A stretch of 64,000 nucleotides of DNA from CAVSKL01 sp963728475 [NCBI: Candidatus Eiseniibacteriota bacterium] (lineage in GTDB: Bacteria > Eisenbacteria > RBG-16-71-46 > JABDJR01). A program made the position numbers and the translations under genes. The DNA is taken from positions 1,922,001 to 1,986,000 of the forward strand of contig CAVSKL010000001.1 of NCBI GenBank assembly GCA_963728475.1, read 5' to 3'. Below, one piece after another: positions 1 through 64,000 of the stretch. A model generated the notes under the pieces. That model did not search any database and was not told the origin of the DNA. It saw only the letters and a program-made list of their open reading frames with translations. Numbering within the stretch: position 1 is the stretch's first letter; each line of letters starts with the position of its first letter.

Positions 1-516
1 TACGTCACCGACATCGAGGAGGACCGGGTGCGAAGCGCGGTGGAGGCGTTCGGCGCGGAGGCGGTGGCCCCCGACGCGATCTACGACGTGGACGCCGACG
101 TCTACGCCCCCTGCGCCCTGGGCGGGACCGTCAACGACCAGACCCTGGAGCGGATGAAGTTCAAGATCATCGCCGGGTCCTCGAACAACGTGTTGAAGGA
201 CGAGGAGAAGCACGGCCCCATGCTGCGCAAGATGGGAGTGCTCTACGCTCCCGACTTCGCCATCAACGCGGGCGGGCTCATCAACGTGGCCAACGAGCTG
301 GAGGGATACAACCAGGAGCGGGCCATGCGCCAGGTCGAGCGGATCGACGGGGTGATCACCGAGATCTTCGAGATGTCGAAGAAGGAGGACATCCCCACCG
401 GACAGGCCGCCACCCGGGTGGCCGAGGAGCGCATCCGCATGATGGCCAAGGTGAAGCAGTCCTGGGTGGGGCCGCAGGAATCCATGAACCCCCGGAACCG
501 CCACCACGCGGGCTGA
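1..516 (+). CDS. Leucine dehydrogenase (Glu/Leu/Phe/Val family), C-terminal part
   Basis: The gene is cut by the left edge; the reading frame is open from base 1 and 171 residues remain. The enzyme would oxidatively deaminate leucine and other branched-chain amino acids with NAD+ in the cytoplasm. The visible part covers most of the dinucleotide-binding domain and the C-terminal helices. It has the family stretches APCALGG (near residue 40), IAGSSNN and NAGGLINVANE, which in leucine dehydrogenases line the nucleotide and substrate clefts. Similarity to the leucine branch is closer than to glutamate dehydrogenase, judged from memory of the GYN-ERAM stretch. The substrate-binding N-terminal domain lies outside the window, so valine or phenylalanine preference cannot be excluded. 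Confidence 0.85.
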   Translation, partial: YVTDIEEDRVRSAVEAFGAEAVAPDAIYDVDADVYAPCALGGTVNDQTLERMKFKIIAGSSNNVLKDEEKHGPMLRKMGVLYAPDFAINAGGLINVANELEGYNQERAMRQVERIDGVITEIFEMSKKEDIPTGQAATRVAEERIRMMAKVKQSWVGPQESMNPRNRHHAG

Positions 517-543
517 CGGGCGAGGGGCGCCGCCACGGCCGGG

Positions 544-567
544 CCCGGTCCGCGCGCGCGGGCCGGG
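544..567. terminator. GC-rich hairpin between convergent genes
   Basis: An 8-bp stem (544-551 with 560-567, one G-T pair) closes an 8-base GC loop. It lies between the leucine dehydrogenase stop and the stop of the opposing metabolic gene. No T-run follows on either strand, so its role as a terminator is only positional. Confidence 0.3.
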
Positions 568-665
568 GCCGGGTCGTGGACGCGGCGTGCCGGCCGGGGA
601 GGGTGCGGGCGGGAGCACCGCAGCGGGGGACCCGGGAGCGCCCCGCATCCCGCCCGAGGCCCCGT

Positions 666-2513
666 TCAGCGGTCGGTGAAGGCCTCGAGGATTCCGGCCG
701 CCATCTCGAACCGGTTGAACGGGGGCATGAGGTAGGCGCCCCGGCACATGGGCCGGGTCTCGCGCAGGATGTCGATGGCCACCGCGATCCCCTCCTCCAC
801 CCCCCGGTCGCCGGCCCGGCGCATGCGGGCGCGGACCTCCTCGGGCACGCTCATCCCCGGGATCTCGTTGTGGATGAAGTCGGCGTGGCGGGCGTTGCGC
901 AGCGGCAGGATCCCCACGCAGAGCGGGATCGGGAGGTCGGGCACCCGTTTCAGCAGGTTCTCCAGGTCGCGGGGGTCGTAGATGGGCTGGGTGAAGATGA
1001 AGTGCGCCCCCGCCTCGATCTTCCGGTGGAGCTTGGCCACCTCCGCGTCCAGGTCCACCGCGGTGGGGTTGGCGGCCACGCAGATCCGGAACTGGGTGGA
1101 CTCGTCCAGGGACTTCCCGGTGAGATCCTCGCCCCGGTTGAGGTTGGAGATGAGCCGGGTCAGCGACACCGAGTCCAGGTCGAACACGTCCGAGGCCTGG
1201 ACGTAGCCCCCCACCTGCACCGGGTCGCCGGTGATGGCGATGACGTTCCTGATCCCCAGGGCGTAGGCGCCCATGAGTTCGGACTGGGTGCCGAGGATGT
1301 TCCGGTCGCGGCAGGAGACGTGGAGCAAGGTCTCGATGCCCGCGTCCCGTTCGATGATGTGGCAGAACGCGCTCGGGCTCATGCGCGGCCGGGCCAGCGG
1401 GCTGTCGGCCACGTTGATCGCGTCGGCGCCCTTCCCCTTGAGGTAGATCGCGCTCTCCACGTAGCGCTCCACGTTGATCCCCCGCGGGGGGTCGATCTCC
1501 ACCGAGATCGCGAACCGCCGTCCCAGCATCTCGTAGAAGCCGGGGCGGCGCGCGGAGGCCGGCGCGGCCGCGGGGGGGGAGGGCTCCCAGACCTCGATCC
1601 GATGCGCTTCGCCGGGAGGATGGGGAACGAGGCCCGTGACCGCCTCGGCCACGGCGCGCACGTGGTCGGGAGTGGTGCCGCAGCAGCCCCCCACCGCGGC
1701 CACCCCCAGCTCCACCGCCCGGCGGGCGAAGTCGGCCACGTACTCGGGGGAGGAGAGATAGATGTAGCGCCCGCCCATGAGGCTCGGCAGCCCGGCGTTG
1801 GGCATGGCCACCACCGGCACCCCCGCCGCCGGAACCAGCTTCTCCAGCACCTCGAGGATCCCCTGGGGACCCACGCTGCAGTTGGCGCCCACCGCCGCCG
1901 CTCCCTCCGCGGAGAGGATGCGGGCCACCTCCTGGGGCTTGTTGCCCACCAGGGTCTTGGCCTCCTCGTTGAAGGTCATGAGCGCGACCACCGGGACCTC
2001 CAGGTCGCGGACGGCGCCGAGCGCCACCCTCATCTCGTCCAGGTTGGTCACCGTCTCCAGGACCAGGAGGTCGGCCCCCGCCTCCACCAGGGCCTCGGCC
2101 TGCTCGCGATAGGCCTCGGCCGCCTCCGCCGGGGAGAGATTGCCGATGGGGGCGAGGTGGCGCCCCAGGGGGCCCATGGATCCCGCCACCAGCGCCCTTC
2201 CCCCCGCGGCCTCCTTCGCCAGCCGGACCCCGGCGTGGTTGATGGCCCGCACCTGGTCGGCGTGGTTGGAGTCCAGGAGCCGGAACCGGTTGGCCCCGAA
2301 GGTGTTCGTCTCCAGGACGAGGGCGCCCGCGTCCACGTAAGCCCGGTGGATGCCCCGGACCAGGGACGGCTGGCCCAGGTTGAGGGCGTCGAAGCACTGG
2401 GAATAGGGGATGCCGGCGGCATAGAGCATGGTCCCCATGGCGCCGTCGAACACCACCACCCGGTGCCGGAGCAGCTCGGAGAACGATGGAAGGGAAGCGG
2501 CGGTCTTGGACAT
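666..2513 (-). CDS. Bifunctional homocysteine S-methyltransferase / methylenetetrahydrofolate reductase
   Basis: A 615-residue fusion. Residues 1 to about 300 form a homocysteine S-methyltransferase barrel with the zinc-binding cysteines C212 (in GANCSVGP) and C277/C278 (in GGCCGTTPDH). From about residue 330 a methylenetetrahydrofolate reductase barrel begins (EIDPPRG, then TGDP and FTQPIYD stretches). The arrangement matches YitJ-type proteins, which reduce methylene-THF and transfer methyl groups to homocysteine for methionine synthesis. The ATG at 2513 is chosen because homology starts directly after it; upstream codons look non-coding. There is no Shine-Dalgarno sequence, and an extended -10 box ends 10 bases before the ATG, so the message may be nearly leaderless. 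The methyl donor of the first domain cannot be told from sequence alone. Confidence 0.9.
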   Translation of the reverse strand: MSKTAASLPSFSELLRHRVVVFDGAMGTMLYAAGIPYSQCFDALNLGQPSLVRGIHRAYVDAGALVLETNTFGANRFRLLDSNHADQVRAINHAGVRLAKEAAGGRALVAGSMGPLGRHLAPIGNLSPAEAAEAYREQAEALVEAGADLLVLETVTNLDEMRVALGAVRDLEVPVVALMTFNEEAKTLVGNKPQEVARILSAEGAAAVGANCSVGPQGILEVLEKLVPAAGVPVVAMPNAGLPSLMGGRYIYLSSPEYVADFARRAVELGVAAVGGCCGTTPDHVRAVAEAVTGLVPHPPGEAHRIEVWEPSPPAAAPASARRPGFYEMLGRRFAISVEIDPPRGINVERYVESAIYLKGKGADAINVADSPLARPRMSPSAFCHIIERDAGIETLLHVSCRDRNILGTQSELMGAYALGIRNVIAITGDPVQVGGYVQASDVFDLDSVSLTRLISNLNRGEDLTGKSLDESTQFRICVAANPTAVDLDAEVAKLHRKIEAGAHFIFTQPIYDPRDLENLLKRVPDLPIPLCVGILPLRNARHADFIHNEIPGMSVPEEVRARMRRAGDRGVEEGIAVAIDILRETRPMCRGAYLMPPFNRFEMAAGILEAFTDR

Positions 2514-2523
2514 TTGACCGGGG

Positions 2524-2532
2524 AGTATATCA
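2524..2532 (-). promoter_or_regulatory. Extended -10 element for the methyltransferase/reductase gene
   Basis: Read on the minus strand the site is TGATATACT, a TG-n-TATACT extended -10. No good -35 lies 16-18 bases upstream. A start about 7 bases downstream would put the 5' end within a few bases of the ATG at 2513, in line with the missing ribosome-binding site. Confidence 0.5.
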
Positions 2533-2550
2533 GCCCCGGGCCGATGTCCC

Positions 2551-2579
2551 GTGACCGGGCCGGTCGGGGATGGTACTAT
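2551..2579 (+). promoter_or_regulatory. Sigma-70-like promoter of the ccm operon
   Basis: GTGACC (2551-2556), a 17-base spacer and TACTAT (2574-2579) stand 71 bases before ccmA. The divergent minus-strand promoter lies within 20 bases, so the two promoters share a short control region. Confidence 0.5.
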
Positions 2580-2650
2580 CGCGCGCCCGAAGGGTGCCCC
2601 CCGGGACCGCGACCGCGGCCGCCCGTCCCCTCCACCGGGCCAGGTCAACC

Positions 2651-3268
2651 ATGATTGAAGTCCGACTCCAGGGAATCGAGCGCTCGTTCGGCGAGCGGCG
2701 CGTGCTCAAGGGGATCGACCTCTCCCTTTCGGGGGGGGACCGTCTCCTGGTCCGAGGCCCCAACGGGAGCGGCAAGAGCACCTGCCTCAAGATCCTGGCC
2801 GGGCTCCTCGGCCCCACCGGGGGGAAGCTCACCGTCACCGAGGACGGCGCCGAGGTGGACGGGGCCCGCCGGCGGCGGCTGACCGGCTACCTGGCCCCCG
2901 ACCTGGTCCTCTACGAGGAGTTCTCCCCGATGGAGAACCTCACCTTCTTCGCCCGGGTGCGGGGGATGGCCCCCGATCCGGAGCGGGACGCCTCGCTCCT
3001 GGCGCGGCTGGGGCTGGGGAAACGGCTCCACGACCCGATCGGAACCCTCTCCACCGGGATGCGCCAGCGGGCCAAGCTGGCTTTCGCGCTCCAGGCCGGG
3101 CCGAGGCTCCTCCTCCTCGACGAGCCGGGGTCGAACCTGGACGCTCCCGGGCGCGGCCTGGTGGCGGGGGCGGTGGACGAATTCTCGGCCCGGGGAGGTA
3201 TCGTGGTGGTGGCCAGCAACGATCCGGCCGAGTTCTCGATGGGAAACCGGACCCTTGAGCTGGCTTGA
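2651..3268 (+). CDS. ccmA: Cytochrome c maturation ABC transporter ATP-binding protein CcmA
   Basis: A 205-residue ABC ATPase, the usual size for CcmA. Walker A is at 36-44 (GPNGSGKST), the signature LSTGMRQR at 133-140, Walker B LLLLDEP at 153-159 and the D-loop SNLD follows. With CcmB it powers release of holo-CcmE from the CcmC/haem complex at the inner membrane. It is the first gene of ccmABCDEF and its end overlaps ccmB by 14 bases. The switch (H-loop) position reads ASNDP, with Asn190 where most ABC ATPases have His. The gene's identity rests mainly on its neighbours. Confidence 0.92.
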   Translation: MIEVRLQGIERSFGERRVLKGIDLSLSGGDRLLVRGPNGSGKSTCLKILAGLLGPTGGKLTVTEDGAEVDGARRRRLTGYLAPDLVLYEEFSPMENLTFFARVRGMAPDPERDASLLARLGLGKRLHDPIGTLSTGMRQRAKLAFALQAGPRLLLLDEPGSNLDAPGRGLVAGAVDEFSARGGIVVVASNDPAEFSMGNRTLELA

Positions 3269-3923
3269 CGGCGCCCTGGCCATCCTGGCCAAGGACGTCC
3301 GGTCCGAGATCCGGACCCGGGCCGCCCTGAACGCGGTCCTGCTGTTCGCGGTGGTGACCCTCACCGTGGTCGGTTACTCCTTGGGCGGGGCCAAGTTGAG
3401 CACGGAGGTCCACGCTTCCCTTCTCTGGATAATCCTGTTTTTTGCCGCAATGGCAGGGCTATCGCGTACTTTTGTGGTCGAAGCGGAACGGGGGACGGAA
3501 CGGGCGCTCAGGCTGTCGGCCTCGGGGCCGCAGATCTACCTGGGAAAGCTGTTGTTCAATCTCGTGCTTCTGGGTCTACTTGACCTGATTCTCCTTCCCC
3601 TGTTCCAGATCCTGATTCCGATCCGCGGGGCGGACTGGGGGTTGCTCCTCGCCGGCCTCGCCCTGGGCAGCCTGGCTCTGGCCGCGTCGAGCACCCTGGT
3701 GGCGGCCATCGTTTCCCAGGCGGGAGTGAAGGGGGCGCTGTTCACGGTGCTCTCGTTTCCCATCCTGATCCCGGTCCTGGTGGCCGGGGTGGGGATCACG
3801 CAGAAGGCGCTGGACCGGAGCGGATTCGGAGCCGCGAGCGCCGAGTTCCAGCTCCTGGTGTCCTACGCCGGGGTGATGATCACCTTGGCGTTCCTGCTCG
3901 TCGACTTCGTCTGGCAGGAATAG
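3255..3923 (+). CDS. ccmB: Cytochrome c maturation permease CcmB
   Basis: A 222-residue polytopic membrane protein with about six hydrophobic segments. It has the CcmB-type opening (ALAILAKDVRSEIRTR) and a first helix near residue 27. It is the membrane partner of CcmA. The start is a TTG inside the last codons of ccmA; no ATG or GTG suits better, since family homology begins within a few residues. A 14-base overlap suggests translational coupling. It is followed 11 bases later by ccmC. Confidence 0.9.
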   Translation: MSWLDGALAILAKDVRSEIRTRAALNAVLLFAVVTLTVVGYSLGGAKLSTEVHASLLWIILFFAAMAGLSRTFVVEAERGTERALRLSASGPQIYLGKLLFNLVLLGLLDLILLPLFQILIPIRGADWGLLLAGLALGSLALAASSTLVAAIVSQAGVKGALFTVLSFPILIPVLVAGVGITQKALDRSGFGAASAEFQLLVSYAGVMITLAFLLVDFVWQE

Positions 3924-3934
3924 AGGAGAACCGG

Positions 3935-4639
3935 ATGGGCAAGTTGGCCAAATGGTTGCTTGGATTATGGATGGCGGCGTCGATCGTCATGTCGTTCTCG
4001 TACGCCCCCGAAGCCACCCGCCCCAACTTCGGGACCCTGGACGCGGCCACCGGGAAGCCGGTGATGGAGGCCTGGCCGGCGTTCCGCATCTTCTACTATC
4101 ACGTCCCCGCGGCCTGGATCGCGGTCCTGGCGTTCGGGGTCGCGATGATCTACGGGATCCGGGTCCTGCGCCGGCCCGAGGCACGGCTGGACGACGTGGC
4201 CGCGGCCAGCTCCGAGCTGGGGCTCCTGTTCAGCGCCCTGGCCCTGGTGAGCGGGATGATGTGGGCCCGGATGGAGTGGGGGGCGTTCTGGAACTGGGAC
4301 CCCCGGGAGAGCTCGATCCTGATCCTGCTCCTCATCTACGCCGGCTATTTCACGCTCCGGACCGCCGTCCCCGATCCCCTTAGACGGGCGCGACTTGCGG
4401 CGGTATACTCGATTGTGGCCTTCGTCACGGTCCCGTTCCTGGTGTTCCTGGTTCCGCGGATCATGCAGAGCCTGCACCCCTCGCCGATCATCAACGAGGG
4501 CTCGCGGGGCGGCTCCATGAACCCGAGGATGTTCCAGGTCTTCATGATGTTCCTCGTAGGGTATACCGGACTCTACGCATGGATTCTGGCCCTCAGGGTG
4601 AGGACCACGAGACTCCACCGGATGGTTCACTCCCAATGA
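3935..4639 (+). CDS. ccmC: Haem handling protein CcmC
   Basis: A 234-residue integral membrane protein that presents haem to CcmE. The tryptophan-rich haem-contact loop WGAFWNWDPRES is at 115-126. The two expected axial histidines are seen, H56 in the first periplasmic loop (YYHVP) and H181 in the last one (SLHPSP). Six hydrophobic segments can be counted. An AGGAGA ribosome-binding site precedes the ATG. Its stop overlaps the ccmD start (ATGA). Confidence 0.95.
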   Translation: MGKLAKWLLGLWMAASIVMSFSYAPEATRPNFGTLDAATGKPVMEAWPAFRIFYYHVPAAWIAVLAFGVAMIYGIRVLRRPEARLDDVAAASSELGLLFSALALVSGMMWARMEWGAFWNWDPRESSILILLLIYAGYFTLRTAVPDPLRRARLAAVYSIVAFVTVPFLVFLVPRIMQSLHPSPIINEGSRGGSMNPRMFQVFMMFLVGYTGLYAWILALRVRTTRLHRMVHSQ

Positions 4640-4761
4640 GCGGTACCTATTTCATCCTCGCGACCATTCTGGTCATCTGGATCGGAGTTTTCCTGTATCT
4701 GGTGGCCCTGGACCGGAAGCTCAACCGACTGGGGCGGGAGGTGAGTCGCCATGAAAAGTAG
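4636..4761 (+). CDS. ccmD: Small membrane subunit CcmD
   Basis: A 41-residue protein with a single membrane helix (residues 5-24) and a basic, cytoplasmic-looking tail (DRKLNRLGREVSRHEK). This is the usual form of CcmD, which tethers the CcmABCE complex. It starts inside the ccmC stop (ATGA) and its end overlaps ccmE by 11 bases. Assignment rests on position, size and topology, because CcmD sequences are poorly conserved. Confidence 0.85.
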   Translation: MSGTYFILATILVIWIGVFLYLVALDRKLNRLGREVSRHEK

Positions 4762-5212
4762 AAAGCGCCTGATCATCGGCCTGGTGGTTCTGGCGGTGTT
4801 CGGGACCCTGGCCATGATCAACCTCAACCGCACCATCACGCCCTACGTGTCCTTCACCGAGGCCAAGGCGAGCACCCGGACCGTGCAGGTGGCGGGCTTC
4901 CCCGATCACGCTCACGCCCGGTTCGATACCCAGGTCGGCGTGTTCCGGTTCGACATGACCGACGAGAACGGTGAAGTGCTGCCGGTGGCGTCCAAGGGCG
5001 TCAAGCCCGGCAACTTCGACCAGGCCCAGAGCGTGGTGGTGATCGGCAAGGTCGAGGACGGGACCCTGAACGCGGATCAGATCCTGGTGAAGTGCCCCTC
5101 GAAGTACGAAGCCGAGGCCGAGCAAGGGATGAAGCACCCCGGTCCCACCGGCCAGGAAGGCACCGCAGCTCCGACTCCCACGGCCGCGAAGAGCGCGGCG
5201 GAAACGGACTGA
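4751..5212 (+). CDS. ccmE: Haem chaperone CcmE, Cys (CxxxY) type
   Basis: A 153-residue periplasmic haem chaperone. An N-terminal membrane anchor at 7-25 is followed by the OB-fold (VSFTEAKAS, VQVAGF, VRFDMTD-like strands). In classical CcmE the haem is bound through the His of HxxxY. Here the motif is C115-P-S-K-Y119, so the covalent ligand would be a cysteine. Such CxxxY proteins are known from Desulfovibrio and archaea and define the so-called System I*. The tail after residue 120 is rich in Ala, Thr and Pro. It sits 6 bases before ccmF. There is no His in the usual place. Confidence 0.93.
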   Translation: MKSRKRLIIGLVVLAVFGTLAMINLNRTITPYVSFTEAKASTRTVQVAGFPDHAHARFDTQVGVFRFDMTDENGEVLPVASKGVKPGNFDQAQSVVVIGKVEDGTLNADQILVKCPSKYEAEAEQGMKHPGPTGQEGTAAPTPTAAKSAAETD

Positions 5213-5217
5213 CCCCC

Positions 5218-7776
5218 ATGTTCAACACCGGTTACCTGCTGCTCATCCTCGCGGCGGCGGCTACCGCCACCGCGATGCTCGCTTATCTCCCGGGAGTGAG
5301 GCGGGGCGAGGGGCAACCGCTGCTCCGGCTCGCGCGGCCCGCGGTCTATCTGACCACCCTGGCGACGGTGGCCACCGCGGGCTGGCTCTGGCATCTGATC
5401 CTGAGCCACCAGTTCCAGTACACCTACGTCTTCCGGTACTCCAACCTGGAGATGCCGTTCAAGTACGTCGTGGCCTCGTTCTGGGGCGGGCAGGAGGGCA
5501 CCTTCCTCCTGTGGGCGTTCTACGGATCGATTCTCGCGCTCTTCCTGCGGTTCAAGGCGAAGCAGTACGAGGCCCCGGTCCTCTTCTTCTACCTGGGCAT
5601 CAACCTCTTCCTCATGCTGATGCTTCTCAAGGCCAATCCCTTCGCCACCGGCGCCCAGATTCCGACCGACGGCAACGGGCTGAACCCGCTCCTCCAGGAT
5701 CCGTGGATGACCATTCATCCCCCGATCATGTTCTTCGGCTTCGCCTCGCTGGGGATCCCCGCCGCGTTCGCGATGGCGGCCCTGGTCAAGGAGGACTGGG
5801 ACAACTGGGTGCGGCGGGCGATCCCGTTCACCACCTTCGGGGTGCTCGCGCTCGGCACCGGCCTCACCCTGGGCGGGTACTGGGCCTACAGCATCCTGGG
5901 CTGGGGCGGCTTCTGGGGATGGGACCCGGTCGAGAATTCCTCGCTGGTCCCGTGGCTGCTGGGGGTGGCGCTGCTGCACAATCAGGTGATCCAGTCCAAG
6001 AAGGGCATCTTCCGCCGCTCGAACCTGTTCCTGGCCATGATGCCGTTCGTATTGCTCACCTATTCCACCTTCCTCACCCGGAGCGGAGTGCTGGCCGACT
6101 TCTCGGTCCACTCCTTTACCGATCTCGGCATCAACCAGTTCCTGGTCGCATTCATGGTGGTGTTCCTGGGCGGGGGACTGGCCCTGTTCACTTTCAAGTT
6201 CCGCCGCATCCCCACCGAGAAGGTCCAGGCTCCGCTGATGAGCCGCGAGTACTTCATCTTCCTGGGGTCGTTGGCCTTCGGCCTGTTCGCGGTGTTCGTG
6301 TGCCTGGGGACCTCCTCGCCCCTCATCTCCAAGATCTGGGGCAAGCCCGCCAACGTGCAGCCGGTCTTCTACAACCGCATGGGGCTCCCCTTCGCCGTCC
6401 TGATCGGAATCCTCATGGGAATCTCGCCCTTCCTCTTCTGGGGCCGGACCGAGATGAAGGCCACCCGGCGCCGGCTGGTGTGGCCGGCGGGAGCGGCGGT
6501 GCTGGCGATCCCGGTGCTGTTCTTGTCCGGCGTCCACCAGCCCGGGCACGTGGCGATGGCGGCGGCGGGCCTCTTCGCCGCCTTCGGCAACGCCTACGTG
6601 CTGGCGGGCGTGCTGAAGAAGAACTGGGCCGGAGCCGGCGGCTACCTCGCCCACATCGGGGTGGGGCTGGCGGTAGTCGGCATCCTCACCTCCACCGTCT
6701 ACGGACAGAAGAAGACGGTCGTGATGCCCAAGGGTGAGGAAGTGATGGCGGTGGGCTACGGGTTCAAGTTCATGGGGGTCCGTCCGGTCGAGAAGGGCAG
6801 GAAGAACGCCTACGACGTGGCGGTGCGCACCTCGAGCGGCGCCTACCTCATGTCCCCCACCATGTTCTTCAGCGATTTCAACGCGGGGATGATGAAGAAG
6901 CCGGCCATCGAGTCGTTCTTCATGCGCGACATCTACCTTTCGCCCATCGGCTACGCCGAGGATCCCCTGAACGACCGGATCGCCAAGCAGATCATGCTTC
7001 GCGGCGACGAGCCGCAGACCGTGGAAGGGGTCACCTACACCCTCGAGCGGCTGGAGAACGGCACCGCGTCCGCCTCGGGCGGGACCGACAACGTGAAGAC
7101 GGTGACCGCGGTGCTCCAGGCCACCGTCGACGGCCATACCACCGAACTCAGGCCGATGATCAGCACCTACTCCGACGGGCATCAGGACTCGGAGCCGGTG
7201 GAGGTTCCGGGCACCGGTTCCCGGGTGTCGGTGGCCGCCGCCGCCCCCTTCGCCACCGCGGCTCAGATCGGGGTCACCCCCCAGCCGCTGGTCCTGGGCA
7301 AGGGGGAGACCGGCTCGATCGGCGACTACCAGGTGGGGCTGGAGGGGTTCGACGTGGACATGCCCACCCGCCCCGGCGGTTCGGTCAAGGTCTACGCCCA
7401 CGCCACCGTGACCGCGGAGGGGGAGACCTACCACCTGACCCCGGGACTCATCAGCCGGCCCGGAACCGACGAGCTCGAGAACATCGAGGCGCCGATCGGA
7501 CGTACCGGGCTGAACCTGGTGCTCCAGGATCTGGAGTCCTCCAAGGCGCTCGGCCACTTCCAGATCGCGCCCGCGCCTCAGGAGTATCTCTATGCCGAGG
7601 CCAGCACCAAGCCGTTCATCGTGCTGCTCTGGATCGGAGCCGGGATCGTGTTCCTTGGGCTCGCGATGTCGACCCTGAACCGGGCGAGGATCGCGGGCCG
7701 CGCCGTGGCCGCGGTGGTTGGCGACCGGAAGAAGCTCTCCGTGCTCAAGAAGAACGGCAAGCGGCACGCCGCCTGA
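5218..7776 (+). CDS. ccmF: Cytochrome c haem lyase subunit CcmF, enlarged
   Basis: An 852-residue membrane protein that attaches haem to apocytochromes. The WWD-type loop contains WGWDPVEN at 233-240, with family stretches IHPPIMF (H168) and SSLVPW. Usual CcmF proteins are about 640-670 residues. The extra length lies in the last periplasmic domain (about 505-800), which appears to hold three related beta modules starting near residues 510, 600 and 700. A final membrane helix is at about 800-820. It ends the operon: a strong terminator follows 37 bases later, and no ccmG, ccmH or ccmI is present in the window. Confidence 0.93.
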   Translation: MFNTGYLLLILAAAATATAMLAYLPGVRRGEGQPLLRLARPAVYLTTLATVATAGWLWHLILSHQFQYTYVFRYSNLEMPFKYVVASFWGGQEGTFLLWAFYGSILALFLRFKAKQYEAPVLFFYLGINLFLMLMLLKANPFATGAQIPTDGNGLNPLLQDPWMTIHPPIMFFGFASLGIPAAFAMAALVKEDWDNWVRRAIPFTTFGVLALGTGLTLGGYWAYSILGWGGFWGWDPVENSSLVPWLLGVALLHNQVIQSKKGIFRRSNLFLAMMPFVLLTYSTFLTRSGVLADFSVHSFTDLGINQFLVAFMVVFLGGGLALFTFKFRRIPTEKVQAPLMSREYFIFLGSLAFGLFAVFVCLGTSSPLISKIWGKPANVQPVFYNRMGLPFAVLIGILMGISPFLFWGRTEMKATRRRLVWPAGAAVLAIPVLFLSGVHQPGHVAMAAAGLFAAFGNAYVLAGVLKKNWAGAGGYLAHIGVGLAVVGILTSTVYGQKKTVVMPKGEEVMAVGYGFKFMGVRPVEKGRKNAYDVAVRTSSGAYLMSPTMFFSDFNAGMMKKPAIESFFMRDIYLSPIGYAEDPLNDRIAKQIMLRGDEPQTVEGVTYTLERLENGTASASGGTDNVKTVTAVLQATVDGHTTELRPMISTYSDGHQDSEPVEVPGTGSRVSVAAAAPFATAAQIGVTPQPLVLGKGETGSIGDYQVGLEGFDVDMPTRPGGSVKVYAHATVTAEGETYHLTPGLISRPGTDELENIEAPIGRTGLNLVLQDLESSKALGHFQIAPAPQEYLYAEASTKPFIVLLWIGAGIVFLGLAMSTLNRARIAGRAVAAVVGDRKKLSVLKKNGKRHAA

Positions 7777-7813
7777 GCGCTCGCCGACACCGGCCGCCGC
7801 CCGCAGTTCCATA

Positions 7814-7851
7814 GGGCCGCCCCCGATTCCGGGGGCGGCCCCGTTTTTTTT
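7814..7851 (+). terminator. Intrinsic terminator of the ccm operon
   Basis: A perfect 12-bp GC stem (7814-7825 with 7830-7841) with a four-base loop is followed by a run of eight T (7844-7851). It is the textbook form. Confidence 0.93.
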
Positions 7852-7944
7852 GCCGTAAGATGGCAGGGTCCGCTCCCGCTCCCCCCGGGAACCGCCCCCG
7901 TTTCCGCGGGGCTTTTCCCGGCCCCCGGAGAGAGGAGAAGAACC

Positions 7945-8886
7945 ATGGGATGGACTTTTCGTTTCTGGATCGCGCCGGTCATCTGTGTCGGAATGACGAC
8001 GGGCGGCTGCGCCGCCGACGCCGTCCGCGACGGCGAGAGCGCCGCGGAGAAGACGGGGGTCCCCGCCGTGACCGCCCCCGAGGCCTCGGGAGGCGCGCAG
8101 GGCGCCGCGGGGGGGTTCTACCCGCTTGCGACCGGCAATCGCTGGACCCACGACCGCAACTTCACCGCCTGGGTGGTGAGCGCGGAGGGGGAGACCCTCG
8201 ACACGTACATCACCCGGGCCGCGGTTGAGCGGGTGCAGACCGGCACCGAGACCCTCTTCGGCCGGGAGTACGTGGTGGAACGGGAGACCGGGATTCAGTC
8301 GGACGGCCACATCTACGGGGGCTGGACCTACTTCCGGCAGGACCGGACGGGGCTCTACGAGGCGGATCTCGCCCCGGTCGCCTCGGCCCGGTTCCCTGCT
8401 TCCGTGCCGGATCCGGCCGCTCCGGCCTCGCTCCTCGCCCGGCCCCACCCCGAGGCCTGGCTCGCGGCCTGGACCCGGGTCCAGGCCAAGCGGGCGGCCG
8501 TCCATGCGGCGCTGGCCGGGAGGGGCACGCCAGGGCATGCCCGGGGCGGGGTGCTGGAGAACGAGATCACCCGGCTCGCCTACCCGCTCCATCCCGGCCG
8601 GGACTGGACCATCCGCCCCGATCCCTTCTTCGGCTCCACCGTGGAAGGGAACGAAGTGCTCGACCTGCCCGCGGGCCGGTTCACCGGTTGGCGGATCCGG
8701 ATCGAGAGCGACCTCTTCGGTCCGGATGACGAGGCGCACGTCTGGTACGGACGGTCGGGGTACCTCGAGATCCACGACCGGCTCTACGGCATCGCCACCG
8801 GACCGGGCGGGGAGGTGGTCGGGACGGTGATCGGGGAGGAGACCGAGGTCCTCACCGGCCTCGACCTGGTCTCGAACGGACGCTGA
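7945..8886 (+). CDS. Putative lipoprotein of unknown function
   Basis: A 313-residue protein with a short signal sequence ending in a lipobox-like TGGC (C22). A low-complexity linker runs to about residue 50. The globular part begins with FYPLATGNRWTHDRNF, a phrase often seen in secreted proteins of uncultured bacteria, and has alternating beta-rich stretches. I recognise no catalytic motif. The ribosome-binding site GAGAGGAGA stands 9 bases before the ATG. It is transcribed alone, after the ccm terminator, and converges with the aspartate kinase gene. Confidence 0.7.
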   Translation: MGWTFRFWIAPVICVGMTTGGCAADAVRDGESAAEKTGVPAVTAPEASGGAQGAAGGFYPLATGNRWTHDRNFTAWVVSAEGETLDTYITRAAVERVQTGTETLFGREYVVERETGIQSDGHIYGGWTYFRQDRTGLYEADLAPVASARFPASVPDPAAPASLLARPHPEAWLAAWTRVQAKRAAVHAALAGRGTPGHARGGVLENEITRLAYPLHPGRDWTIRPDPFFGSTVEGNEVLDLPAGRFTGWRIRIESDLFGPDDEAHVWYGRSGYLEIHDRLYGIATGPGGEVVGTVIGEETEVLTGLDLVSNGR

Positions 8887-8901
8887 CCGGCGGCGGCGAG
8901 G

Positions 8902-10119
8902 TCACCCGCGGGGGGCCGCGCCCTCCACGAACTCCCGGTGGAGCGCGGCCTGCGCCGCCCGGTACGAATCGCGAGGGACCAGGAAGGTGAGGCTCAGGTT
9001 CCCGGTGTGGAACCCCGCGGGCACGATCCCCGCTGCGCCCAGGGCGCGGTGGGCGCGGGCGGCGACGGCGGGGGCGTCGAGCATGCCGGTTCCCACCAGC
9101 GAGACCGCGGCGTGGCCGGAGTCGGCCCGGAGGGCTCCACCGTGCCCGCGGGCCAGTTCCTCCAGGCGGGCCAGAAGATCCTCGCCCTCGGGAACCACCG
9201 GGAGAAGGAACGCGACCTCGGCGCGGTCCGCGTCGCCGTACTGGTGGAGCGCGGTCATCTCGTCCAGCAGCGCGTCCAGCGCCTCGAACAGGGCCGCGCG
9301 CGACTCGCCCGAGAGGGCGAGCCCGGTCATCCGGACCTCCATCACCCGCGGGCGTCCGGTCACCCCCGCCACCTCGGGACCCTGCTCGATCGCGTCGCCT
9401 TCCACCATGGTTCCGCTCCTCTTTCGAAACGTCGAACGCACCTCGAAGGGAAGCCGCCGGCGGCGGGCCAGCGCCACCGCCCGCGCGTGCATGACTCCGG
9501 CCCCATGGCAGGCCAACTCCAACATGGTATCCCAGGAGGTCCGCGGCAGGAGCCGCGCGCCGGGCACCATCTGCGGATCCGCGGTCATCACCCCGGGAAC
9601 GTCGGTGTAGATCTCGCAGCGGTCGGCCCCCAGCCCCACCGCCAGCGCCACCGCGCTGGTGTCGCTCCCGCCCCGGCCGAGGGTGGTCACCTCCTTGTCG
9701 CGGCTCACCCCCTGGAAGCCGGCCACGATCACCACCCGCCCCCGATCGAGTTCGGGCCCGATCCGCACCGGCCGGATCTCCAGGATCCGGGCCCGGGTAT
9801 GGGCGGCGTCGGTGATGATGCCGCTCTGGCTCCCGGTGAACGAGATCGCGGGCACGTCCTCGTTGCCCAGCGCCATGGAGAGGAGGGCCATGGAGATGCG
9901 CTCGCCGGCGGTCAAGAGCATGTCCATCTCGCGCCGGCTGGGCCGCGCGGTGATGCCCGAGGCCAGGGTAAGGAGGCGGTCGGTGGAGTGCCCCATGGCC
10001 GAGACCACCACCACCAGGCGTTCGCCGGCCCGGTGGCGCTCGGCGATCCGGGCCGCCACCTTGCGGAGCCGGGCCGGGGTTCCCACCGAGGTGCCCCCGT
10101 ATTTCTGGACCACCAGCAC
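8902..10119 (-). CDS. lysC: Aspartate kinase
   Basis: A 405-residue cytoplasmic enzyme that phosphorylates aspartate, the entry to Lys, Thr and Met synthesis. The nucleotide-binding KYGGTSVG is at 6-13, followed by VVVSAMG, the FTGSQSGI substrate stretch and the TTLGRGGSDTSA motif. Two C-terminal ACT-like repeats from about residue 260 would carry feedback control. Length and layout match monofunctional aspartokinases. The start is GTG with GGAGG upstream. The gene stands alone and faces away from the tRNA-Gly. Confidence 0.92.
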   Translation of the reverse strand: MLVVQKYGGTSVGTPARLRKVAARIAERHRAGERLVVVVSAMGHSTDRLLTLASGITARPSRREMDMLLTAGERISMALLSMALGNEDVPAISFTGSQSGIITDAAHTRARILEIRPVRIGPELDRGRVVIVAGFQGVSRDKEVTTLGRGGSDTSAVALAVGLGADRCEIYTDVPGVMTADPQMVPGARLLPRTSWDTMLELACHGAGVMHARAVALARRRRLPFEVRSTFRKRSGTMVEGDAIEQGPEVAGVTGRPRVMEVRMTGLALSGESRAALFEALDALLDEMTALHQYGDADRAEVAFLLPVVPEGEDLLARLEELARGHGGALRADSGHAAVSLVGTGMLDAPAVAARAHRALGAAGIVPAGFHTGNLSLTFLVPRDSYRAAQAALHREFVEGAAPRG

Positions 10120-10277
10120 GTCCCGGCCTCCTTGCCTGCGCGAGCCCGGAAAGGACCTGCGAACCGTCGGGGGAGTTTAGCAGCCGGTCGCAAGGCCGGT
10201 CTCGGTCGCGCCGGCGCTTGCGAGCGGGTTCGGTTCTTGGATGGACGGCCTGGGCCGCCCCCCCGGTCAAAATCGGG

Positions 10278-10304
10278 TTGACGCTTCCGGGGCTGGGCTA
10301 TAAT
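10278..10304 (+). promoter_or_regulatory. Promoter of tRNA-Gly
   Basis: A perfect TATAAT (10299-10304) lies 27 bases before the tRNA. TTGACG (10278-10283) is upstream with a 15-base spacer, which is shorter than ideal. Confidence 0.65.
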
Positions 10305-10331
10305 GTCCCCGGTCTCCAAAGAGGCCTTCGA

Positions 10332-10407
10332 GCGGAAGTAGCTCAGTTGGTAGAGCTCCACCTTGCCAAGGTGGTTGTCGCGGGTTCGAGTCCCGTCTTC
10401 CGCTCCA
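10332..10407 (+). tRNA. tRNA-Gly (anticodon GCC)
   Basis: A complete cloverleaf. The acceptor GCGGAAG pairs with CTTCCGC. The D arm is GCTCAGTTGGTAGAGC, the anticodon arm CCACC-TTGCCAA-GGTGG with anticodon GCC, and the T arm contains GGTTCGAGTCC. The discriminator is T and CCA is encoded (10405-10407). Confidence 0.97.
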
Positions 10408-10488
10408 GTTTCGATCCCCGTTCCGGCTCGCGAATTGCGTCCGGCCGGACCGGGCGCCGGAGCGGGCGCCGGATGACGGGGCCGCCGG

Positions 10489-11628
10489 TCAGGGCCCCTT
10501 CCGGGCCGCGGATTTGAAGTCCGGATGCGGCCGGCTCCGCCGGCCCACCAGCACCGCGCTCCGGTCGGCGCCCTTCCCGTAGGCCGACATCCGTTCGAAT
10601 TCCCCGGCCTCCACCGTGACGTGGCGGGCCCACCGGACGTCGTGGACGTAGAACCCCTCGTAGGGATCGTGGAACGACACCTTGCCGTCGCGGTACCCGG
10701 TGACCACCACCCAGTGGGGGGCGCGGATGCCGTGCAGACGATAGGTGCTCATGAGCACGATGGGAACCACTCCCCGGTGCATGGCCTGGACCAGCGCCCG
10801 GTGGCCGAATTTGAAGTGCTCGGTCCGCACCCCCAGGGCCGCGGCCTCGCGGCTCAGGGCCTGGTACATGAGGGTGATGACTTCGCGCTTGGAGCGCGCG
10901 CGGACGCTCTTCAGGAACGGCACCCCGCGGCCGGCCCGGGCCACCTCGACCTCGAACCCCCGGCGGCGCGCCGCCACCGCCAGCCCCATGGGGCCGCAGC
11001 CGCCGAGCCCCGAGGTCATGTAGATGAGGGTGGCCTCCTTCCAGAGGGTGAGCTCGAGGGTCGGGGTGAGCTCCAGGGCCGGGTCCTCGCGCTTCATCGC
11101 CATCATCAGGCAGGCCGGCCCGCAGGTGAAGTCCTGGGACTGGGGGTAGTAGGGGACCTCGAGCTCCACCGGGGGAAGGATCGCCGGCGCCAGCTCCTTC
11201 CGCATCCGCACCCCGCCGGCCCCGTCCTCGTAGTACCGGCGGAGGCGGGCGTGGTCGCGGTAGCCGTGCTTCCGGTAGAAGGCCCGGGCGCCGGAGTTGT
11301 CCTCGCGCACCTCCAGGCTCATCACCGACAACCCCCGGCGGATCGCCGTCTCCTCCGATGCCCGCAGGAGCCGCGCCCCCAACCCCCGCCCCCGGCACTC
11401 CGGATCCACCGCGATGGAGTAGAGCCGTCCCGCCGACGCGTTCCGCCGCCACAGGAGCACCACTCCCGCCCGCACGCGCCCTTCGGTCTCCGCCACCAGC
11501 ACCGTGGCCCCGGGCCGGTCTAGAAGCGCGCGATACCGGTCGCGGTCCAGCCGGTCGGTGGGAAAGCTCCTCTCCAGGCGAAGGAGCGCGTCCAGGTCCT
11601 CCTCCACCGCCCGCCGGATCCGGATCAT
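10489..11628 (-). CDS. GNAT acetyltransferase fused to C39-like (DUF3335-type) peptidase
   Basis: A 379-residue fusion. Residues 1-145 are a GNAT acetyltransferase resembling RimI (IAVDPECRGRGLGARLL for acetyl-CoA binding, then FYRKHGYRDHARLRRYY). Residues 155-360 are a papain-like C39-type peptidase with Cys169 (QDFTCGPAC), His305 (APHWVV) and Asp321 (HDPYEGFY) as the likely triad. It is the last gene of a three-gene operon and its ATG overlaps the ligase stop (ATGA). Comparative studies link such peptidases to RimK-like ATP-grasp ligases (Iyer, Aravind and colleagues). The substrate is unknown. It probably acetylates and trims a peptide or protein tail built by the ligase. Confidence 0.85.
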   Translation of the reverse strand: MIRIRRAVEEDLDALLRLERSFPTDRLDRDRYRALLDRPGATVLVAETEGRVRAGVVLLWRRNASAGRLYSIAVDPECRGRGLGARLLRASEETAIRRGLSVMSLEVREDNSGARAFYRKHGYRDHARLRRYYEDGAGGVRMRKELAPAILPPVELEVPYYPQSQDFTCGPACLMMAMKREDPALELTPTLELTLWKEATLIYMTSGLGGCGPMGLAVAARRRGFEVEVARAGRGVPFLKSVRARSKREVITLMYQALSREAAALGVRTEHFKFGHRALVQAMHRGVVPIVLMSTYRLHGIRAPHWVVVTGYRDGKVSFHDPYEGFYVHDVRWARHVTVEAGEFERMSAYGKGADRSAVLVGRRSRPHPDFKSAARKGP

Positions 11629-12509
11629 CCCCACTCTCCGGCCAGGTACCGGATGAGCCGCTCGTACAGCCGCCCCGCCGCCTTGTCTTCCTCGCCCGAG
11701 GCGATGGTGGGGTTGTCGTTGACCTCGATGACGGTGAAGTCGTCGCCGGCCTGCTTGAGGTCCACCCCGTAGAGCCCGTTCCCGATCGCCGCCCCCGCCC
11801 GGCGCGCGGTCTCGATGAGCTTGGGGTCGGCGGCGGCCATGTCCATGGAGCGCACCGGCCCGTAGATGACCCGGCCGCTCTCGGTATAGGTGAGGATCTT
11901 CCACCGGCGCTTGGGAATGGTGTACTGGCAGACGTAGAGGACTTCTCCCGCCAGCACCCCCACCCGCCAGTCGAATTCCGAGGGGATGAAGCGCTGGGCC
12001 AGGATGCGGTCGGCCCGCCGGAGGAACTGCTTGCCCACCCGCACGAAGTCCTTGGGGGTGGAGACGCGGTCCACGTACAAGGAAAAGCTGGAGTTGGGGG
12101 CCTTGAGCACCAGGGGGGAGCCCAGGGTGTCCAGAAGCTCCTCGCCGGTGGTCTGGTTCACGTCCGGGCGCTTCAGGAACACGGTGTCCGGCATCGGCAC
12201 CCCGGCCCGGATGAGATGCCGGTACATGTTCACCTTGTCGCAACAGATCACGATGGAGTCGGGGTCGTCGATCACCCGGAGCCCGTGGAGTTGCGCGGTG
12301 CGCGCGGCCACGTAGGCCGAGTTGAGCGGATCGGTGAGCGAGCGGATGAACACCGAATCGAAGTCGGGAATCTTGAACACGTCGGCCCGGAACAGGAATT
12401 CCATGCGGTGGCCGAGATGTTCCGCTTCCCACCCGAGGCGCATGAGGGATTCCATCTCCTCGGAACGATTCACGGTATAACGCTCGATGTAGACCCCTAT
12501 TCGGGCCAT
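11625..12509 (-). CDS. RimK-like ATP-grasp ligase
   Basis: A 294-residue ATP-grasp enzyme, of the class that joins a carboxylate to an amine, often adding amino acids to a protein or peptide C-terminus. Visible stretches are the phosphate-binding region VLKAPNSSFSLYVDRV near residue 140 and the metal-binding IEVNDNPTIASGEED near 270. It lacks the separate N-terminal domain of classical RimK, which in this operon seems to be the upstream gene. It overlaps the upstream gene by 13 bases and the next by 4, so the three are translationally coupled. Confidence 0.88.
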   Translation of the reverse strand: MARIGVYIERYTVNRSEEMESLMRLGWEAEHLGHRMEFLFRADVFKIPDFDSVFIRSLTDPLNSAYVAARTAQLHGLRVIDDPDSIVICCDKVNMYRHLIRAGVPMPDTVFLKRPDVNQTTGEELLDTLGSPLVLKAPNSSFSLYVDRVSTPKDFVRVGKQFLRRADRILAQRFIPSEFDWRVGVLAGEVLYVCQYTIPKRRWKILTYTESGRVIYGPVRSMDMAAADPKLIETARRAGAAIGNGLYGVDLKQAGDDFTVIEVNDNPTIASGEEDKAAGRLYERLIRYLAGEWG

Positions 12510-13126
12510 GTCACCACCTTCTGCAGATGCGCCCGCTCCCGGGCCTTGAGCTTCTTCATGGGCTGGATCGCGCTCAAGAGCGGCGGCCCCTCCGGGGAAG
12601 CGATCACCCGCACCGTGGCCAGGGGGATGCGGAAGGTCCTCCAGACCGCCTCCGCCAGGGCCCGGTAACGCTCCTCCCGGCACCAGCCCAGCACCAGGCG
12701 GAAGGACTTGACCGAGGAACCCGGCGGGATCTCCTGGCAGCAGATGGCATAGGTGTAGTTGCGGCTCATGGACTTGGCCGCCCGTTCCTGGCGGCCGGGC
12801 TTGAGCACGATCTGCTGGCCGGACATGAAGGGGTTGATGGGGTCCACGATCACCGGGGGCTCGAAATAGCTGTTGGTGATGTAGAACTCGGGAACTGCGA
12901 TCCCGGCCAGACGCGCCTTCTCCAGGAGGAGCGGGGTGACGTAGGCGTCGAGGATCTCCCGGCAGGTGGGAGCGACCGGGCGCCCCTGGTCCTCCAGATC
13001 CTGGGAGACGTAGTACCCGTCGGTCAGGTAGTCGTAGTCCCCGTGGAGGTTCACGAAGGTCTCCTCCGACGGGAGCCAGCCCAGGACTTTCAGGTCTTCG
13101 GCGGAGATTGCGGGTTCGCGGGACAT
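12497..13126 (-). CDS. RimK-like ATP-grasp N-terminal domain (RLAN-type) protein
   Basis: A 209-residue stand-alone protein of the family found just before, or fused to, RimK-like ligases. The stretches FVNLHGDYDYLTDGYYVSQ, FYITNSYFEPP and SMSRNYTYAICCQEIPPGS are typical of the family as I remember it. No catalytic site is evident; a role in substrate or partner binding is an inference. It opens the operon. The ATG at 13126 has no Shine-Dalgarno sequence but a -10-like CACAAT ends 8 bases before it, so it may be read from a leaderless message. Confidence 0.8.
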   Translation of the reverse strand: MSREPAISAEDLKVLGWLPSEETFVNLHGDYDYLTDGYYVSQDLEDQGRPVAPTCREILDAYVTPLLLEKARLAGIAVPEFYITNSYFEPPVIVDPINPFMSGQQIVLKPGRQERAAKSMSRNYTYAICCQEIPPGSSVKSFRLVLGWCREERYRALAEAVWRTFRIPLATVRVIASPEGPPLLSAIQPMKKLKARERAHLQKVVTWPE

Positions 13127-13134
13127 GGGGGGGA

Positions 13135-13163
13135 ATTGTGCGCGGGTCCGGCGCGGCGGTAAA
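13135..13163 (-). promoter_or_regulatory. Candidate promoter of the ATP-grasp/C39 operon
   Basis: On the minus strand TTTACC (13163-13158), a 17-base spacer and CACAAT (13140-13135) precede the ATG by 8 bases. This fits a leaderless transcript, but both boxes are imperfect. Confidence 0.4.
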
Positions 13164-13357
13164 GGGTTCCCTCGCGCCCATGGTATCAACCCGAGGCTCT
13201 GGCCCGTCTTGCTGGTGGGATGGCCGGCCATGGTGTAGCCTGCGCCGTCGTCCCCCCCGCCGGCCCGGGCCGGGGCGGCCGTCCCCGGGGACGGGCCGGA
13301 AGCGGGGAGCGAGCGGCCGTGCGGATCGCCGAAACCGTCCACGGTCAGGGAGGATGC

Positions 13358-14470
13358 ATGCGAATCCAGTCGTTCCGGGCGGCGGTGGCCGTGCTCGCGG
13401 CCGCCGCTTCGGTGTTCGCGGCCGCCACCGCCTATACGGTTCCCCGGTACTCCGCCCGCTACGGGCAGGATTGCAGTCTCTGCCACTTCAACCCGGCCGG
13501 GGGCGGGGAGCGCACGGTCTACGCCACCAAGTACCTGGTGCCGGAGGAGATGGCGCTCCACCCGCCCGGCGCCGACGCCCTGGCCGGGATCGACCCCCAG
13601 ATCTCCCGGACCATCACCGCGGGGGTGGACCTCCGCACGTTCTTCTTCCAGGTCAACCCCAACCAGTTCGACCGGCCCGACGACTTCATGCAGATGCAGG
13701 GGAACCTGTACGTGAACGTACAGATGAGCGACCGTCTGGCCGCGGTCCTCTCCCAGGGCATGACCGGCGAGTACGAGGTCTTCGGCCTGGCCTACTTCCT
13801 CCCGTTCAACGGGTACCTCAAGGCGGGACGGTTCACCCCCCAGTACGGCTGGCGCTTCGACGACCACACCGCCTACGTCCGGGAGCGGATGGGATTCATC
13901 CCTCCCGCCCACACCGACGCCGGGATGGAGCTGGGAATCCACCCCGGGGCGGCGGTGCTGACCGTCTCCCTGCTGAACGGCGCCCCGGGCTCCCTCCAGG
14001 ATTTCAACCAGTCGATGGAGGTGGTGGGGCGGGCCGGGTACCGGTTCCGGGTAGGAAAGCTGGGGCTGGCGCTGGGGGGCTCGGCGCTCCGGAACAAGGA
14101 TCCCCAGACCGACCGGCTGGCGGGGGGGCCTTTCGCCTACCTGAGCGCGGGGCGGTTGGTGTGGGTGGGGGAGGCGGACTTCCTGCGGGACCGGTCCCCG
14201 GGGGTCGAACCGGCCACCAGCTGGTTCACCTCGAACGAACTCTCGTTCCGGATCCGGCAGGGGGTGGACGCCGTCGCCACCTTCGACCACTACGATCCGG
14301 ACAAGAGCGCCGACACCGGAAGCCAGCAGCGCTACGGAGCGGGGGTGCAGGTCATGCCCTACCCGTTCCTCATCCTGGACGGGCGGGTGAACTACACCCG
14401 GCGGACGGGGGCGGCGCTGGCCCCCGGCGACTACACCCAGACCGTCGTCCAGATGCACTTCTTCTATTGA
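13358..14470 (+). CDS. Outer-membrane beta-barrel-like protein with one haem c site
   Basis: A 370-residue exported protein. A signal peptide (1-25) is followed at once by a c-type haem motif, C39-S-L-C-H43. The rest is rich in short alternating hydrophobic strands with aromatic ends and finishes in HFFY, as in outer-membrane barrels. A barrel with an N-terminal haem would suit electron transfer at the outer membrane and would need the nearby Ccm system. The ribosome-binding site AGGGAGG directly precedes the ATG. A YceI protein gene follows 62 bases later. The barrel is inferred, not proven. Confidence 0.7.
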   Translation: MRIQSFRAAVAVLAAAASVFAAATAYTVPRYSARYGQDCSLCHFNPAGGGERTVYATKYLVPEEMALHPPGADALAGIDPQISRTITAGVDLRTFFFQVNPNQFDRPDDFMQMQGNLYVNVQMSDRLAAVLSQGMTGEYEVFGLAYFLPFNGYLKAGRFTPQYGWRFDDHTAYVRERMGFIPPAHTDAGMELGIHPGAAVLTVSLLNGAPGSLQDFNQSMEVVGRAGYRFRVGKLGLALGGSALRNKDPQTDRLAGGPFAYLSAGRLVWVGEADFLRDRSPGVEPATSWFTSNELSFRIRQGVDAVATFDHYDPDKSADTGSQQRYGAGVQVMPYPFLILDGRVNYTRRTGAALAPGDYTQTVVQMHFFY

Positions 14471-14532
14471 TGAACCGCGCCCCGGAACCGGAGAGCCCGG
14501 ACCGGGGGCGGGGGGGGCGGAAAGAGACCATC

Positions 14533-15135
14533 ATGACGTCAAGAGCACTAGCCGCGACCCTGATCCTGGCCCTGGCCGGCGCCGCCTCAGCCCGGGCCGA
14601 AACCTTCCGGATCGTGTCCGGGAGCAAGGACAACCTGGTACAGTTCGAGTCCAAGGCCGCCATGGAGAGCTTCAAGGGGAAGACCCACCAGGTGACCGGC
14701 ACCGTGGCCTTCGACCCCGGCCACCTCGCCGACTCCGTCCAAGTCCGAGTGGAGGTGGACATGGCCAGCCTCGATACCGGGATCGACGTGCGGAACAAGC
14801 ACATGCGGGAGAACCATCTCGAGACCGACACCTATCCCACCGCCACCTTCATCGGAGGGCGGATCGTGGACGCGAAGGCCGCGGCGCTGGCGCCGGGGAA
14901 GACGGTGGGCTTCGGGCTCACCGGCACCTTCACCCTCCACGGGGTGAGCCGCGAGATCACGGTGCCGGTGGCGGCCACCCTTCTCGATGCCGGCCCCGGC
15001 CGCCGTCTCCGGGTGAAGACCCGCTTCCCGGTCAAGCTCAGCGACTACGACATCGATCGCCCGCAGTTCCTGTTGCTCAAGCTTGCCGACGAGCAGGAGG
15101 TGACCATGGACCTCGTGTTCGAGCCGGCGCAGTGA
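14533..15135 (+). CDS. YceI family periplasmic protein
   Basis: A 200-residue protein with a signal peptide (1-22). It has the YceI lipocalin-like order: V.FDP near 64, DMASLDTGIDVRNKHMRENHL, TYPTATFIGG, LTGTFTLHGVSREITVPV and KLSDYDIDRP. YceI proteins bind isoprenoid lipids such as polyprenyl chains in the periplasm. It sits between the haem barrel gene and a lipoprotein gene with short gaps, so one transcript is likely. The pairing may point to quinone or isoprenoid binding beside electron transfer. Confidence 0.9.
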   Translation: MTSRALAATLILALAGAASARAETFRIVSGSKDNLVQFESKAAMESFKGKTHQVTGTVAFDPGHLADSVQVRVEVDMASLDTGIDVRNKHMRENHLETDTYPTATFIGGRIVDAKAAALAPGKTVGFGLTGTFTLHGVSREITVPVAATLLDAGPGRRLRVKTRFPVKLSDYDIDRPQFLLLKLADEQEVTMDLVFEPAQ

Positions 15136-15139
15136 CCCC

Positions 15140-16009
15140 GTGCTGAGGCCCGCCGTCCCGGCGCTCGCCCTGGTCGCGCTCGCCGCGCTCTCCTGCTCAC
15201 GCTCCCGGGAGGTTCCGATGTCCGAACCCGCCCGGGAACTGGCCGCCACCGAGCGCGCCTTCGCCGCCGCCTGCGCCGATTCCGGCCTCCACCACGGATT
15301 CCTCGCCTATCTCGCCGCCGACGGGTTCGTCTTCGCCCCGGAGCCGGTGAACGGCAAGGAACACCACCGGGGGAAGCCGGAGGGGAGAGGCCTCCTCCAG
15401 TGGGCCCCGGGCCGGGTGGAGGTCTCGCGAGACGGGACCCTGGGCTACACCGCCGGCCCCTGGCGGTACCGCACCGGCGGCCCCGGGGGGGACGTCGCGG
15501 CCGAGGGCCACTACCACTCGGTGTGGCGAAGGGACGCGGACGGGCGCTGGCGCCTGGTCGCCGACATCGGGACCGGGGGGCCTTCGGAGCCGTGGCCGGC
15601 GGAGCCGGCGACGGCGGGGCTGGTCAAGCGGGGCGGGGACGCTTCGTTCGACGACCTCCGTGCGCTCGACGCCGAGGCCTCGGAGCGGGCCGGCACCGAG
15701 GGCGCGGGGCGCGCGCTGGCCGCGCGATTCGCCCCCGACGTGCTCCTTTCCCGGGACGGGGCGGCCCCGGTCGAGGGAGCGGGACCGGCGGGGCTGGCCC
15801 TGGGGGACTCGCTGGGGGCGGCGGTCTGGACCCCGGGAGCGGGCGGGGTCGCGTCGAGCGGCGACCTGGGCTACACCCTGGGGCGGGTGCGGTACGCCGC
15901 GCGGGCGGAGGGCTCCGGGGGGAGCTACCTCCGGGTGTGGCGGCGGGATCCCGGCCGCGGGTGGACGATCGCCATGGACGTGGAGATTCCGGCTCCGGCA
16001 AAGGATTGA
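15140..16009 (+). CDS. Putative lipoprotein with two SnoaL/DUF4440-like domains
   Basis: A 289-residue protein starting with GTG, 4 bases after the yceI stop. The N-terminal signal ends in ALSC (Cys19), an approximate lipobox. Two similar halves follow (about 30-150 and 170-285). Both have the pattern of NTF2-like DUF4440 domains: an N-terminal helix (ATERAFAAAC; LDAEASERAG), GTLGYT / GDLGYT, and a closing VWRRD-GRW / VWRRDPGRGW strand. It looks like an internal duplication. No catalytic residues are assigned. Confidence 0.7.
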   Translation: MLRPAVPALALVALAALSCSRSREVPMSEPARELAATERAFAAACADSGLHHGFLAYLAADGFVFAPEPVNGKEHHRGKPEGRGLLQWAPGRVEVSRDGTLGYTAGPWRYRTGGPGGDVAAEGHYHSVWRRDADGRWRLVADIGTGGPSEPWPAEPATAGLVKRGGDASFDDLRALDAEASERAGTEGAGRALAARFAPDVLLSRDGAAPVEGAGPAGLALGDSLGAAVWTPGAGGVASSGDLGYTLGRVRYAARAEGSGGSYLRVWRRDPGRGWTIAMDVEIPAPAKD

Positions 16010-16158
16010 CGGGCGCGCCCTCGGCGACTCCCCGGCGGCGTCCTCTCCGGGACGGCCCGCCATTTGACGGATTCACCGGGGAACCGTCACCCTTGTCGTA
16101 GAGCGCGGGCGGACGCGGGGGAGCCCGGCCGCCCGCAAGCTCCGACAAGGAGATTTCC

Positions 16159-17574
16159 ATGACGAGCAATCGGTGCGACCTGGGCATGGTCGGGCTGGGG
16201 GTGATGGGCCGGAACCTGGTCCTCAACATGGCGGATCACGGCTTCGCGGTCGCCGGATACGATACCGATCCGGCCAAGGTGGAATCGCTCCGCCGCGAGG
16301 GAAAGGGCCAGGAGGTGGTGGGGGCGGACAGCCTGGAGTCCTTCCTGGGCGCGCTCCGCTCCCCGCGGGCGGTGATGATGCTGGTCCCGGCCGGGAAGGC
16401 GGTGGACTCGGTGGTATCCGAATTCGCCCCGGTTCTGGATCCCGGCGACCTCCTGATCGACGGAGGCAACTCCCACTTCACCGACACCGACCGCCACGCC
16501 CGCGAGCTGGCCCGGGCCGGCATCCACTTCCTGGGGGTGGGGATCTCGGGAGGCGAGAAGGGCGCCCGCTACGGTCCCAGCATCATGCCGGGAGGGCCCA
16601 AGGAAGCCTACCAGCGCGTACGGGCGCTGTTCGAGTCGGTGTCGGCCAAGGTGGGGGACGACCCCTGTGTGACCTGGCTCGGCCCCGGCTCCGCCGGGCA
16701 CTACGTGAAGATGGTGCACAACGGCATCGAGTACGCGCTGATCCAGCTCCTGGCCGAGAGCTACGACCTCATGAAGCGCGGCCTGGGGCTGACCGAGGAC
16801 GCCCTCGCCGACACCTTCGAGGAGTGGAAGCGGGGCGAGGCCGGCGGCTACCTGGTGGAGATCACCGCCGACATCTTCCGCAGGGTGGACGAGAAGACCG
16901 GGAACCGCCTCATCAACATGATCAAGGACCAGGCCAAGCAGAAGGGGACGGGCAAGTGGACGTCCCAGGACGCCATGGAGATCCAGGTCCCGGTTCCCAC
17001 CATCGACGCCGCGGTCTCGGTGCGCGACCTCTCCGGCTTCAAGGACGAGCGGGTAGCCGCCGGCGCCACCCTTTCCGGACCCGACCCCCGAATCGCCGGC
17101 GATCCCGACCTTTTCGTGGGGCGCCTGGGCCGCGCCCTCTACGCGGCCATGATCCTGGCCTACGCCCAGGGCATGGCCCAGCTCCGGGCCGCCTCCGAGC
17201 GCTACGACTACGGGCTCGACCCGGAGGCGGTGGCCCGGATCTGGCGGGGCGGCTGCATCATCCGGGCCGCGGCGCTCGAGGACATCCGGGCCGCCTACCG
17301 CCGCCGCCCCGGCCTGCCCAACCTGGCGGTGGATCCCGATCTGGGTCGCGCGCTCGTCGCCCGCACCGGCGACCTGCGCGCGGTCGCCGAGGCCTCGGCG
17401 AAGGCCGGCATTGCCGCTCCCGCCTTCTCCAGCGCCCTCTCGTACTACGACGGATACCGGAGCGCCTGGAGCCCCGCCAACCTCATCCAGGCCCAGCGCG
17501 ACTACTTCGGCTCCCATACCTATGAGCGGGTGGATGAGGAAGGCACGTTCCACACCGAGTGGAAGGACGAGTGA
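16159..17574 (+). CDS. gnd: 6-phosphogluconate dehydrogenase, decarboxylating
   Basis: A 471-residue enzyme of normal length for the long form. It oxidises and decarboxylates 6-phosphogluconate to ribulose 5-phosphate. The dinucleotide-binding GLGVMG is at 12-17, the substrate stretch ISGGEKGARYGPSIMPGG near 130, and the catalytic lysine/asparagine region HYVKMVHNGIEY near 180. AAGGAGA lies 7 bases before the ATG. The glucose-6-phosphate dehydrogenase gene follows after 4 bases, so the two oxidative pentose phosphate genes form an operon. Confidence 0.96.
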   Translation: MTSNRCDLGMVGLGVMGRNLVLNMADHGFAVAGYDTDPAKVESLRREGKGQEVVGADSLESFLGALRSPRAVMMLVPAGKAVDSVVSEFAPVLDPGDLLIDGGNSHFTDTDRHARELARAGIHFLGVGISGGEKGARYGPSIMPGGPKEAYQRVRALFESVSAKVGDDPCVTWLGPGSAGHYVKMVHNGIEYALIQLLAESYDLMKRGLGLTEDALADTFEEWKRGEAGGYLVEITADIFRRVDEKTGNRLINMIKDQAKQKGTGKWTSQDAMEIQVPVPTIDAAVSVRDLSGFKDERVAAGATLSGPDPRIAGDPDLFVGRLGRALYAAMILAYAQGMAQLRAASERYDYGLDPEAVARIWRGGCIIRAAALEDIRAAYRRRPGLPNLAVDPDLGRALVARTGDLRAVAEASAKAGIAAPAFSSALSYYDGYRSAWSPANLIQAQRDYFGSHTYERVDEEGTFHTEWKDE

Positions 17575-17578
17575 CCCG

Positions 17579-19123
17579 ATGAGCGATTCCTCCCCCGACC
17601 GGAGCCGGCCCACGGTCCTGGCGATCTTCGGCGCGGCCGGGGACCTCACCGGCCGGAAGCTCGTCCCCGCCCTCTACAACCTCTTCCTGGAGAACGAGAT
17701 CTCGGACCGGTTCGTGCTCCTGGGGCTGGACGCGCAGAAGATGTCGCTGGCCGCTTTTCGCCGGCACCTGCGCGGGAAGGTGGACACCTTCAGCCGGCGC
17801 GGGAAGACCAGGAAGGCGGACTGGGAGCGGTTCGAGGAGCGGATCGGCGGGTTCCTCACCGGCGACTTCACCGGGGAGGAGATCTACTCCGAGCTGGCCG
17901 CGCGCACGGGGAAGGTGGAGAAGGATTGGGACGTCAAGGCCGACCACGCCTTCTACCTGGCGGTGCCGCCGGAGCTGATGGAGCCGATCACCCGGGGCCT
18001 GGGCAAGGCCCACCTCGCCCGGGACCGCGAGCGGGCGCGGATCGTGGTGGAGAAACCGTTCGGCCACGACCTGGGCTCCGCCCGGAGCCTGAACGCGATG
18101 CTCACCTCGGTCTTCCAGGAGCAGCAGATCTACCGGATCGACCACTACCTGGGCAAGGAGACGGTCCAGAACATCCTGGCCTTCCGCTTCGCCAACGCGC
18201 TGTTCGAGCCGATCTGGGACAGCCGCTACATCGATCACGTGCAGATCACGGTGGCGGAGTCGGTGGGGGTGGAGCACCGCGGCGGCTACTACGACCACGC
18301 GGGGGCGCTCCGGGACATGGTCCAGAACCACCTGTTCCAGGTCCTCTGCCTGGTGGCGATGGAAGCCCCGGTCTCGTTCGCCGCCGACGAGGTGCGGGGC
18401 AAGAAGGTGGACGTGCTCCACGCGCTCCGCCCCTTCCGCCCCGAGGAGATCCACCGGTTCGCGGTCCGCGGCCAGTACGGCGGCGGGTGGATCCAGGGGA
18501 AGAAGGTCGATCCCTACCACGCCGAGCCCGGGGTGCGCGAGAAGTCGCCTACCGAGACCTATGCCGCGCTCAAGCTCTTCGTGGACAACTGGCGCTGGCA
18601 CGGGGTGCCGTTCTATCTCCGGACCGGAAAACGGCTGGCCGCCCGGGTGTCGGAGGTCTCGATCCTGTTCCGCCCGGTCCCGCACCAGTCGTTCCCCGCC
18701 TCCGCGCTCGAGGACTGGCAGCCCAACCGCCTGATCATCCGCATCCAGCCGGAAGAGGGGATCCTGTGGCGGATCCAGGCCAAGCGGCCGGGGCTGGATC
18801 TCCGGCTGAGCCCGGTGGACATGCACTTCACCTACAAGGAGGCGTTCGCCGAGGACCCGCCCACCGCGTACGAGACCCTGCTCCGCGACGTGATGCGCGG
18901 CGACGCCACCCTGTTCATGCGGGCCGACCAGGTGGAGGCGGCGTGGTCGGCGCTCACGCCGGTCCTGGACGTCTGGGATTCGGTCGTGCCGGTGGACTTT
19001 CCCAACTACCAGGCGGGAAGCTGGGGTCCCGAGGCCGCGGATCTCCTGATCGCGCAGGACGGGCGGAGCTGGCTCCTGCCCACGGTGGCCGAGGAGGAAG
19101 CGGAAGAGAAGATGGAGGGGTGA
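17579..19123 (+). CDS. zwf: Glucose-6-phosphate 1-dehydrogenase
   Basis: A 514-residue enzyme of typical length that oxidises glucose 6-phosphate to 6-phosphogluconolactone. The nucleotide site GAAGDLTGRKL is near residue 18, VVEKPFGHDL near 155, and the substrate/catalytic motif RIDHYLGKETVQN near 183. The ATG is 4 bases after the gnd stop. Reading upstream would run into gnd. No 6-phosphogluconolactonase gene is next to it in this window. Confidence 0.96.
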   Translation: MSDSSPDRSRPTVLAIFGAAGDLTGRKLVPALYNLFLENEISDRFVLLGLDAQKMSLAAFRRHLRGKVDTFSRRGKTRKADWERFEERIGGFLTGDFTGEEIYSELAARTGKVEKDWDVKADHAFYLAVPPELMEPITRGLGKAHLARDRERARIVVEKPFGHDLGSARSLNAMLTSVFQEQQIYRIDHYLGKETVQNILAFRFANALFEPIWDSRYIDHVQITVAESVGVEHRGGYYDHAGALRDMVQNHLFQVLCLVAMEAPVSFAADEVRGKKVDVLHALRPFRPEEIHRFAVRGQYGGGWIQGKKVDPYHAEPGVREKSPTETYAALKLFVDNWRWHGVPFYLRTGKRLAARVSEVSILFRPVPHQSFPASALEDWQPNRLIIRIQPEEGILWRIQAKRPGLDLRLSPVDMHFTYKEAFAEDPPTAYETLLRDVMRGDATLFMRADQVEAAWSALTPVLDVWDSVVPVDFPNYQAGSWGPEAADLLIAQDGRSWLLPTVAEEEAEEKMEG

Positions 19124-19148
19124 CCGCCGGAGGACGGGATCCTCCCGC

Positions 19149-19164
19149 GCCCGGCCTGCCGGGC
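19149..19164. terminator. Hairpin between convergent genes zwf and thioesterase
   Basis: A 6-bp GC stem (19149-19154 with 19159-19164, loop CCTG) lies just after a second, weaker hairpin (19129-19145). Neither has a T-run. The position between two converging stops suggests a terminator. Confidence 0.3.
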
Positions 19165-19183
19165 CCCCGGATCCGGGATGGCG

Positions 19184-19648
19184 CTACCAGCGGTGGTAGG
19201 CCGGATGCCCCGGTTTCACCGCCACGAACACCCCGCGGCAGGTGTCGCATACCTTGCCCCCCGCCTCCAGCGCCGCCTCCACCGTGGCCCGCTCGCCGGT
19301 GGAGTCCACCACCCGCGCCCGCAAGACCAGGTCCTGGTCGGAAGGGGTGGGGCGGAGGAGCTTCACCGTGAACTCTGCGGTCACCGTGCAGGGGGGAGCG
19401 TCCATGCCGTTCCGATCCATGAGGTGCATGGCCGCGCACCAGTTGGAGTGGCAATCGAGGAGGGTCCCGATGATTCCGCCGCTCACCACGCCCGCGAACG
19501 CCTCGTGGTGCTTCTGGGCGCGAAAGACGGCGACCAGTTCCTCCCCCTCGCGGAAGCTGCGGATGCGGAGTCCCTTCCGGTTGGCGGGGCCGCAGCCGAA
19601 ACAGGCGTTTTCGGGGGCATAGCGTTCCTGCACGCTGGGATCCGGCAT
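19184..19648 (-). CDS. PaaI-like hot-dog thioesterase
   Basis: A 154-residue protein with a single hot-dog fold. The N-terminal CFGCGPANRKGLRIRSF, the helix GVVSGGIIGTLLDCHSNW and strand TVTAEFTVKLLRPTP are those of the PaaI/4HBT thioesterase superfamily, which hydrolyses acyl-CoA thioesters in the cytoplasm. The ribosome-binding site AGGAGCC lies before the ATG. The acyl substrate is unknown. It is divergent from the fatty-acid hydroxylase gene. Confidence 0.82.
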   Translation of the reverse strand: MPDPSVQERYAPENACFGCGPANRKGLRIRSFREGEELVAVFRAQKHHEAFAGVVSGGIIGTLLDCHSNWCAAMHLMDRNGMDAPPCTVTAEFTVKLLRPTPSDQDLVLRARVVDSTGERATVEAALEAGGKVCDTCRGVFVAVKPGHPAYHRW

Positions 19649-19847
19649 GATCTGGCTCCTGGTTCCGGGAAGGCTCCAGTATAGGCCGCCCGGCGGCGGC
19701 GGCCCAGGGCATCCCGCGCGCCGGATTGCGCGTCCGGGCCCCATGTCGGACAATAGAAGGCTAGGCACCCTCGCCGGCCCGGCAGCACGCCGGGGCCTCG
19801 GACGAGGATCGCGCCCCCCCGCCCCCGGCAAGGAGGAACTCTCGAAC

Positions 19848-20570
19848 GTGGTCACCGTCAAGGCGCCCGAGTCGCCCGGCCGGGGTCCGTACTCGGAGGA
19901 GTGCATCGAGGCCGCCGCGCGCTGGCAAGGGATCAGCGCCAAGCCAGACTCGGAAAGCCGGAGGCAACGCGAGGGGATCCGGATCTTCCGGAATCCGGTG
20001 CTCGAGACCGGCCTCACCAAGGCGCCGCCGGTCCTTCCCTGGATCTGGAGCGTGCCGCTGATCGTGTTCGGACTCTACCGGGGGATCTTCACCGGCCGGG
20101 CGGGGTTGGCCGCCACCCTGGGGCTCTTCGTGGCCGGGATCCTGCTCTGGACCCTGATCGAGTACCTCCTTCACCGCTTCCTCTTCCACTTCCGGCCGAA
20201 GGGGGATCGGGTCAAGATGTTCTTCTTCCTCGCCCACGGCTACCACCACGAGTTCCCCGGGGACAGGATGCGCCTGGTGGCGCCGCCCTTGATGTTCGTC
20301 ACCCTGGCCCTGATCTTCGGGGTCCTGTACCGGGTCGCCTTCGGCGGATCCTACTGGGCGCAGCTCTTCGCGGGGACGGTGACCGGCTACCTCGGCTACG
20401 ACTGCGTCCACTACTACACCCACCATGCCACCCCGCGCTCCCGGGTGGGGAAGTACCTCCGCAGCTACCACCTTCTCCACCATTTTCAGGACAGCGACAA
20501 CCGCTACGGGATCTCCACCCCGCTCTGGGACCTGGTGTTCGGCACCTTCCGGGGTCTCGGGCGGCGTTGA
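19848..20570 (+). CDS. Fatty acid hydroxylase / sterol desaturase family protein
   Basis: A 240-residue membrane di-iron oxygenase of the fatty-acid 2-hydroxylase type. His clusters are HRFLFHF, HGYHHEFP, HYYTHH and HLLHHFQDSDNRYG, the usual eight-plus histidines that hold two irons. Hydrophobic segments are at about residues 70-105 and 145-190. The start is taken as GTG at 19848 with AAGGAGGA upstream; the frame is open further back but without homology. It would hydroxylate the alpha position of a membrane fatty acyl chain. The exact lipid is unknown. Confidence 0.82.
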   Translation: MVTVKAPESPGRGPYSEECIEAAARWQGISAKPDSESRRQREGIRIFRNPVLETGLTKAPPVLPWIWSVPLIVFGLYRGIFTGRAGLAATLGLFVAGILLWTLIEYLLHRFLFHFRPKGDRVKMFFFLAHGYHHEFPGDRMRLVAPPLMFVTLALIFGVLYRVAFGGSYWAQLFAGTVTGYLGYDCVHYYTHHATPRSRVGKYLRSYHLLHHFQDSDNRYGISTPLWDLVFGTFRGLGRR

Positions 20571-20608
20571 CCCCCGCCGCGGGGCCCCCGTCCCGCCGGC
20601 GACCGAAA

Positions 20609-20636
20609 GGGCCGGCCTCCGGGAGGAGACCGGCCC
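20609..20636. terminator. Hairpin between convergent hydroxylase and secreted protein genes
   Basis: A 7-bp GC stem (20609-20615 with 20630-20636) holds a second small hairpin in its loop. It lies between two converging stops, with only short T or A runs, so a two-way terminator is likely but not certain. Confidence 0.45.
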
Positions 20637-20674
20637 CTTCGATCGTGTGCCCGTGCGCCCGATGCTCCCCGGGA

Positions 20675-21322
20675 TCAGTCGGAGTAGCGCGACTTGAGCA
20701 GCCCCCAGCTGGTGGGAACGGTGGGGACCGGGGGCAGGCCGCAATAGGCGGCCCCGTTCAGGTTGACGGTGTAGTTCGGGTTGGTGACGAAGGCGCCCGA
20801 GGTGTCCCATCCCACCAGGGTTCCCCCGGCGTCCGGTCCGTCCGGGGCCCGCTCCCCGGGGCCGGGCGCGGGCTCCACCCAGATCGGGGCGGCGCCGCTC
20901 AGGGCCACCGCCCCCTGGCCGGTCACCGCCAGGTAGTAGGTGCCGGCCACCGGAACCGAGGCGCCGGTGATCAGGGTGTAGCCGGACTGGCAGGTCTCGT
21001 TCTGGGTCACTCCGAAGTCGGTGGAGTCGAAGAGGAAGAGGTTGGGGTCCGCGTCCTGGGCGCAGAGGAGCCCGGCGAAGAAGGCCGCGGGGTCGGTGAT
21101 GGTGATGCAGAAGATGTCCACGTCCGAGGCCGCGGACAGGGTGCCGGTGATGGTGTTGAGGGGGCCCACCCCCACGGTGGCCTGGGCGGAGACGATCTCG
21201 TCCCCCGCGTCGGGTGACTCGGACCAGGTCTGGGCCCGGGCCCCGGGGGGGGCGGCCAGGAGCGCGAGAACGGACAGGAAAATCGGCACGGAGAAGCGGG
21301 CGGTGCGATAGCGGGAAGGCAT
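20675..21322 (-). CDS. Secreted beta-rich protein A1 with C-terminal WG-K-Y motif
   Basis: A 215-residue exported protein. The signal peptide (1-30, cleavage near GARA-QTWSE) is followed by a pre-peptidase C-terminal-like beta domain (SESPDAGDEIVSAQ, DVDIFCITITDP, PNLFLFDSTDFGV, GTYYLAVTG). A second short unit (NPNYTVNLNGAAYCGL) follows. It ends in PTSWGLLKSRYSD. The gene is a tandem paralogue of the next one: same length and overlapping sequence throughout, including paired cysteines. The ribosome-binding site GGAGGAGA stands before the ATG. Function is unknown; PPC-like domains commonly bind or guide export. Confidence 0.8.
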   Translation of the reverse strand: MPSRYRTARFSVPIFLSVLALLAAPPGARAQTWSESPDAGDEIVSAQATVGVGPLNTITGTLSAASDVDIFCITITDPAAFFAGLLCAQDADPNLFLFDSTDFGVTQNETCQSGYTLITGASVPVAGTYYLAVTGQGAVALSGAAPIWVEPAPGPGERAPDGPDAGGTLVGWDTSGAFVTNPNYTVNLNGAAYCGLPPVPTVPTSWGLLKSRYSD

Positions 21323-21414
21323 GGACGATCTCCTCCGAGGCTGGTGGCCGGGATGTGGGCCCCTTCCGGGGCGCGGAAGACGCGACCGCGGGGTTGGGCC
21401 CGATGCGACAGCCG

Positions 21415-21443
21415 ATTCTAGCTCCGGGCGAATCCTCCACCAA
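21415..21443 (-). promoter_or_regulatory. Promoter of secreted protein A1
   Basis: On the minus strand TTGGTG (21443-21438), 17 bases, then TAGAAT (21420-21415), about 90 bases before the ATG. The paralogue next door has the same -10, spacer length and almost the same -35. Confidence 0.65.
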
Positions 21444-21491
21444 GCAGGATCGCGGCCGGGAGCCTCGTCGCGGGCGCCTTGCCCGCCGGAA

Positions 21492-22139
21492 TCAGTCCCG
21501 GTACCGGGCCTTCAGCACCCCCCACGAGGTGGGCCGGGCCGGGACCGCGGGCAGCCCGCAGAACCCGGTGCCGCTGAGCTGGATGGTGTAGTTGGGGTCG
21601 GTGAGGCTGGCCCCCGCCACGTTCCAGCCGGTGAGGGCGCCGGCGGCCCCCGCCCCGTCAGGCGCGCGCTCCACCAGCGCCGGCGGCGGCTCCACCCAGA
21701 TCGAGTCGGCGCCGCTCAGCGCCGCCACCCGCTCCGCGATCACCCCCAGGTAGTGGGTGCCGGGGGTGGTGACGAAGGCGTTGGTGACGGTGGTGCCGCC
21801 CCCGGCGCAGCCGTCGTTCTGGCTCACTCCCACCCCGGTGGAGTCGAAGAGGACGAGATCGGGGGCGGAGGTGACGGAGCACAGGATGGATGCTTGGAAG
21901 CTGGCGGGGTCGGTGATGGTGATGCAGTAGAGGTCCTCGTCCGCGACCAGGACCAGGGTGCCGGTGATGGTGGTGAGCGGTCCGGTGCCCAGCGTGGTCT
22001 GGGCGGAGGCGATCTGGTTTCCCGCGTCCGGGGACTCGCTCCAGGTCTGGGCGGAAGCGGCGGGGGCGAGGAGGGTCAGGGCCGGAACGAGAAGGACGAG
22101 CGGCACGGAGAAGCGGGGGAAGCGGAACCGTGCGGGCAT
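21492..22139 (-). CDS. Secreted beta-rich protein A2 with C-terminal WG-K-Y motif
   Basis: A 215-residue paralogue of the neighbouring protein. A signal peptide (1-30) precedes QTWSESPDAGNQIASAQTTL, then DEDLYCITITDP, LVLFDSTGVGVSQND and THYLGVIAE. The C-terminus is PTSWGVLKARYRD. The ATG at 22139 is preferred over the longer frame because GGAGGAGA lies just upstream and the signal peptide follows it. Like its sister it has its own promoter. Function is unknown. Confidence 0.8.
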   Translation of the reverse strand: MPARFRFPRFSVPLVLLVPALTLLAPAASAQTWSESPDAGNQIASAQTTLGTGPLTTITGTLVLVADEDLYCITITDPASFQASILCSVTSAPDLVLFDSTGVGVSQNDGCAGGGTTVTNAFVTTPGTHYLGVIAERVAALSGADSIWVEPPPALVERAPDGAGAAGALTGWNVAGASLTDPNYTIQLSGTGFCGLPAVPARPTSWGVLKARYRD

Positions 22140-22230
22140 GATGTCTCCTCCGAGGCGGTTGGCCGGTTGGGAACCCTTCCGGAGGCCGGGATCGTTCGCG
22201 CGCCGGAACGGGCCCGACGAGAGAAACCGG

Positions 22231-22259
22231 ATTCTAGCCTCTTTTGGTCCGATGACCAA
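22231..22259 (-). promoter_or_regulatory. Promoter of secreted protein A2
   Basis: On the minus strand TTGGTC (22259-22254), a 17-base spacer and TAGAAT (22236-22231), about 90 bases before the ATG. The geometry is identical to that of the paralogue. Confidence 0.65.
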
Positions 22260-22302
22260 GCCGGATCGCTTCCTCCCTCCCGTTCTTCCATTGTTTGGAA
22301 TA

Positions 22303-22340
22303 CCCTTATCGGATCAGGAGTTTTGTAGTCCCTTATCCGA
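22303..22340. repeat. Direct repeat upstream of the acyl-CoA dehydrogenase cluster
   Basis: CCCTTATCGGA (22303-22313) and CCCTTATCCGA (22330-22340) differ at one base and start 27 bases apart. They sit in an AT-richer stretch between the A2 promoter and the acyl-CoA dehydrogenase start. A regulator site is possible; nothing else supports it. Confidence 0.3.
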
Positions 22341-22424
22341 GATGCGCCTATCCTCGGCCCCGAATTGTGGACGGGAGAGCGGGTAATTTGCCGCCGGCGT
22401 GAGCGCGGAAGGGGGATCGAGGCG

Positions 22425-24673
22425 ATGAGCACGGTCGAAGCGGGAACCACGGGCGAAACCCTCCTCAAAACGCTTCCGGGCGACGAGGTCCGGCAGATCC
22501 TCTGGCGCTTCGCCGAGCGGTTCGACCTCCAGATGCTGGTGCAGTCGTCGCGCACGGTGGCCCGGGGCCCGGTGGCGCGGCTGGTGGCCGAGGGCGGCCG
22601 CAATACCCACGAGTGGAACGAGAAGAAGCAGGCGCTGCTCTCCTCGTTCGACGAGGCGGGGATCACCGCGCTGTTCGTCGACCCCGAGTACGGCGGGTTC
22701 ATCGAGGGGCCCAAGAACCTGGCCATGGCGCTGACCGCCTTCGAGCTGGCCTGGGTGGACGCGGGGGCGGCGACCTCCTCCATGGCCGGGCACCTGGCCC
22801 TGGCCCCCATCCACGAGCGGGGGACCGCGGAAGCAGAAGGCCCTCTACATGGGCCGGTCGCGTGCCTCCGGCTTCCGGCGAGGTCCGGGAGCAGTGGCGC
22901 GGCTCGTTCTGCCTCACCGAACCCCTGCCCTTCGTGGGGGTGGACACCGGCGTCCTCTCCGGCAAGGTCCGGGTGGTGGAGTGGGAAGAGGGCAAGGAGC
23001 CGGTGCTCCAGGTGGAGAAGCGGGGCCGCTTCATCACCAACATGGACTTCGCCCGGTTCGTGACCGCGGCGGTGGACTCCGACGATCCCCGCATCAAGGG
23101 GAGCTGCATGGTGATCCTGGAGGAGTCCGACCCGGGGACCTACGACCGGGGCGCCCCCACCAGGAAGCTGGTCCATCAGCTCTCCTCCACCCGCGATCCG
23201 ATCTTCAATCTTCGGGTTCCCGCGGAGCCGCATCATCGGCGGCTACACGGATCAAGGACGGGGTGCTCGATCCCCAACTACAGCCACTCCGAGGTGATCG
23301 AGTCGGTGTTCCGCCGGACCCGGGTCACGGTGGGCCTCATGTCCGCGGCCAAGCTCCTGTCCGCGGTGGAGCCGGTGGTCCGCTACCAGCGGGGCCGGTT
23401 CCGGGGCGGCGCCGGCGACACCCCGGGCTCCCCGCGCTTCGACCTCGGCCTCCAGATGAAGGAGGACGTGCTCCACCGGCTGGTGGACGTGTGGGCGGCG
23501 GGGGAGGCGGGCGCGTCCCTGGGCTTCGCCACCGCCCGTTTCTTCGACGAATTCGATCCGCTGGACCGGAACCGCGAGAGCATCTTCGCCGAGGCGGGAA
23601 TCCCCACCGGCCGCGCCCGCATCCGGGCCCTGGTCGGGCTCCAGGCCCCGGCCCTGGAATACCTCCGGCTGACCGCGGAACCGCCCGAGACCCGCGACCG
23701 CGCGCGGTTCGAGGAACTCGCCGGCGACCGGGCGGTGCAATTCCTGGTCCGGGACGCGGTGGCGGGGGTGCTCTGCCCGGCGGTCAAGCTCTGGAACACC
23801 GGCCGCGCCGCGGCCATGATGCGCGAGGCGGTGAGCCTCATGGGCGGGTACGGGATCACCGAGGACTGCCCGGGGTTCCTGGCCCAGAAGTGGATGGACT
23901 CCCAGCTCGAGGCCACCTACGAGGGGCCCGAGGCGGTCCAGCGCCGGCAGCTCAGCGTCACCATGGTGAACGCGGTGTTCCTGGCCCAGTTCGACCGGTG
24001 GATGCGGGAGCTTCGCGCGGTCGGCGCCCTCCGGCCCGCGACCGGCGCCTGCACCCTGGCCTCGGGGATGGAGCTCTGGCGCTGGACCCTGAACCACCTG
24101 CTCCAGGCGGTGGACGCCGAGGGGAAACCGCTCTACCGCGACCAGCGGCAGGGGGTGACCTTCCCGATGGCCGACGCGCTGTGCTGGCTCCTGGCCTCGC
24201 GGCAGCAGATCCTGGACGTGTTGGAGCTGGAGGAGAAGGGCCCCGGGAACCCGATCGTGGCCGAGGGGCTCGGCGGCACCCTCGCTTTCCTCACCGACCT
24301 CTGCCACGTGCAGGCGGCGCGGTCGGTGTCGGAGACCGCGCGGATCTGCTCCGAGCTGGTGTTCGGCTACAACCGCCACCCCCGCTGGGACCGGGACGCC
24401 TGCGACTGCTACCAGGCGGGGGAACTGGACGCGCTGGAGGCCACCATGCCCGGGATCGCGGCCTGCGCCCGGGATTTCACCGACGTGATCGAGGCCGACG
24501 GCTCGCACGAGGTCAAGGCGGGTCCCTGCGTGCAGTTCCACGGGCTGGAGCCGTTCGTGCGCATGCGAGGCAAGCTCGACGGATGCCTGACCGGGGCCCA
24601 GCTGGCCAAGGACCGCGCCGCGCGCTCGCTGACCGGGGTGGCCATTCCCGAGGCCCTGGACTACCCGGCCTGA
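22425..24673 (+). pseudogene. Acyl-CoA dehydrogenase, long form, with about five frameshifts
   Basis: A reading of about 745 residues would result if frameshifts were repaired. The enzyme would oxidise an acyl-CoA with FAD and pass electrons to the ETF encoded downstream. Seen: N-terminal helices, VDPEYGGF, FCLTEP (flavin loop), MGGYGITEDCPGFLAQKWMDSQLEATYEG (Glu of the YEGP stretch being the likely base) and a long C-terminal extension. The frame changes near 22830, near 22860 and three times between 23224 and 23270, each explained by one extra base. Protein similarity and codon bias continue unbroken across the breaks. Either the gene is freshly decayed or these are sequence errors; the second seems more likely. 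Confidence 0.8.
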
Positions 24674-24695
24674 CCGTCTTCGCCCAGGGGGGATC

Positions 24696-26566
24696 ATGAA
24701 GCTCGACACCGCGAACCGGGAGGAGACCGCCGTTCCGCGCCAGACCCTGGGGGTGGACATGGTGTGCGTGGGGTTCGGCCCCGCCATGGGCGGCTTCCTC
24801 ACCGTGCTCTCCCGCGCCCTGGCCGATCCCGCGGCGGCGGAGACCTTCGGGAGCCGGGCCATGCCGGGGATGCCGCTCCAGGTCCTCTGCTACGAGCGGG
24901 CCGACGACCTCGGCTTCGGGGTCTCCGGAGTGGTCACCCGCGCCCGGGGGATTCGCGCGGTGCTTCCCGGCCTGGATCCTTCCGCGATCCCCCTGGCCCA
25001 ACCGGTGACCGCCGAGAAGGTGGTCTACCTGCTCGACCCCGTCGGGGCCAGCCGCCGCTCCACCGGGGTCCGGGTGGTGGACGGGATGCTGAGGGCGCTG
25101 CGCCCGCGGGACCATGCGGTGGAACTCCCGGTCGTCCCGTCCTTCCTGCGGAAAGCACGACGGCCTCATCCTCTCCATCGGCCAGTTCAACCAGTGGGTG
25201 GGCGTCCGAACTGATGGCGGCGGGGCAGGTGCAGGTGTGGCCGGGAATGCCGGTGGCCGGGCCCCTGATCGAGCGGGGCCGGGTGGCCGGGGTGCGGCTG
25301 GCCGACCAGGGGGTGGGGCCGGACGGCCGACCCGGCGCCGGCTTCATGCCCGGCATGGACGTGCGCGCCTCGCTCACCGTGGTCGCCGACGGGCCGGTGG
25401 GCCCGGTGGGGCGGCGGCTCGACGAGCACTTCGGACTCCCCGCCGGCCACGCGCGCCGGGAGTGGGCGGTGGGGATGAAGATGGTGGTGGATCTGCCCCC
25501 CGGCGGCACGCTCCCGCCGGGCCGGTGCTCCACACCCTGGGCTATCCCGAACCCGAGATCTTCGGCTTTCTCTACGTGCAACCGGGCGGGACGGCTTCGC
25601 TGGGGATGTTCATCCCCTCCACCCTCGACAGCTCCGGTCCGCACCGGCTACCGCTACCTCCAGCACTGGATGCGCCACCCGTACCTCTGGAAGCACCTGG
25701 ACGGCGCGGTCATGCGGTCGTGGGGAGCCAAGTCGCTCCAGGAATCGGGGCGGGCGGGGGAGCCCTACCTGGCCGGGAACGGCTACGCCCGGATCGGCGA
25801 GGGATCGGGCAGCACCAACGTGCTCACCGGGAGCGGGGTCGACGAGGCCTGGACCACCGGCGCGCAACTCGCCGAGGGGGTGCTGGAGATCCTGCGGGAG
25901 AGGGGCAGCCGTTCACCCGCGAGGCGCTGGAGCGGACCTACGTGGCCCGCCGCCGGGCGAGCCGGCTGGAGCGCGAGGCGCGCGAAGCCGAGCACGCTCG
26001 CGCCGGCTTCGACCGCGGCATGATTCGCGGCATGCTGGGCATGGGACTGGCCGGGCTGTCCGGAGGCCGGCTCCACCTGGGGCCCTCCCGCCGCCGGACC
26101 CGGGAGACCGTGCCCTCCCTGGAGGCGTACTATCGCGGGCGCATCGCCCCGGAAGACCTGAAGCGCCTCCGCAAGCGCTCCGAGGCCTCGGGGGAGGCGC
26201 TGCACGACGCCGTGATGACCGCGGCGGGCTGGCCCGCCGATCGAGCCCGACGGAAAGCTCCTGGTCTCGCACCAGGACGCGCTTCTCCTGGGGGGCAAGG
26301 TGCAGGCCGCCCCCGGCTACGCCGACCACGTGGTGTTCGTGGATCCGGGCCTCTGCGAGACCTGCGGGGCCCGGCTCTGCATCGAGATCTGCTCCGCCCA
26401 GGCCATCACCCCCGGCGAGAACGGCGGGGTGCCCCGGTTCGACCGGGAGAAGTGCGTCCATTGCGGGGCGTGCGTGTGGAACTGCACCCGGAGCCCCGAC
26501 GGCACCGACCGGTCCAACATGGAGTTCCGGGCGGGGGCGGGCGGCCTCCACTCGGCGGAGAACTGA
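24696..26566 (+). pseudogene. ETF-ubiquinone oxidoreductase-like protein, with about six frameshifts
   Basis: Repaired, a protein of about 620 residues. The FAD site is near the N-terminus (VCVGFGPAMGG). The C-terminus has the ferredoxin-like part, with LCETCGARLCIEIC and KCVHCGACVWNC for a 4Fe-4S cluster. It would take electrons from reduced ETF to the membrane quinone pool. Breaks are near 25153, 25200, 25520, 25632, 25903 and 26240. Some are one-base gains (such as an extra A in the AAG run) and some losses in G runs. Coding potential stays strong in every piece. The neighbours EtfB and EtfA are intact. Confidence 0.8.
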
Positions 26567-26614
26567 CCGGCGGCGGCCGGCGGTTCCGCGATCTTCCATA
26601 GGAGAGAAAAATCC

Positions 26615-27412
26615 ATGATTCGTCCCTATCACATTGTCGTATGCGGGAGCCTGGTCCCCGACCCGCTCCAGACCCTGGAGCCGGCGGCGGGACCGGGGCT
26701 CAAGAACGAGATGATGCTCCCGTCGGTGCTTGATCCCTGGGCCGGCCACGCCCTGTTCGAGGCCGCGCACCTGGCCAGGAAATTCCCCGGGAGCAAGGTG
26801 TGGCTGGTGAGCCTGGGCCCCCGGGCCCGGCTCCAGCAGGTCATGATGACGGTGGCGCAGAAGGTGCCGTTCGAGCTGGTCGCGCTCGACGGGAGCGCGA
26901 GCGGGTTCACCGACCCGTCCGAGGTGGCGGCGGCCCTGGCGGGGGCGATCGGCGGCCTTGCCGGCCTCGACCGGGAGCGGGTGCTCCTCTTCGGAGGCTG
27001 CGCCTCGGCCTCCCGCGACGCGGGGACGGTGATGCCGATGGTGGCGGAGCGGCTCGGGATCGTCGACCAGTTCCTGGCCGTGGACAAGCTCACGGTGGAG
27101 GACGGCGGGACCCTCCGGGTGATGGAGCGGATCGAGGGGGGGCGCTACCTGGTCTCGGAATGCGAGGGGCCGCCGGCCATGCTTGCCTGGGCCACCGGCT
27201 CCCTCCCCGAGCCGCCCAACAACCCCCAGGTGGGGATGATGAACATGCGCGCGCTCATGCCCGCGCTCCAGAAGGCGGTGCCGGTTCCGGTCAAGCCCTC
27301 GGCCGGATTCCTGAAGGTGGAGCTGCCGGTCACCCGGCGCGAGACCCGCGTGGTTCGCGATCTGCCGGCGGCGGGGGTGGCGCGTGAACTCGTGGACTGG
27401 ATGAGGAGCTGA
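26615..27412 (+). CDS. etfB: Electron transfer flavoprotein subunit beta
   Basis: A 265-residue subunit of ETF, the soluble carrier between acyl-CoA dehydrogenase and ETF-quinone oxidoreductase. Stretches typical of EtfB are LKNEMMLPSVLDPWAGHALFEAA, VWLVSLGP and LLFGGCASASRDAGTVMPMVAERLGI. The RBS AGGAGA stands before the ATG. The stop is 3 bases before etfA. The gene reads without breaks, unlike the two genes upstream. Confidence 0.9.
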   Translation: MIRPYHIVVCGSLVPDPLQTLEPAAGPGLKNEMMLPSVLDPWAGHALFEAAHLARKFPGSKVWLVSLGPRARLQQVMMTVAQKVPFELVALDGSASGFTDPSEVAAALAGAIGGLAGLDRERVLLFGGCASASRDAGTVMPMVAERLGIVDQFLAVDKLTVEDGGTLRVMERIEGGRYLVSECEGPPAMLAWATGSLPEPPNNPQVGMMNMRALMPALQKAVPVPVKPSAGFLKVELPVTRRETRVVRDLPAAGVARELVDWMRS

Positions 27413-27415
27413 ACC

Positions 27416-28453
27416 ATGGCGACCGGACCCGTTCTCTTTCTCGCTCACACCGAGACCGGGGGCGTCCTGCCCCGGCTCTCCCGGGAAGCGCTCACCGGCG
27501 CCGCGAAGCTGGCCCGGGAGCTGGGGGCGCCGCTGGCGGTGGGGCTCTTCGGCGACTCGCCGGAGGCGGCGGTGAACGCGCTCGCGAACTGCGGCGCCGC
27601 GTCCTTCCACGTGGTCGCCGGACCGGAGTTCGCGGTCTCACGCTACGCCACCGACGTGCTGGCGGCCGGGGCCCTGGTCCGCGCCACGGGGGCGACGGTG
27701 GTGGTGGCCCCGGGCACCTCGCGTTTCTCCCGCGCCCTCCCCGGCCTGGCCGGGCGGCTCGGGGGCGCGGTGGACACCCACGTGACCGGGATCGCCGTGG
27801 AAGGAGGCTCCGTCCAGGTCCAGCGCTGGTACTACCGGCAGCGTATGCTGGCCACTCTCATCCGGGAGGCCCGTCCCTGGATCCTGCTCGTCGACGGCGG
27901 CGTGTTCGAGGGATATGCGGGGGCTCCCGGTGAGGCGCCGGCGGCCGCGGTCGCGGTCGAGGTGCCCGGCACCGCCCGGCGCACCCGCGTGGTGGGCGAG
28001 GAGGCCGCGGCGGGAGGCGCCTCCACCATCCGTCCGGACGCGGCGCTGTTGTTCGTGGCCGGCGCGGGCTGGACCAAGAAGCAGGCCGACGGCGCGCCCC
28101 ACGTGAAGAAGGCCGAAGCGCTCATTCACGACTTCCTGGAGCGGTCGCAGGCCTCGCTCGGGAGCAGCAAGTCGCTGGTCGACCAGGCCGGAGACGAGGG
28201 CGCGGTGATCTCGTACATGAGCCACCTCAACCAGGTGGGGCAGACCGGGGCCACTCCGCGCCACCCCAAGGGGCTCTCCACCTGCTGCCACGGCGAGGAG
28301 CCGCACGTGGTGGGATGGCGTTTCATCACCGAACGCCGGGCGGTGAACCTCGATCCCAACTGCGGGTGGGCCCGGGGCAAAACGGACGTGCTCTACGTCG
28401 CCGACGCGTTCGAGGTGGTGGAGAAGATGAACGAGATCCTGGCCGGGAGCTGA
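27416..28453 (+). CDS. etfA: Electron transfer flavoprotein subunit alpha, atypical C-terminus
   Basis: A 345-residue subunit. The N-terminal domain is of normal type (LAHTETGGVLPRLSREALTGA, VVVAPGTSRFSRALPGLAGRLGG). The C-terminal FAD domain begins normally (SLVDQAGDEG, NQVGQTGATPRHPKG) but the usual GISGAIQH segment is replaced by LSTCCHGEEPHVVGWRF. The usual INxDPxAPIF becomes VNLDPNCGW. The reading frame is open and the codon bias unchanged, so a frameshift is not the cause. The C-C-H cluster might hold a metal or change the flavin site. Confidence 0.85.
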   Translation: MATGPVLFLAHTETGGVLPRLSREALTGAAKLARELGAPLAVGLFGDSPEAAVNALANCGAASFHVVAGPEFAVSRYATDVLAAGALVRATGATVVVAPGTSRFSRALPGLAGRLGGAVDTHVTGIAVEGGSVQVQRWYYRQRMLATLIREARPWILLVDGGVFEGYAGAPGEAPAAAVAVEVPGTARRTRVVGEEAAAGGASTIRPDAALLFVAGAGWTKKQADGAPHVKKAEALIHDFLERSQASLGSSKSLVDQAGDEGAVISYMSHLNQVGQTGATPRHPKGLSTCCHGEEPHVVGWRFITERRAVNLDPNCGWARGKTDVLYVADAFEVVEKMNEILAGS

Positions 28454-28515
28454 GCCAAGGCGCCGGTCGGGGCGGCGCCGCCGGGGCGGGATTCGCCCGG
28501 CCGGCAACCGTGCGG

Positions 28516-29349
28516 TCAGTAGAGGAGCCAGGTGAGCTTGCGCCGGTACTCGGGAACGCGCGGGTCGTCCTCGCCCAGGAGATCGAAGAGCGCCACCATC
28601 GCGCGGCGGGGGCCGTCCTCGTCGAGCTTCCGGTCGTTGGAGACCAGTTCCAGGAGCCCGTCGAGGGCGGTGGGGAAGTCGCCGCCGGCGGCGGCCAAAA
28701 GCGCGACGCGATAGCGGTCCAGCGACTCCGGGGATCCGTCCGGATGCGCCGGCGCCGCCGGATCCCCGCCCGCCCAGGCGATCCGGCCGCACAGGAAGAG
28801 AATGTGCTGCGCCTCCTCGTACGCCTCGTCCCCCTCGGCCACCGGCTCCAAAAGCTCCCGCACCGCGGCGATCTCGGCCGGGAAGCGGAGCCGGGCGAGC
28901 AGGAGCCGCACCCTCCCGTTCTCCGGCTCGGCCGCCAGCATCTTGAGCAACAGGCGGCGCGCCTCGTCGGTGCGGCCGGCGGCGATCGCGGCCCGCACCG
29001 CATCCATGTCGCTGGCGGGAACCGCGGGAAGATGCTCGGTCAGCCACTGGCGCACCTGGGGCTCGGCCAGCGCGCCCTGGAAGGCGGCCACCGGCTCGCC
29101 GCCGTCGAAGAGCATGACGGTGGGGATGGCCTGGATCCGGAACACCCCGGCGACGTCGGAGAAGGCCTCGGTGTCGACCTTGACCAGGTCCCAGGCCCCG
29201 TTCGCCTCGCGAGCGAGCTTCTCCAGCACCGGCCCCAGGATCTTGCAGGGGCCGCACCATTCGGCCCAGAAGTCCACCAGCACCGGGGCCTTCCGGCTCC
29301 GGTCCAAGACCTCCGCCTTGAAGTCGCGTTTCAGGTCGTAAATCGGCAT
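28516..29349 (-). CDS. Thioredoxin-TPR protein (CnoX/YbbN-like)
   Basis: A 277-residue protein. A thioredoxin domain (1-110) has an intact C32-G-P-C35 active site (WAEWCGPCK). It is followed by TPR-like helical repeats (120-277, such as GRTDEARRLLLKMLAAEPENGRVRLLLARL). CnoX proteins combine holdase and redox protection of folding clients. The E. coli one has lost one of the active cysteines, whereas this one keeps both, as in Caulobacter. It is transcribed separately from the NHL protein gene, about 40 bases away on the same strand. Confidence 0.85.
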   Translation of the reverse strand: MPIYDLKRDFKAEVLDRSRKAPVLVDFWAEWCGPCKILGPVLEKLAREANGAWDLVKVDTEAFSDVAGVFRIQAIPTVMLFDGGEPVAAFQGALAEPQVRQWLTEHLPAVPASDMDAVRAAIAAGRTDEARRLLLKMLAAEPENGRVRLLLARLRFPAEIAAVRELLEPVAEGDEAYEEAQHILFLCGRIAWAGGDPAAPAHPDGSPESLDRYRVALLAAAGGDFPTALDGLLELVSNDRKLDEDGPRRAMVALFDLLGEDDPRVPEYRRKLTWLLY

Positions 29350-29388
29350 GGGGTCGAGTGTATCCGGTTCGCGGCGATTTGGAAGCCG

Positions 29389-30609
29389 CTACTTCACCAA
29401 GACCACCCTTCCGGTCGCGGCATACCCGGGGCCCCCGAGCCGGAGGAAGTAGACGCCGGGCGCGAGCCCGCTCTCCCGCCATGGGAAGGACGTGGTACCC
29501 CGTGCCAGCGGCGCGTCCCGAATGCTCATGACCCGCCTCCCGGCGACGTCGTAGAGCGCAACGTCGGCGACCGAGGCGGCCGGGGCGTCGAGGGAGATCG
29601 TCATCCGCCCGCGGGTGGGGTTCGGGCTCGCCGCGATCCGCGCCCGGCCGGGACGGAAGACGTCCGGCGGCACCGCGGTGGTGAGGGGGCCGAACTTCTG
29701 GATCCGGTGGTTATCGGTGTCGCAGACGAAGACGTTCCCCACGGCGTCCACCGCCACCGCATGCGGGAGGTAGAACTCGCCCGGCCCGGACCCGGGTCCG
29801 CCCCAGGCGGTGACGTACCCGCCGGCCGGCGTGAAGACCTCGATCCGATGGTTATAGGAGTCGGCGACGTAGAGGAGCCCGTCGGGACCGAACGCGAGGC
29901 CGGACGGCTGCCTCAGCTCTCCGTCATGGGACCCGGGTGATCCGAGGACCCCCAGCGAATCCCCGGCCTCGGAGAAAACGTCGATCCGGTCGCGGTCCCA
30001 CTCGGACGCGAATACCGTTCCCTCGCTCACCGCAATCCCGGTGGCCCCTGCGAAGGTCTCCACCCCGGTTCCAATCCACTTCGTGAGGAAGCCTCCGGTA
30101 TCGCTGAACTCCTGAACGTCTTCGACGCCGCTATCCGCGACGAAGACGTGGCCCAGGCCGTCCGGAGCAACGCCGACCGGGTGTAGGAACTGGCCGTCGC
30201 CCCGGCCGGAGCCGCCCCACGCCAAGAGAAAGGTCCCGTCGTCTTCAAACTTGAGGACGCGCGCGCCACCGGGGTAGGGGTCGGTAACGTAGACGTTGTC
30301 CGCGGCGTCGAGGGCGACTTCCGCGATGGCGCTGAACTGGTGCCCACCCAGGTTGTTCGTGCTCCATTGGTCGAGGTACGTTCCGTCGCCGGTGTACTTC
30401 ACGATCCGGGAGTTCCCCCAGTCCGCCACGTAGACGTTGCCCTGGGAATCGACCGCGACCCCGGTGGGAAACGAGAACCTATAGTCCCCGAGCCCCTTGG
30501 ACCCCCACTCGGTGATGTAGCTCTGGGCCGCGCAGACGCCGGGGAGGGCGAGAGCGGCGACGGCGGGCAGGAGGACGGCGAGAAGTCGGAGACGCCAGGA
30601 AGTGAACAC
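29389..30609 (-). CDS. Secreted NHL beta-propeller protein with FlgD/type-IX-like C-terminal domain
   Basis: A 406-residue exported protein. A signal peptide (1-28) precedes six NHL repeats of about 45 residues (pattern PTGVAVDSQGNVYVADWGNSRIVKY). A C-terminal Ig-like domain (about 318-406) reads SPNPTRGRMTISLDAP... and ends GVYFLRLGGPGYAATGRVVLVK, the form known as FlgD-like or type IX secretion sorting domain. GTG is the start, with GGAGGG 8 bases upstream. Propeller proteins of this type bind partners or carbohydrates outside the cell; the ligand is unknown. Confidence 0.85.
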   Translation of the reverse strand: MFTSWRLRLLAVLLPAVAALALPGVCAAQSYITEWGSKGLGDYRFSFPTGVAVDSQGNVYVADWGNSRIVKYTGDGTYLDQWSTNNLGGHQFSAIAEVALDAADNVYVTDPYPGGARVLKFEDDGTFLLAWGGSGRGDGQFLHPVGVAPDGLGHVFVADSGVEDVQEFSDTGGFLTKWIGTGVETFAGATGIAVSEGTVFASEWDRDRIDVFSEAGDSLGVLGSPGSHDGELRQPSGLAFGPDGLLYVADSYNHRIEVFTPAGGYVTAWGGPGSGPGEFYLPHAVAVDAVGNVFVCDTDNHRIQKFGPLTTAVPPDVFRPGRARIAASPNPTRGRMTISLDAPAASVADVALYDVAGRRVMSIRDAPLARGTTSFPWRESGLAPGVYFLRLGGPGYAATGRVVLVK

Positions 30610-30921
30610 GGCCGGTCCCTCCGTTCTGGGCGAGCGATGCCCAGGTGCGCGGAACAGCGGGGACGGGAGGCTGCCCGGAGCGGCGGGTCCCGCGATCGAG
30701 CGTCAAGTGTGTGCCTGCACTGTCCGGTCCGCCGGGGGAAGGCGGGGGATCGAGTTCGAGGATGATCGCTCTTTCACGACCGGATTTGTCAACAAATATT
30801 GCGTCCGGCTTCAACGGCCCCGGTTCGGCCGGCCATTCCAATAGGAATAGAAAAAGCCGGGGGCGCGACGAGCGCCCCCGGCCGGGGCAGACAGGTGGGG
30901 CCGGTTCCGGGCCCTCGGGCC
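30610..30921. other. Intergenic region, 312 bases
   Basis: It holds the upstream region of the NHL gene and the terminator of the next minus-strand gene (30851-30882). A relatively AT-rich patch at 30780-30850 includes a perfect minus-strand TTGACA (30787-30792) without a fitting -10. No coding region is seen. Confidence 0.5.
30851..30882 (-). terminator. Intrinsic terminator of the outer-membrane barrel gene
   Basis: An 11-bp perfect GC stem (30856-30866 with 30872-30882, loop GACGA). On the minus strand it is followed by five T (30855-30851). Confidence 0.92.
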
Positions 30922-31407
30922 CTACGGCCCGAAGGTCCAACCGGCGGTCACTTTGAAGTCGGGCGCTTCGATGAATCCCACCTTGCCCTCCAGAAAGAAC
31001 CGGCTGCCGCTGGCCATCCCGCGCTCGAAACCGCCGAGCACGTTCAGGCCCACGCCGGACTTGGAGACGTCGCGGAGTCCGGTGTCCTCGGATCCGAACA
31101 CCTCATAGCCGGCGCCGGCTCCGATGTACGGGCTCCAGCTCTCCCAATGCGAACCCAGCCGGTAGGCGGCGTTCAAGTTCATGGAGAGAAGCGTGAGCCC
31201 GTCGCCCAGGCCGAGTTCGAGGTTGGGCTGGAGCCGGGCGTGGCTCCCCACCTGCCCGAAGTCGGCGTGGGCTCCGAAGTGGAACTGGTCGGGGTTCATG
31301 GTCGCGCCCAGCCGTGGGCCCCAACCCAGGTACTGCAGACCTTCCGCGCGGGCGGACCCGGGTGCGAGCGCCAGCACGGCGGCCGCAAGGATCATCCAGC
31401 GTTTCAT
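30922..31407 (-). CDS. Small outer-membrane beta-barrel protein
   Basis: A 161-residue protein with a signal peptide (1-21). The rest shows regular alternating strands (GPRLGATMNPDQFHFGAHADFG, SHARLQPNLELGLG, WSPYIGAGAGYEVFG, KVTAGWTFGP), as in eight-stranded barrels of the OmpX/OmpA or outer-membrane-protein-beta-brl type. The ribosome-binding site GGGAGG lies before the ATG. It is 13 bases after the lipoprotein gene and shares its transcript, which ends at the terminator. No specific function is evident. Confidence 0.7.
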   Translation of the reverse strand: MKRWMILAAAVLALAPGSARAEGLQYLGWGPRLGATMNPDQFHFGAHADFGQVGSHARLQPNLELGLGDGLTLLSMNLNAAYRLGSHWESWSPYIGAGAGYEVFGSEDTGLRDVSKSGVGLNVLGGFERGMASGSRFFLEGKVGFIEAPDFKVTAGWTFGP

Positions 31408-31420
31408 GGCGACCTCCCTG

Positions 31421-32071
31421 CTACTCCGCCGCCGTCAGCGGCACCTGCACGGAGTTCTTGAGCTCGAACTGAACCTTCTGACCCGCGTCCAGCTTGATGC
31501 GGTGGTCCTTGGTGGCGATGGCGACGATGGTGCCCGCGGCGGCGCCGGCGCCGGCTCCGATGGCCGCGCCCTTCTTGCCGCCGAGGATTCCGCCGATCAC
31601 GCCGCCGGCCACCGCGCCGCCGGCCACCTTCTCCACGGACTTCTCGGTCGAACCCTGCTCCACCAGCTTCAGCGGGGCGGAGTCCACCACCCGGCTATGG
31701 CCCGACACGTCGGCCACCGAGGTCGCGGTCAGGGTGAGCCTCGCCGGGTCCTTGTTCACGTCGGTGAGCTCGCCGTTGACGGTGGCGCCGGCCGGGAACA
31801 CCACGGTGTCGCCGACCCGCACCGGGTCCACCAGGGTGCCGCGGAACGCATCGCCGGGATGGTTCACGTCGGTGTCGACGGGGGCCTGGAGCGACACCAC
31901 CAGGCTCGCGCCCGCGGGAATGGTATAGGTCTCGACCGGGGTCGACTCCTGAGCGTTCTTGCTCATGTCGTTCCCGCTCTCGTCCTGCGTGTTCGCCTGC
32001 CGACCGCAGCCGGTGGCGAGCCCGGCGAGAAGAAGGCCGAGAACCGGCCAGGACAATCTTTTGCTGATCAT
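31421..32071 (-). CDS. Glycine-zipper lipoprotein
   Basis: A 216-residue protein. The signal peptide ends in the lipobox LATGC (Cys22). A middle part of beta type (about 45-140) is followed by a glycine-zipper membrane-active stretch (about 148-180, AGGAVAGGVIGGILGGKKGA) and a short C-terminal strand. Such proteins are common in the outer envelope. The ATG at 32071 is preferred for its RBS (GGGAGG) and signal peptide. It is divergent from the kinase gene across a region with dyad repeats. Confidence 0.75.
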   Translation of the reverse strand: MISKRLSWPVLGLLLAGLATGCGRQANTQDESGNDMSKNAQESTPVETYTIPAGASLVVSLQAPVDTDVNHPGDAFRGTLVDPVRVGDTVVFPAGATVNGELTDVNKDPARLTLTATSVADVSGHSRVVDSAPLKLVEQGSTEKSVEKVAGGAVAGGVIGGILGGKKGAAIGAGAGAAAGTIVAIATKDHRIKLDAGQKVQFELKNSVQVPLTAAE

Positions 32072-32227
32072 GAGATACCTCCCGAGACTGGAGTGCACGA
32101 ATGAATGCGAGGCATAAGACGCGGCCGGACGCCGCCCCGACGTCCGAAGCGGGGCGGCGCCGACCGCGGGGATCACGCGCCTCGAACCAACACCAATGCA
32201 AGACCGCGGCCAAAAACCCGATCAGCG

Positions 32228-32243
32228 GGATAGCGATCTATCC
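32228..32243. promoter_or_regulatory. Dyad symmetric element
   Basis: GGATAG and CTATCC form perfect arms around CGAT. It directly precedes TAGAAT at 32244-32249, as an operator would. Confidence 0.35.
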
Positions 32244-32289
32244 TAGAATGACTTGGCCGGGAAGCGCCGCCCCCGGCGCGAGGGCGCTC

Positions 32290-32328
32290 GTGTCGGAGCG
32301 GACACGGGAATTGTGTGCGAACGGACAC
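32290..32328. promoter_or_regulatory. Tandem palindromic operator-like repeats
   Basis: GTGTCGGAGCGGACAC (32290-32305) and GTGTGCGAACGGACAC (32313-32328) match at 13 of 16 bases and each has inverted GTGT/ACAC ends. Their starts are 23 bases apart, about two helical turns. They lie 86 bases before the kinase start, in a divergent control region. Confidence 0.45.
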
Positions 32329-32414
32329 AATCTCCGTGAGGTCTGCCCGGGCCGGGTGCGTCGGGTATGCTGGTGCCGCCCCCGGAGCGGCCATCCACCA
32401 CGGAAAGCGAAAGC

Positions 32415-35400
32415 ATGATCGAAGCCGGGTCCCACCTGGGCCCCTACATCGTCCTGGGCAAGCTCGGGGAAGGCGGCATGGGCCAGGTCTTCCTGGCCCT
32501 GGATCCGAGGCTCGAGCGGGAGGTGGCGCTCAAGCTCCTCCCCCCGACTTCGCCCGGGACCCCGTCCGGCTCGCCCTTTTCCGTCGCGAAGCGCTCACCC
32601 TGGCCGCGCTCAACCACCCCAACATCGCGGTGCTTCACGGGTTCGAAGAGCCCGAGCCGGGGATGCTGTTCCTGGTGCTGGAACGGGTGGAGGGGGAGAC
32701 CCTGGGAAAGCGCATCGCGCGGGGGGCGATGCCGCCGGAGGAGGCTCTGTCGGTGGCGGGGAAGATCGCCGAGGCGCTGGAGGTTGCGCACGAACGCGGG
32801 GTCATTCACCGGGACCTGAAGCCGGGCAACGTCATGCTGGGGGCGCGGGGGGTGGTGAAGGTCCTCGACTTCGGCCTGGCCCGGCCGGCAAGCGCGCCCG
32901 GAGAGCGGCCGCCGGCCGGTGGGGGGGCCTCGGGGATGAATGCGATGGACGTGGGGGACGGCGCCACCCTGGCGACCCCCGTCGACGATCGCACGCTGGC
33001 CACGCCTCCGCCGCCGTCGCTCCTCGACCGGGATACCTCGGCCCGCTTCCCCCGGACCGGGGGAGTGCCGCCGGAAGCCGCCACCCTTCCGCCCGGCCCT
33101 CCCGGGGGCGCGGCCTCGCCCGACGAGGCGACCCTCCCCCCCTCCGGCCTCCCCTCGAGCGGTCTCTCCGACGGTCCTTCGATCGAGGAGGAGGGCGCGG
33201 TGGGGACCCCCGGCTACATGAGCCCGGAGCAGATCCGGGCCGAGCCCCAGGACGGGCGCACCGACGTCTTCGCCTTCGGCTCGCTCCTCTTCGAGTGTCT
33301 CACCGGAACCCGGGCCTTTCCCGGGAAGACCCTGGGCGAGATCTTCACCGCCACCCTCGAGAGCGGCCCCGACTGGTCGCTTCTCCCCGCCCGGCTCCCC
33401 GCGGGCATGCGCGAGCTGGTCGAGCGATGCCTGGCGCGCGAGGTGGAGAGGCGTCTGGGCTCCATCCGCGAGGCCCGCGTCGCGATCGAGGAGGCGCTGG
33501 GGATCCGGCGCGCCGCCGCGTTCCGCGAGGGCGAGGTGGCCGCGGTGCCCACCAATCTCCCTACCCCCGGGACCAGCTTCGTGGGGCGCGAGGCGGAGAT
33601 CGAGGCGGGGAGCCGGCTTCTGGCCGAAGCGCGGCACCTCACCCTGACCGGCATGGGGGGGAGCGGCAAGACGCGACTGGCCATCGAGATCGCCTCCCGG
33701 GAGCGGGAAGCCTTCCCCGACGGGGTCTGGTTCGCCGACCTGGGTCCGGTGGCCGACGCGGAGCGGGTGGCCTTTGCGGCGGCCGGCGCGCTGGGGCTCC
33801 GCGAGGAGCCGGGCAAGACCTTCCAGGACGCGCTGGTCGAACACCTGGCGCGGCGCCGGGCGCTCCTCGTCCTGGACAACTGCGAGCACCTGCTCGAGGC
33901 CTGCGCGGAGCTGGCGCGCGCGCTCGGCGCCGGCTGCCCCCAGCTCAAGCTTCTCTGCACCAGCCGCGAGGCGCTGGCCCTGCCCGGCGAGCGGGTGTTC
34001 GCGGTTCCGGTGATGGAGGTGCCCGAGGGGACGCACGCCGGCGCCGCCGCGGCCGGCAAGCTGGAGGCGGTGCGGCTCTTCGTGGACCGGGCGCGGGCGG
34101 TCCAGCCCGGTTTCGCGCTCGACGACGGGAACGCGGAGGCGGTGGTGGAGATCTGCCGCCGGCTGGACGGGATTCCGCTGGCCATCGAGCTGGCGGCGGC
34201 GCGGGTGAAGGTGCTGGCGGTGGAGCAGATCCGGGCCAAGCTCGGCGACCGCTTCCGGCTCCTCACCGGCGGCAGCAGGTCCGCGCTCCCCCGCCAGCAG
34301 ACCCTTCGCGCCACCATCGCCTGGAGCTACGACCAGCTCGCCGAGCTCGAGCGGCGCCTCTTTCGCACCCTGGGGGTGTTCGCGGGAGGCTGGACCCTGG
34401 AGTCGGCCACCGCGGCGTGGGAGGAGGACGCCGACGAGTTCGAGGTGCTGGACCTCCTCACCCGCCTCATCGACAAGTCGCTGGTGGCGGTGCGCGAGGT
34501 GGCCGGCGCCGCCCGCTACCGGTACCTGGAGTCGGTGCGCGCCTACGCGCGCGAGCGGGGAACGGAGGCGGGGGACATGGAGCCGGTGTCGGAGCGCCAT
34601 CTCCGCTTCTTCCTGGGCCTGGCCGAGGCCTCGGAGCCGGAGCTGGTGGGCCCGCGCCAGGCCGAATGGACCGAGCGGCTCGGGGTCGAGAACGAGAATC
34701 TCCTGGCGGGGCTGGGCTTCGCCCGCGAACGCCCCTCCGGCCTCCGCTCCGCGCTGCGGCTGGCCGGCGCCGCCGCCCGGGCGTGGGCGGTGCGCGGCGC
34801 CTACGCCCTGGGGCTCGCCGAGCTGGAGAAGACGCTGCGCGCGGAGGCGGCCGCGGACGACGCCTCGCCCGAACGGGCCAAGGCGCTGGTGCGGGCGGGG
34901 GGGATGGCGCTCTACCTGGGCGACTATGCCGCCGCCCGGGAACCCATCGAGGAGAGCCTGGAGATCTATCGCCGCCTGGGAGACGAGAAGGGGATCGCGC
35001 GGTCGTTGAGCGGGCTCGCCACCGTGGCCACCTACCAGGAGGACTACGCCGCCGCGCGGCGCTACGGCGAGGAGGTGCTCGGCACCTACGAGAAGCGGGG
35101 CGACAAGCGGGGGGCGGCGGTGACGCTGCACAACCTGGGATTCATCGCGCTCTGCGAGGGGGACGCCGCCGCGGCGAACGGATTCTACCGGCGCGCGGTG
35201 CCGCTTCTCGACGAGGTCGGCGACCTGAAGGCGTTGGCGCACACCCTGGCCGATCTCGCGGTGGCCTCGGTCCGCCTGGAGGACGACGGGGCGGCGGCGA
35301 GCCAGCTCCAGGGCAGCCTTCACATCGTCCTCGAGACCGGGGTGGGACGGGAGGCGGCCTACACCCTGGACGGGGTCGCCCACTACGCGCTCCGGCGCGG

Positions 35401-35626
35401 GGATCCGGCCGCCGCGGCCCGGTTCTCGGGGGCGGCCGAGGGGTTGCGGGAGAGTCTGGGGGCGGCTCTGGCCGCCGCTGAACTCTCGCAGCGCAAGGCG
35501 TTTGTCCTGGATCTGGAGCGCCTCCTGGGCCCGGAGCCTCTGGAAGCGGAGCTGGCGTGGGGACGGGCCCTGGACGGAGATGCCGCGGCGGCCGAGGCCG
35601 CCCGGTGGCTGGAGTCGGCCGGCTGA
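32415..35626 (+). CDS. Serine/threonine kinase fused to STAND ATPase and TPR domains (one frameshift)
   Basis: A protein of about 1070 residues. The kinase domain (about 1-365) has GEGGMGQVF (glycine loop), HRDLKPGNVM (catalytic loop), DFGLA and GTPGYMSPEQI. Between the last two is a Pro/Ala-rich insert of about 100 residues. A STAND NTPase follows: P-loop GMGGSGKTRLA near 415, VLDNCEHLLEAC, LLCTSREAL and GIPLAIELAAARV. TPR-like repeats end the protein. It probably senses an unknown ligand. The glycine loop and the rest lie in different frames, joined by loss of one base near 32541 in a C-run (LKLLPP-DFARDPV). That may be a sequence error. Confidence 0.85.
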
Positions 35627-35650
35627 AATTCCGGCCATTCACGATTTGAC

Positions 35651-35679
35651 TTGTACATGATCGCAGCGGCCATTATAAT
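35651..35679 (+). promoter_or_regulatory. Strong sigma-70-like promoter of the second secreted pair
   Basis: TTGTAC (35651-35656), 17-base spacer, perfect TATAAT (35674-35679). It implies a 5' leader of about 190 bases before the ATG at 35877. Confidence 0.75.
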
Positions 35680-35827
35680 TCGCGTACTTTCCCCCACCTG
35701 AACGATACCGTGCGGTGGATGGGGACGCGGGGAACCCGAGCCCGGCTCTCCGTCTGTTGTGCAACACAGTCAAGTCGGAACGCCAACCCGGCGCCTTCGC
35801 ACCCTCCCCCCCAGAGGAGCAAGAGGC

Positions 35828-35850
35828 GCCTCGCCCGACAATGGCGAGGC
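35828..35850 (+). promoter_or_regulatory. Leader hairpin
   Basis: A perfect 8-bp stem, GCCTCGCC (35828-35835) with GGCGAGGC (35843-35850), loop of 7. It lies 26 bases before the ATG in a long leader. I cannot match the leader to a known riboswitch. Confidence 0.4.
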
Positions 35851-35876
35851 TTATCGCCGGTCACCGAGGATCAACG

Positions 35877-36554
35877 ATGCGGACTTCAGCTTTGGCTCTC
35901 CTCCTGCTACTCCTCGGCGCCGCTTTCGCCACCCAGGCCGGCGCACAGACCCTTCTTGTGGACTATCTGGGGTATGACTACGAGTTCCCCAACCCCGACA
36001 CCACGCAGTTCGGGGAGATCGGCGCCGGCTATGTGGGGCTGGGGGAGGTTCCGGGTTTGTTCAGCCCGCTCGTGGCTGACACCTCCGCGAACCAGTACAC
36101 CTACTACATCAGCGGGCTCACCGTCTCCGCCGTCACCCCGGTCGGCAGCTTCGTCATCGTCGACTACAGCGGGCCCGGGACTCTCGACGTCTACGAGGAC
36201 TCCAAGTCCACCGGCACCGATGCCCTCTACGGGGTCTATCCCCCGAACGGCACCGCGCCGAGCACCTTCGTGGACGGCACCCTGTTCCTGAGGGGGAACC
36301 TGACCGGATTCCAGATCGTGCTCAACACCTCCACCGGGTCGGGAAGCTACTCGGCTACCTTCGACGCCACCGGGGGGTCGCAGATCGGGAACATTCCCGT
36401 GGGCCAGCGCTCGGGCTGGACCTTCGCCGGTCAGACCACCAATGACATCAACCGTCCGGCCGGGTACGCGCACCAGGTGGACGGCCAGGTATTCTTGAAC
36501 GCCACGCCGGTCCGGGAAACGACCTGGGGCCGCCTCAAGAACCTCTACAACTGA
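35877..36554 (+). CDS. Secreted protein B1 with C-terminal WG-K-Y motif
   Basis: A 225-residue exported protein. A signal peptide (1-23, ending in AGAQT) precedes a beta-rich body with QYTYYISGLTVSAV, DYSGPGTLDVYED and STFVDGTLFLRGNLTGF. It ends in TTWGRLKNLYN. The ATG at 35877 follows GAGGA and begins the signal sequence; longer readings are not supported. The next gene is a paralogue 29 bases downstream. It shares no clear body similarity with A1 and A2, only the C-terminal tag. Function unknown. Confidence 0.8.
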   Translation: MRTSALALLLLLLGAAFATQAGAQTLLVDYLGYDYEFPNPDTTQFGEIGAGYVGLGEVPGLFSPLVADTSANQYTYYISGLTVSAVTPVGSFVIVDYSGPGTLDVYEDSKSTGTDALYGVYPPNGTAPSTFVDGTLFLRGNLTGFQIVLNTSTGSGSYSATFDATGGSQIGNIPVGQRSGWTFAGQTTNDINRPAGYAHQVDGQVFLNATPVRETTWGRLKNLYN

Positions 36555-36583
36555 GACATGGATAGAGCACACGGGGGTTTGGC

Positions 36584-37279
36584 ATGAGATTCCGGATCAC
36601 GGTTCTGAGTGTACTGCTCCTGACCACGGGCCTCGCGGGCGCGGCGTTCGCCGGTGCGATGATCGACTGGGACCCCCTCTACACGTGGGAGCCCAACGCC
36701 ACTCCGACCAACTCCGTTGCCGGGAACGAGCTCCAGGGCGTGGGGATCGTGAGCAGCTTCGCCTCTCCGCTCGGGGATCTGGATCCCAACGATCCGGCCA
36801 CCGAGTACACGATCTACATCCACGGTTTGATTTCGCAGGGAACGGTGCCGACGGGTCCGCCGTCGACCACCTTCTACACCACGAACTACTCGGGCGGGGT
36901 GATCGAGATCTATGCCGGTTCCCCCCGGAACTCGGTCTTCACCCCCAACCCCCCCAACGCGGACGTGCCTTCCACCTTCAACGACGGCACCCTGATCCTG
37001 AGCGGGACGTTCAACGGGTTCTACACCCAGACGAACAACTTCACCGCTTTTGACACCGGGAACATGGAAGGGAACATCCTCTGGACCGGGGGAACCCTCT
37101 ACGACCGGACCATCACCGGCGGGCAGCCCTGCCAGGGGTTGTTCACCGGGGGAATCACCTGGTACCCGCCGGTCTCGATCCCGGGTTACATCTTCCGGCA
37201 CGATGGGAAGATCGACCTCCAGTGCCCGACCGCCGCCGAGCCGAGCACCTGGGGCCGGATCAAGAACCTCTATAACTGA
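36584..37279 (+). CDS. Secreted protein B2 with C-terminal WG-K-Y motif
   Basis: A 231-residue paralogue of the preceding protein. The signal peptide (1-24, ending in AFAGA) is followed by EYTIYIHGLISQG, TTNYSGGVIEIYAG and STFNDGTLILSGTFNGF. It ends in STWGRIKNLYN, nearly the same last ten residues as its sister. The strong upstream promoter and the terminator at 37285 frame the pair as one transcript. Function unknown. Confidence 0.8.
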   Translation: MRFRITVLSVLLLTTGLAGAAFAGAMIDWDPLYTWEPNATPTNSVAGNELQGVGIVSSFASPLGDLDPNDPATEYTIYIHGLISQGTVPTGPPSTTFYTTNYSGGVIEIYAGSPRNSVFTPNPPNADVPSTFNDGTLILSGTFNGFYTQTNNFTAFDTGNMEGNILWTGGTLYDRTITGGQPCQGLFTGGITWYPPVSIPGYIFRHDGKIDLQCPTAAEPSTWGRIKNLYN

Positions 37280-37284
37280 TCTCG

Positions 37285-37327
37285 AGCGGGGCCCTCATCC
37301 GGATCCGGATCGAGCGCCCCGCTTTTT
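37285..37327 (+). terminator. Intrinsic terminator after the secreted pair
   Basis: An 8-bp stem AGCGGGGC (37285-37292) with GCCCCGCT (37316-37323), followed by five T (37323-37327), 5 bases after the stop. Confidence 0.92.
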
Positions 37328-37475
37328 CATGCCCGCCCCCCTCCGTCTTCCTCCGCACCCCTGACAGCGCCGGCACCGCGTGGTAGCCTTTCCGGCTGCC
37401 GGTGCGCGACTTCCGACCCGGGTCCGGCCTCCAACCGTGAGGCCCCGTCCGCGTCGCTGCCAGGATCCCGACGTC

Positions 37476-38657
37476 ATGGCCGAACACGCGGTGCTCACGG
37501 GGCTCGACGTCCTCGCGAAACGCCGTTTCCGCGATCTCGACGGTGCGCGGGTGGGCCTTCTCGTCCACCCCGCGTCGGTGAGCCGTGAACTGGTCCACGC
37601 CGGGCGCCTTCTCCGGGAGGCCGCCGGGGTGGACCTGCGGGCGCTGTTCGGACCCCAGCACGGCATCCGCGGCGAGACCCAGGACAACATGGTGGAGTGG
37701 GAGGGGTTCACCGAGCCCTCGGGGGAAATCCCGGTGTTCTCGCTCTACGGCGAGAGCCGTAAGCCGACCCCGGAGATGCTCGCCGGAATCGACGTCCTGG
37801 TGGTGGACCTCCAGGACGTGGGGGCGCGGTACTACACCTTCATCTGGACCCTGCTCCTGTGCATGGAAGCGTGCGCGGAAGCGGGGAAGCCGGTGATGGT
37901 GCTGGACCGTCCGAACCCGATCGGCGGCCTCGACCGCGAGGGGAACGTTCTCGATCCCGCCTTCCGGTCGTTCGTGGGGCTGGCCCCCGTGCCCATCCGC
38001 CACGGCCTCACCGTGGGGGAGCTGGCCGGGTGGTTCCGGTCCCGGTTCGTCCCCGGCGTCGATCTCCGGGTGGTGGAAATGGAGGCGTGGACGCGCGCCA
38101 TGTGGTTCGAGGACACCGGGCTTCCCTGGGTGCTCCCCTCCCCCAACATGCCCACCGTGGACACCGCCACCGTCTACCCCGGATTCTGCCTGCTCGAGGG
38201 AACGCTGCTTTCCGAGGGGCGCGGAACCACCCGGCCGTTCGAGATCTTCGGCGCGCCCTTCGTGGAACCCGCCCGCCTGGTGCGACGGCTCGAGGCCCAC
38301 GCGCTCCCCGGGGTGGTCTTCCGACCGCTCCACTTCGAGCCGACCTTCCAGAAGCATGCGGGACGGCTGTGCGGGGGAGCCCAGCTCCACGTCACCGACC
38401 GGCGCGCGTTCCGCTCGGTGCTGGCCGCGGTGGCGGTCCTGTCCGCGGTGCGCGAGCTCTGGCCGGAGAGCTTCCACTGGAAGCAGCCCCCCTACGAGTA
38501 CGAGACGGAGAAGCTTCCCATCGACGTCCTCGCCGGGGGGACCGGCCTCCGCGACGCGGTCGACTCCGGCCGCGATCCGCGCGAGACCGTCGCCGCCTGG
38601 GAGCCGGAACTGGCCGCCTTCGACCGTGAGATCCGGGGGCATCTTCGCTATGACTGA
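37476..38657 (+). CDS. NamZ-like exo-beta-N-acetylmuramidase (DUF1343)
   Basis: A 393-residue protein of the DUF1343 family, of which NamZ of Bacillus subtilis releases terminal MurNAc from peptidoglycan fragments. Typical stretches are LFGPQHGIRGETQDNM, FSLYGESRKPTPEM, VVDLQDVGARYYTF, VLDRPNPIGG, PWVLPSPNMPT and LLEGTLLSEGRGTTRPFE. No signal peptide is seen after the ATG at 37476, so it may work in the cytoplasm. It overlaps by 8 bases the next gene, a MurNAc kinase/uridylyltransferase, which strongly supports the muramidase role. Confidence 0.88.
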   Translation: MAEHAVLTGLDVLAKRRFRDLDGARVGLLVHPASVSRELVHAGRLLREAAGVDLRALFGPQHGIRGETQDNMVEWEGFTEPSGEIPVFSLYGESRKPTPEMLAGIDVLVVDLQDVGARYYTFIWTLLLCMEACAEAGKPVMVLDRPNPIGGLDREGNVLDPAFRSFVGLAPVPIRHGLTVGELAGWFRSRFVPGVDLRVVEMEAWTRAMWFEDTGLPWVLPSPNMPTVDTATVYPGFCLLEGTLLSEGRGTTRPFEIFGAPFVEPARLVRRLEAHALPGVVFRPLHFEPTFQKHAGRLCGGAQLHVTDRRAFRSVLAAVAVLSAVRELWPESFHWKQPPYEYETEKLPIDVLAGGTGLRDAVDSGRDPRETVAAWEPELAAFDREIRGHLRYD

Positions 38658-40632
38658 AGGGGGGGACGCGGTGGGGCCTCGGGCGATGGTGTTGGCGGCG
38701 GGCTACGGCACGCGGCTCCGGCCGCTCACCGAACACCTACCCAAGCCGCTCCTTCCGGTGCTGGGCCGGCCGCTCCTCGACCTCATCCTGGAACGGCTGG
38801 AGGCGGCGGGGTTCACCGAGGCCGGAGTGAACACCCACCACCTGGCCGCCGAGATCGCCCGGTTCGCACAGCGGCGGGAGGGAAGCCCGCGGACGACGCT
38901 GTTCCCGGAGGCCGCCATCCTCGGCACCGGGGGGGCGCTGGCCAACGCCCGGGAGTTCCTGGCCGCCGGGGAGCGCTTCCTGGTCCACAACGGCGACGTC
39001 TACACCGACGCCGACCTCGGTCTGCTCTTGCGGGAGCATGCCGGGAGCGGCGCGCTGGCCACGCTCCTGCTGGTGGATTGGCCGCAGGTGAACACCGTGC
39101 TCCTGGCCGGGGACGGCACGGTGGCCGCGATCGGCCCCGGTCCCGCCCCCCCGGGCGGGCGGCGGCTCACCTATTCCGGGGTCGCGGTGTTCGAGCGCGC
39201 GTTCCTGGAACTCCTTCCCGGCGGCCCGTCCTCCATGGTGGACGCGCTTCGCCGGGCGATGGCGGAACGGCCGGGCTCGGTGCGCGGGGCCGCCCCGGCG
39301 CGGGTGTACTGGAACGACGTGGGGACGATGCGCCGGTACCTCGACCTGCACCGCCGGATCCTGGGGGGGGACCGGAGCTTCGCCGGACTCGACCGCGGCT
39401 CGGGATCGGTGCTGGCGGCTCCGGGAGCGTACCTGGACCATCGCGCGAGCTGCCGGGGGTTCGTGTGGGTGGGGACCGGGGCGAGGGTCGAGGCGGAGTG
39501 CGCGGTGACCGATTGCGTGATCCTGCCGGGGGTGCGGGTGGCGCCGGGGGAGCACGAGCGCGCGGTGGTGGGGCCGGGCTGGGAAGTGACCCAGGCCGAG
39601 AACGAGCGCCTGCGCCTGGTCAAGGCCGCCGGCCACGTGCTGGCCGACCGGTGGGAGGCGGAGCACATCACCGACCACGGCTCCGACCGCCTGTTCCGGC
39701 GGGTGCGGGAGGACGATGCCAGCGCGGTGCTCATGACCGTCCCCGCCGAGGACGCCGAGTTCGAACGGTACCTGGAGATCGGGCGGTTCCTGTGGGAGGA
39801 GCGGTTCGGTGGGCCGCGGATCCTCGCCGCCGACCCCGAGCGCCGGTTCGTGCTCCTGGAGGACCTCGGCGACCATTCGCTCTACGCGGAAGCGGTGGCC
39901 GGGCCCGCCTCCCGCGATGCCGCCCGCCGGCGGGGAGCGTACCTGGCGGTGCTGGACCGGCTGGTGGATCTCCAGGTCCGGGGCACCGAGGCCGCCCGGG
40001 CCGGGCGCTGTCCCCTGGGCTGGGACCGGGTGTTCGATCGGGCGACCCTTCGCTGGGAGACCGACTACTTTCGCCGCCGCTTTCTCCACGACTTCGCCGG
40101 AGTGCCGGAGGACGCCCACCCCGAACTTGACGCCGACTTCGAGCGGCTGGCCGGGCTCGCCCTCGAGCAGCCGGTGGTTCTCATGCACCGCGACTTCCAG
40201 TCGCAGAACATCTTCTTCTGCGAGGGGCGGGTGCGGCTGGTGGACTTCCAGGGGATGCGGCGGGGCCCGCTCCTCTACGACCTGATGTCGCTTCTCCGCG
40301 ACGCCTACGTGGACCTGGGGCCGGAGCTCCGGAACGACCTCCTGGAGATCTACGGGGACCGCCTGGCCGCGGAGGGGGGGCCCGGCCTGCCGGAGCGCAC
40401 GCTCGGGGAGATGGCGGTGGTGGCCGGACTCCAGCGCAACATGCAGGCCCTGGGCGCCTTCGGGTATCTCTCCCTGGTCAAGGACAAGCCACGCTTCCGC
40501 GACCACGTGCCGCTCGCCCTCCGGCACCTGGGGGAGGGGCTGGACGACGCCGCCCGGTCCGGGGTGGGGCCCTTCCCGGCGGTGGCCGCCGCGGTGGAGG
40601 AGGCGATCCGCCGTCTGCGCCCGAAGGGCTGA
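38650..40632 (+). CDS. Fused MurNAc-1-P uridylyltransferase / MurNAc kinase (MurU-AmgK-like)
   Basis: A 660-residue fusion. Residues 1-235 are a sugar nucleotidyltransferase (LAAGYGTRLRP at 15-25, PKPLLPVLGRP, VHNGDVYTDAD) resembling MurU. Residues 240-315 carry left-handed helix-like turns. From about 325 is an aminoglycoside-phosphotransferase fold kinase with H513-R-D515 (LMHRDFQSQNIFF) and D532 (VDFQG), like AmgK. In Pseudomonas AmgK phosphorylates MurNAc at C1 and MurU makes UDP-MurNAc, a recycling shortcut that avoids the fosfomycin-sensitive step. The overlap with the NamZ-like gene supports this. The sugar could also be GlcNAc or another hexose. Confidence 0.82.
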   Translation: MTEGGDAVGPRAMVLAAGYGTRLRPLTEHLPKPLLPVLGRPLLDLILERLEAAGFTEAGVNTHHLAAEIARFAQRREGSPRTTLFPEAAILGTGGALANAREFLAAGERFLVHNGDVYTDADLGLLLREHAGSGALATLLLVDWPQVNTVLLAGDGTVAAIGPGPAPPGGRRLTYSGVAVFERAFLELLPGGPSSMVDALRRAMAERPGSVRGAAPARVYWNDVGTMRRYLDLHRRILGGDRSFAGLDRGSGSVLAAPGAYLDHRASCRGFVWVGTGARVEAECAVTDCVILPGVRVAPGEHERAVVGPGWEVTQAENERLRLVKAAGHVLADRWEAEHITDHGSDRLFRRVREDDASAVLMTVPAEDAEFERYLEIGRFLWEERFGGPRILAADPERRFVLLEDLGDHSLYAEAVAGPASRDAARRRGAYLAVLDRLVDLQVRGTEAARAGRCPLGWDRVFDRATLRWETDYFRRRFLHDFAGVPEDAHPELDADFERLAGLALEQPVVLMHRDFQSQNIFFCEGRVRLVDFQGMRRGPLLYDLMSLLRDAYVDLGPELRNDLLEIYGDRLAAEGGPGLPERTLGEMAVVAGLQRNMQALGAFGYLSLVKDKPRFRDHVPLALRHLGEGLDDAARSGVGPFPAVAAAVEEAIRRLRPKG

Positions 40633-40638
40633 CCCCGC

Positions 40639-42831
40639 TCAGAACCGTCCGAGGTTCTCGCTCAGGATCGCCCGCATGTGCGCCGGCTCCGCGTGCATGG
40701 CGGCCTGCAGGGTCTCGACGAACGCCTCCACCGCCCCGGGATCCCCGTGGGCCAGCCAGGGGGCGAGGTCGAGATGCACCCGGTCCCATCCCAGCCCGTC
40801 CACCACGGCGGCGAGCGAATCGGGATCCATGGGCCCGTCGAGCGAGGCCACGAAGAGGACGTTCTTTCGCGGGTACGCCCCGGGTTCGGCCACCGTCTCG
40901 CCCCGCCCCGGGCGGAAGCGGATGAGCGCCTTGGCCCCGGCGGGAATTGCGTTCTTCCACCGCGGATCGCGGTCCACCAGGAGCACGGCGCCGCCGGAGG
41001 TGAGCGCGGCCAGGTCCTTCCCGCCCGCCTCGCCCGGAGGCGCCCCGCGCCAGCGCACCACCCCCACCCGGAGGCCGTCGAGGAGTAACTCCCGCGAGGG
41101 GGGAAGCCCCTGCCCCGGCCCCGCGGCCAGGCCCACCACCACCGCGTTCCGGTCCACCCGCGCCGCGCCGTGGACGTGCCCCGGCGACGCCGCCACCGCC
41201 ACCGTGTCCGCTCCGGCCAGCCTGTCGACCGCGTCCAGGTAGGCCGGGGCGGCGTACTGCGAGGCCGGGAACCAGCGCACCCGCCCCCGGACCCACCGCG
41301 GCAGCGCGCCGGTTCCGCCCTCGAAGTCCACCTGGTCCGCGTTCGCGAGCAGCGTGCGGCCGTTCCGGTGGGGCGAGGCCAGGGGCCTCGGCCAGCCGGC
41401 AAGGGTCCTCAGCCACCCCTCCGCGAACCGCCCCACCGAGCCCAGCACCTCCGCCTTCACCCACGCCGCCTCGTCGTCCACGTCGTGGTAGAAGGGATGG
41501 TCCCCCTCGCTCCACACGGTCATCGCGGGCACGCCGGCGTTCCGGAGGGAGGCGTGATCGCTGGAGTCGCCCCCCCACGCCCGCGCCACCGTCAGGCTCT
41601 CGGCCCGCGCCCCCGGCACCGAGGCCCGGAACGCGCGCCACACCGCGGGGTAGAACTCGCCGCCTCCCATCCCGACCTTGCCGTTCCCGTTCCCCTCCAT
41701 GTCGAAGTTGGCCATGAACACCGCCCGCGACAGGTCGAAGGGGGGATCCGCCACCAGCGCCTTGGAACCCAGGAGCCCTTGCTCCTCCCCCGCGAAGGTG
41801 ACGAAGATCATCGTGCGGGCGGGCCGGGGACCGGCGGCGAACGAGCGCGCCAGCTCCATCACCACCGAGGCTCCGGATCCGTTGTCGTCGGCGCCGTTAT
41901 AGACCACGCCGTCGCCGTTCACCCCGATGTGGTCCATGTGCCCGCCCACCACCACGATCTCGTCCCGGAGCGCGGGATCGGACCCGGTGAGCACTCCGAC
42001 CACGTTCCGGGCGTGAGCGCCGGGGATGCGCTCCACCGCCGCCATGAAGTGGAGCCGCTTGCCGGTGTCGAAGGGGACCGGATGCTCCTCGAGCGCCTTG
42101 GTATAGGTGCCGGGGTCCCAGCCGGTGGCCAGGAACACGTGCCGCATGAACCGAGGCCCCACCATGGCCTCGGGGAAGTCGGGGTGATAGACCCCGGCTC
42201 CGATGGCCGCCCCGTTCACCGCGTGATCGTCCGATCCCTGCTGGAACAGCACCGCCACCGCTCCCCGGCGGCGCGCCTCGGTGAGGAGGGAGTCCCGCGA
42301 GCCCGCGTCGCCCCAGGCGTAACCGTTGTCGGGGGAACCGCGCACGATGAGCACGATCTTTCCGGACACGTCCAGGCCGCCGTAGTCGTCCCAGCCGCGG
42401 GCGGGATCGGAGAGCCCGTGGCCGGCCACCACCAGCCCGGCGGTGACGTCGCCGCTCCCGCAGTGGGTGACGAGAGTGAAATCGTCTCCGTACTTCATCA
42501 GGGTGGGCCCGAGGGGGTCGTCGGGGAAGTCCATGGCCGCGGCGACCTCGCGGGTGGCGAGAAGGGGAAAGGTCTGGAAGAAGGTGCCGTTCCCCCCTCC
42601 GGGCTCCAGCCCCCACTCCCGGAAGTTCGCGGCCACGAAGTCCTCGGTCATGGCGCCGCCGGGGAGCCCGCTCCGGCGCCCGCGATACCGGTCCGAGGCC
42701 AACGTGTCGTCCAGCGCCTTGGCCCGGGCGCCGTCGAAGGCCCGCGCCGGGACCGGGGTGAGAAGCGCGCTCAGGGCGAGCGCGGCGAGGGTGAGACCGA
42801 TGCTCCTACGGGACCCTGCGTTCCGGATCAT
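40639..42831 (-). CDS. Secreted M28 family metallopeptidase
   Basis: A 730-residue exported protein with a signal peptide (1-31). A PA domain is inserted at about 125-240. The catalytic M28 core (about 285-460) has zinc ligands in GGHMDHIG, NGADDNGSG, the catalytic Glu in FAGEEQGLLGS, an Asp in NFDMEG and a His late (GDHPFYHDVDD). These enzymes remove N-terminal residues from peptides. The last 240 residues form an extra domain that I do not recognise. It converges with the MurNAc gene, the stops being 6 bases apart. Confidence 0.88.
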   Translation of the reverse strand: MIRNAGSRRSIGLTLAALALSALLTPVPARAFDGARAKALDDTLASDRYRGRRSGLPGGAMTEDFVAANFREWGLEPGGGNGTFFQTFPLLATREVAAAMDFPDDPLGPTLMKYGDDFTLVTHCGSGDVTAGLVVAGHGLSDPARGWDDYGGLDVSGKIVLIVRGSPDNGYAWGDAGSRDSLLTEARRRGAVAVLFQQGSDDHAVNGAAIGAGVYHPDFPEAMVGPRFMRHVFLATGWDPGTYTKALEEHPVPFDTGKRLHFMAAVERIPGAHARNVVGVLTGSDPALRDEIVVVGGHMDHIGVNGDGVVYNGADDNGSGASVVMELARSFAAGPRPARTMIFVTFAGEEQGLLGSKALVADPPFDLSRAVFMANFDMEGNGNGKVGMGGGEFYPAVWRAFRASVPGARAESLTVARAWGGDSSDHASLRNAGVPAMTVWSEGDHPFYHDVDDEAAWVKAEVLGSVGRFAEGWLRTLAGWPRPLASPHRNGRTLLANADQVDFEGGTGALPRWVRGRVRWFPASQYAAPAYLDAVDRLAGADTVAVAASPGHVHGAARVDRNAVVVGLAAGPGQGLPPSRELLLDGLRVGVVRWRGAPPGEAGGKDLAALTSGGAVLLVDRDPRWKNAIPAGAKALIRFRPGRGETVAEPGAYPRKNVLFVASLDGPMDPDSLAAVVDGLGWDRVHLDLAPWLAHGDPGAVEAFVETLQAAMHAEPAHMRAILSENLGRF

Positions 42832-42935
42832 GCGGCTCTCCTGCGGCGTGCATGCACTTCCGACCGTCCCCGAAGCCGGGAACCGGAAGCATCATGCCGC
42901 AGGCGAATCCGGGTGTCACCCCCCGGGAGGAAGGA

Positions 42936-44090
42936 TCAGAAGGCGGCGGTTCCGCGGGCGGCGCCCGCCATCGCGGGCTCCGGGCGTTCCCGGGCGGCGG
43001 AATAGCCGACCAACCGGCGGTTCTTCTCGTCCCACAGCCGGTAGCCCAGGGACTTGAGGCTGGTGCGGATGGTGACCCGCGGGGCGGTCTGGAACTCGGG
43101 GTTCTCCCGGTGGCAGGCTTCGAGCCGGTAGTTGGGGATGCGGGGGCTCAGGTGGTGGATGTGATGGAAGCCGATGTTCCCCGAGAACCACTGGAGCAGG
43201 CGCGGCAGGTGGTAGTACGAGCTTCCCTTCATTCCGACCGAGAAGTAGTCCCACTCCCCCTGGCGGACCCAGTACACGTCCTCGAACTGGTGCTGGACGT
43301 AGAAGAGCCAGACCCCGGCCGCCCCTCCGAACAGGAACACCGGAATGTGGATGGCCAGATAGTTCTTCCAACCGATGGTGAGACAAAGCGCGGTGACGAT
43401 GGCGCCGAGGGCCAGGTTGGTCCACAGCACCCCCATCCGTTCCCGGCGGCCGCCCCGCTTGGAGGGGAAGCGGTTCACCAGCACGAACATCAGGAACGGA
43501 CCCACCGTGAACATGAAGAGGGGATTGCGGAAGAACCAGTAGACGGTGCGCTTCCACCGGGAAGCGGCCCGGTATTCTTCCAGGGTCATGGTCCACACGT
43601 CCCCGACCCCGCGCCGGTCCAGGTTGCCGGCGGTGGCGTGGTGGATGGCGTGCTCCTTCCACCACTGGAGGTGAGGGGTGAAGGTCAGGAGTCCGGTCAG
43701 GAACCCGACCCATTCGTTGGCCCGGCGGGAGCGGAAGAACGAGCCGTGGCCGCAGTCGTGGAAGATGATGAACACCCGGACCATGAATCCGCCCGCCACC
43801 AGGGCCAGCCCGAGCGTCAGCCAGTACGAGACGGAGAGGCTCCAGATCATGAGCGGCCACATGAGCAGGAAGGGGATCACCGAGTTGGCGATCTGCCAGA
43901 TGCTCTTACCGGTCTGGGATCTCTGGTAGGGGGAGAGGCTGCGGGGAGTGGCGATGTCCGTCTGCGGTCGGAGGTTGTGTTCCAAAGGGTCGGCTTTCGG
44001 TTGGCGGGAAAGAGGAGGGAAGCGGGGCATCCCTAGGCCTACGAGAAATACCCCGTGGGCAGTAAAATGTTCCATCCCCTTGATTCTCAT
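42936..44090 (-). CDS. Fatty acid desaturase
   Basis: A protein of about 384 residues, a membrane di-iron desaturase. Three histidine boxes are HDCGHGS, HAIHHATAGNLDRRG and HHIHHLSPRIPNYRL. Four hydrophobic segments are seen (two near 70-120, two near 200-260). It would introduce a double bond into membrane acyl chains, perhaps as a cold or fluidity response. The start is uncertain: ATG at 44090, 44075 or 44040 are all in frame. A C-terminal tail of Ala/Pro type is free of domains. It is divergent from the EamA gene. Confidence 0.85.
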   Translation of the reverse strand: MRIKGMEHFTAHGVFLVGLGMPRFPPLSRQPKADPLEHNLRPQTDIATPRSLSPYQRSQTGKSIWQIANSVIPFLLMWPLMIWSLSVSYWLTLGLALVAGGFMVRVFIIFHDCGHGSFFRSRRANEWVGFLTGLLTFTPHLQWWKEHAIHHATAGNLDRRGVGDVWTMTLEEYRAASRWKRTVYWFFRNPLFMFTVGPFLMFVLVNRFPSKRGGRRERMGVLWTNLALGAIVTALCLTIGWKNYLAIHIPVFLFGGAAGVWLFYVQHQFEDVYWVRQGEWDYFSVGMKGSSYYHLPRLLQWFSGNIGFHHIHHLSPRIPNYRLEACHRENPEFQTAPRVTIRTSLKSLGYRLWDEKNRRLVGYSAARERPEPAMAGAARGTAAF

Positions 44091-44597
44091 CGGCTTCTCA
44101 CTGCCAACCGCATGGTGCCTCATTGGCGGCCATCGTGCAAGCAAATGAAGAAGATTCCTCGAAGGGAGCGGCGGCCCCGGGTGGTTTCCCGTGGGTCCGC
44201 CCGGGGGCTCCCCCGCCTCCACCCGCTCCGGCCGGGGCGCGGCCACGTTGAGGGGTATGAAGTTACGGTATCTCCGGGTGGAGGGAAGATCGGTTCCGGG
44301 GCCGTCCCGACTCCCTTCCCCCGGCCCGGCGGGGCCGGGCGAGGGGCCGCATTCCCGGCTCCTCCACGCCCAGGCCGGCAGCGGGGCCGCCTCCCCTCCG
44401 GCCGGGAGAGGCGCGGGCGCGAAACCCGGTTCATCCCGGAAATTGATTGTCCGTTCTTCGGTTGCGGGGCCGGTCACCGGGTCGCACACTTCCGGCGGCC
44501 GGGAACCGAGCCGGTCGCGGGTCCGAGCAGCCGCATCCGTGGTGCTGCCCCCTCGACGTCCTTGATCGACGGCCGGCCCCAGGAAGGAGCAGCGTCC
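44091..44597. other. Divergent intergenic region, 507 bases
   Basis: No gene is convincing here. A GC-only 8-bp hairpin (44320-44339, loop GGCG) is the only clear structure. Control sites for the desaturase and EamA genes must lie in it but no good -35/-10 pair is visible. Confidence 0.5.
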
Positions 44598-45671
44598 CTG
44601 AGCACGTCCCGAACCCTGGGCAAGGCGCTCGCCTTCGCCGCCGTCTATCTCATCTGGGGCTCCACCTACCTGGCGATCAAGGTGGCGATCGAGACCGTGC
44701 CCCCGCTCCTCATGGCGGGGACCCGTTTCCTCATCGCGGGGGTGCCGCTCTTCCTGTGGCTGCGGACGCGCGGTGTCCCCGGGCCCACGCGCGCGAACTG
44801 GCGCGCCACCGCGGTGGTCGGCGCGCTCATGCTGATGGGGGGGAACGGGCTCGTCACCGTCTCCGAGCAGCTGGTGCCGTCGAGCCTGGCCGCGGTGCTG
44901 GTCGCCATGGTGCCGCTCTGGATGACCGCCCTCGACCGCTGGTTCTTCCGGGGTCCCCGCCTCACCCGCACCGTGATCCTCGGCCTGGTGCTGGGGTTCA
45001 CCGGGGTGGCGGTGCTGGTGAACCCGTTCCACGCCGGCGGGGCGGCGGTGAACCCGGTGGGGGCCCTGCTCCTGGTGGTGGCGGCGGGCTCGTGGGGCCT
45101 GGGGTCGCTGCGCTCCCGCGGGGCATCGCTACCACGCTCGCCGCTGATGGCGGTGGCCATGGAGATGATGGCGGGCGGGGCGCTCCTGGTGGCGGTGTCG
45201 GGGCTCCGGGGGGAGTGGTCGCGGCTCGATCCCGCCGCGGTCTCCGGCCGGTCGGCGCTGGCGCTTCTCTACCTGGCGGTGTTCGGCTCCATCGTGGCCC
45301 TGAACGCCTACTCGTGGCTCCTGCGGGTGAGCTCGGCGTCCTCGGTCTCGACCTATGCCTTCGTCAACCCGGTGGTGGCGGTGGTGCTGGGATGGGCGAT
45401 CCTGGGCGAGGCGCTCACCGCGCGCACCGCTTTGGCCTCGGCCTTCATCCTGGCCGCGGTGTTGATCATCCTGTGGTCCCGGGCGCGGGAACGGGCCCCG
45501 GGCGATCGTTTCCCCGCTCAGCGCTTCTGGTCGCGCAGGAGCCAGCCCAGGAACCAGGAGGTGAGCCCCAGGACCAGCGCCCCCACGAACGCGCTCCCGA
45601 ACCCGGCCACCGAGAAGCCCGGCACCAGCCACGCGGCCAGGGCGAACAGGATCGCGTTCAGGACGAAGTAG
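44598..45671 (+). CDS. EamA/DMT family transporter, probable CTG start
   Basis: A 357-residue protein with about ten membrane helices in two EamA halves (YLIWGSTYLAIKVAIE... and SPLMAVAMEMMAGGALL...). Such permeases export small metabolites such as amino acids. The first helix begins within a dozen residues of 44598, where the only nearby well-placed start is CTG behind a strong AAGGAG. ATG occurs only inside the second helix (44713). The C-terminus runs 46 residues past the last helix and overlaps the opposing YvlD-like gene by 154 bases; its true end may be less conserved. Confidence 0.8.
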   Translation: MSTSRTLGKALAFAAVYLIWGSTYLAIKVAIETVPPLLMAGTRFLIAGVPLFLWLRTRGVPGPTRANWRATAVVGALMLMGGNGLVTVSEQLVPSSLAAVLVAMVPLWMTALDRWFFRGPRLTRTVILGLVLGFTGVAVLVNPFHAGGAAVNPVGALLLVVAAGSWGLGSLRSRGASLPRSPLMAVAMEMMAGGALLVAVSGLRGEWSRLDPAAVSGRSALALLYLAVFGSIVALNAYSWLLRVSSASSVSTYAFVNPVVAVVLGWAILGEALTARTALASAFILAAVLIILWSRARERAPGDRFPAQRFWSRRSQPRNQEVSPRTSAPTNALPNPATEKPGTSHAARANRIAFRTK

Positions 45672-45868
45672 AAGATCCCCAGGGTGAGGATGGTGATCGG
45701 CAGGGTCAGCAGGACCAGGATCGGCTTGAGGAGCATGTTCAGGAATCCGATCACCAGCGCCGCCACCAGGAGCGCGGCCAGCGAGTTCACCCGCACCCCC
45801 GGCACCAGGTAGGTGGTGAGCGCGAGCGCGGCCGCGACCAGGATCCAGTGGACGAAAAGCTTCTTCAT
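45518..45868 (-). CDS. Phage holin family 4 / YvlD-like membrane protein
   Basis: A 116-residue protein of four hydrophobic helices (5-23, 28-46, 52-75, 88-110). It has the family phrase NMLLKPILVLLTLPITILTLGIFYFVLNA. Despite the name, chromosomal members of the family are not linked to phage; their role is poorly known, with envelope stress suggested. No lysis gene is nearby. It overlaps the tail of the EamA reading frame. Confidence 0.85.
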   Translation of the reverse strand: MKKLFVHWILVAAALALTTYLVPGVRVNSLAALLVAALVIGFLNMLLKPILVLLTLPITILTLGIFYFVLNAILFALAAWLVPGFSVAGFGSAFVGALVLGLTSWFLGWLLRDQKR

Positions 45869-46187
45869 GGACGCCTCCGGGTGGCAGGGGGTGTTCGGTC
45901 CGCCGGGTCAGCGTAGCCGCGGGAGCCTCGGGGCGGCAAGCATCCCGCCCGAGGCCCCCCAGGGGCCCTCCGGAACGGAATTCCGGCCGGCCGCCCCGCT
46001 CCGGCTGGAACTTCCGCCCCGCCCGGAACGGGTCCCCGCACCGAGCGCCCTTCCGGCCCGCCGCCGCCCCGATAGCCGCCTCCCGATCCCGGCCGGACCC
46101 GGTTTCGCGACCTCCTGCTAGAATGCCGGGAAGCTCAAGGCCGCCGGTCGGATCCGGGGCCCGTCCCATCGCTCCGGGAGGTTGTGC
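45869..46187. other. Intergenic region, 319 bases
   Basis: No gene is seen. It holds the promoter of the P-loop gene near its right end (46116-46124). Confidence 0.5.
46116..46124 (+). promoter_or_regulatory. Extended -10 promoter of the P-loop gene
   Basis: TGCTAGAAT is a TG-n-TAGAAT extended -10, 63 bases before the ATG at 46188. No clear -35 is present. The -10 hexamer is the same as in the secreted A1/A2 genes. Confidence 0.45.
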
Positions 46188-47171
46188 ATGGCCCGCATTC
46201 TCGACACCGTTCTCCTCACCGCGCTCCCCGCGTCCGGCAAGTCGGAGGTGCGCCGTTACCTGGCGCTCCAGGATCCCGGGGCCGCCGTCCGCGATTTCCA
46301 CATGGGTCCGACCGTCCAGCTCGACGACTATCCCTACGTTCACCTGATGCGGCGCATCTCCGAGGAGATGGCCGGCGCGGGGATGGAGCCGCTCTTCTTT
46401 CCGTCGAACGACCAGCCGTTCCGCGAGCCCCGGGACTGGGGAACGCTGGTGGAGCTGGTGAACGGGGACTACCACGACCTGCGCGCCAGGCCGTCCCTCG
46501 ACCCGCCCTCGGCGGCGAAGTGGCTCTTCGACCGGCTGGACGCGGCGCGGAGGAAGGTGGGGGCGGACCCGGCGCTCGGCAAGCTTCCCGCCGGGGCGCG
46601 GGAGGGCCTGGCCGCCACGCTGGAAGAGGAGGCTCGGGAGCTGCTGCGGGAGAAGCTCGAAGGCATTCCCGACACCCTGGAGGGCAAGACCATCGTGATC
46701 GAGTTCGCCCGGGGCGGGCCCGACGGGTCCTCGATGCCGCTTCCCGAACCCTACGGCTACCGCTACAGCTTCGCGCGCCTCTCCGACGAGATCCTGACCC
46801 GGGCATCGGTGCTCTACATCTGGGTCACCCCGGAGGAGTCCCGGCGAAAGAACGAGGAGCGGGCGAAGCCCGGCCCCGAAGGGGACGCCTCCATCCTCCA
46901 CCACGGGGTGCCGATCGCGGTCATGCTCGGCGACTACGGCACCGACGACATGGGCTGGCTGGTGGAGGCCAGCGACCGCCCGGGCACGGTGCGGGTGGAG
47001 ACCCGGGGGAAGACCTATCACCTCCCGGTGGCGCGCTTCGACAACCGCACCGACCTCACCACCTTCGTGCGGGAAGACCGCGCGGCGTGGCCGGCGGACA
47101 AGGTGAAGGCGATCCACGGCGAACTCCGGCGGGCCCTGGAGTCGCTGTCCGAGGCCTCGGGCCGGGAATAG
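46188..47171 (+). CDS. P-loop NTPase of unknown function
   Basis: A 327-residue cytoplasmic protein. The P-loop ALPASGKS starts near residue 11 (Ala instead of the first Gly of Walker A). A hydrophobic strand ending in acidic residues (KTIVIEFARGG) and VLYIWVTPEE follow, in the manner of small-molecule kinases. I do not recognise the family. GGGAGG precedes the ATG. It stands alone, followed by the NmrA-like gene 84 bases later on the same strand. Confidence 0.65.
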   Translation: MARILDTVLLTALPASGKSEVRRYLALQDPGAAVRDFHMGPTVQLDDYPYVHLMRRISEEMAGAGMEPLFFPSNDQPFREPRDWGTLVELVNGDYHDLRARPSLDPPSAAKWLFDRLDAARRKVGADPALGKLPAGAREGLAATLEEEARELLREKLEGIPDTLEGKTIVIEFARGGPDGSSMPLPEPYGYRYSFARLSDEILTRASVLYIWVTPEESRRKNEERAKPGPEGDASILHHGVPIAVMLGDYGTDDMGWLVEASDRPGTVRVETRGKTYHLPVARFDNRTDLTTFVREDRAAWPADKVKAIHGELRRALESLSEASGRE

Positions 47172-47255
47172 GGGAAGCGGGGATGGCGCGGGCGCCCTCC
47201 CCCCGGCTTCCGGCATCACCGCGCGGGCACGCGCGATTCACTCGAGGAGGCAGTC

Positions 47256-48104
47256 ATGGCAAACGATCGGGCGATTCTGATCACCGGAGCGACGGGGAAG
47301 CAGGGAGGCGCGGTGTGCGCGTCGCTCCAGGGCAAGGGGTTCGAGCTCAGGGGCATGACCCGCAAGCCCGGCTCCGATGCGGCCCAGGCCCTGGCCCGGG
47401 CCGGGGTAACGGTGGTTCAGGGCGACCTCGACGACGAGGGCTCGCTCCGCGAGGCCCTGGACGGGGTCTGGGGCGTGTTCGCGGTGCAGAACACCTGGGA
47501 AGCCGGAGTGGAGAAGGAAGAGGAGCAGGGGAAGCGGATCGCCGGGCTGGCCCGGGAGGCGGGCGTCCAGCACTTCGTCTACTCCTCGGTGGGCTCGGCC
47601 ATGCGGAAGACCGGGGTCCCTCACTTCGACAACAAGGCCCGGATCGAGGAGGCGGTCCGCGGACTGGGGTTCCCGTCGCACGTGATCCTGCGCCCGGTTT
47701 TCTTCATGGAGAACCTGGTCTCGCCCGGGTTCCTGAACGACGGGAAGCTCATGGCGGCGATGGATCCCAACACCTCGCTCCAGATGGTGGCGGTGGAGGA
47801 CATCGGAAAGATCGGCGCCCGCGCGTTCACCCATGCCTCGGAGATGAAGGGGGCGGAGGTGGAGATCGCCGGAGATGCCGCCACCATGCCCCGGGCGGCG
47901 CAGGTCCTGGGCGAGGCGATGGGGAAGGAGATCCCGTTCGTGCCGCTTCCCATCGCGGCGGTGCGGAAGCAGAGCGAGGACCTGGCGCTCATGCTCGAGT
48001 GGTTCGACCGGGTGGGCTACGATGCCGACATCGCCGCCCTCGACGCCGAGTACGGCCGGATGACCCGGCTCCCGGAGTGGGCCCGGAAGCGCGTGAAGCG
48101 CTGA
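47256..48104 (+). CDS. NmrA-like NAD(P)-binding protein
   Basis: A 282-residue atypical short-chain dehydrogenase. The Rossmann motif ITGATGKQGGAV is at about 8-19, then VVQGDLDDEGSLREAL, FVYSSVGSA and ILRPVFFMENL. The family binds NADP and often acts as a redox sensor or a reductase without the full catalytic triad. GAGGAGG precedes the ATG. The partner is unknown. Confidence 0.85.
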   Translation: MANDRAILITGATGKQGGAVCASLQGKGFELRGMTRKPGSDAAQALARAGVTVVQGDLDDEGSLREALDGVWGVFAVQNTWEAGVEKEEEQGKRIAGLAREAGVQHFVYSSVGSAMRKTGVPHFDNKARIEEAVRGLGFPSHVILRPVFFMENLVSPGFLNDGKLMAAMDPNTSLQMVAVEDIGKIGARAFTHASEMKGAEVEIAGDAATMPRAAQVLGEAMGKEIPFVPLPIAAVRKQSEDLALMLEWFDRVGYDADIAALDAEYGRMTRLPEWARKRVKR

Positions 48105-48166
48105 CCCGGACCCGGCCCGCCGCCCACGATCCGACGGGAACACGGGCGTTGGCTCCGGGACACGCG

Positions 48167-48264
48167 CGGAGGATGGAGGGGTTGGCCGCGGCAATCCGCA
48201 ACACCCCGTGCCCCCCGGCACCGCGCCCTTGCGAGGACGTCGCGGACGGACCCTCCATCCTCCG
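48167..48264. repeat. 98-base element with 14-bp perfect inverted repeats
   Basis: CGGAGGATGGAGGG (48167-48180) and CCCTCCATCCTCCG (48251-48264) are exact inverted copies around 70 bases. The interior has a further hairpin (GTGCC/GGCAC). No target duplication is seen. It lies between converging genes. It could be a two-way terminator or a small relic of a mobile element. Confidence 0.5.
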
Positions 48265-48315
48265 AAGGATCCGCCGCCGCCGTGTCATTCCCGGCGGATC
48301 GCGGCTCGCAGCCCG

Positions 48316-49092
48316 CTAGTGGCCGGTGCCGTGGAGTTGGAAGATCACCGGCATCATCACCCACACCTCGACCGGCTTGTTCTGGACCAGCGCGGGCTTG
48401 AAGATGGCGGTCTTCGCGCTCTTGATCGCGGCATCCTGGAGCGACTTGGGCCCGTCCACCAGCAGCACCCGCTCGACCTTGCCGTTCTTCCCCACCAGCA
48501 CCCGCACCAGCACCGTCCCTTCCACCCCCGCCTCCCGGGCGAGTTCCGGATAGACGGGGGGGTCGATGTGGAGCCGCTCCGGCTGCACGTCCACCGCCAC
48601 GAACTCATCGGGGGAAGGGCTTCCTTCGCCCGCGCCGTCCCCCTGCACCACCAGCGAGTCGCCGGTGCCGGCGCCCAGGTCGGACATCGAGACCGGGGCC
48701 ACCGCCTCCGACATCTCGGTCTGGGTGGCGATGGTGGGGGCCTGGGCCTTGACCTCGGGAACCGGTTCGGGGACCCCGATGGAAGGCGGCGCCACCGCTT
48801 CGGCGATGTTGAGCTGGGGCGCGGCGGGCTTGGCGATCGACGGCGGCACCCCCAGCTCGGTGTAGCGCACGATGTGGACCTGCCGGGCCACCGGCGTCTC
48901 GTTCCGGGCGTGGCTCCACAGGTACCACGCCCCGAAGAGCAGGATCCCCACCGCCAGCGCGCCGCCGTTCGCCCACCACAGCCACTTCTTGAACTCGCGT
49001 TGGAGCGGGTGATGCTCGCCGGTGAGCGGAAGCCGGGGAGCGTCGGTGAGGGTGAACGCCCACGGGGTGTGGATCGCTTCCTTCCGGCTCAT
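48316..49092 (-). CDS. TonB family energy transducer
   Basis: A 258-residue protein. One N-terminal membrane helix (about 37-60) is followed by a Pro/Ala-rich periplasmic part (70-165) and a C-terminal TonB domain (about 172-255: PPVYPELAREAGVEGTVLVRVLVGKNG, VEVWVMMPVIFQL). It passes proton-motive energy from ExbB/ExbD to outer-membrane receptors. It is last in a six-gene operon and its ATG overlaps the exbD stop by four bases. No TonB-dependent receptor lies in the window. Confidence 0.88.
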   Translation of the reverse strand: MSRKEAIHTPWAFTLTDAPRLPLTGEHHPLQREFKKWLWWANGGALAVGILLFGAWYLWSHARNETPVARQVHIVRYTELGVPPSIAKPAAPQLNIAEAVAPPSIGVPEPVPEVKAQAPTIATQTEMSEAVAPVSMSDLGAGTGDSLVVQGDGAGEGSPSPDEFVAVDVQPERLHIDPPVYPELAREAGVEGTVLVRVLVGKNGKVERVLLVDGPKSLQDAAIKSAKTAIFKPALVQNKPVEVWVMMPVIFQLHGTGH

Positions 49093-49592
49093 GGCTTCTT
49101 CTCCAGCATCTTCACGTCCTGGTCGGTCATCGGCACCAGGCTGAAGCGATCCATGTGGGCGTCCTCGAGAGTGTCCATCATGTTCACCATGTCGTCATAG
49201 CGCGCGTCCCGGCTGATCTTGACCAGCACGATCAGGTTGGGGTTCCGCTTCATCTGCTCCTCGAAGGTCGGACGGAGCGCGTTCCAGGCGATGGGAGCGA
49301 GGCCGGCGGTTCCCAGCCGGTAGACCATGGAGTCGTCGCCCTGGATGAAGATCGTCATCACGTTCCCCTCGGGGACCTCGACCTTGGCGTCCGACTTGGG
49401 CATGTTGATCTCCATGGCCAGCGGCCGCCGGAACACGGTGGTGACCATGAAGAAGATGAGGAGCAGGAACGCGATGTCCACCATGGGCGTCATGTCGATC
49501 CGGATGCCCAGCCGGCGTTTGCGACGGGGCCCGAACACCCCCTCGGCGGGGACGCGGCGGCCTTCGGGAGCCGCGGTTTCGGTTCCGGCCAT
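49089..49592 (-). CDS. ExbD/TolR family protein, second copy
   Basis: A 167-residue protein. A basic N-terminal tail precedes one membrane helix with the critical Asp (MVDIAFLLLIFFMVTT), then a periplasmic domain. It works with ExbB as stator of the TonB system. ATG at 49592 is preferred; a GTG lies just before it, and GGAGG is better placed for the ATG. It follows the first exbD copy by 9 bases. The two copies share RLGIRIDMTPMVD and differ in the periplasm, so they may form a heteromer. Confidence 0.85.
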   Translation of the reverse strand: MAGTETAAPEGRRVPAEGVFGPRRKRRLGIRIDMTPMVDIAFLLLIFFMVTTVFRRPLAMEINMPKSDAKVEVPEGNVMTIFIQGDDSMVYRLGTAGLAPIAWNALRPTFEEQMKRNPNLIVLVKISRDARYDDMVNMMDTLEDAHMDRFSLVPMTDQDVKMLEKKP

Positions 49593-49601
49593 CACGTCCT
49601 C

Positions 49602-50051
49602 CTAGGGTCGCCCGGGCGACCCGGCGTCGTCCGTCTTCTTGAGATCGGTCATCAGGTTGAAGCGCAGGGTCTTGGCGTCCACCAGCGCGTCCATGAGATC
49701 GGACACGGTGCCGAAGTCCACCTCGCGGTCCCCCTTGACCACCACCAGGGCGTCCGGGTTGCGGCTCCGCCAGTCCACGATCGCGCTCTCCAGATCGCTC
49801 CGGGGCACCTCCTGGATGTCGGTGCTGCGCTCGCTGGAGATGAAGACCTGCCCCGCCTTGTTCACGGTGAGGAGGATGGTGTTGGCGTCGGGGATGTGGA
49901 TCTCCGAGCGCGAGGCGGGAAGGGTGACCGCGACCTGCTCCGGCGGCTTGAACTGGGTAGTGGTCATGAAGAAGATGAGGAGCAGGAACGCCACGTCCAC
50001 CATGGGCGTCATGTCGATCCGGATCCCGAGCCGGCGTTTGGACGAGGCCAC
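49602..50051 (-). CDS. ExbD/TolR family protein, first copy
   Basis: A 149-residue protein with the same membrane anchor (RLGIRIDMTPMVDVAFLLLIFFMTTT) and a periplasmic domain ending in an Asp/Pro/Gly tail. The helix aspartate in MVDVAF is retained. It begins 3 bases after the exbB stop. Confidence 0.88.
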   Translation of the reverse strand: MASSKRRLGIRIDMTPMVDVAFLLLIFFMTTTQFKPPEQVAVTLPASRSEIHIPDANTILLTVNKAGQVFISSERSTDIQEVPRSDLESAIVDWRSRNPDALVVVKGDREVDFGTVSDLMDALVDAKTLRFNLMTDLKKTDDAGSPGRP

Positions 50052-50054
50052 GGC

Positions 50055-50771
50055 CTACGACTCCCGCCGTTGCTCGAGGAGCTGGAGCACGGTGTAGCTC
50101 GTCTCCTCCATGGAGTTGGTGAAGTTGTCCACCCGGGTGGTGAAGTAGTTGTAGAGCACGATCCCGATGATGGCGGTGGTGAGGCCGAGGGCGGTGTTCA
50201 CCAGGGCCTCGGAGATACCCACCGCGAGCTGGGTGGCGTCGGGGGCGCCCGCCCGCGCCATGGCGTGGAACGCGCGGATCATGCCGATGGTGGTCCCGAG
50301 GAGTCCCAGCATGGTGGCGATCGAGGCGATGGTGGACAGCGCGCTCAGGTTCCGCTCCAGGAGCGGGTTCTCGAGCGAGCTGGCGATGGCGATCGACTTC
50401 CGGGTCTCCTCCAGAAGCTCCTTCTTCTCGATCCCCTGGCCCTTGAGCGCCTGGTAGCGCTCGAGCCCCGCCCCGATCACGTTGGCCAGGCTCCCGCCCT
50501 GCTTCTTGCAGATTTCGACGGCCTCGGCGATGCGGCCGCCGTCGAGGGCGTCCTTCACATTCCTCACGAACGTGTTCACGTTGCCGCGCCCGCCCGCCCG
50601 CCACAGCACGATCAGGCGCTCCAGGGCGAAGGTGAGCCCCAGGAAGAGGAAGGTGAGGCCCAGGATGAGGAGCGGCCCGCCGCGCTTCAGGTACTCGGGG
50701 GCGTGGCTCCAGATGAACCACGACACCACCAGCGAGATCACGAAGATGGGAATCAGGATGTAGCTCTTCAC
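50055..50771 (-). CDS. MotA/TolQ/ExbB proton channel family protein
   Basis: A 238-residue membrane protein with an N-terminal helix pair (5-20, 34-52) and the ExbB double helix late (TIASIATMLGLLGTTIGMIRAFHAM and EALVNTALGLTTAIIGIVLYNYF). A cytoplasmic loop lies between. The start is GTG at 50771 after GAGGAGG; the frame is open further back without homology. It forms the proton channel of the TonB motor. It follows the TPR gene by 76 bases in the same operon. Confidence 0.9.
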   Translation of the reverse strand: MKSYILIPIFVISLVVSWFIWSHAPEYLKRGGPLLILGLTFLFLGLTFALERLIVLWRAGGRGNVNTFVRNVKDALDGGRIAEAVEICKKQGGSLANVIGAGLERYQALKGQGIEKKELLEETRKSIAIASSLENPLLERNLSALSTIASIATMLGLLGTTIGMIRAFHAMARAGAPDATQLAVGISEALVNTALGLTTAIIGIVLYNYFTTRVDNFTNSMEETSYTVLQLLEQRRES

Positions 50772-50847
50772 GTCGGTCCTCCTCGGATGGTTCCTTCCGC
50801 GGCCGTCCCCTGGCCGGCCCGCCCCGTCCCGCTTCGCCCGCCGGCGG

Positions 50848-52716
50848 TCAGTTGCCGGCGCCCTGTTTCGCCTTCTGCAGGAGTTCCCACCCCCGCACGA
50901 GGGTGGGATTGTTCGGATCGAGGCTCCTCGCCTTCTCGAACGCGGCCTGGGCTCGATCCAGCTTTTCGAGCCCCAGGTACGAGATGCCGAGCCCCGCCCA
51001 CCCGTCCGCGTCCCCGGGGTCGGCGCGGGTGGCCTCGTCGTATCGCTTCGCGGCGTCGGCGAACCGGCTGGAGCGGATCGCACAGAATCCGAGGCCCCGG
51101 AGCGCCTTGGCGTTGGTGGGCTCCGCCGCCAGCACCTTCTCGTACTCCTTCTCCGCCCCGGCCAGCGAGTCGCTCATGGTGAGCGCCTGGCCCAGCAGCA
51201 CGTGTCCGACGGTGAGCTCCTGGTGGCCGGCCATCGCTCGGCGGAGCGCGGCCACCGCGTCCGCGCTCCGCCCCGCCTGGAGGTACGCCACCCCCAGGTT
51301 CAGGCCGTAGGCCGGTTCCTCGGGCTTGAGCGCCACCGCCCGCTCGAGCGGCGCCACCGCCGAATCCGCCATCCCCGCGGTGAGGTCCACGATGCCGAGC
51401 TGGTACCAGGCGCCGTCGGCGGTGGAGTCGGCGGCGATCGCGGCCCGGAGCTGCTCCCGGGCGGCGTCGGGCCGCTTGGCTCCGGCCAGCCACGTCCCCC
51501 ACAGGAGATGGTCCTCGGCGGTGAGGGTCACGGTGTCGGGGAGCGCGGCGTATTCCGCCGCCGCCGCGGCCTGAATGGACGGGTCCTTGCTCTGCATGCC
51601 CGCCCGGGCCAGCACCGCCCGCGCGCCGGCGCGGGTGCTGTCGGCGGCCACCGCGGCCTGGGCCTGTTCCCGGGCCTGGTCGACGTCGCCGAGCTTCAAC
51701 AGGATCCCGGCCAGATCCACCCGCACATCCACGTCGCCGGGGTTCTCCCGCACGTAACGGAGGTAGACCGGCGCCGCCTTCTCGGGCTGATCGGCGAGCA
51801 GGTAAAGCGCGCCCAGATCCCGGAGGGCGGGGGCGTAGGTGGAATCCACCGCGAGGGCGTGGGCGTAGGCGTCGCGGGCGTCGTTGTAGCGCTTGACCTC
51901 GCGGTACAGCGAGCCCAGGTCGTGGAGCACCGGCGCGGTGGGCTTCACCCCGGGCTCGGCCAGCGCGCGCTCGTAGGCGTCGATGGCCAGACTCGGCACC
52001 TGCTTCTTCTCGTAGATGCGGGCGAGGGTGGTGCCGTACTCGGGCTCCGAGGGGTTCATCCCGAACGCGACCAGGGCCTGCTTCTCGGCCCGGTCGAGGT
52101 CGCCCCGGGCGATCTCCAGGAGCGCCATCCCGTAGTGGTACTGGTCCTCGCCGTCGGAGACCCCACGCCGTTTCGCCCCTCTGTCCAGGAGCCCCTTCGC
52201 CTGCACGGTGTCGCCGGCGGCGATGAGGAGCCGCGCCTTGCCGTACTGCGCCGGCCACAGGTCGTCCTTCTCCGAGAGCGCCTTGTCGATCTCGACCGCG
52301 GCCTCCTGCGGATGCCCCTCGCGGAGCAGCAGCAACCCCAGCCCGGCGTGGGCCTCCGGGAACTCGGCCTTGCCGGTCTGGGCCACCTTGTCGCCCAGGG
52401 CCTTGCGGAAGAGGTCCTCCGCCTCGGCGTCGTGGCCCTCACGCACCGCGATCCCGGCCAGGCCGTAGTGGGCCTTGTAGACCTGGTAGCCCGCGTCGAC
52501 CGCCTCCCGGTACCGGGCGGCGGCGTCGGCCAGGCGCCCCTCCTCCAGCGCCTTGTTGCCGAGACGGATCGGATCCACGTCGAAGGTATAGGTGGGCTGG
52601 GCCGGGGCGGGAAGCACGAGAACCAGGGTGAGGAGGGCGCCCAGGGCGAACCCCGCCGCCCGCAGCCTCCACCGAGGCCCCACCGCGCGATCCGGGGAAT
52701 GCGTCGGAAACGTCAT
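50848..52716 (-). CDS. Secreted TPR repeat protein
   Basis: A 622-residue protein with a signal peptide (about 17-40, ending in APAQ). About fifteen TPR units follow (for example RLADAAARYREAVDAGYQVYKAHYGLAGIAV, KEYEKVLAAEPTNAKALRGLGFCAIRSSRFADAAKRYDEA). A scaffold role in the periplasm beside the PBP-like protein and TonB complex is inferred. It sits 22 bases after the PBP gene. The same neighbours are seen in Bacteroidetes operons, as I remember. Confidence 0.8.
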   Translation of the reverse strand: MTFPTHSPDRAVGPRWRLRAAGFALGALLTLVLVLPAPAQPTYTFDVDPIRLGNKALEEGRLADAAARYREAVDAGYQVYKAHYGLAGIAVREGHDAEAEDLFRKALGDKVAQTGKAEFPEAHAGLGLLLLREGHPQEAAVEIDKALSEKDDLWPAQYGKARLLIAAGDTVQAKGLLDRGAKRRGVSDGEDQYHYGMALLEIARGDLDRAEKQALVAFGMNPSEPEYGTTLARIYEKKQVPSLAIDAYERALAEPGVKPTAPVLHDLGSLYREVKRYNDARDAYAHALAVDSTYAPALRDLGALYLLADQPEKAAPVYLRYVRENPGDVDVRVDLAGILLKLGDVDQAREQAQAAVAADSTRAGARAVLARAGMQSKDPSIQAAAAAEYAALPDTVTLTAEDHLLWGTWLAGAKRPDAAREQLRAAIAADSTADGAWYQLGIVDLTAGMADSAVAPLERAVALKPEEPAYGLNLGVAYLQAGRSADAVAALRRAMAGHQELTVGHVLLGQALTMSDSLAGAEKEYEKVLAAEPTNAKALRGLGFCAIRSSRFADAAKRYDEATRADPGDADGWAGLGISYLGLEKLDRAQAAFEKARSLDPNNPTLVRGWELLQKAKQGAGN

Positions 52717-52738
52717 GGACAGTCCTCTTCCGTCACGA

Positions 52739-53704
52739 TCAACCCGCGGCTCCCACCGGGCGCCGGGTGACCACGATTTCCCGGAGGGGCCGCCGGGCGG
52801 GAAGATACCCGGCCCGCTCGATCCGCCGCTGCCCCCGGGCGCCGGTCACCGCGGTCACGAACATCGATCCCGCCCCGTCGTCGCCGGCCAGGGAGGCCAC
52901 GTAGAGCAGATGATGGAGGGGATACTCCCCGTAGCCGACCGCCTCGAAGGTCGGCGGCGCCGCCGGGTCTCCCGGCGCCCGCCGGACCCGAACCGGAGCG
53001 ACCCCCCGCGCGGCCAGGTCGGAAGGCAGGGCCAGCGAGCCGGCGATCCCGATCGCGGCGGAATCGGCGGCCACCGCCCGCATCACCTGGTCCCGGTCGG
53101 CGAGAAAGACGACCGCCCCCGCGGGAAGTCCCGTCCCCTCCGCCGGAGCCAGGCCCAGGCAGGTGCGCAGGGCGTCCCAGAGTCCCTGGTTGGGGTCGGG
53201 CGCGTAGAGCCGGTCCCATCCCGCGCCGGCGCCGGTGCGCAGGAACTCCGCGAGCGCGGTGGAATCCACCGGGGCGGCGTCCGCCCCCCGCGCGCGCAGG
53301 ATCACGATCGCGTCCAGCGCCACCGGGAAGGCGAGCACGCTGTCGCCGAGCACGCGGCGGAACTGCTCCTGTTCGCCGGCGGTGGGGGGCCGGTCCAGGA
53401 AGGCCACGTCGGCCTCGCGGTTCCCCAGATCCTCCAGCGCCCGGGCGGTGCCGCCGCCCCGAACCTCCACCGAGAAGCCCGGATAATCGTCGCGGAAGTC
53501 CGCGAGGACCCGGTTCACCAGCCCGGGGGCGAGATCGGAGCCGGCCACTGTAAGCGTTTTCATCGCCGGTTCTCCGGGGTTGAGGCGGCTTCGGACCTGT
53601 CGCCAGTTCACCCCGCCGCGCACGAGGAACAGGACCAGGATCACCGCCATGTAGATCGCGACCCGCACGTGGAGCGCGCTCAGCCGCCTCAGCGATCCGG
53701 CCAC
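52739..53704 (-). CDS. PstS-like substrate-binding protein
   Basis: A 321-residue protein. An N-terminal membrane anchor (15-29) is followed by a periplasmic binding fold (LTVAGSDLAPGLVNRVLADFRDDYPG, DVAFLDRPP, ILRARGADAAP) of the PstS/PBP type. GTG is the start, with AAGGAGG upstream. No phosphate permease genes accompany it; instead it opens the TPR-ExbB-ExbD-ExbD-TonB operon. It therefore probably serves the TonB machine rather than an ABC importer. The ligand is unknown. Confidence 0.75.
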   Translation of the reverse strand: MAGSLRRLSALHVRVAIYMAVILVLFLVRGGVNWRQVRSRLNPGEPAMKTLTVAGSDLAPGLVNRVLADFRDDYPGFSVEVRGGGTARALEDLGNREADVAFLDRPPTAGEQEQFRRVLGDSVLAFPVALDAIVILRARGADAAPVDSTALAEFLRTGAGAGWDRLYAPDPNQGLWDALRTCLGLAPAEGTGLPAGAVVFLADRDQVMRAVAADSAAIGIAGSLALPSDLAARGVAPVRVRRAPGDPAAPPTFEAVGYGEYPLHHLLYVASLAGDDGAGSMFVTAVTGARGQRRIERAGYLPARRPLREIVVTRRPVGAAG

Positions 53705-53988
53705 CGGCCGACCTCCTTCGCGTGAACGTCGAAGCGAATGCGGCCCGGTCCGCGCGGCGCCGAAAGGCCTCGGCGGTGACGCAGCGCCGCCGAGGGATAC
53801 CCCCCGGGCAGGCGGCCCCCATCATAACGGGGCCCCGGCCGGGCCAAAAAGGACTTTCGCAAGCCCCGGACGGGATCCCGGAAGCCCGGAAACCGCCGTC
53901 GGATCCGGGCTTCCGGACCGCGGTCCCATGCCCTAAGATGTCGCCGATCCCCGAACGGACCGCGCGCCCCGGAGCGAACGGAGCCTTC

Positions 53989-55464
53989 GTGAACGTATAC
54001 CGTCCCCGCTTGAATTCCGGTCCCCGACTCCGCGCCTGGACCCGGCTCCTGGCCGGAGCGGCGATCCTCGCGGTCGCCGCCGGGTGCCGGGCCTCGTCGA
54101 CCCCCGCCCCCGGCGCGATGGTCGTGCCCGGCGATGAAAACGGTTTCCTGGACACCCTGGAGGCGCGCACCTTCCGCTGGTTCTGGGACCTGTCCGACTC
54201 CGCGAACGGCCTCACCCCCGACCGCTGGCCCACCCCGTCCTTCCGGAGCATCAGCGCCACCGGTTTCGCTCTCACATCGTATCCGATCGGGGTCGAACGT
54301 GGATACGTGAGCCGGGCGGCGGCCGCGGGGCGCGCGCGGACGACGCTGGAGTTCCTCTGGACCGCGCCGCAGGGGACCGCGCCCGCCGGGGTGATCGGGT
54401 ACAAGGGCTTCTATTACCACTTCCTGAACCGCGACGACGGGATGCGGTTCCGGGACGTGGAACTCTCCACCGTGGACACCGCGCTCCTTCTCATGGGCGC
54501 GCTGGCCTGCCGCGACTACTTCGACCGGCCGGACCCGGCGGAGGCCGCCGTCCGCGCCCTCGCCGACTCGATCTATGCCCGGGTGGACTGGACCTGGGCC
54601 CAGGTCCGCCCCCCCGCCATCGGCCACGGTTGGAGCCCGGAGCAGGGGTTCCTGCCCTACGACTGGAAGGGCTACAGCGAGGCGATGCTGGTCTACCTGC
54701 TCGCCCTGGGATCGCCCACCCACCCGGTGGGCCCGGGGGCGTGGGACGCCTGGTGCTCGAAATACGAATGGGGCACCTTTCACGACCGGTCCTACGTGGG
54801 AATCGGCCCGCTCTTCTGCTACCAGTACACCCACGTGTGGGTGGACTTCCGGGGAATCCAGGACGCCTACATGCGGGGGCGGGGGATCGACTACTTCGAG
54901 AACTCCCGCCGGGCCACTTTGGCTCAGCGCGCCTACGCCGAGGAGAACCCGGGAAAGTGGCGCGGGTACGGCCCCGACGTATGGGGGCTCACCGCCTGCG
55001 ACGGCCCCACCGACAGCACCATCGTGGTGGACGGGATGAGCCGGGAATTCCACACCTACTGGGGGCGGGGGGCGTCGTTCCTCGGCGGGCGGGACGACGG
55101 GACGATCGCGCCCACCGCGGCCGGGGGATCCCTCGCGTTCACCCCCGAGGCCTCGGTGCCGGCGCTCATGACCATGGCCAAGCTGTACGGGAGCGATCTC
55201 TTCACCCCGTACGGCTTCGTGGACAGCTTCAACCCCACCCTGAACGTGGCCGTGCCCGTCCGGCAGGGGAAGGTGGTGCCGGGCAAGGGCTGGTTCGACA
55301 CCGACTACCTGGGGATCGACCAGGGGCCGATCCTGGCCATGGCCGAGAACCACCGGACCGGGTTCGTGTGGCGGCTCCTGCGGGGCGACCCCGACCTCGT
55401 GCGCGGGCTCCGGCAGGCCGGGTTCAGCGGAGGGTGGCTCGACTCGGTCACCGTGGGGCGATGA
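53989..55464 (+). CDS. GH144-like glycoside hydrolase (glycoamylase domain) lipoprotein
   Basis: A 491-residue protein. The lipobox AVAAGC gives Cys33. The catalytic part has the family phrases TFRWFWDLSD, SISATGFALTSYPIGVERGY, GYKGFYYHFLN, ELSTVDTALLLMGAL and FLPYDWKGYSEAMLVYLLALGSP. Several members are endo-beta-1,2-glucanases (GH144). The GTG at 53989 gives the proper lipoprotein N-terminus. Its stop overlaps the ATG of the sugar-binding protein (ATGA), so it is the first gene of an import operon. The enzyme is probably cell-surface bound and makes oligosaccharides for uptake. Confidence 0.85.
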   Translation: MNVYRPRLNSGPRLRAWTRLLAGAAILAVAAGCRASSTPAPGAMVVPGDENGFLDTLEARTFRWFWDLSDSANGLTPDRWPTPSFRSISATGFALTSYPIGVERGYVSRAAAAGRARTTLEFLWTAPQGTAPAGVIGYKGFYYHFLNRDDGMRFRDVELSTVDTALLLMGALACRDYFDRPDPAEAAVRALADSIYARVDWTWAQVRPPAIGHGWSPEQGFLPYDWKGYSEAMLVYLLALGSPTHPVGPGAWDAWCSKYEWGTFHDRSYVGIGPLFCYQYTHVWVDFRGIQDAYMRGRGIDYFENSRRATLAQRAYAEENPGKWRGYGPDVWGLTACDGPTDSTIVVDGMSREFHTYWGRGASFLGGRDDGTIAPTAAGGSLAFTPEASVPALMTMAKLYGSDLFTPYGFVDSFNPTLNVAVPVRQGKVVPGKGWFDTDYLGIDQGPILAMAENHRTGFVWRLLRGDPDLVRGLRQAGFSGGWLDSVTVGR

Positions 55465-56765
55465 CCCTCCCGATCCCCGCGCGTCTTCGGTGGGCGGCGC
55501 TGATTCCGCCTCTCTTCGGCCTGGCCTGCGGCGGGGCCTCGGACGGCCGCACCCAGGTCCGGTTCTGGGCGATGGGGCGCGAAGGGGAAGTGGTCCGCGA
55601 CCTGGTCCCGGCGTTCGAGAAGGAGAACCCGGACATCCACGTGGACGTGCAGCAGATCCCCTGGTCGGCCGCCCACGAGAAGCTCCTCACCGCCATCGTC
55701 GGCCGCTCCACCCCCGACCTGGCCCAGCTCGGCAACACCTGGATCGCCGAGTTCTCCGCGCTCAACGCGCTGGAGCCGCTCGACGAACGGCTGGGCGCGC
55801 CCGGCCCCGACTCCACCCGGTACTTCCGGGGGATCTGGGACACCAACCTCATGGGGGGCACGGTCTACGGCGTGCCCTGGTACGTGGACACCCGGGTGCT
55901 CTTCTACCGGAAGGACATCCTGGCCCGGGCGGGCTACGACTCTATTCCCGGAGACTGGGCGGAGTGGACCGAGGCGATGGAAGCGGTGAAGCGCGAGGTG
56001 GGCCGCGACCGCTACGCGATCTTCCTTCCCGTCAACGAGTGGACGCAGCCGGTGATCTTCGGGCTCCAGGCGGGATCCCCGCTGCTGGCCGGCCACGACA
56101 CCGAGGGCGCGTTCGCCGCGCCCGCCTTCCGCCGGGCCTTCGACTTCTACGTGAGCCTCTTCCGGAAGGGACTGGCCCCCGCGATGGGGAACAACGAGAT
56201 CGCCAACCTCTACCAGGAGTTCGGCCGCGGCACCTTCGCCATGTACATCACCGGGCCGTGGAACCTGGGGGAGTTCCGGAACCGGCTCCCCGACTCCCTC
56301 CAGGATGCGTGGGGCACGGCGCCGCTTCCGGGACCGGAGGGGCCGGAGTCGGGGGTGTCGCTGGCCGGCGGCTCCAGCCTGGTCCTGTTCCGCGCGAGCG
56401 AGCACCCCGGCGCCGCCTGGAAGTTTGTGGAGTACCTCTCCCGGCCGTCGGTGCAGGTGAAGTTCTACGGGTTGACCGGGGACCTCCCCGCCCGGGTGGA
56501 GGCGTGGGACGACACCGCGCTCGTGGACGATCCCAAGGCCCGGGCCTTCCGGGTGCAGCTCGGCCGCACCGTCTCCACCCCGAAGCTCCCGGAGTGGGAG
56601 CTGGTCGCCACCCGCCTGCAGGAAAAGGCGGAGGCGGCGATCCGGGGGGCGGTTCCCCCCGACACCGCCCTGGTGCAGCTCGACCGCCAGGTGGGGCGGA
56701 TCCTGGAGAAGCGCCGGTGGCTCCTGGAGCACGGCCGGCCGGCCGCCGGGGAGCCCGCGCCGTGA
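55461..56765 (+). CDS. ABC sugar transporter substrate-binding lipoprotein
   Basis: A 434-residue extracellular solute-binding protein of family 1 (maltose-binding type). Lipobox GLAC (Cys23). Typical stretches: VRDLVPAFEKENPDIHVDVQQIPWSAAHEKLLTAIV is the N-lobe entry; GVPWYVDTRVLFYRKDIL and FAMYITGPWNLGEF follow. It captures the oligosaccharide for the two permeases that follow. It overlaps its neighbours by 4 bases at both ends. Confidence 0.9.
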   Translation: MTLPIPARLRWAALIPPLFGLACGGASDGRTQVRFWAMGREGEVVRDLVPAFEKENPDIHVDVQQIPWSAAHEKLLTAIVGRSTPDLAQLGNTWIAEFSALNALEPLDERLGAPGPDSTRYFRGIWDTNLMGGTVYGVPWYVDTRVLFYRKDILARAGYDSIPGDWAEWTEAMEAVKREVGRDRYAIFLPVNEWTQPVIFGLQAGSPLLAGHDTEGAFAAPAFRRAFDFYVSLFRKGLAPAMGNNEIANLYQEFGRGTFAMYITGPWNLGEFRNRLPDSLQDAWGTAPLPGPEGPESGVSLAGGSSLVLFRASEHPGAAWKFVEYLSRPSVQVKFYGLTGDLPARVEAWDDTALVDDPKARAFRVQLGRTVSTPKLPEWELVATRLQEKAEAAIRGAVPPDTALVQLDRQVGRILEKRRWLLEHGRPAAGEPAP

Positions 56766-57652
56766 GCAGCATTCTCGCCCGCCGCCAGGCCCGCACCGCG
56801 GGCTGGTTCCTGGCCCCCGCCCTGGGCCTGATCGCGGTCTTCTTCGCCCTGCCGGTGATCGCGGGGCTGCTGCTCAGCTTCACCGACTTCGACATCTACG
56901 CCATCGGCGCTCCCGCCACCGCCCGGTTCGTGGGGCTCACCAACTACGTCCACATCCTCGGGAACCCCGACTTCTGGAACGCGCTCCGGAACACGCTCTA
57001 CTTCGTGGCGGTGGGGGGGCCGCTGTCGGTGCTGGTGTCGCTGATCGCGGCCTTGTTGCTCAACGACAAGCTGGTGAAGTTCCGGAGCCTCTTCCGCACC
57101 ATCTACTTCGCCCCGGTGGTGACCACCCTGGTGGCGGTGGCCATCGTCTGGCGCTACCTCTACCACCCCCGCTACGGGCTCCTGAACCTGGCCCTGGTCC
57201 ACCTCGGCCTGCCCGCCATCGACTGGCTGGGGAACCCGCACTGGGCCATGCCCGCCATCATCATCCTCGCGGTGTGGAAGAACTTCGGCTACAACATGCT
57301 GATCTTCTTCGCCGGCCTCCAGACCATCTCCGAGGAACTCTACGAGGCCGCCTCCATCGACGGCGCCGGGGCCTGGAAGCGCTTCGTCCACATCACCGTG
57401 CCCGGCCTCGGGCCCACGTTCCTGTTCGTCGGGGTCACCACCATGATCGGCTATTTCCAGCTCTTCGCCGAACCCTACGTGATGACCCAGGGCGGGCCGC
57501 TCCAGAGCACCACCAGCATCGTGCTCCTCATGTACCAGGAAGGCTTCCGCTGGTGGCGGATGGGGAACGCCAGCGCCATCGCGGTGGTGCTCCTGGTCAT
57601 CACCCTGGCCGGGACGCTTCTCCAGATGCGCCTTCACCGGGAGAAGCGGTGA
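56762..57652 (+). CDS. ABC sugar permease, first subunit (MalF-like)
   Basis: A 296-residue permease with six membrane helices. The ATPase-contact EAA loop reads EELYEAASIDGAGAWKRFVHITVPGLGP (near residue 200). GTG start within the preceding stop. It ends in TGATG with the second permease. No ATPase gene is in the operon, as is usual for carbohydrate importers that share an MsmK-type ATPase. Confidence 0.92.
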   Translation: MSSILARRQARTAGWFLAPALGLIAVFFALPVIAGLLLSFTDFDIYAIGAPATARFVGLTNYVHILGNPDFWNALRNTLYFVAVGGPLSVLVSLIAALLLNDKLVKFRSLFRTIYFAPVVTTLVAVAIVWRYLYHPRYGLLNLALVHLGLPAIDWLGNPHWAMPAIIILAVWKNFGYNMLIFFAGLQTISEELYEAASIDGAGAWKRFVHITVPGLGPTFLFVGVTTMIGYFQLFAEPYVMTQGGPLQSTTSIVLLMYQEGFRWWRMGNASAIAVVLLVITLAGTLLQMRLHREKR

Positions 57653-58473
57653 TGCCGAAGCGGCTCCGGTCGTTCGTCCTGCACGCCTTGCTGGTGCTGG
57701 GGGCGCTGGTGACCCTGGCGCCGCTGGCCTGGATGGTGTCGGCGTCGTTCATGCCCACCGGCGAGGCGAACTCGCTCCCGCCCCGGCTCCTCCCGTCGCA
57801 CCCGACCTTCCAGCACTACCACGACCTCTTCACCCGGCTGAACCTGGCCCGCGACTTCCTGAACAGCGCCGTCATCACCGTGAGCGCCACCGTGCTCTCG
57901 GTGCTCATCAACGCCATGGCGGGGTACGCGTTCGCCAAGCTCCCGTTCCGCGGCCGCGACCGGTTGTTCAAGGGGCTGGCCATGGCGCTGGTGGTGCCGG
58001 CCCAGGTGGCCATGCTGCCGCTCTTCCTGCTGCTCCGGGAGATGGGGTTCGTGAACACCTACATGGGGGTGGTCATTCCCTATCTCGCCAGCGTGTTCGG
58101 GATCTTCCTCATCCGGCAGTACGCCCTCAGCGTGCCCGACGATCTCCTCAACGCCGCCCGGGTGGACGGGGCGACCGAGCCCCGGGTGTTCTGGACGGTG
58201 GCGGTCCCGATCATCGCCCCCATCGTGATCACCCTGGCCGCGTTCACCTTCCTGAGCGCCTGGAACGACTTCATGTGGCCGCTGATCATCCTCAGCGACA
58301 GCAAGAACTACACCCTGCCGGTGGCGCTGGCCAACCTGGTGGGGGAGCACGTGCAGGACACCGAACTCATGATGGCGGGCTCGGTGCTGACCATCCTTCC
58401 CGCGCTCCTGGTCTTCCTGGTCTTCCAGCGGGCCTACGTGCGCGGGGTAATGGCGGGGAGCATCAAGGAGTGA
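57652..58473 (+). CDS. ABC sugar permease, second subunit (MalG-like)
   Basis: A 273-residue permease with six helices. The EAA loop is DDLLNAARVDGATEPRVFWTVAVPIIAP. It partners the previous permease. The last helix is followed by VRGVMAGSIKE, the usual end of MalG-like proteins. Its stop overlaps the GTG of the next gene. Confidence 0.92.
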   Translation: MPKRLRSFVLHALLVLGALVTLAPLAWMVSASFMPTGEANSLPPRLLPSHPTFQHYHDLFTRLNLARDFLNSAVITVSATVLSVLINAMAGYAFAKLPFRGRDRLFKGLAMALVVPAQVAMLPLFLLLREMGFVNTYMGVVIPYLASVFGIFLIRQYALSVPDDLLNAARVDGATEPRVFWTVAVPIIAPIVITLAAFTFLSAWNDFMWPLIILSDSKNYTLPVALANLVGEHVQDTELMMAGSVLTILPALLVFLVFQRAYVRGVMAGSIKE

Positions 58474-61400
58474 AACGGGTCCTCCGGCTTGCGATCCCGG
58501 CGGTCGCGGCGTTCGCGCTCGTGGTCGGGCCCGCGTCCCGCACCGAGGCCTCGGAGCCGGTGCCGCTCGACGCGTTCGAGAGCACCGGCGGCTGGTCCGC
58601 CCATCCCGCGGACGGGGTGGAGCTGAAGCTAAGCTCGGACAAGGGGCTTCACGGGAACGCCCTGCGCATGGACTTCAAGTTCCCGGGGGGCGCGGGCTAC
58701 GCGGTGGCCCACAAGGCGTTCGACCTGGACCTCCCCGAGAACTACGCCTTCACCTTCGAGGTCAAGGGGGACACCCCGCCCCAGAGCCTGGAGTTCAAGC
58801 TCATCGACTCCACCGGAGCCAACGTGTGGTGGTACGTGCGGCGCGACTTCGACTTTCCGAAGGACTGGACCCGGCTCACCACCAAGAAGCGCCACTTCCG
58901 GTTCGCGTGGGGCCCGGCCGGAGGCGGCGAGATCCACCACGTGGCCGCGATCGAGATCGTGGTCACCGCGGGGAGCGGGCAATCCGGCACGGTGTGGGTG
59001 GACGACCTGGAGCTGCGCGCGCTTCCGCCGCCGGACGCCAACCCGCCGGCGCCGGCGGCGACCGCGTCGGGGGCGCGCCCCGGGTTCGGGGCGGCGCGGG
59101 CGGTGGACGGCGACAGCACCACCGCCTGGCGGAGCGCGGCGGGGGACAAGTCGCCGTGGCTGGCGCTCGATCTGGGCGAGGAGCGCGAGTTCGGGGGGGT
59201 GGTCCTGGACTGGGAACCGGGGCGGCGGCCCTCGGACTACGTGGTCGAGGGCCGGGAGGAGGGGGGCGACTGGCGCGCGCTGTACGCGGTGCGGGAGGGC
59301 GCCGGGGGCATCGACCACCTCTACCTGCCCGAATCCGAGGCTCGCGCCCTCCGGCTCCGCGTGACCTCGCCGCCCGGGGCCGGCGGGATCGGCTTGGGTG
59401 AGATCCGGGTGGAGCCGGTCGCGTGGTCGGCGAGCCGGGAGAGCTTCTACGCCGCGGTGGCCGCCGACGCCCGGCGCGGCGCCTACCCGCGGGGGATGAG
59501 CGGGGAGCAGTCCTACTGGACGGTGGCCGGGGTGGACGGCGATACCCGCGAGGTCCTGGTGAACGAGGACGGCGCGGTCGGAACCGGCGAGGGGAGCTTT
59601 TCCCTCGAGCCCTTCCTCTACGTGCGCGGACGGCCCACGGTCCGGACCCGGGGGAGTCTCCACACCTGGGCCGACGTGGCGGAGACGCAGTCCCTGGTGG
59701 ACGGGTACCTGCCCATGCCCGAGGTGACGTGGACGGCGGGGAAGGTGGAGCTCAAGATCACCGCCTTCGGGACGGGGGCGCCGGAGTCGTCCTCGGTGGT
59801 GGTGCGCTACCAGATGGTGAACCGCGGGGACTCGCTGGCCGCCGGCGCGCTCTACGTGGCCGCCCGGCCGTTCCAGGTGAATCCTCCCACCCAGACCCTG
59901 AACCATCCCGGGGGGTTCGCGCCGGTCCGGACGGTCTCCGGAGCGGGGGGGGTGATGAGGGTGAACGGCGTCGTGCGCGCCTACGCGCCGACCCACCCCA
60001 CCGGGTTCGGGGCGCTCGCCTTCGATCAGGGAGGCCTGGTCGAGGGCTACCTGGAGCGGGGGAAGCTCCCGCCCCACGCCGCGGTCGCGGACTCGCAGCA
60101 CGCGGCCTCCGGGGTGTGGGAGTTCGCGTTCGCGCTCCGGCCCAACGCGGGGCAGGACGTGACGGTGGTGATTCCGCTCCACGACGCCTCGCCGGGGCCG
60201 CCCCTCGACAACGACAAGTTCGCGCGGCTCTATGCCGCCGGCACCTTCGGCCGGGCGCGGTCGGACTGGGAGCGGCGGCTGGGGACGGTGGGGATCGGCC
60301 TGCCCGCGAGCGCGGCGCTCCTCGACCAGACTCTCCGCGCCCAGCTGGGCTACATCCTGGTGGATCGCGCCGGCCCCGCGCTCCAGCCCGGGGCGCGGGC
60401 CTACGCCCGGTCCTGGATCCGGGACGGGAGCATGACGTCGTCGGCGCTCCTGCGGCTGGGGCAGGACGAGGTGGTGAAGGACTTCATCACCTGGTTCGCG
60501 CCCCACCAGTTCGCCAGCGGCAAGGTCCCCTGCGTGGTGGACCGGCGGGGGGCGGACCCGGTGCCCGAGCACGACTCGAGCGGCGAGTTCATCTTCCTGG
60601 TGGCGGACTACCTGCGCTACACCGGCGACCTGGAACTGGCGGGGGAGATGTACCCGCGGGTGCTCCGTGCCGTCGCCTACCTGGACTCCCTCCGGCACCA
60701 ACGGCTCACCCCGGCCTTCGATAGCGGCGACAGCCTGGTCTTCCGCGGGCTCCTGCCGCCGTCCATCAGCCACGAGGGGTACTCGGCCCAGCCCATGCAC
60801 TCCTACTGGGACGACTTCTGGGCCTACCGCGGGTTCGGGGACGCGGCCTACCTGGCGGGAATGCTCGGACACCCGGACGAGGCGGCCCGCCTGGATACGT
60901 TACAGGCGCGCTTCGGCCGCGACGTGCGGGCCTCGGTGGAGCTGGCGATGAAGCGGCACGGGATCCCCTACGTGCCCGGCTGCGCGGACCTGGGCGATTT
61001 TGACGCGACCTCGACCACGGTCGCGCTGGATCCCACCGGAGCGGCGGCGGTGCTCCCCGCCGCCGCGGTGGACTCCACCTTTGAGCGCTACTGGACGTTC
61101 TTCAAGGATCGCGCCCAGGGGAAACCCTGGGACGCGTTCACCCCCTATGAACTCCGGAACGTGGGCGCGTTCGTGCGGCTGGGCCGGCGGGACCGGGTGG
61201 GGGATCTCCTGACCTGGTTCTTCACCTACCAGCGCCCTCTGGGCTGGCGCGAGTGGGCCGAGGTGGTGGAGAGCGACGTGCGCAAGCCCCGCTTCCTGGG
61301 CGACATGCCGCACACCTGGGTGGGCTCGGACTACATCCGCTCGGTGCTCGACATGTTCGCCTACGTCCGCGAGGGCGACTCGACGCTGGTGATCGGGGCG

Positions 61401-61679
61401 GGGGTGCTCCCGTGGTGGGTGGACCGCGATCCGGGGGTCACGGTGACCGGGCTCCGCACCCCTTACGGCCCGCTCAGCTACGCCATGCAGAAGGACGGCA
61501 AGGCCACGGTGGTGACGCTGGAGGGGGGAATCACCCCGCCGCCCGGCGGGTTCGTGATCGTGCCACCGGCGGTGGTGGGCTTCCGGCACGTCACCGTCGA
61601 CGGGAAGCCGGCCGTGCCCGGCCCCGGGGGCGGCGTGGCCGTCTCCGAGGCCCCGGCCACGGTGCGGTTCGCGCCGTAG
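58470..61679 (+). CDS. Large secreted six-hairpin glycosidase-like protein with discoidin domain
   Basis: A 1069-residue exported protein. Signal peptide (1-27). Residues 30-190 are a jelly-roll of CBM11/CIA30 type (ALRMDFKFPGG, VWVDDLELRAL). Residues 195-320 are an F5/8 type C (discoidin) domain. From about 325 a beta part leads to an alpha/alpha-barrel (about 620-1000: YARSWIRDGSMTSSALLRLG, EHDSSGEF, SYWDDFWAYRGFGDAAYLAG). The SWIRDGSM and WDDFWAYRG stretches look like active-site lining. I cannot place it in a numbered GH family. It is the last gene of the import operon, so a saccharide target is likely. Confidence 0.7.
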   Translation: MKRVLRLAIPAVAAFALVVGPASRTEASEPVPLDAFESTGGWSAHPADGVELKLSSDKGLHGNALRMDFKFPGGAGYAVAHKAFDLDLPENYAFTFEVKGDTPPQSLEFKLIDSTGANVWWYVRRDFDFPKDWTRLTTKKRHFRFAWGPAGGGEIHHVAAIEIVVTAGSGQSGTVWVDDLELRALPPPDANPPAPAATASGARPGFGAARAVDGDSTTAWRSAAGDKSPWLALDLGEEREFGGVVLDWEPGRRPSDYVVEGREEGGDWRALYAVREGAGGIDHLYLPESEARALRLRVTSPPGAGGIGLGEIRVEPVAWSASRESFYAAVAADARRGAYPRGMSGEQSYWTVAGVDGDTREVLVNEDGAVGTGEGSFSLEPFLYVRGRPTVRTRGSLHTWADVAETQSLVDGYLPMPEVTWTAGKVELKITAFGTGAPESSSVVVRYQMVNRGDSLAAGALYVAARPFQVNPPTQTLNHPGGFAPVRTVSGAGGVMRVNGVVRAYAPTHPTGFGALAFDQGGLVEGYLERGKLPPHAAVADSQHAASGVWEFAFALRPNAGQDVTVVIPLHDASPGPPLDNDKFARLYAAGTFGRARSDWERRLGTVGIGLPASAALLDQTLRAQLGYILVDRAGPALQPGARAYARSWIRDGSMTSSALLRLGQDEVVKDFITWFAPHQFASGKVPCVVDRRGADPVPEHDSSGEFIFLVADYLRYTGDLELAGEMYPRVLRAVAYLDSLRHQRLTPAFDSGDSLVFRGLLPPSISHEGYSAQPMHSYWDDFWAYRGFGDAAYLAGMLGHPDEAARLDTLQARFGRDVRASVELAMKRHGIPYVPGCADLGDFDATSTTVALDPTGAAAVLPAAAVDSTFERYWTFFKDRAQGKPWDAFTPYELRNVGAFVRLGRRDRVGDLLTWFFTYQRPLGWREWAEVVESDVRKPRFLGDMPHTWVGSDYIRSVLDMFAYVREGDSTLVIGAGVLPWWVDRDPGVTVTGLRTPYGPLSYAMQKDGKATVVTLEGGITPPPGGFVIVPPAVVGFRHVTVDGKPAVPGPGGGVAVSEAPATVRFAP

Positions 61680-61794
61680 ACCGGCCCGGGCTCGATCCGG
61701 CGGCCGGTGAAGGGGCGCTTTCCCCGGGGACGGTTGTCCAGCAAAGAACATAATTTATTATTGCACAACGCGATACACGGGTAGCCCCGGACGC

Positions 61795-63144
61795 TCACTG
61801 GCCGAGCGACCCGGCGCCCGTCCGGATGACCTCGGAGTAGAACCGCGCGCTGGCCTTGGGGGTGCGCGCCTGCGAAGCGAAGTCCACGTGCACCAGCCCG
61901 AAGCGGACCGAGAAGCCGATCGACCACTCGAAGTTGTCGAACAAGGACCATGCGAAGTAGCCGCGAACGTCGGCGCCGAGCGCCCGCGCGTCCCGCACCG
62001 CGCGCAGGTGGTCGCGGAGATAGGCCACCCGGAGCGGATCGGAGATCCCCTCGGGCGGCGACACCGGCGGGTCGTAGAACGCGGCCCCGTTCTCGGTGAC
62101 GTAGACCGGAAGCCCGTACTCGCCATGCAAACGAAGCAGCAGCTCGGTGAGGCCGGCCGGGCGCACCTCCCACCCCACCGCGGTATAGGTCGAGGATTCC
62201 TGGGGCACCGGCCTCGCCCGCACCGGCCACCCGGCGGGATCGAACGCGGTCACCGCGCGGGTGTAATAGTTCAATCCGATGAAATCCACCGGGGTCCGGA
62301 TGAGCGCCATGTCCTCCCGCGAAGGCTCGAACCAGGCCTCGCCGTAGATTGCGGCCAGCTCCTCGGGGTAGCGGCCGGTGAGCGCCGGCTCCAGGAACTG
62401 CCGGTTCATGTAGGCGTCGGCCTCCCGCGCCGCCCGCACGTCCTCCTCCCGGTCCGAGGCCGCGTCCTTGGGCTCGACGTTCACCACCACCCCGACCGGG
62501 GCCCCGGTCGCCGCCCGGAGCGCCCGCACCCCCGCGCCGTGGGCGCGGAGGAGGTTGTGAGCGGCGCGGGCGGCCTCGAACAGGCTCCGGTGCCCCGGAG
62601 CGTGCACGGCGTGCACGTATCCCGCGTCCACGCTCACCCAGGGCTCGTTGAGCGTCATCCAGAGCGCGACCCGGTCCCCCAGCGCCCGCGCCACCGTGTC
62701 CGCGTACTCGGCGAACCAGCCGGCCACGTCGGGGTTCAGCCATCCGCCCCGGTCGTCGAGGGCCGCGGGGAGGTCCCAGTGGTAGAGGGTGGCGCAGGGC
62801 CGGATGCCGTGCTCCAGGAGGGCGTCGACGAGCCGCGAGTAGAAATCGAGCCCGGCCGGATTCACCCGGCCCCGGCCCTCGGGGAGGATCCGCCCCCAGG
62901 CGATGCTGAAGCGGTAGGCGCCGAGCCCGAGCTTCGCCATGAGCGCCACGTCGTCCCGGTAACGGCGGTAGTGGTCGCAGGCGGTGTCGCCGGTCTGGCC
63001 CCGGTAGGTCCGCCCGGCGGTATGGGTGAAGCGATGCCACATGCCGGGGCCGGCGCCGTCGGCCAGGGGGGACCCCTCCACCTGGTAGGCCGAGGTCGCC
63101 GCTCCCCAGAGAAACTCCTTCGGAAACGCCTCCGTGCCGCTCAT
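61795..63144 (-). CDS. GH1 beta-glucosidase
   Basis: A 449-residue glycosidase, typical length. Acid/base E167 (TLNEPW), nucleophile E351 (YVTENGAA), N-terminal FLWGAATSAYQVEG and C-terminal FAWSLFDNFEWSIGFSVRFGLVHVD are GH1 hallmarks. It would split terminal beta-glucosides in the cytoplasm (no signal). Its ATG overlaps the stop of the GH94-like gene by four bases, so both are on one message. It converges with the import operon. Confidence 0.95.
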   Translation of the reverse strand: MSGTEAFPKEFLWGAATSAYQVEGSPLADGAGPGMWHRFTHTAGRTYRGQTGDTACDHYRRYRDDVALMAKLGLGAYRFSIAWGRILPEGRGRVNPAGLDFYSRLVDALLEHGIRPCATLYHWDLPAALDDRGGWLNPDVAGWFAEYADTVARALGDRVALWMTLNEPWVSVDAGYVHAVHAPGHRSLFEAARAAHNLLRAHGAGVRALRAATGAPVGVVVNVEPKDAASDREEDVRAAREADAYMNRQFLEPALTGRYPEELAAIYGEAWFEPSREDMALIRTPVDFIGLNYYTRAVTAFDPAGWPVRARPVPQESSTYTAVGWEVRPAGLTELLLRLHGEYGLPVYVTENGAAFYDPPVSPPEGISDPLRVAYLRDHLRAVRDARALGADVRGYFAWSLFDNFEWSIGFSVRFGLVHVDFASQARTPKASARFYSEVIRTGAGSLGQ

Positions 63145-64000
63145 CCACGCTCCTCGCCGGGGCCGAGCACGATCTCGACCCGGTGCTCGCCGCCGTCGTT
63201 CGTCAGGGGAACCCGGGCGGTGGCCTCGGCGACCGGCAGTACGGCGCCGTCGAGGGTGGCGCGAACCACGCCGCCCGCCCGGCCGTCCGGATTCCGCACC
63301 GTGATCGTGTACACCGTGGAGCCGCCGGGCACCCGGTAACGGACCGAGTACTCGGGCCACTCATCGGGGACGCAGGGCTTCACCACCAGAGTCTTCCCCT
63401 CTTCCAGGTTCAAGCCCAGCACCGACTCCAGCGCCACCCGGAGCATCCACCCCGCGGAGCCGGTGTACCAGGTCCAGCCGCCCCGGCCCACGTGGGGCGG
63501 CGCGCCGTAGACGTCCGCGCAGATCACGTAGGGCTCCACCTGGTAGCGGGCGATCCCGGCCGCGTCGGCGCTGTGGCGGATCGGGTTCAGGAGATCCAGG
63601 AGCGCGGCGGCGCGGTCGTTCCGGCCGAGTTCGGCCATGGCCCGCACCACCCAGAGCGCGGCGTGGGTGTACTGGCCGCCGTTCTCGCGCACGCCGGGAA
63701 GGTAGCCCTTGATGTAGCCCGGGTCGTGGGAGGTGCGATCGAAAGGCGGGGTGAGGAGGCGGATGATGCCGTCCCGCTCCGAGATCAGCTCGCGCTCCAC
63801 CGCGTCCATGGCCGCGCGCGCGCGCGCCGGCGGCGCCGCTCCCGAGAGCACCGACCACGCCTGGACCAGAGCGTCGATCCGGCACTCGGTGTTTTCGCGG
63901 GAGCCCAAGGGCGTCCCGTCGTCGTAATACGCCCGCCGGTACCACTCGCCGTCCCACCCCGCGGTTTCCAGGGCCGCGCGCACGTCCTCGCGATACCCGG
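63141..64000 (-). CDS. GH94-like C-terminal part of a cyclic beta-1,2-glucan synthase (NdvB-like) or phosphorylase
   Basis: The gene is cut by the right edge, and 286 residues of the C-terminus remain. Stretches WDGEWYRRAYYDDGTPLGS, LTPPFDRTSHDPGYIKGYLPGVRENGGQYTHAALW and PPHVGRGGWTWYTGSAGWMLRV are those of GH94 enzymes, above all the C-terminal domain of NdvB/ChvB cyclic beta-1,2-glucan synthases. A 1,2-beta-oligoglucan phosphorylase is the alternative. The GTG at 63983 is internal; the frame stays open to the window edge. It is followed by the GH1 gene with a four-base overlap. Confidence 0.85.
   Translation of the reverse strand, partial: GYREDVRAALETAGWDGEWYRRAYYDDGTPLGSRENTECRIDALVQAWSVLSGAAPPARARAAMDAVERELISERDGIIRLLTPPFDRTSHDPGYIKGYLPGVRENGGQYTHAALWVVRAMAELGRNDRAAALLDLLNPIRHSADAAGIARYQVEPYVICADVYGAPPHVGRGGWTWYTGSAGWMLRVALESVLGLNLEEGKTLVVKPCVPDEWPEYSVRYRVPGGSTVYTITVRNPDGRAGGVVRATLDGAVLPVAEATARVPLTNDGGEHRVEIVLGPGEERG

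Follow-up and report, generated by a model that had tools for sequence, protein, structure and literature searches.

A short C-terminal tail on unrelated exported proteins is probably a previously unreported sorting signal, likely for the type IX secretion system

Introduction

Why should four exported proteins of two families, encoded in one 64,000-nucleotide stretch of a Candidatus Eiseniibacteriota genome (the whole of which we call the window), end in nearly the same ten residues? A preliminary description of the window had noticed these ends and proposed a sorting tag of a new type, which might direct surface anchoring, processing or export in this phylum. C-terminal tags define a large share of the bacterial surface proteome. 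PEP-CTERM, MYXO-CTERM and GlyGly-CTERM consist of a motif, a transmembrane helix and a basic cluster, and work with an intramembrane protease. Here we report that the tail in the window is probably a previously unreported short C-terminal sorting signal, likely for the type IX secretion system (T9SS).

Four tagged proteins in the window

Re-reading of the sequence recovered all four genes and tails as they had been described, and placed pair A on the minus strand, a detail missing from the earlier account (Table 1). The tails of A1, A2, B1 and B2 have the form [ST]WGx[LIV]KxxY with one or two further residues ahead of the stop; as had been correctly stated, they contain neither a membrane helix nor an Arg cluster. 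All four proteins pass a crude hydrophobicity and cleavage rule for a Sec signal peptide. At the DNA level, a degenerate version of [ST]WGx[h]KxxY matched four sites in the window, exactly these tails, and none in 100 dinucleotide-preserving shuffles of it. A six-frame search with the relaxed form [WF]Gx[ILVM]Kxx[YFW], at most 4 residues from a stop, returned the same four and no fifth tag in the window.

Table 1. Tagged proteins and the T9SS type A tail protein of the window
Feature	Coordinates	Strand	Description	Tail, ending at the stop	Core tag codons
A1	20675..21322	-	215 aa, exported, weakly PPC/DVUA0089-like	TSWGLLKSRYSD	20684-20710
A2	21492..22139	-	A1 paralogue	TSWGVLKARYRD	21501-21527
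B1	35877..36554	+	225 aa, exported, without known family	TTWGRLKNLYN	36522-36548
B2	36584..37279	+	B1 paralogue	STWGRIKNLYN	37247-37273
NHL-repeat exported protein	29389..30609	-	T9SS type A tail in place of the tag	T9SS type A (~29401-29628)	

The two members of each pair are clearly related (58% identity for A1 and A2, 38% for B1 and B2). By contrast, the bodies of the A and B pairs are unrelated, as originally claimed: BLASTP of A1 against B2 gave no match (best E 1.9), and when the B-pair profile was compared with that of the A family, alignment was confined to the last 53 columns (probability 83%, 30% identity), the conserved end of that alignment being the tag. A1 weakly resembled PPC (E 0.006) and DVUA0089 (E 0.004), in neither case reaching the curated cut-off; A2 had no match in Pfam or NCBIfam. 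A homologue of both from locus L213 scored 30.8 bits for DVUA0089, over the cut-off of 29, and the A1 homologues in L213 and L129 have a tail of the same kind. Neither B1 nor B2 had a credible Pfam or NCBIfam match. At E ≤ 1, the four window proteins matched no tail model in Pfam or NCBIfam, and no T9SS C-terminal domain (TIGR04183, TIGR04131, PF18962 or other). Tagged proteins of other loci likewise had no NCBIfam match at the tail, at E ≤ 0.01 for L097, L112, L039 and L213 and at E ≤ 0.05 for L068, L134, L013, L061 and L005.

Spread and consensus of the tag

To examine its prevalence, the tag was sought in other genomes, from which all counts outside the window derive. A search of a single genome gave 41 matches, compared with 0 for the control. 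All 20 genomes in the group of a 'Candidatus Eisenbacteria' genome (group 1) had 23-85 pattern matches each (1,005 in total), and in a second group of 80 genomes (group 2) all 80 had at least one (range 1-53; 1,315 in total), 67 of them reaching the at least 5 matches by which we call a genome tag-rich. The reversed pattern, used as a control, gave 4 matches in group 1 and 25 in group 2, or 0-2 per genome. About 2,300 gene ends in these 100 sampled genomes thus match the pattern. The motif, far from being confined to the four window proteins, recurs dozens of times per genome in related uncultured bacteria, and it extends past the single phylum-level group to which the earlier account had linked it.

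We read 228 distinct tagged proteins, a few of them from genomes outside the 100. Their consensus is P-V-E-x-x-[ST]-W-G-x-[IVL]-K-[AGS]-[LM]-[YF]-R-stop. The motif is short and sits at the extreme C-terminus: exactly one residue follows [YF] in 207 of the 228 and one or two in 219, counts that are conditional on a filter keeping tails of at most 6 residues. Positions left free by the search were also conserved, with P, V and E at about 60% each, [AGS] at position 6 at 91% and R at position 9 at 83%; among the 195 proteins not retrieved by the pattern that requires S or T before W, 90% had one of the two there. The codons of the tag vary synonymously among tagged genes. Among called genes, tag matches were terminal in 113 cases and internal in 1, in loci chosen for their tags, and under a looser rule the first loci showed three internal matches, two of them in the same gene.

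The tagged proteins are diverse, and most appear to be exported. By the crude rule, a signal-peptide-like start was present in 181 of 192 complete tagged proteins and in 137 of the 335 other genes from the loci that encode them, so that signal peptide and extreme C-terminal tag go together in related genomes, as a sorting tag had been expected to do. The 210 tagged bodies fell into 80 blastp clusters, which places the tag on many unrelated exported proteins. Pfam cut-offs were passed by 10 of 30 representatives, with beta-helix, MAM, pectate lyase, X25/CBM20, LamG, LTD, NHL and FG-GAP among the domains, and the body of one tagged protein is a choice-of-anchor V domain (99 bits; cut-off 42). 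In AlphaFold2 models of two families the tag forms a low-confidence short helix outside the folded body; together with the 80 clusters, this rules out that the tag is part of a longer folded domain common to both families. A loose lipobox rule was passed by 9 of the 192 proteins, which, if real, would be atypical for T9SS cargo.

Association with the type IX secretion system

A match to the T9SS translocon SprA (E ≤ 0.001, some weak) was present in 88 of 89 tag-rich genomes and in 39 genomes that are not tag-rich, and 49 of 50 SprA-negative genomes are not tag-rich, although this table is dominated by two clades whose genomes are not independent evidence. SprA exceeded the cut-off in 17 of 20 group-1 genomes, in 72 of 80 group-2 genomes (by subtraction) and in 0 of 14 control genomes. 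In 23 SprA-negative genomes some tag match occurred; a single match from each of 13 such genomes was read, and none was genuine. Among the 77 genomes outside the two groups, 2 of 28 SprA-positive and 0 of 49 SprA-negative genomes are tag-rich (p = 0.13, not significant); because the other 26 of those 28 are not tag-rich, T9SS alone is insufficient to explain the tag. The sole SprA match of G014 is weak (E 8e-6, 53 model positions) and of a kind also seen in other proteins of ~1,140 aa, so that G014 is possibly a second tag-rich genome without detected SprA; G111, G176 and G059 have weak SprA matches only.

Other components accompany SprA. PorU matched in 20 of 20 group-1 genomes (15 over the cut-off), SprA and PorU occur together in most related tag-rich genomes, PorU-PorV pairs are found in tag-rich lineages, and PorV is encoded in three loci; the neighbour of the L001 tag gene gave no PorV match. 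No protease, ligase or translocon exclusive to tag-bearing genomes was found, and no receptor. In these counts the tag tracks the type IX system, which the earlier account had named only by analogy.

The window itself encodes a protein with a T9SS type A tail, the NHL-repeat protein (NHL E 3.5e-36), which passes TIGR04183 (31.2 bits; cut-off 23) and falls below the PF18962 cut-off (24.2 bits; cut-off 27). It is 38% identical over 281 aa to the tagged homologue in L112, which carries its tag at the same point. In a second whole-body pair, L039 and L128 (46% over 241 aa), one protein ends in the tag and the other in a T9SS type A tail. These are the only two whole-body matches among 47 tagged bodies with a relative among the tail proteins; in 31 of the 47, the best match is one and the same beta-helix protein. 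With the choice-of-anchor V body, the two swaps indicate that the tag is interchangeable with known anchors. None of 101 T9SS tail proteins carries the tag. The open frames of tagged proteins are much shorter (median 291 aa, against 860.5 aa for T9SS tail proteins), and tagged proteins also contain more Cys.

A probable sorting signal and its possible reading

The same end of ~10 residues, found on the four window proteins and on dozens of unrelated secreted proteins per genome, is probably a new surface address label; its spread, the unrelated exported bodies, its extreme C-terminal position and its place outside the body all support the original sorting-tag interpretation. On balance, we favour the explanation that the tail is a short linear sorting tag used instead of the T9SS type A domain and read via the type IX route. 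Such a tag may direct anchoring, processing or export. The signal would form the free C-terminal end of Sec-exported proteins and comprise ~10 core residues, or 16 if the PVE segment is counted; one class of extracellular cargo, shorter and more Cys-rich, would carry it instead of a type A domain. The signal peptide, as judged from the crude calls, would bring the protein to the periplasm; the body would fold and leave the tag exposed, flexible or weakly helical, as the low-confidence AlphaFold2 models suggest; and an outer-membrane receptor would bind W-G-x-[IVL]-K-x-[LM]-[YF]-R-COOH and deliver the protein into the type IX pathway or to its surface-attachment step. Candidate receptors are a shuttle of the PorV/PorQ type or a lineage-specific factor acting with SprA and PorU, and cleavage, final anchoring or release may follow. 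More tentatively, and with slightly less confidence than an even chance would merit, the tags may form a new class of T9SS signal: a linear peptide of 10-16 residues, lacking an Ig-like fold, which would take the place of the type A domain on small cargo rich in cysteine in at least two phylum-level groups and be read by a receptor.

The tag resembles the T9SS type A module (TIGR04183/PF18962) in being C-terminal, in sitting on dozens of unrelated Sec-exported surface proteins per genome, in being found alongside it within genomes and in taking, for two pairs, the same place on homologous bodies; it differs in being a linear tail of 10-16 aa rather than an Ig-like domain of ~70-100 aa, and the type A models miss the window proteins. 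Types B and C are likewise alternative T9SS signals. In excerpts of two papers, type B signals measure 150-235 aa and type C signals ~100 aa (PMC12618676, PMC10202324), and type B has its own shuttle proteins (PMC12618676). The window proteins have no NCBIfam match at E ≤ 1 to such domains, and the ~100-235 aa given in these excerpts, compared with 10 for the tag, count against a T9SS reading. A sorting or anchoring signal independent of T9SS, recognized by a dedicated receptor or surface polymer after another export route while T9SS merely co-occurs, is the alternative that gains from this, since the known signals in these excerpts are folded domains; it also fits the 26 SprA-positive genomes that are not tag-rich, and the short, Cys-rich tagged proteins look as if separately handled. 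We nevertheless consider it less likely, given the two bodies that bear either tag or T9SS tail, the tagged gene behind porD in two genomes (described below), and the lack of a genuine tag among the matches read in SprA-negative genomes.

A cleavage and attachment signal for a PorU-like C25 sortase other than the housekeeping one, which would cut off the tag and join the protein to a surface glycan, would agree with a second PorU-like C25 protein of ~1,250 aa found besides PorU in several group-1 genomes. That protein itself has a T9SS-like tail and may be cargo, so a role as dedicated sortase is not supported; three such proteins scanned fell below the PorU and PorU2 cut-offs, and no cleavage motif is apparent, which makes this reading improbable. 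Even less probable is that the motif serves quality control, stability or assembly in the periplasm, such as protection against a C-terminal protease, and does not specify a destination: the pattern depends on a free C-terminus, but the tag is carried by only some exported proteins, and it is found on bodies of extracellular type and in place of T9SS tails. Chance resemblance, or a piece of a shared folded domain, is scarcely credible. The A-B profile alignment does extend, weakly, ~40 residues upstream of the tag; chance, however, is already contradicted by the counts from shuffled DNA and reversed patterns, and a shared domain by the number of body clusters and by both models.

With PEP-CTERM/exosortase, MYXO-CTERM/myxosortase and GlyGly-CTERM/rhombosortase the tag shares a short extreme C-terminal motif on many exported proteins and a many-to-one logic, and we take its P-x-x-[ST]-W start to resemble PEP-CTERM and IPTL-CTERM. 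Unlike these, it lacks a hydrophobic helix, and the protein ends with the motif itself; a helix-type tag was rejected because no helix and basic cluster follow the motif in the window four or in 219 of the 228 proteins. LPXTG is also a C-terminal sorting signal, whereas the four window sequences contain neither LPXTG nor a helix, and the tag occurs in T9SS genomes. Among the literature matches listed, seen as titles and abstract openings with few subscription papers covered, none reported such a tag; the literal tag strings and Eisenbacteria C-terminal sorting gave no match in the same kind of literature.

If the tail is a sorting tag, ~2,300 matched proteins, many without a known domain, become annotatable as surface or secreted cargo. 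Should T9SS read it, a short linear peptide is acceptable to that system, and its minimal recognition element becomes open to direct study; otherwise, a new export or anchoring system awaits discovery. In both cases the tag can serve at once as a query for its receptor.

A remote form of the tag beside porD

An FN3-like protein with the tail TWGSIKAMFR, a remote low-copy form of the tag, is encoded directly behind porD in G021 and G071; in the other three of the five genomes with this gene (G027, G065 and G093) porD was not seen beside it. A profile search of 98 genomes gave strong matches (E < 1e-40) in these 5 and weaker ones in 32 more, some of the latter being FN3 domains just upstream of T9SS tails. 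Foldseek placed the model among Ig/FN3-type beta-sandwiches (best E 1.6e-4), without a functional clue. If the tag is indeed a T9SS signal, the TWGSIKAMFR forms beside porD would be the trace of an earlier use of it in connection with T9SS.

The tag in the window and in other genomes

The preliminary description had claimed that four genes of the window, in two pairs (A1 and A2; B1 and B2), encode exported proteins sharing a C-terminal [ST]WGx[LIV]KxxY tail, here called the tag, and all four genes and tails were present as described. The DNA pattern [ST]WGx[h]KxxY returned exactly four sites in the window, each one of these gene ends, and none in 100 shuffles of the window; a relaxed protein pattern found no fifth tagged gene there. 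The bodies of the two pairs are indeed unrelated: A1 had no BLASTP similarity to B2 (best E 1.9), and in a profile comparison of the pairs the last 53 columns alone aligned (probability 83%), well at the tag and weakly upstream of it. Homologues of the window's A family were found in genomes G003 and G045 (37-41% by tblastn). The window also encodes a protein kinase with NB-ARC/STAND-like ATPase and TPR parts.

Coordinates of tagged genes and other features discussed
Feature	Location	Strand	Remarks
A1, tagged exported protein	window 20675-21322	minus
A2, tagged exported protein	window 21492-22139	minus
NHL-repeat exported protein, type A tail	window 29389-30609	minus	TIGR04183 above, PF18962 below curated cut-off
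Protein kinase + NB-ARC/STAND-like ATPase + TPR protein	window 32315-35626	plus	~1,100 aa
B1, tagged exported protein	window 35877-36554
B2, tagged exported protein	window 36584-37279
Short tagged open frame	L001:4503-5078		57 codons
Variant tails SFGAVKALFR / SFGNVKSLFR	L279 (G045) 6468-7403 and 7551-8207	minus	F instead of W
porD then small FN3-like exported protein ending TWGSIKAMFR	L117:8118-9438 (G021)		one such gene per genome
porD then small FN3-like exported protein ending TWGSIKAMFR	L120:4995-6767 (G071)		one such gene per genome

A profile search of the genome collection with the B1/B2 alignment gave one confirmed locus, L001, in the MAG Candidatus Eisenbacteria bacterium CSMAG_2377 (G001), the match covering query residues 200-225 only. 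The motif is not confined to the four window proteins, since G001 holds 41 tag matches versus 0 for the reversed pattern used as control. Across loci L001-L031 (31 loci, some overlapping), all listed tag matches lay 1-3 residues before the stop except one at 9, and a looser pattern, run on the window and the first 61 loci (62 sources), gave three internal matches, two of them in the same gene. With a stop-anchored pattern, all 20 genomes grouped with G001 (group 1) had 23-85 matches each and 0-1 controls. Group 2 comprises 80 genomes (G045, G099-G177) around G045, which is tag-rich (at least 5 matches) and lies outside group 1, its unity being taken from listing order; its genomes had 1-53 matches, 67 of them at least 5. 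Counted as pattern matches, of which only some were read and a few are double-counted or off frame, the tags total 1,005 in group 1 (4 controls), 1,315 in group 2 (25 controls) and 76 in the other 77 genomes (27 controls), among which G059 (7) and G086 (21) alone reach 5. Endings of the form SFGxVKxLFR in G045 escape the pattern, and such F-for-W tails make the group-2 counts underestimates. Four loci of G059 (L072, L078, L083 and L091) encode exported proteins with a related tail, K[LV][ST]T[TF]WGxxK..., that of L072 being LamG-like; the match of G059 to SprA, the translocon of type IX secretion (T9SS), is weak.

Anatomy of the tag and its carriers

The tag is a real and abundant C-terminal motif of many unrelated exported proteins. 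We compiled 228 distinct tagged proteins, four from the window, keeping those with at most six residues after the [YF]; exactly one residue follows it in 207. At positions unconstrained by the search, P, V and E occupy -6 to -4 in 59, 61 and 64%, A/G/S position 6 in 91%, L/M position 7 in 75% and R position 9 in 83%. S/T precedes W in 91% of the proteins, a preference that the pattern used to find the G001 loci itself favours, and still in 90% of the 195 proteins not found by that pattern. Codons within the tag vary synonymously, indicating that the constraint acts on the protein. The stop codon is the triplet TAG in 152 of the 228 genes. In L001 the short tagged frame lies behind a signal-peptide frame of different phase, perhaps through an assembly frameshift or because the gene is broken.

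The predicted combination of signal peptide and C-terminal tag recurs in other genomes: 181/192 complete tagged proteins (at least 100 aa) pass a crude signal-peptide rule, versus 137/335 other genes of the same loci, a comparison in which the rule chooses favourable starts and the background genes are themselves rich in secreted proteins. By blastp, 210 tagged bodies fell into 80 clusters, 48 of them singletons. Ten of 30 cluster representatives scored above a Pfam gathering threshold (beta-helix, MAM, pectate lyase, X25 with CBM20, LamG, LTD in two, NHL, FG-GAP and DUF7467); a GEVED match fell under the cut-off, and the other scanned representatives had no clear Pfam match. A tagged protein in a four-member cluster scores 99.2 bits with the NCBIfam model for choice-of-anchor V (cut-off 42), a domain that we take to be a body type bearing different anchors in different lineages.

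AlphaFold2 models built from shallow alignments place the tag outside the folded body in both families modelled. For A1 (mean pLDDT 60, from 4 sequences) the model closes with a helix at 206-213 of pLDDT 52-57; for a tagged protein of the FN3-like type (mean 82, from 5 sequences) it shows a confident beta-sandwich followed by a helix at 127-130 at about 50. In the FN3-like family TWGSIKA-FR is invariant despite 33-40% identity to the first sequence.

Relation to type IX secretion

The tag stands in place of the T9SS C-terminal domain (type A tail; TIGR04183/PF18962) in two cases and is absent from the type A proteins read. A profile built from 25 TIGR04183 regions and run on the loci yielded 101 distinct tail proteins, none tagged. 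At E <= 1e-6, 47/210 tagged bodies have a tail-protein relative. For 31 of these the best match lies in one and the same beta-helix protein, and matches spanning at least 70% of the tagged body and at least 60% of the tail-protein body were obtained for two pairs only. In one (46% over 241 aa), the L039 protein ends in GETEDYLLLIQADTPVDEANWGVIKALFRP at the stop, and its G045 relative in L128 reads GETEDYLLAV... and goes on with a complete type A tail. In the other (38% over 281 aa), the NHL protein of L112 ends in NNRIQKFGPAVIGLADASWGKVKSLYR at the stop, and the window's NHL protein reads NHRIQKFGPL... and then the tail, so that tag and type A tail are both present in the window's genome. Comparing sets from non-identical genomes, the median open frame is 291 aa for tagged proteins (n=203, omitting 25 frames cut by locus ends; 288.5 with them) versus 860.5 aa for tail proteins (n=150, among the matches listed, G002-G004), and mean Cys content is 2.9% (191) versus 1.2% (105).

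Tag-bearing genomes nearly always have a translocon match. SprA (TIGR04189) was matched at E <= 0.001 in 48/98 and 103/146 genomes of two overlapping sets (34 and 86 over the model cut-off) and in 0/14 control genomes; 17/20 group-1 and, by subtraction, 72/80 group-2 genomes were over the cut-off. Among 177 distinct genomes, which are not independent of one another, 88 of the 89 tag-rich ones have a match and 49 of the 50 SprA-negative ones are not tag-rich. The one tag-rich genome lacking a SprA match is G019, a small draft in which 42 type A tails were matched and PorU was matched at 1e-101; G014 is SprA-positive through one short weak match, perhaps not SprA. Stray tag matches occur in 23 of the 49, and those read in 13 genomes (one each) were all spurious, being tiny frames, off frame or distant from a stop. 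Every group-1 genome has at least 42 type A tails (143, 120 and 148 in G002-G004) and a PorU match (15/20 over cut-off). In L278 (group 1), L283 (group 2) and L284 (G086) the gene after PorU belongs to the PorV family. Loci L277, L281, L282, L285 and L286 encode a second PorU-like C25 protein of ~1,240-1,350 aa as called, with a T9SS-like tail, its gene adjoining a conserved ~360-aa gene in five group-1 genomes.

We infer that the tag sorts proteins, and the T9SS would be the system that reads it. The main weakness is that, beyond the two groups, most SprA-positive genomes fall short of being tag-rich, which requires either an additional lineage-specific factor or a separate system; in the 77 genomes outside the groups the association was not significant (2/28 versus 0/49, p = 0.13). 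As described in PMC12618676 and PMC10202324, T9SS signals are domains of ~100 aa (type A, PorV shuttle), 150-235 aa (type B, PorP/SprF shuttles) and ~100 aa (type C), none a short peptide, in contrast to the window tag; A1, A2, B1 and B2 matched none of the three. PEP-CTERM and its relatives, with a transmembrane helix and basic end, are likewise unlike it. The tag was unreported in the literature searched, a search outside which most subscription papers lie.

Tagged genes beside porD

In two genomes outside both groups, an FN3-like tagged gene comes after a PorD gene of the same orientation, beginning 67 bases behind it in G021 and 213 bases behind it in G071. PF16119 supports the PorD calls with 88.8 bits in G021 and 55.1 bits in G071 (its gathering cut-off is 25), and NF052317 gave E values of 1.2e-25 and 1.4e-14, under that model's own cut-off. 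In the stretches read of G027, G065 and G093, no porD was found beside the FN3-like tagged gene. In Porphyromonas gingivalis PorD belongs to the T9SS (PMC8754138). The FN3-like protein may be a hitherto undescribed accessory protein of the T9SS. Another tagged exported protein of G071 is encoded at L081, and G098, likewise SprA-positive, encodes one of another family at L070.
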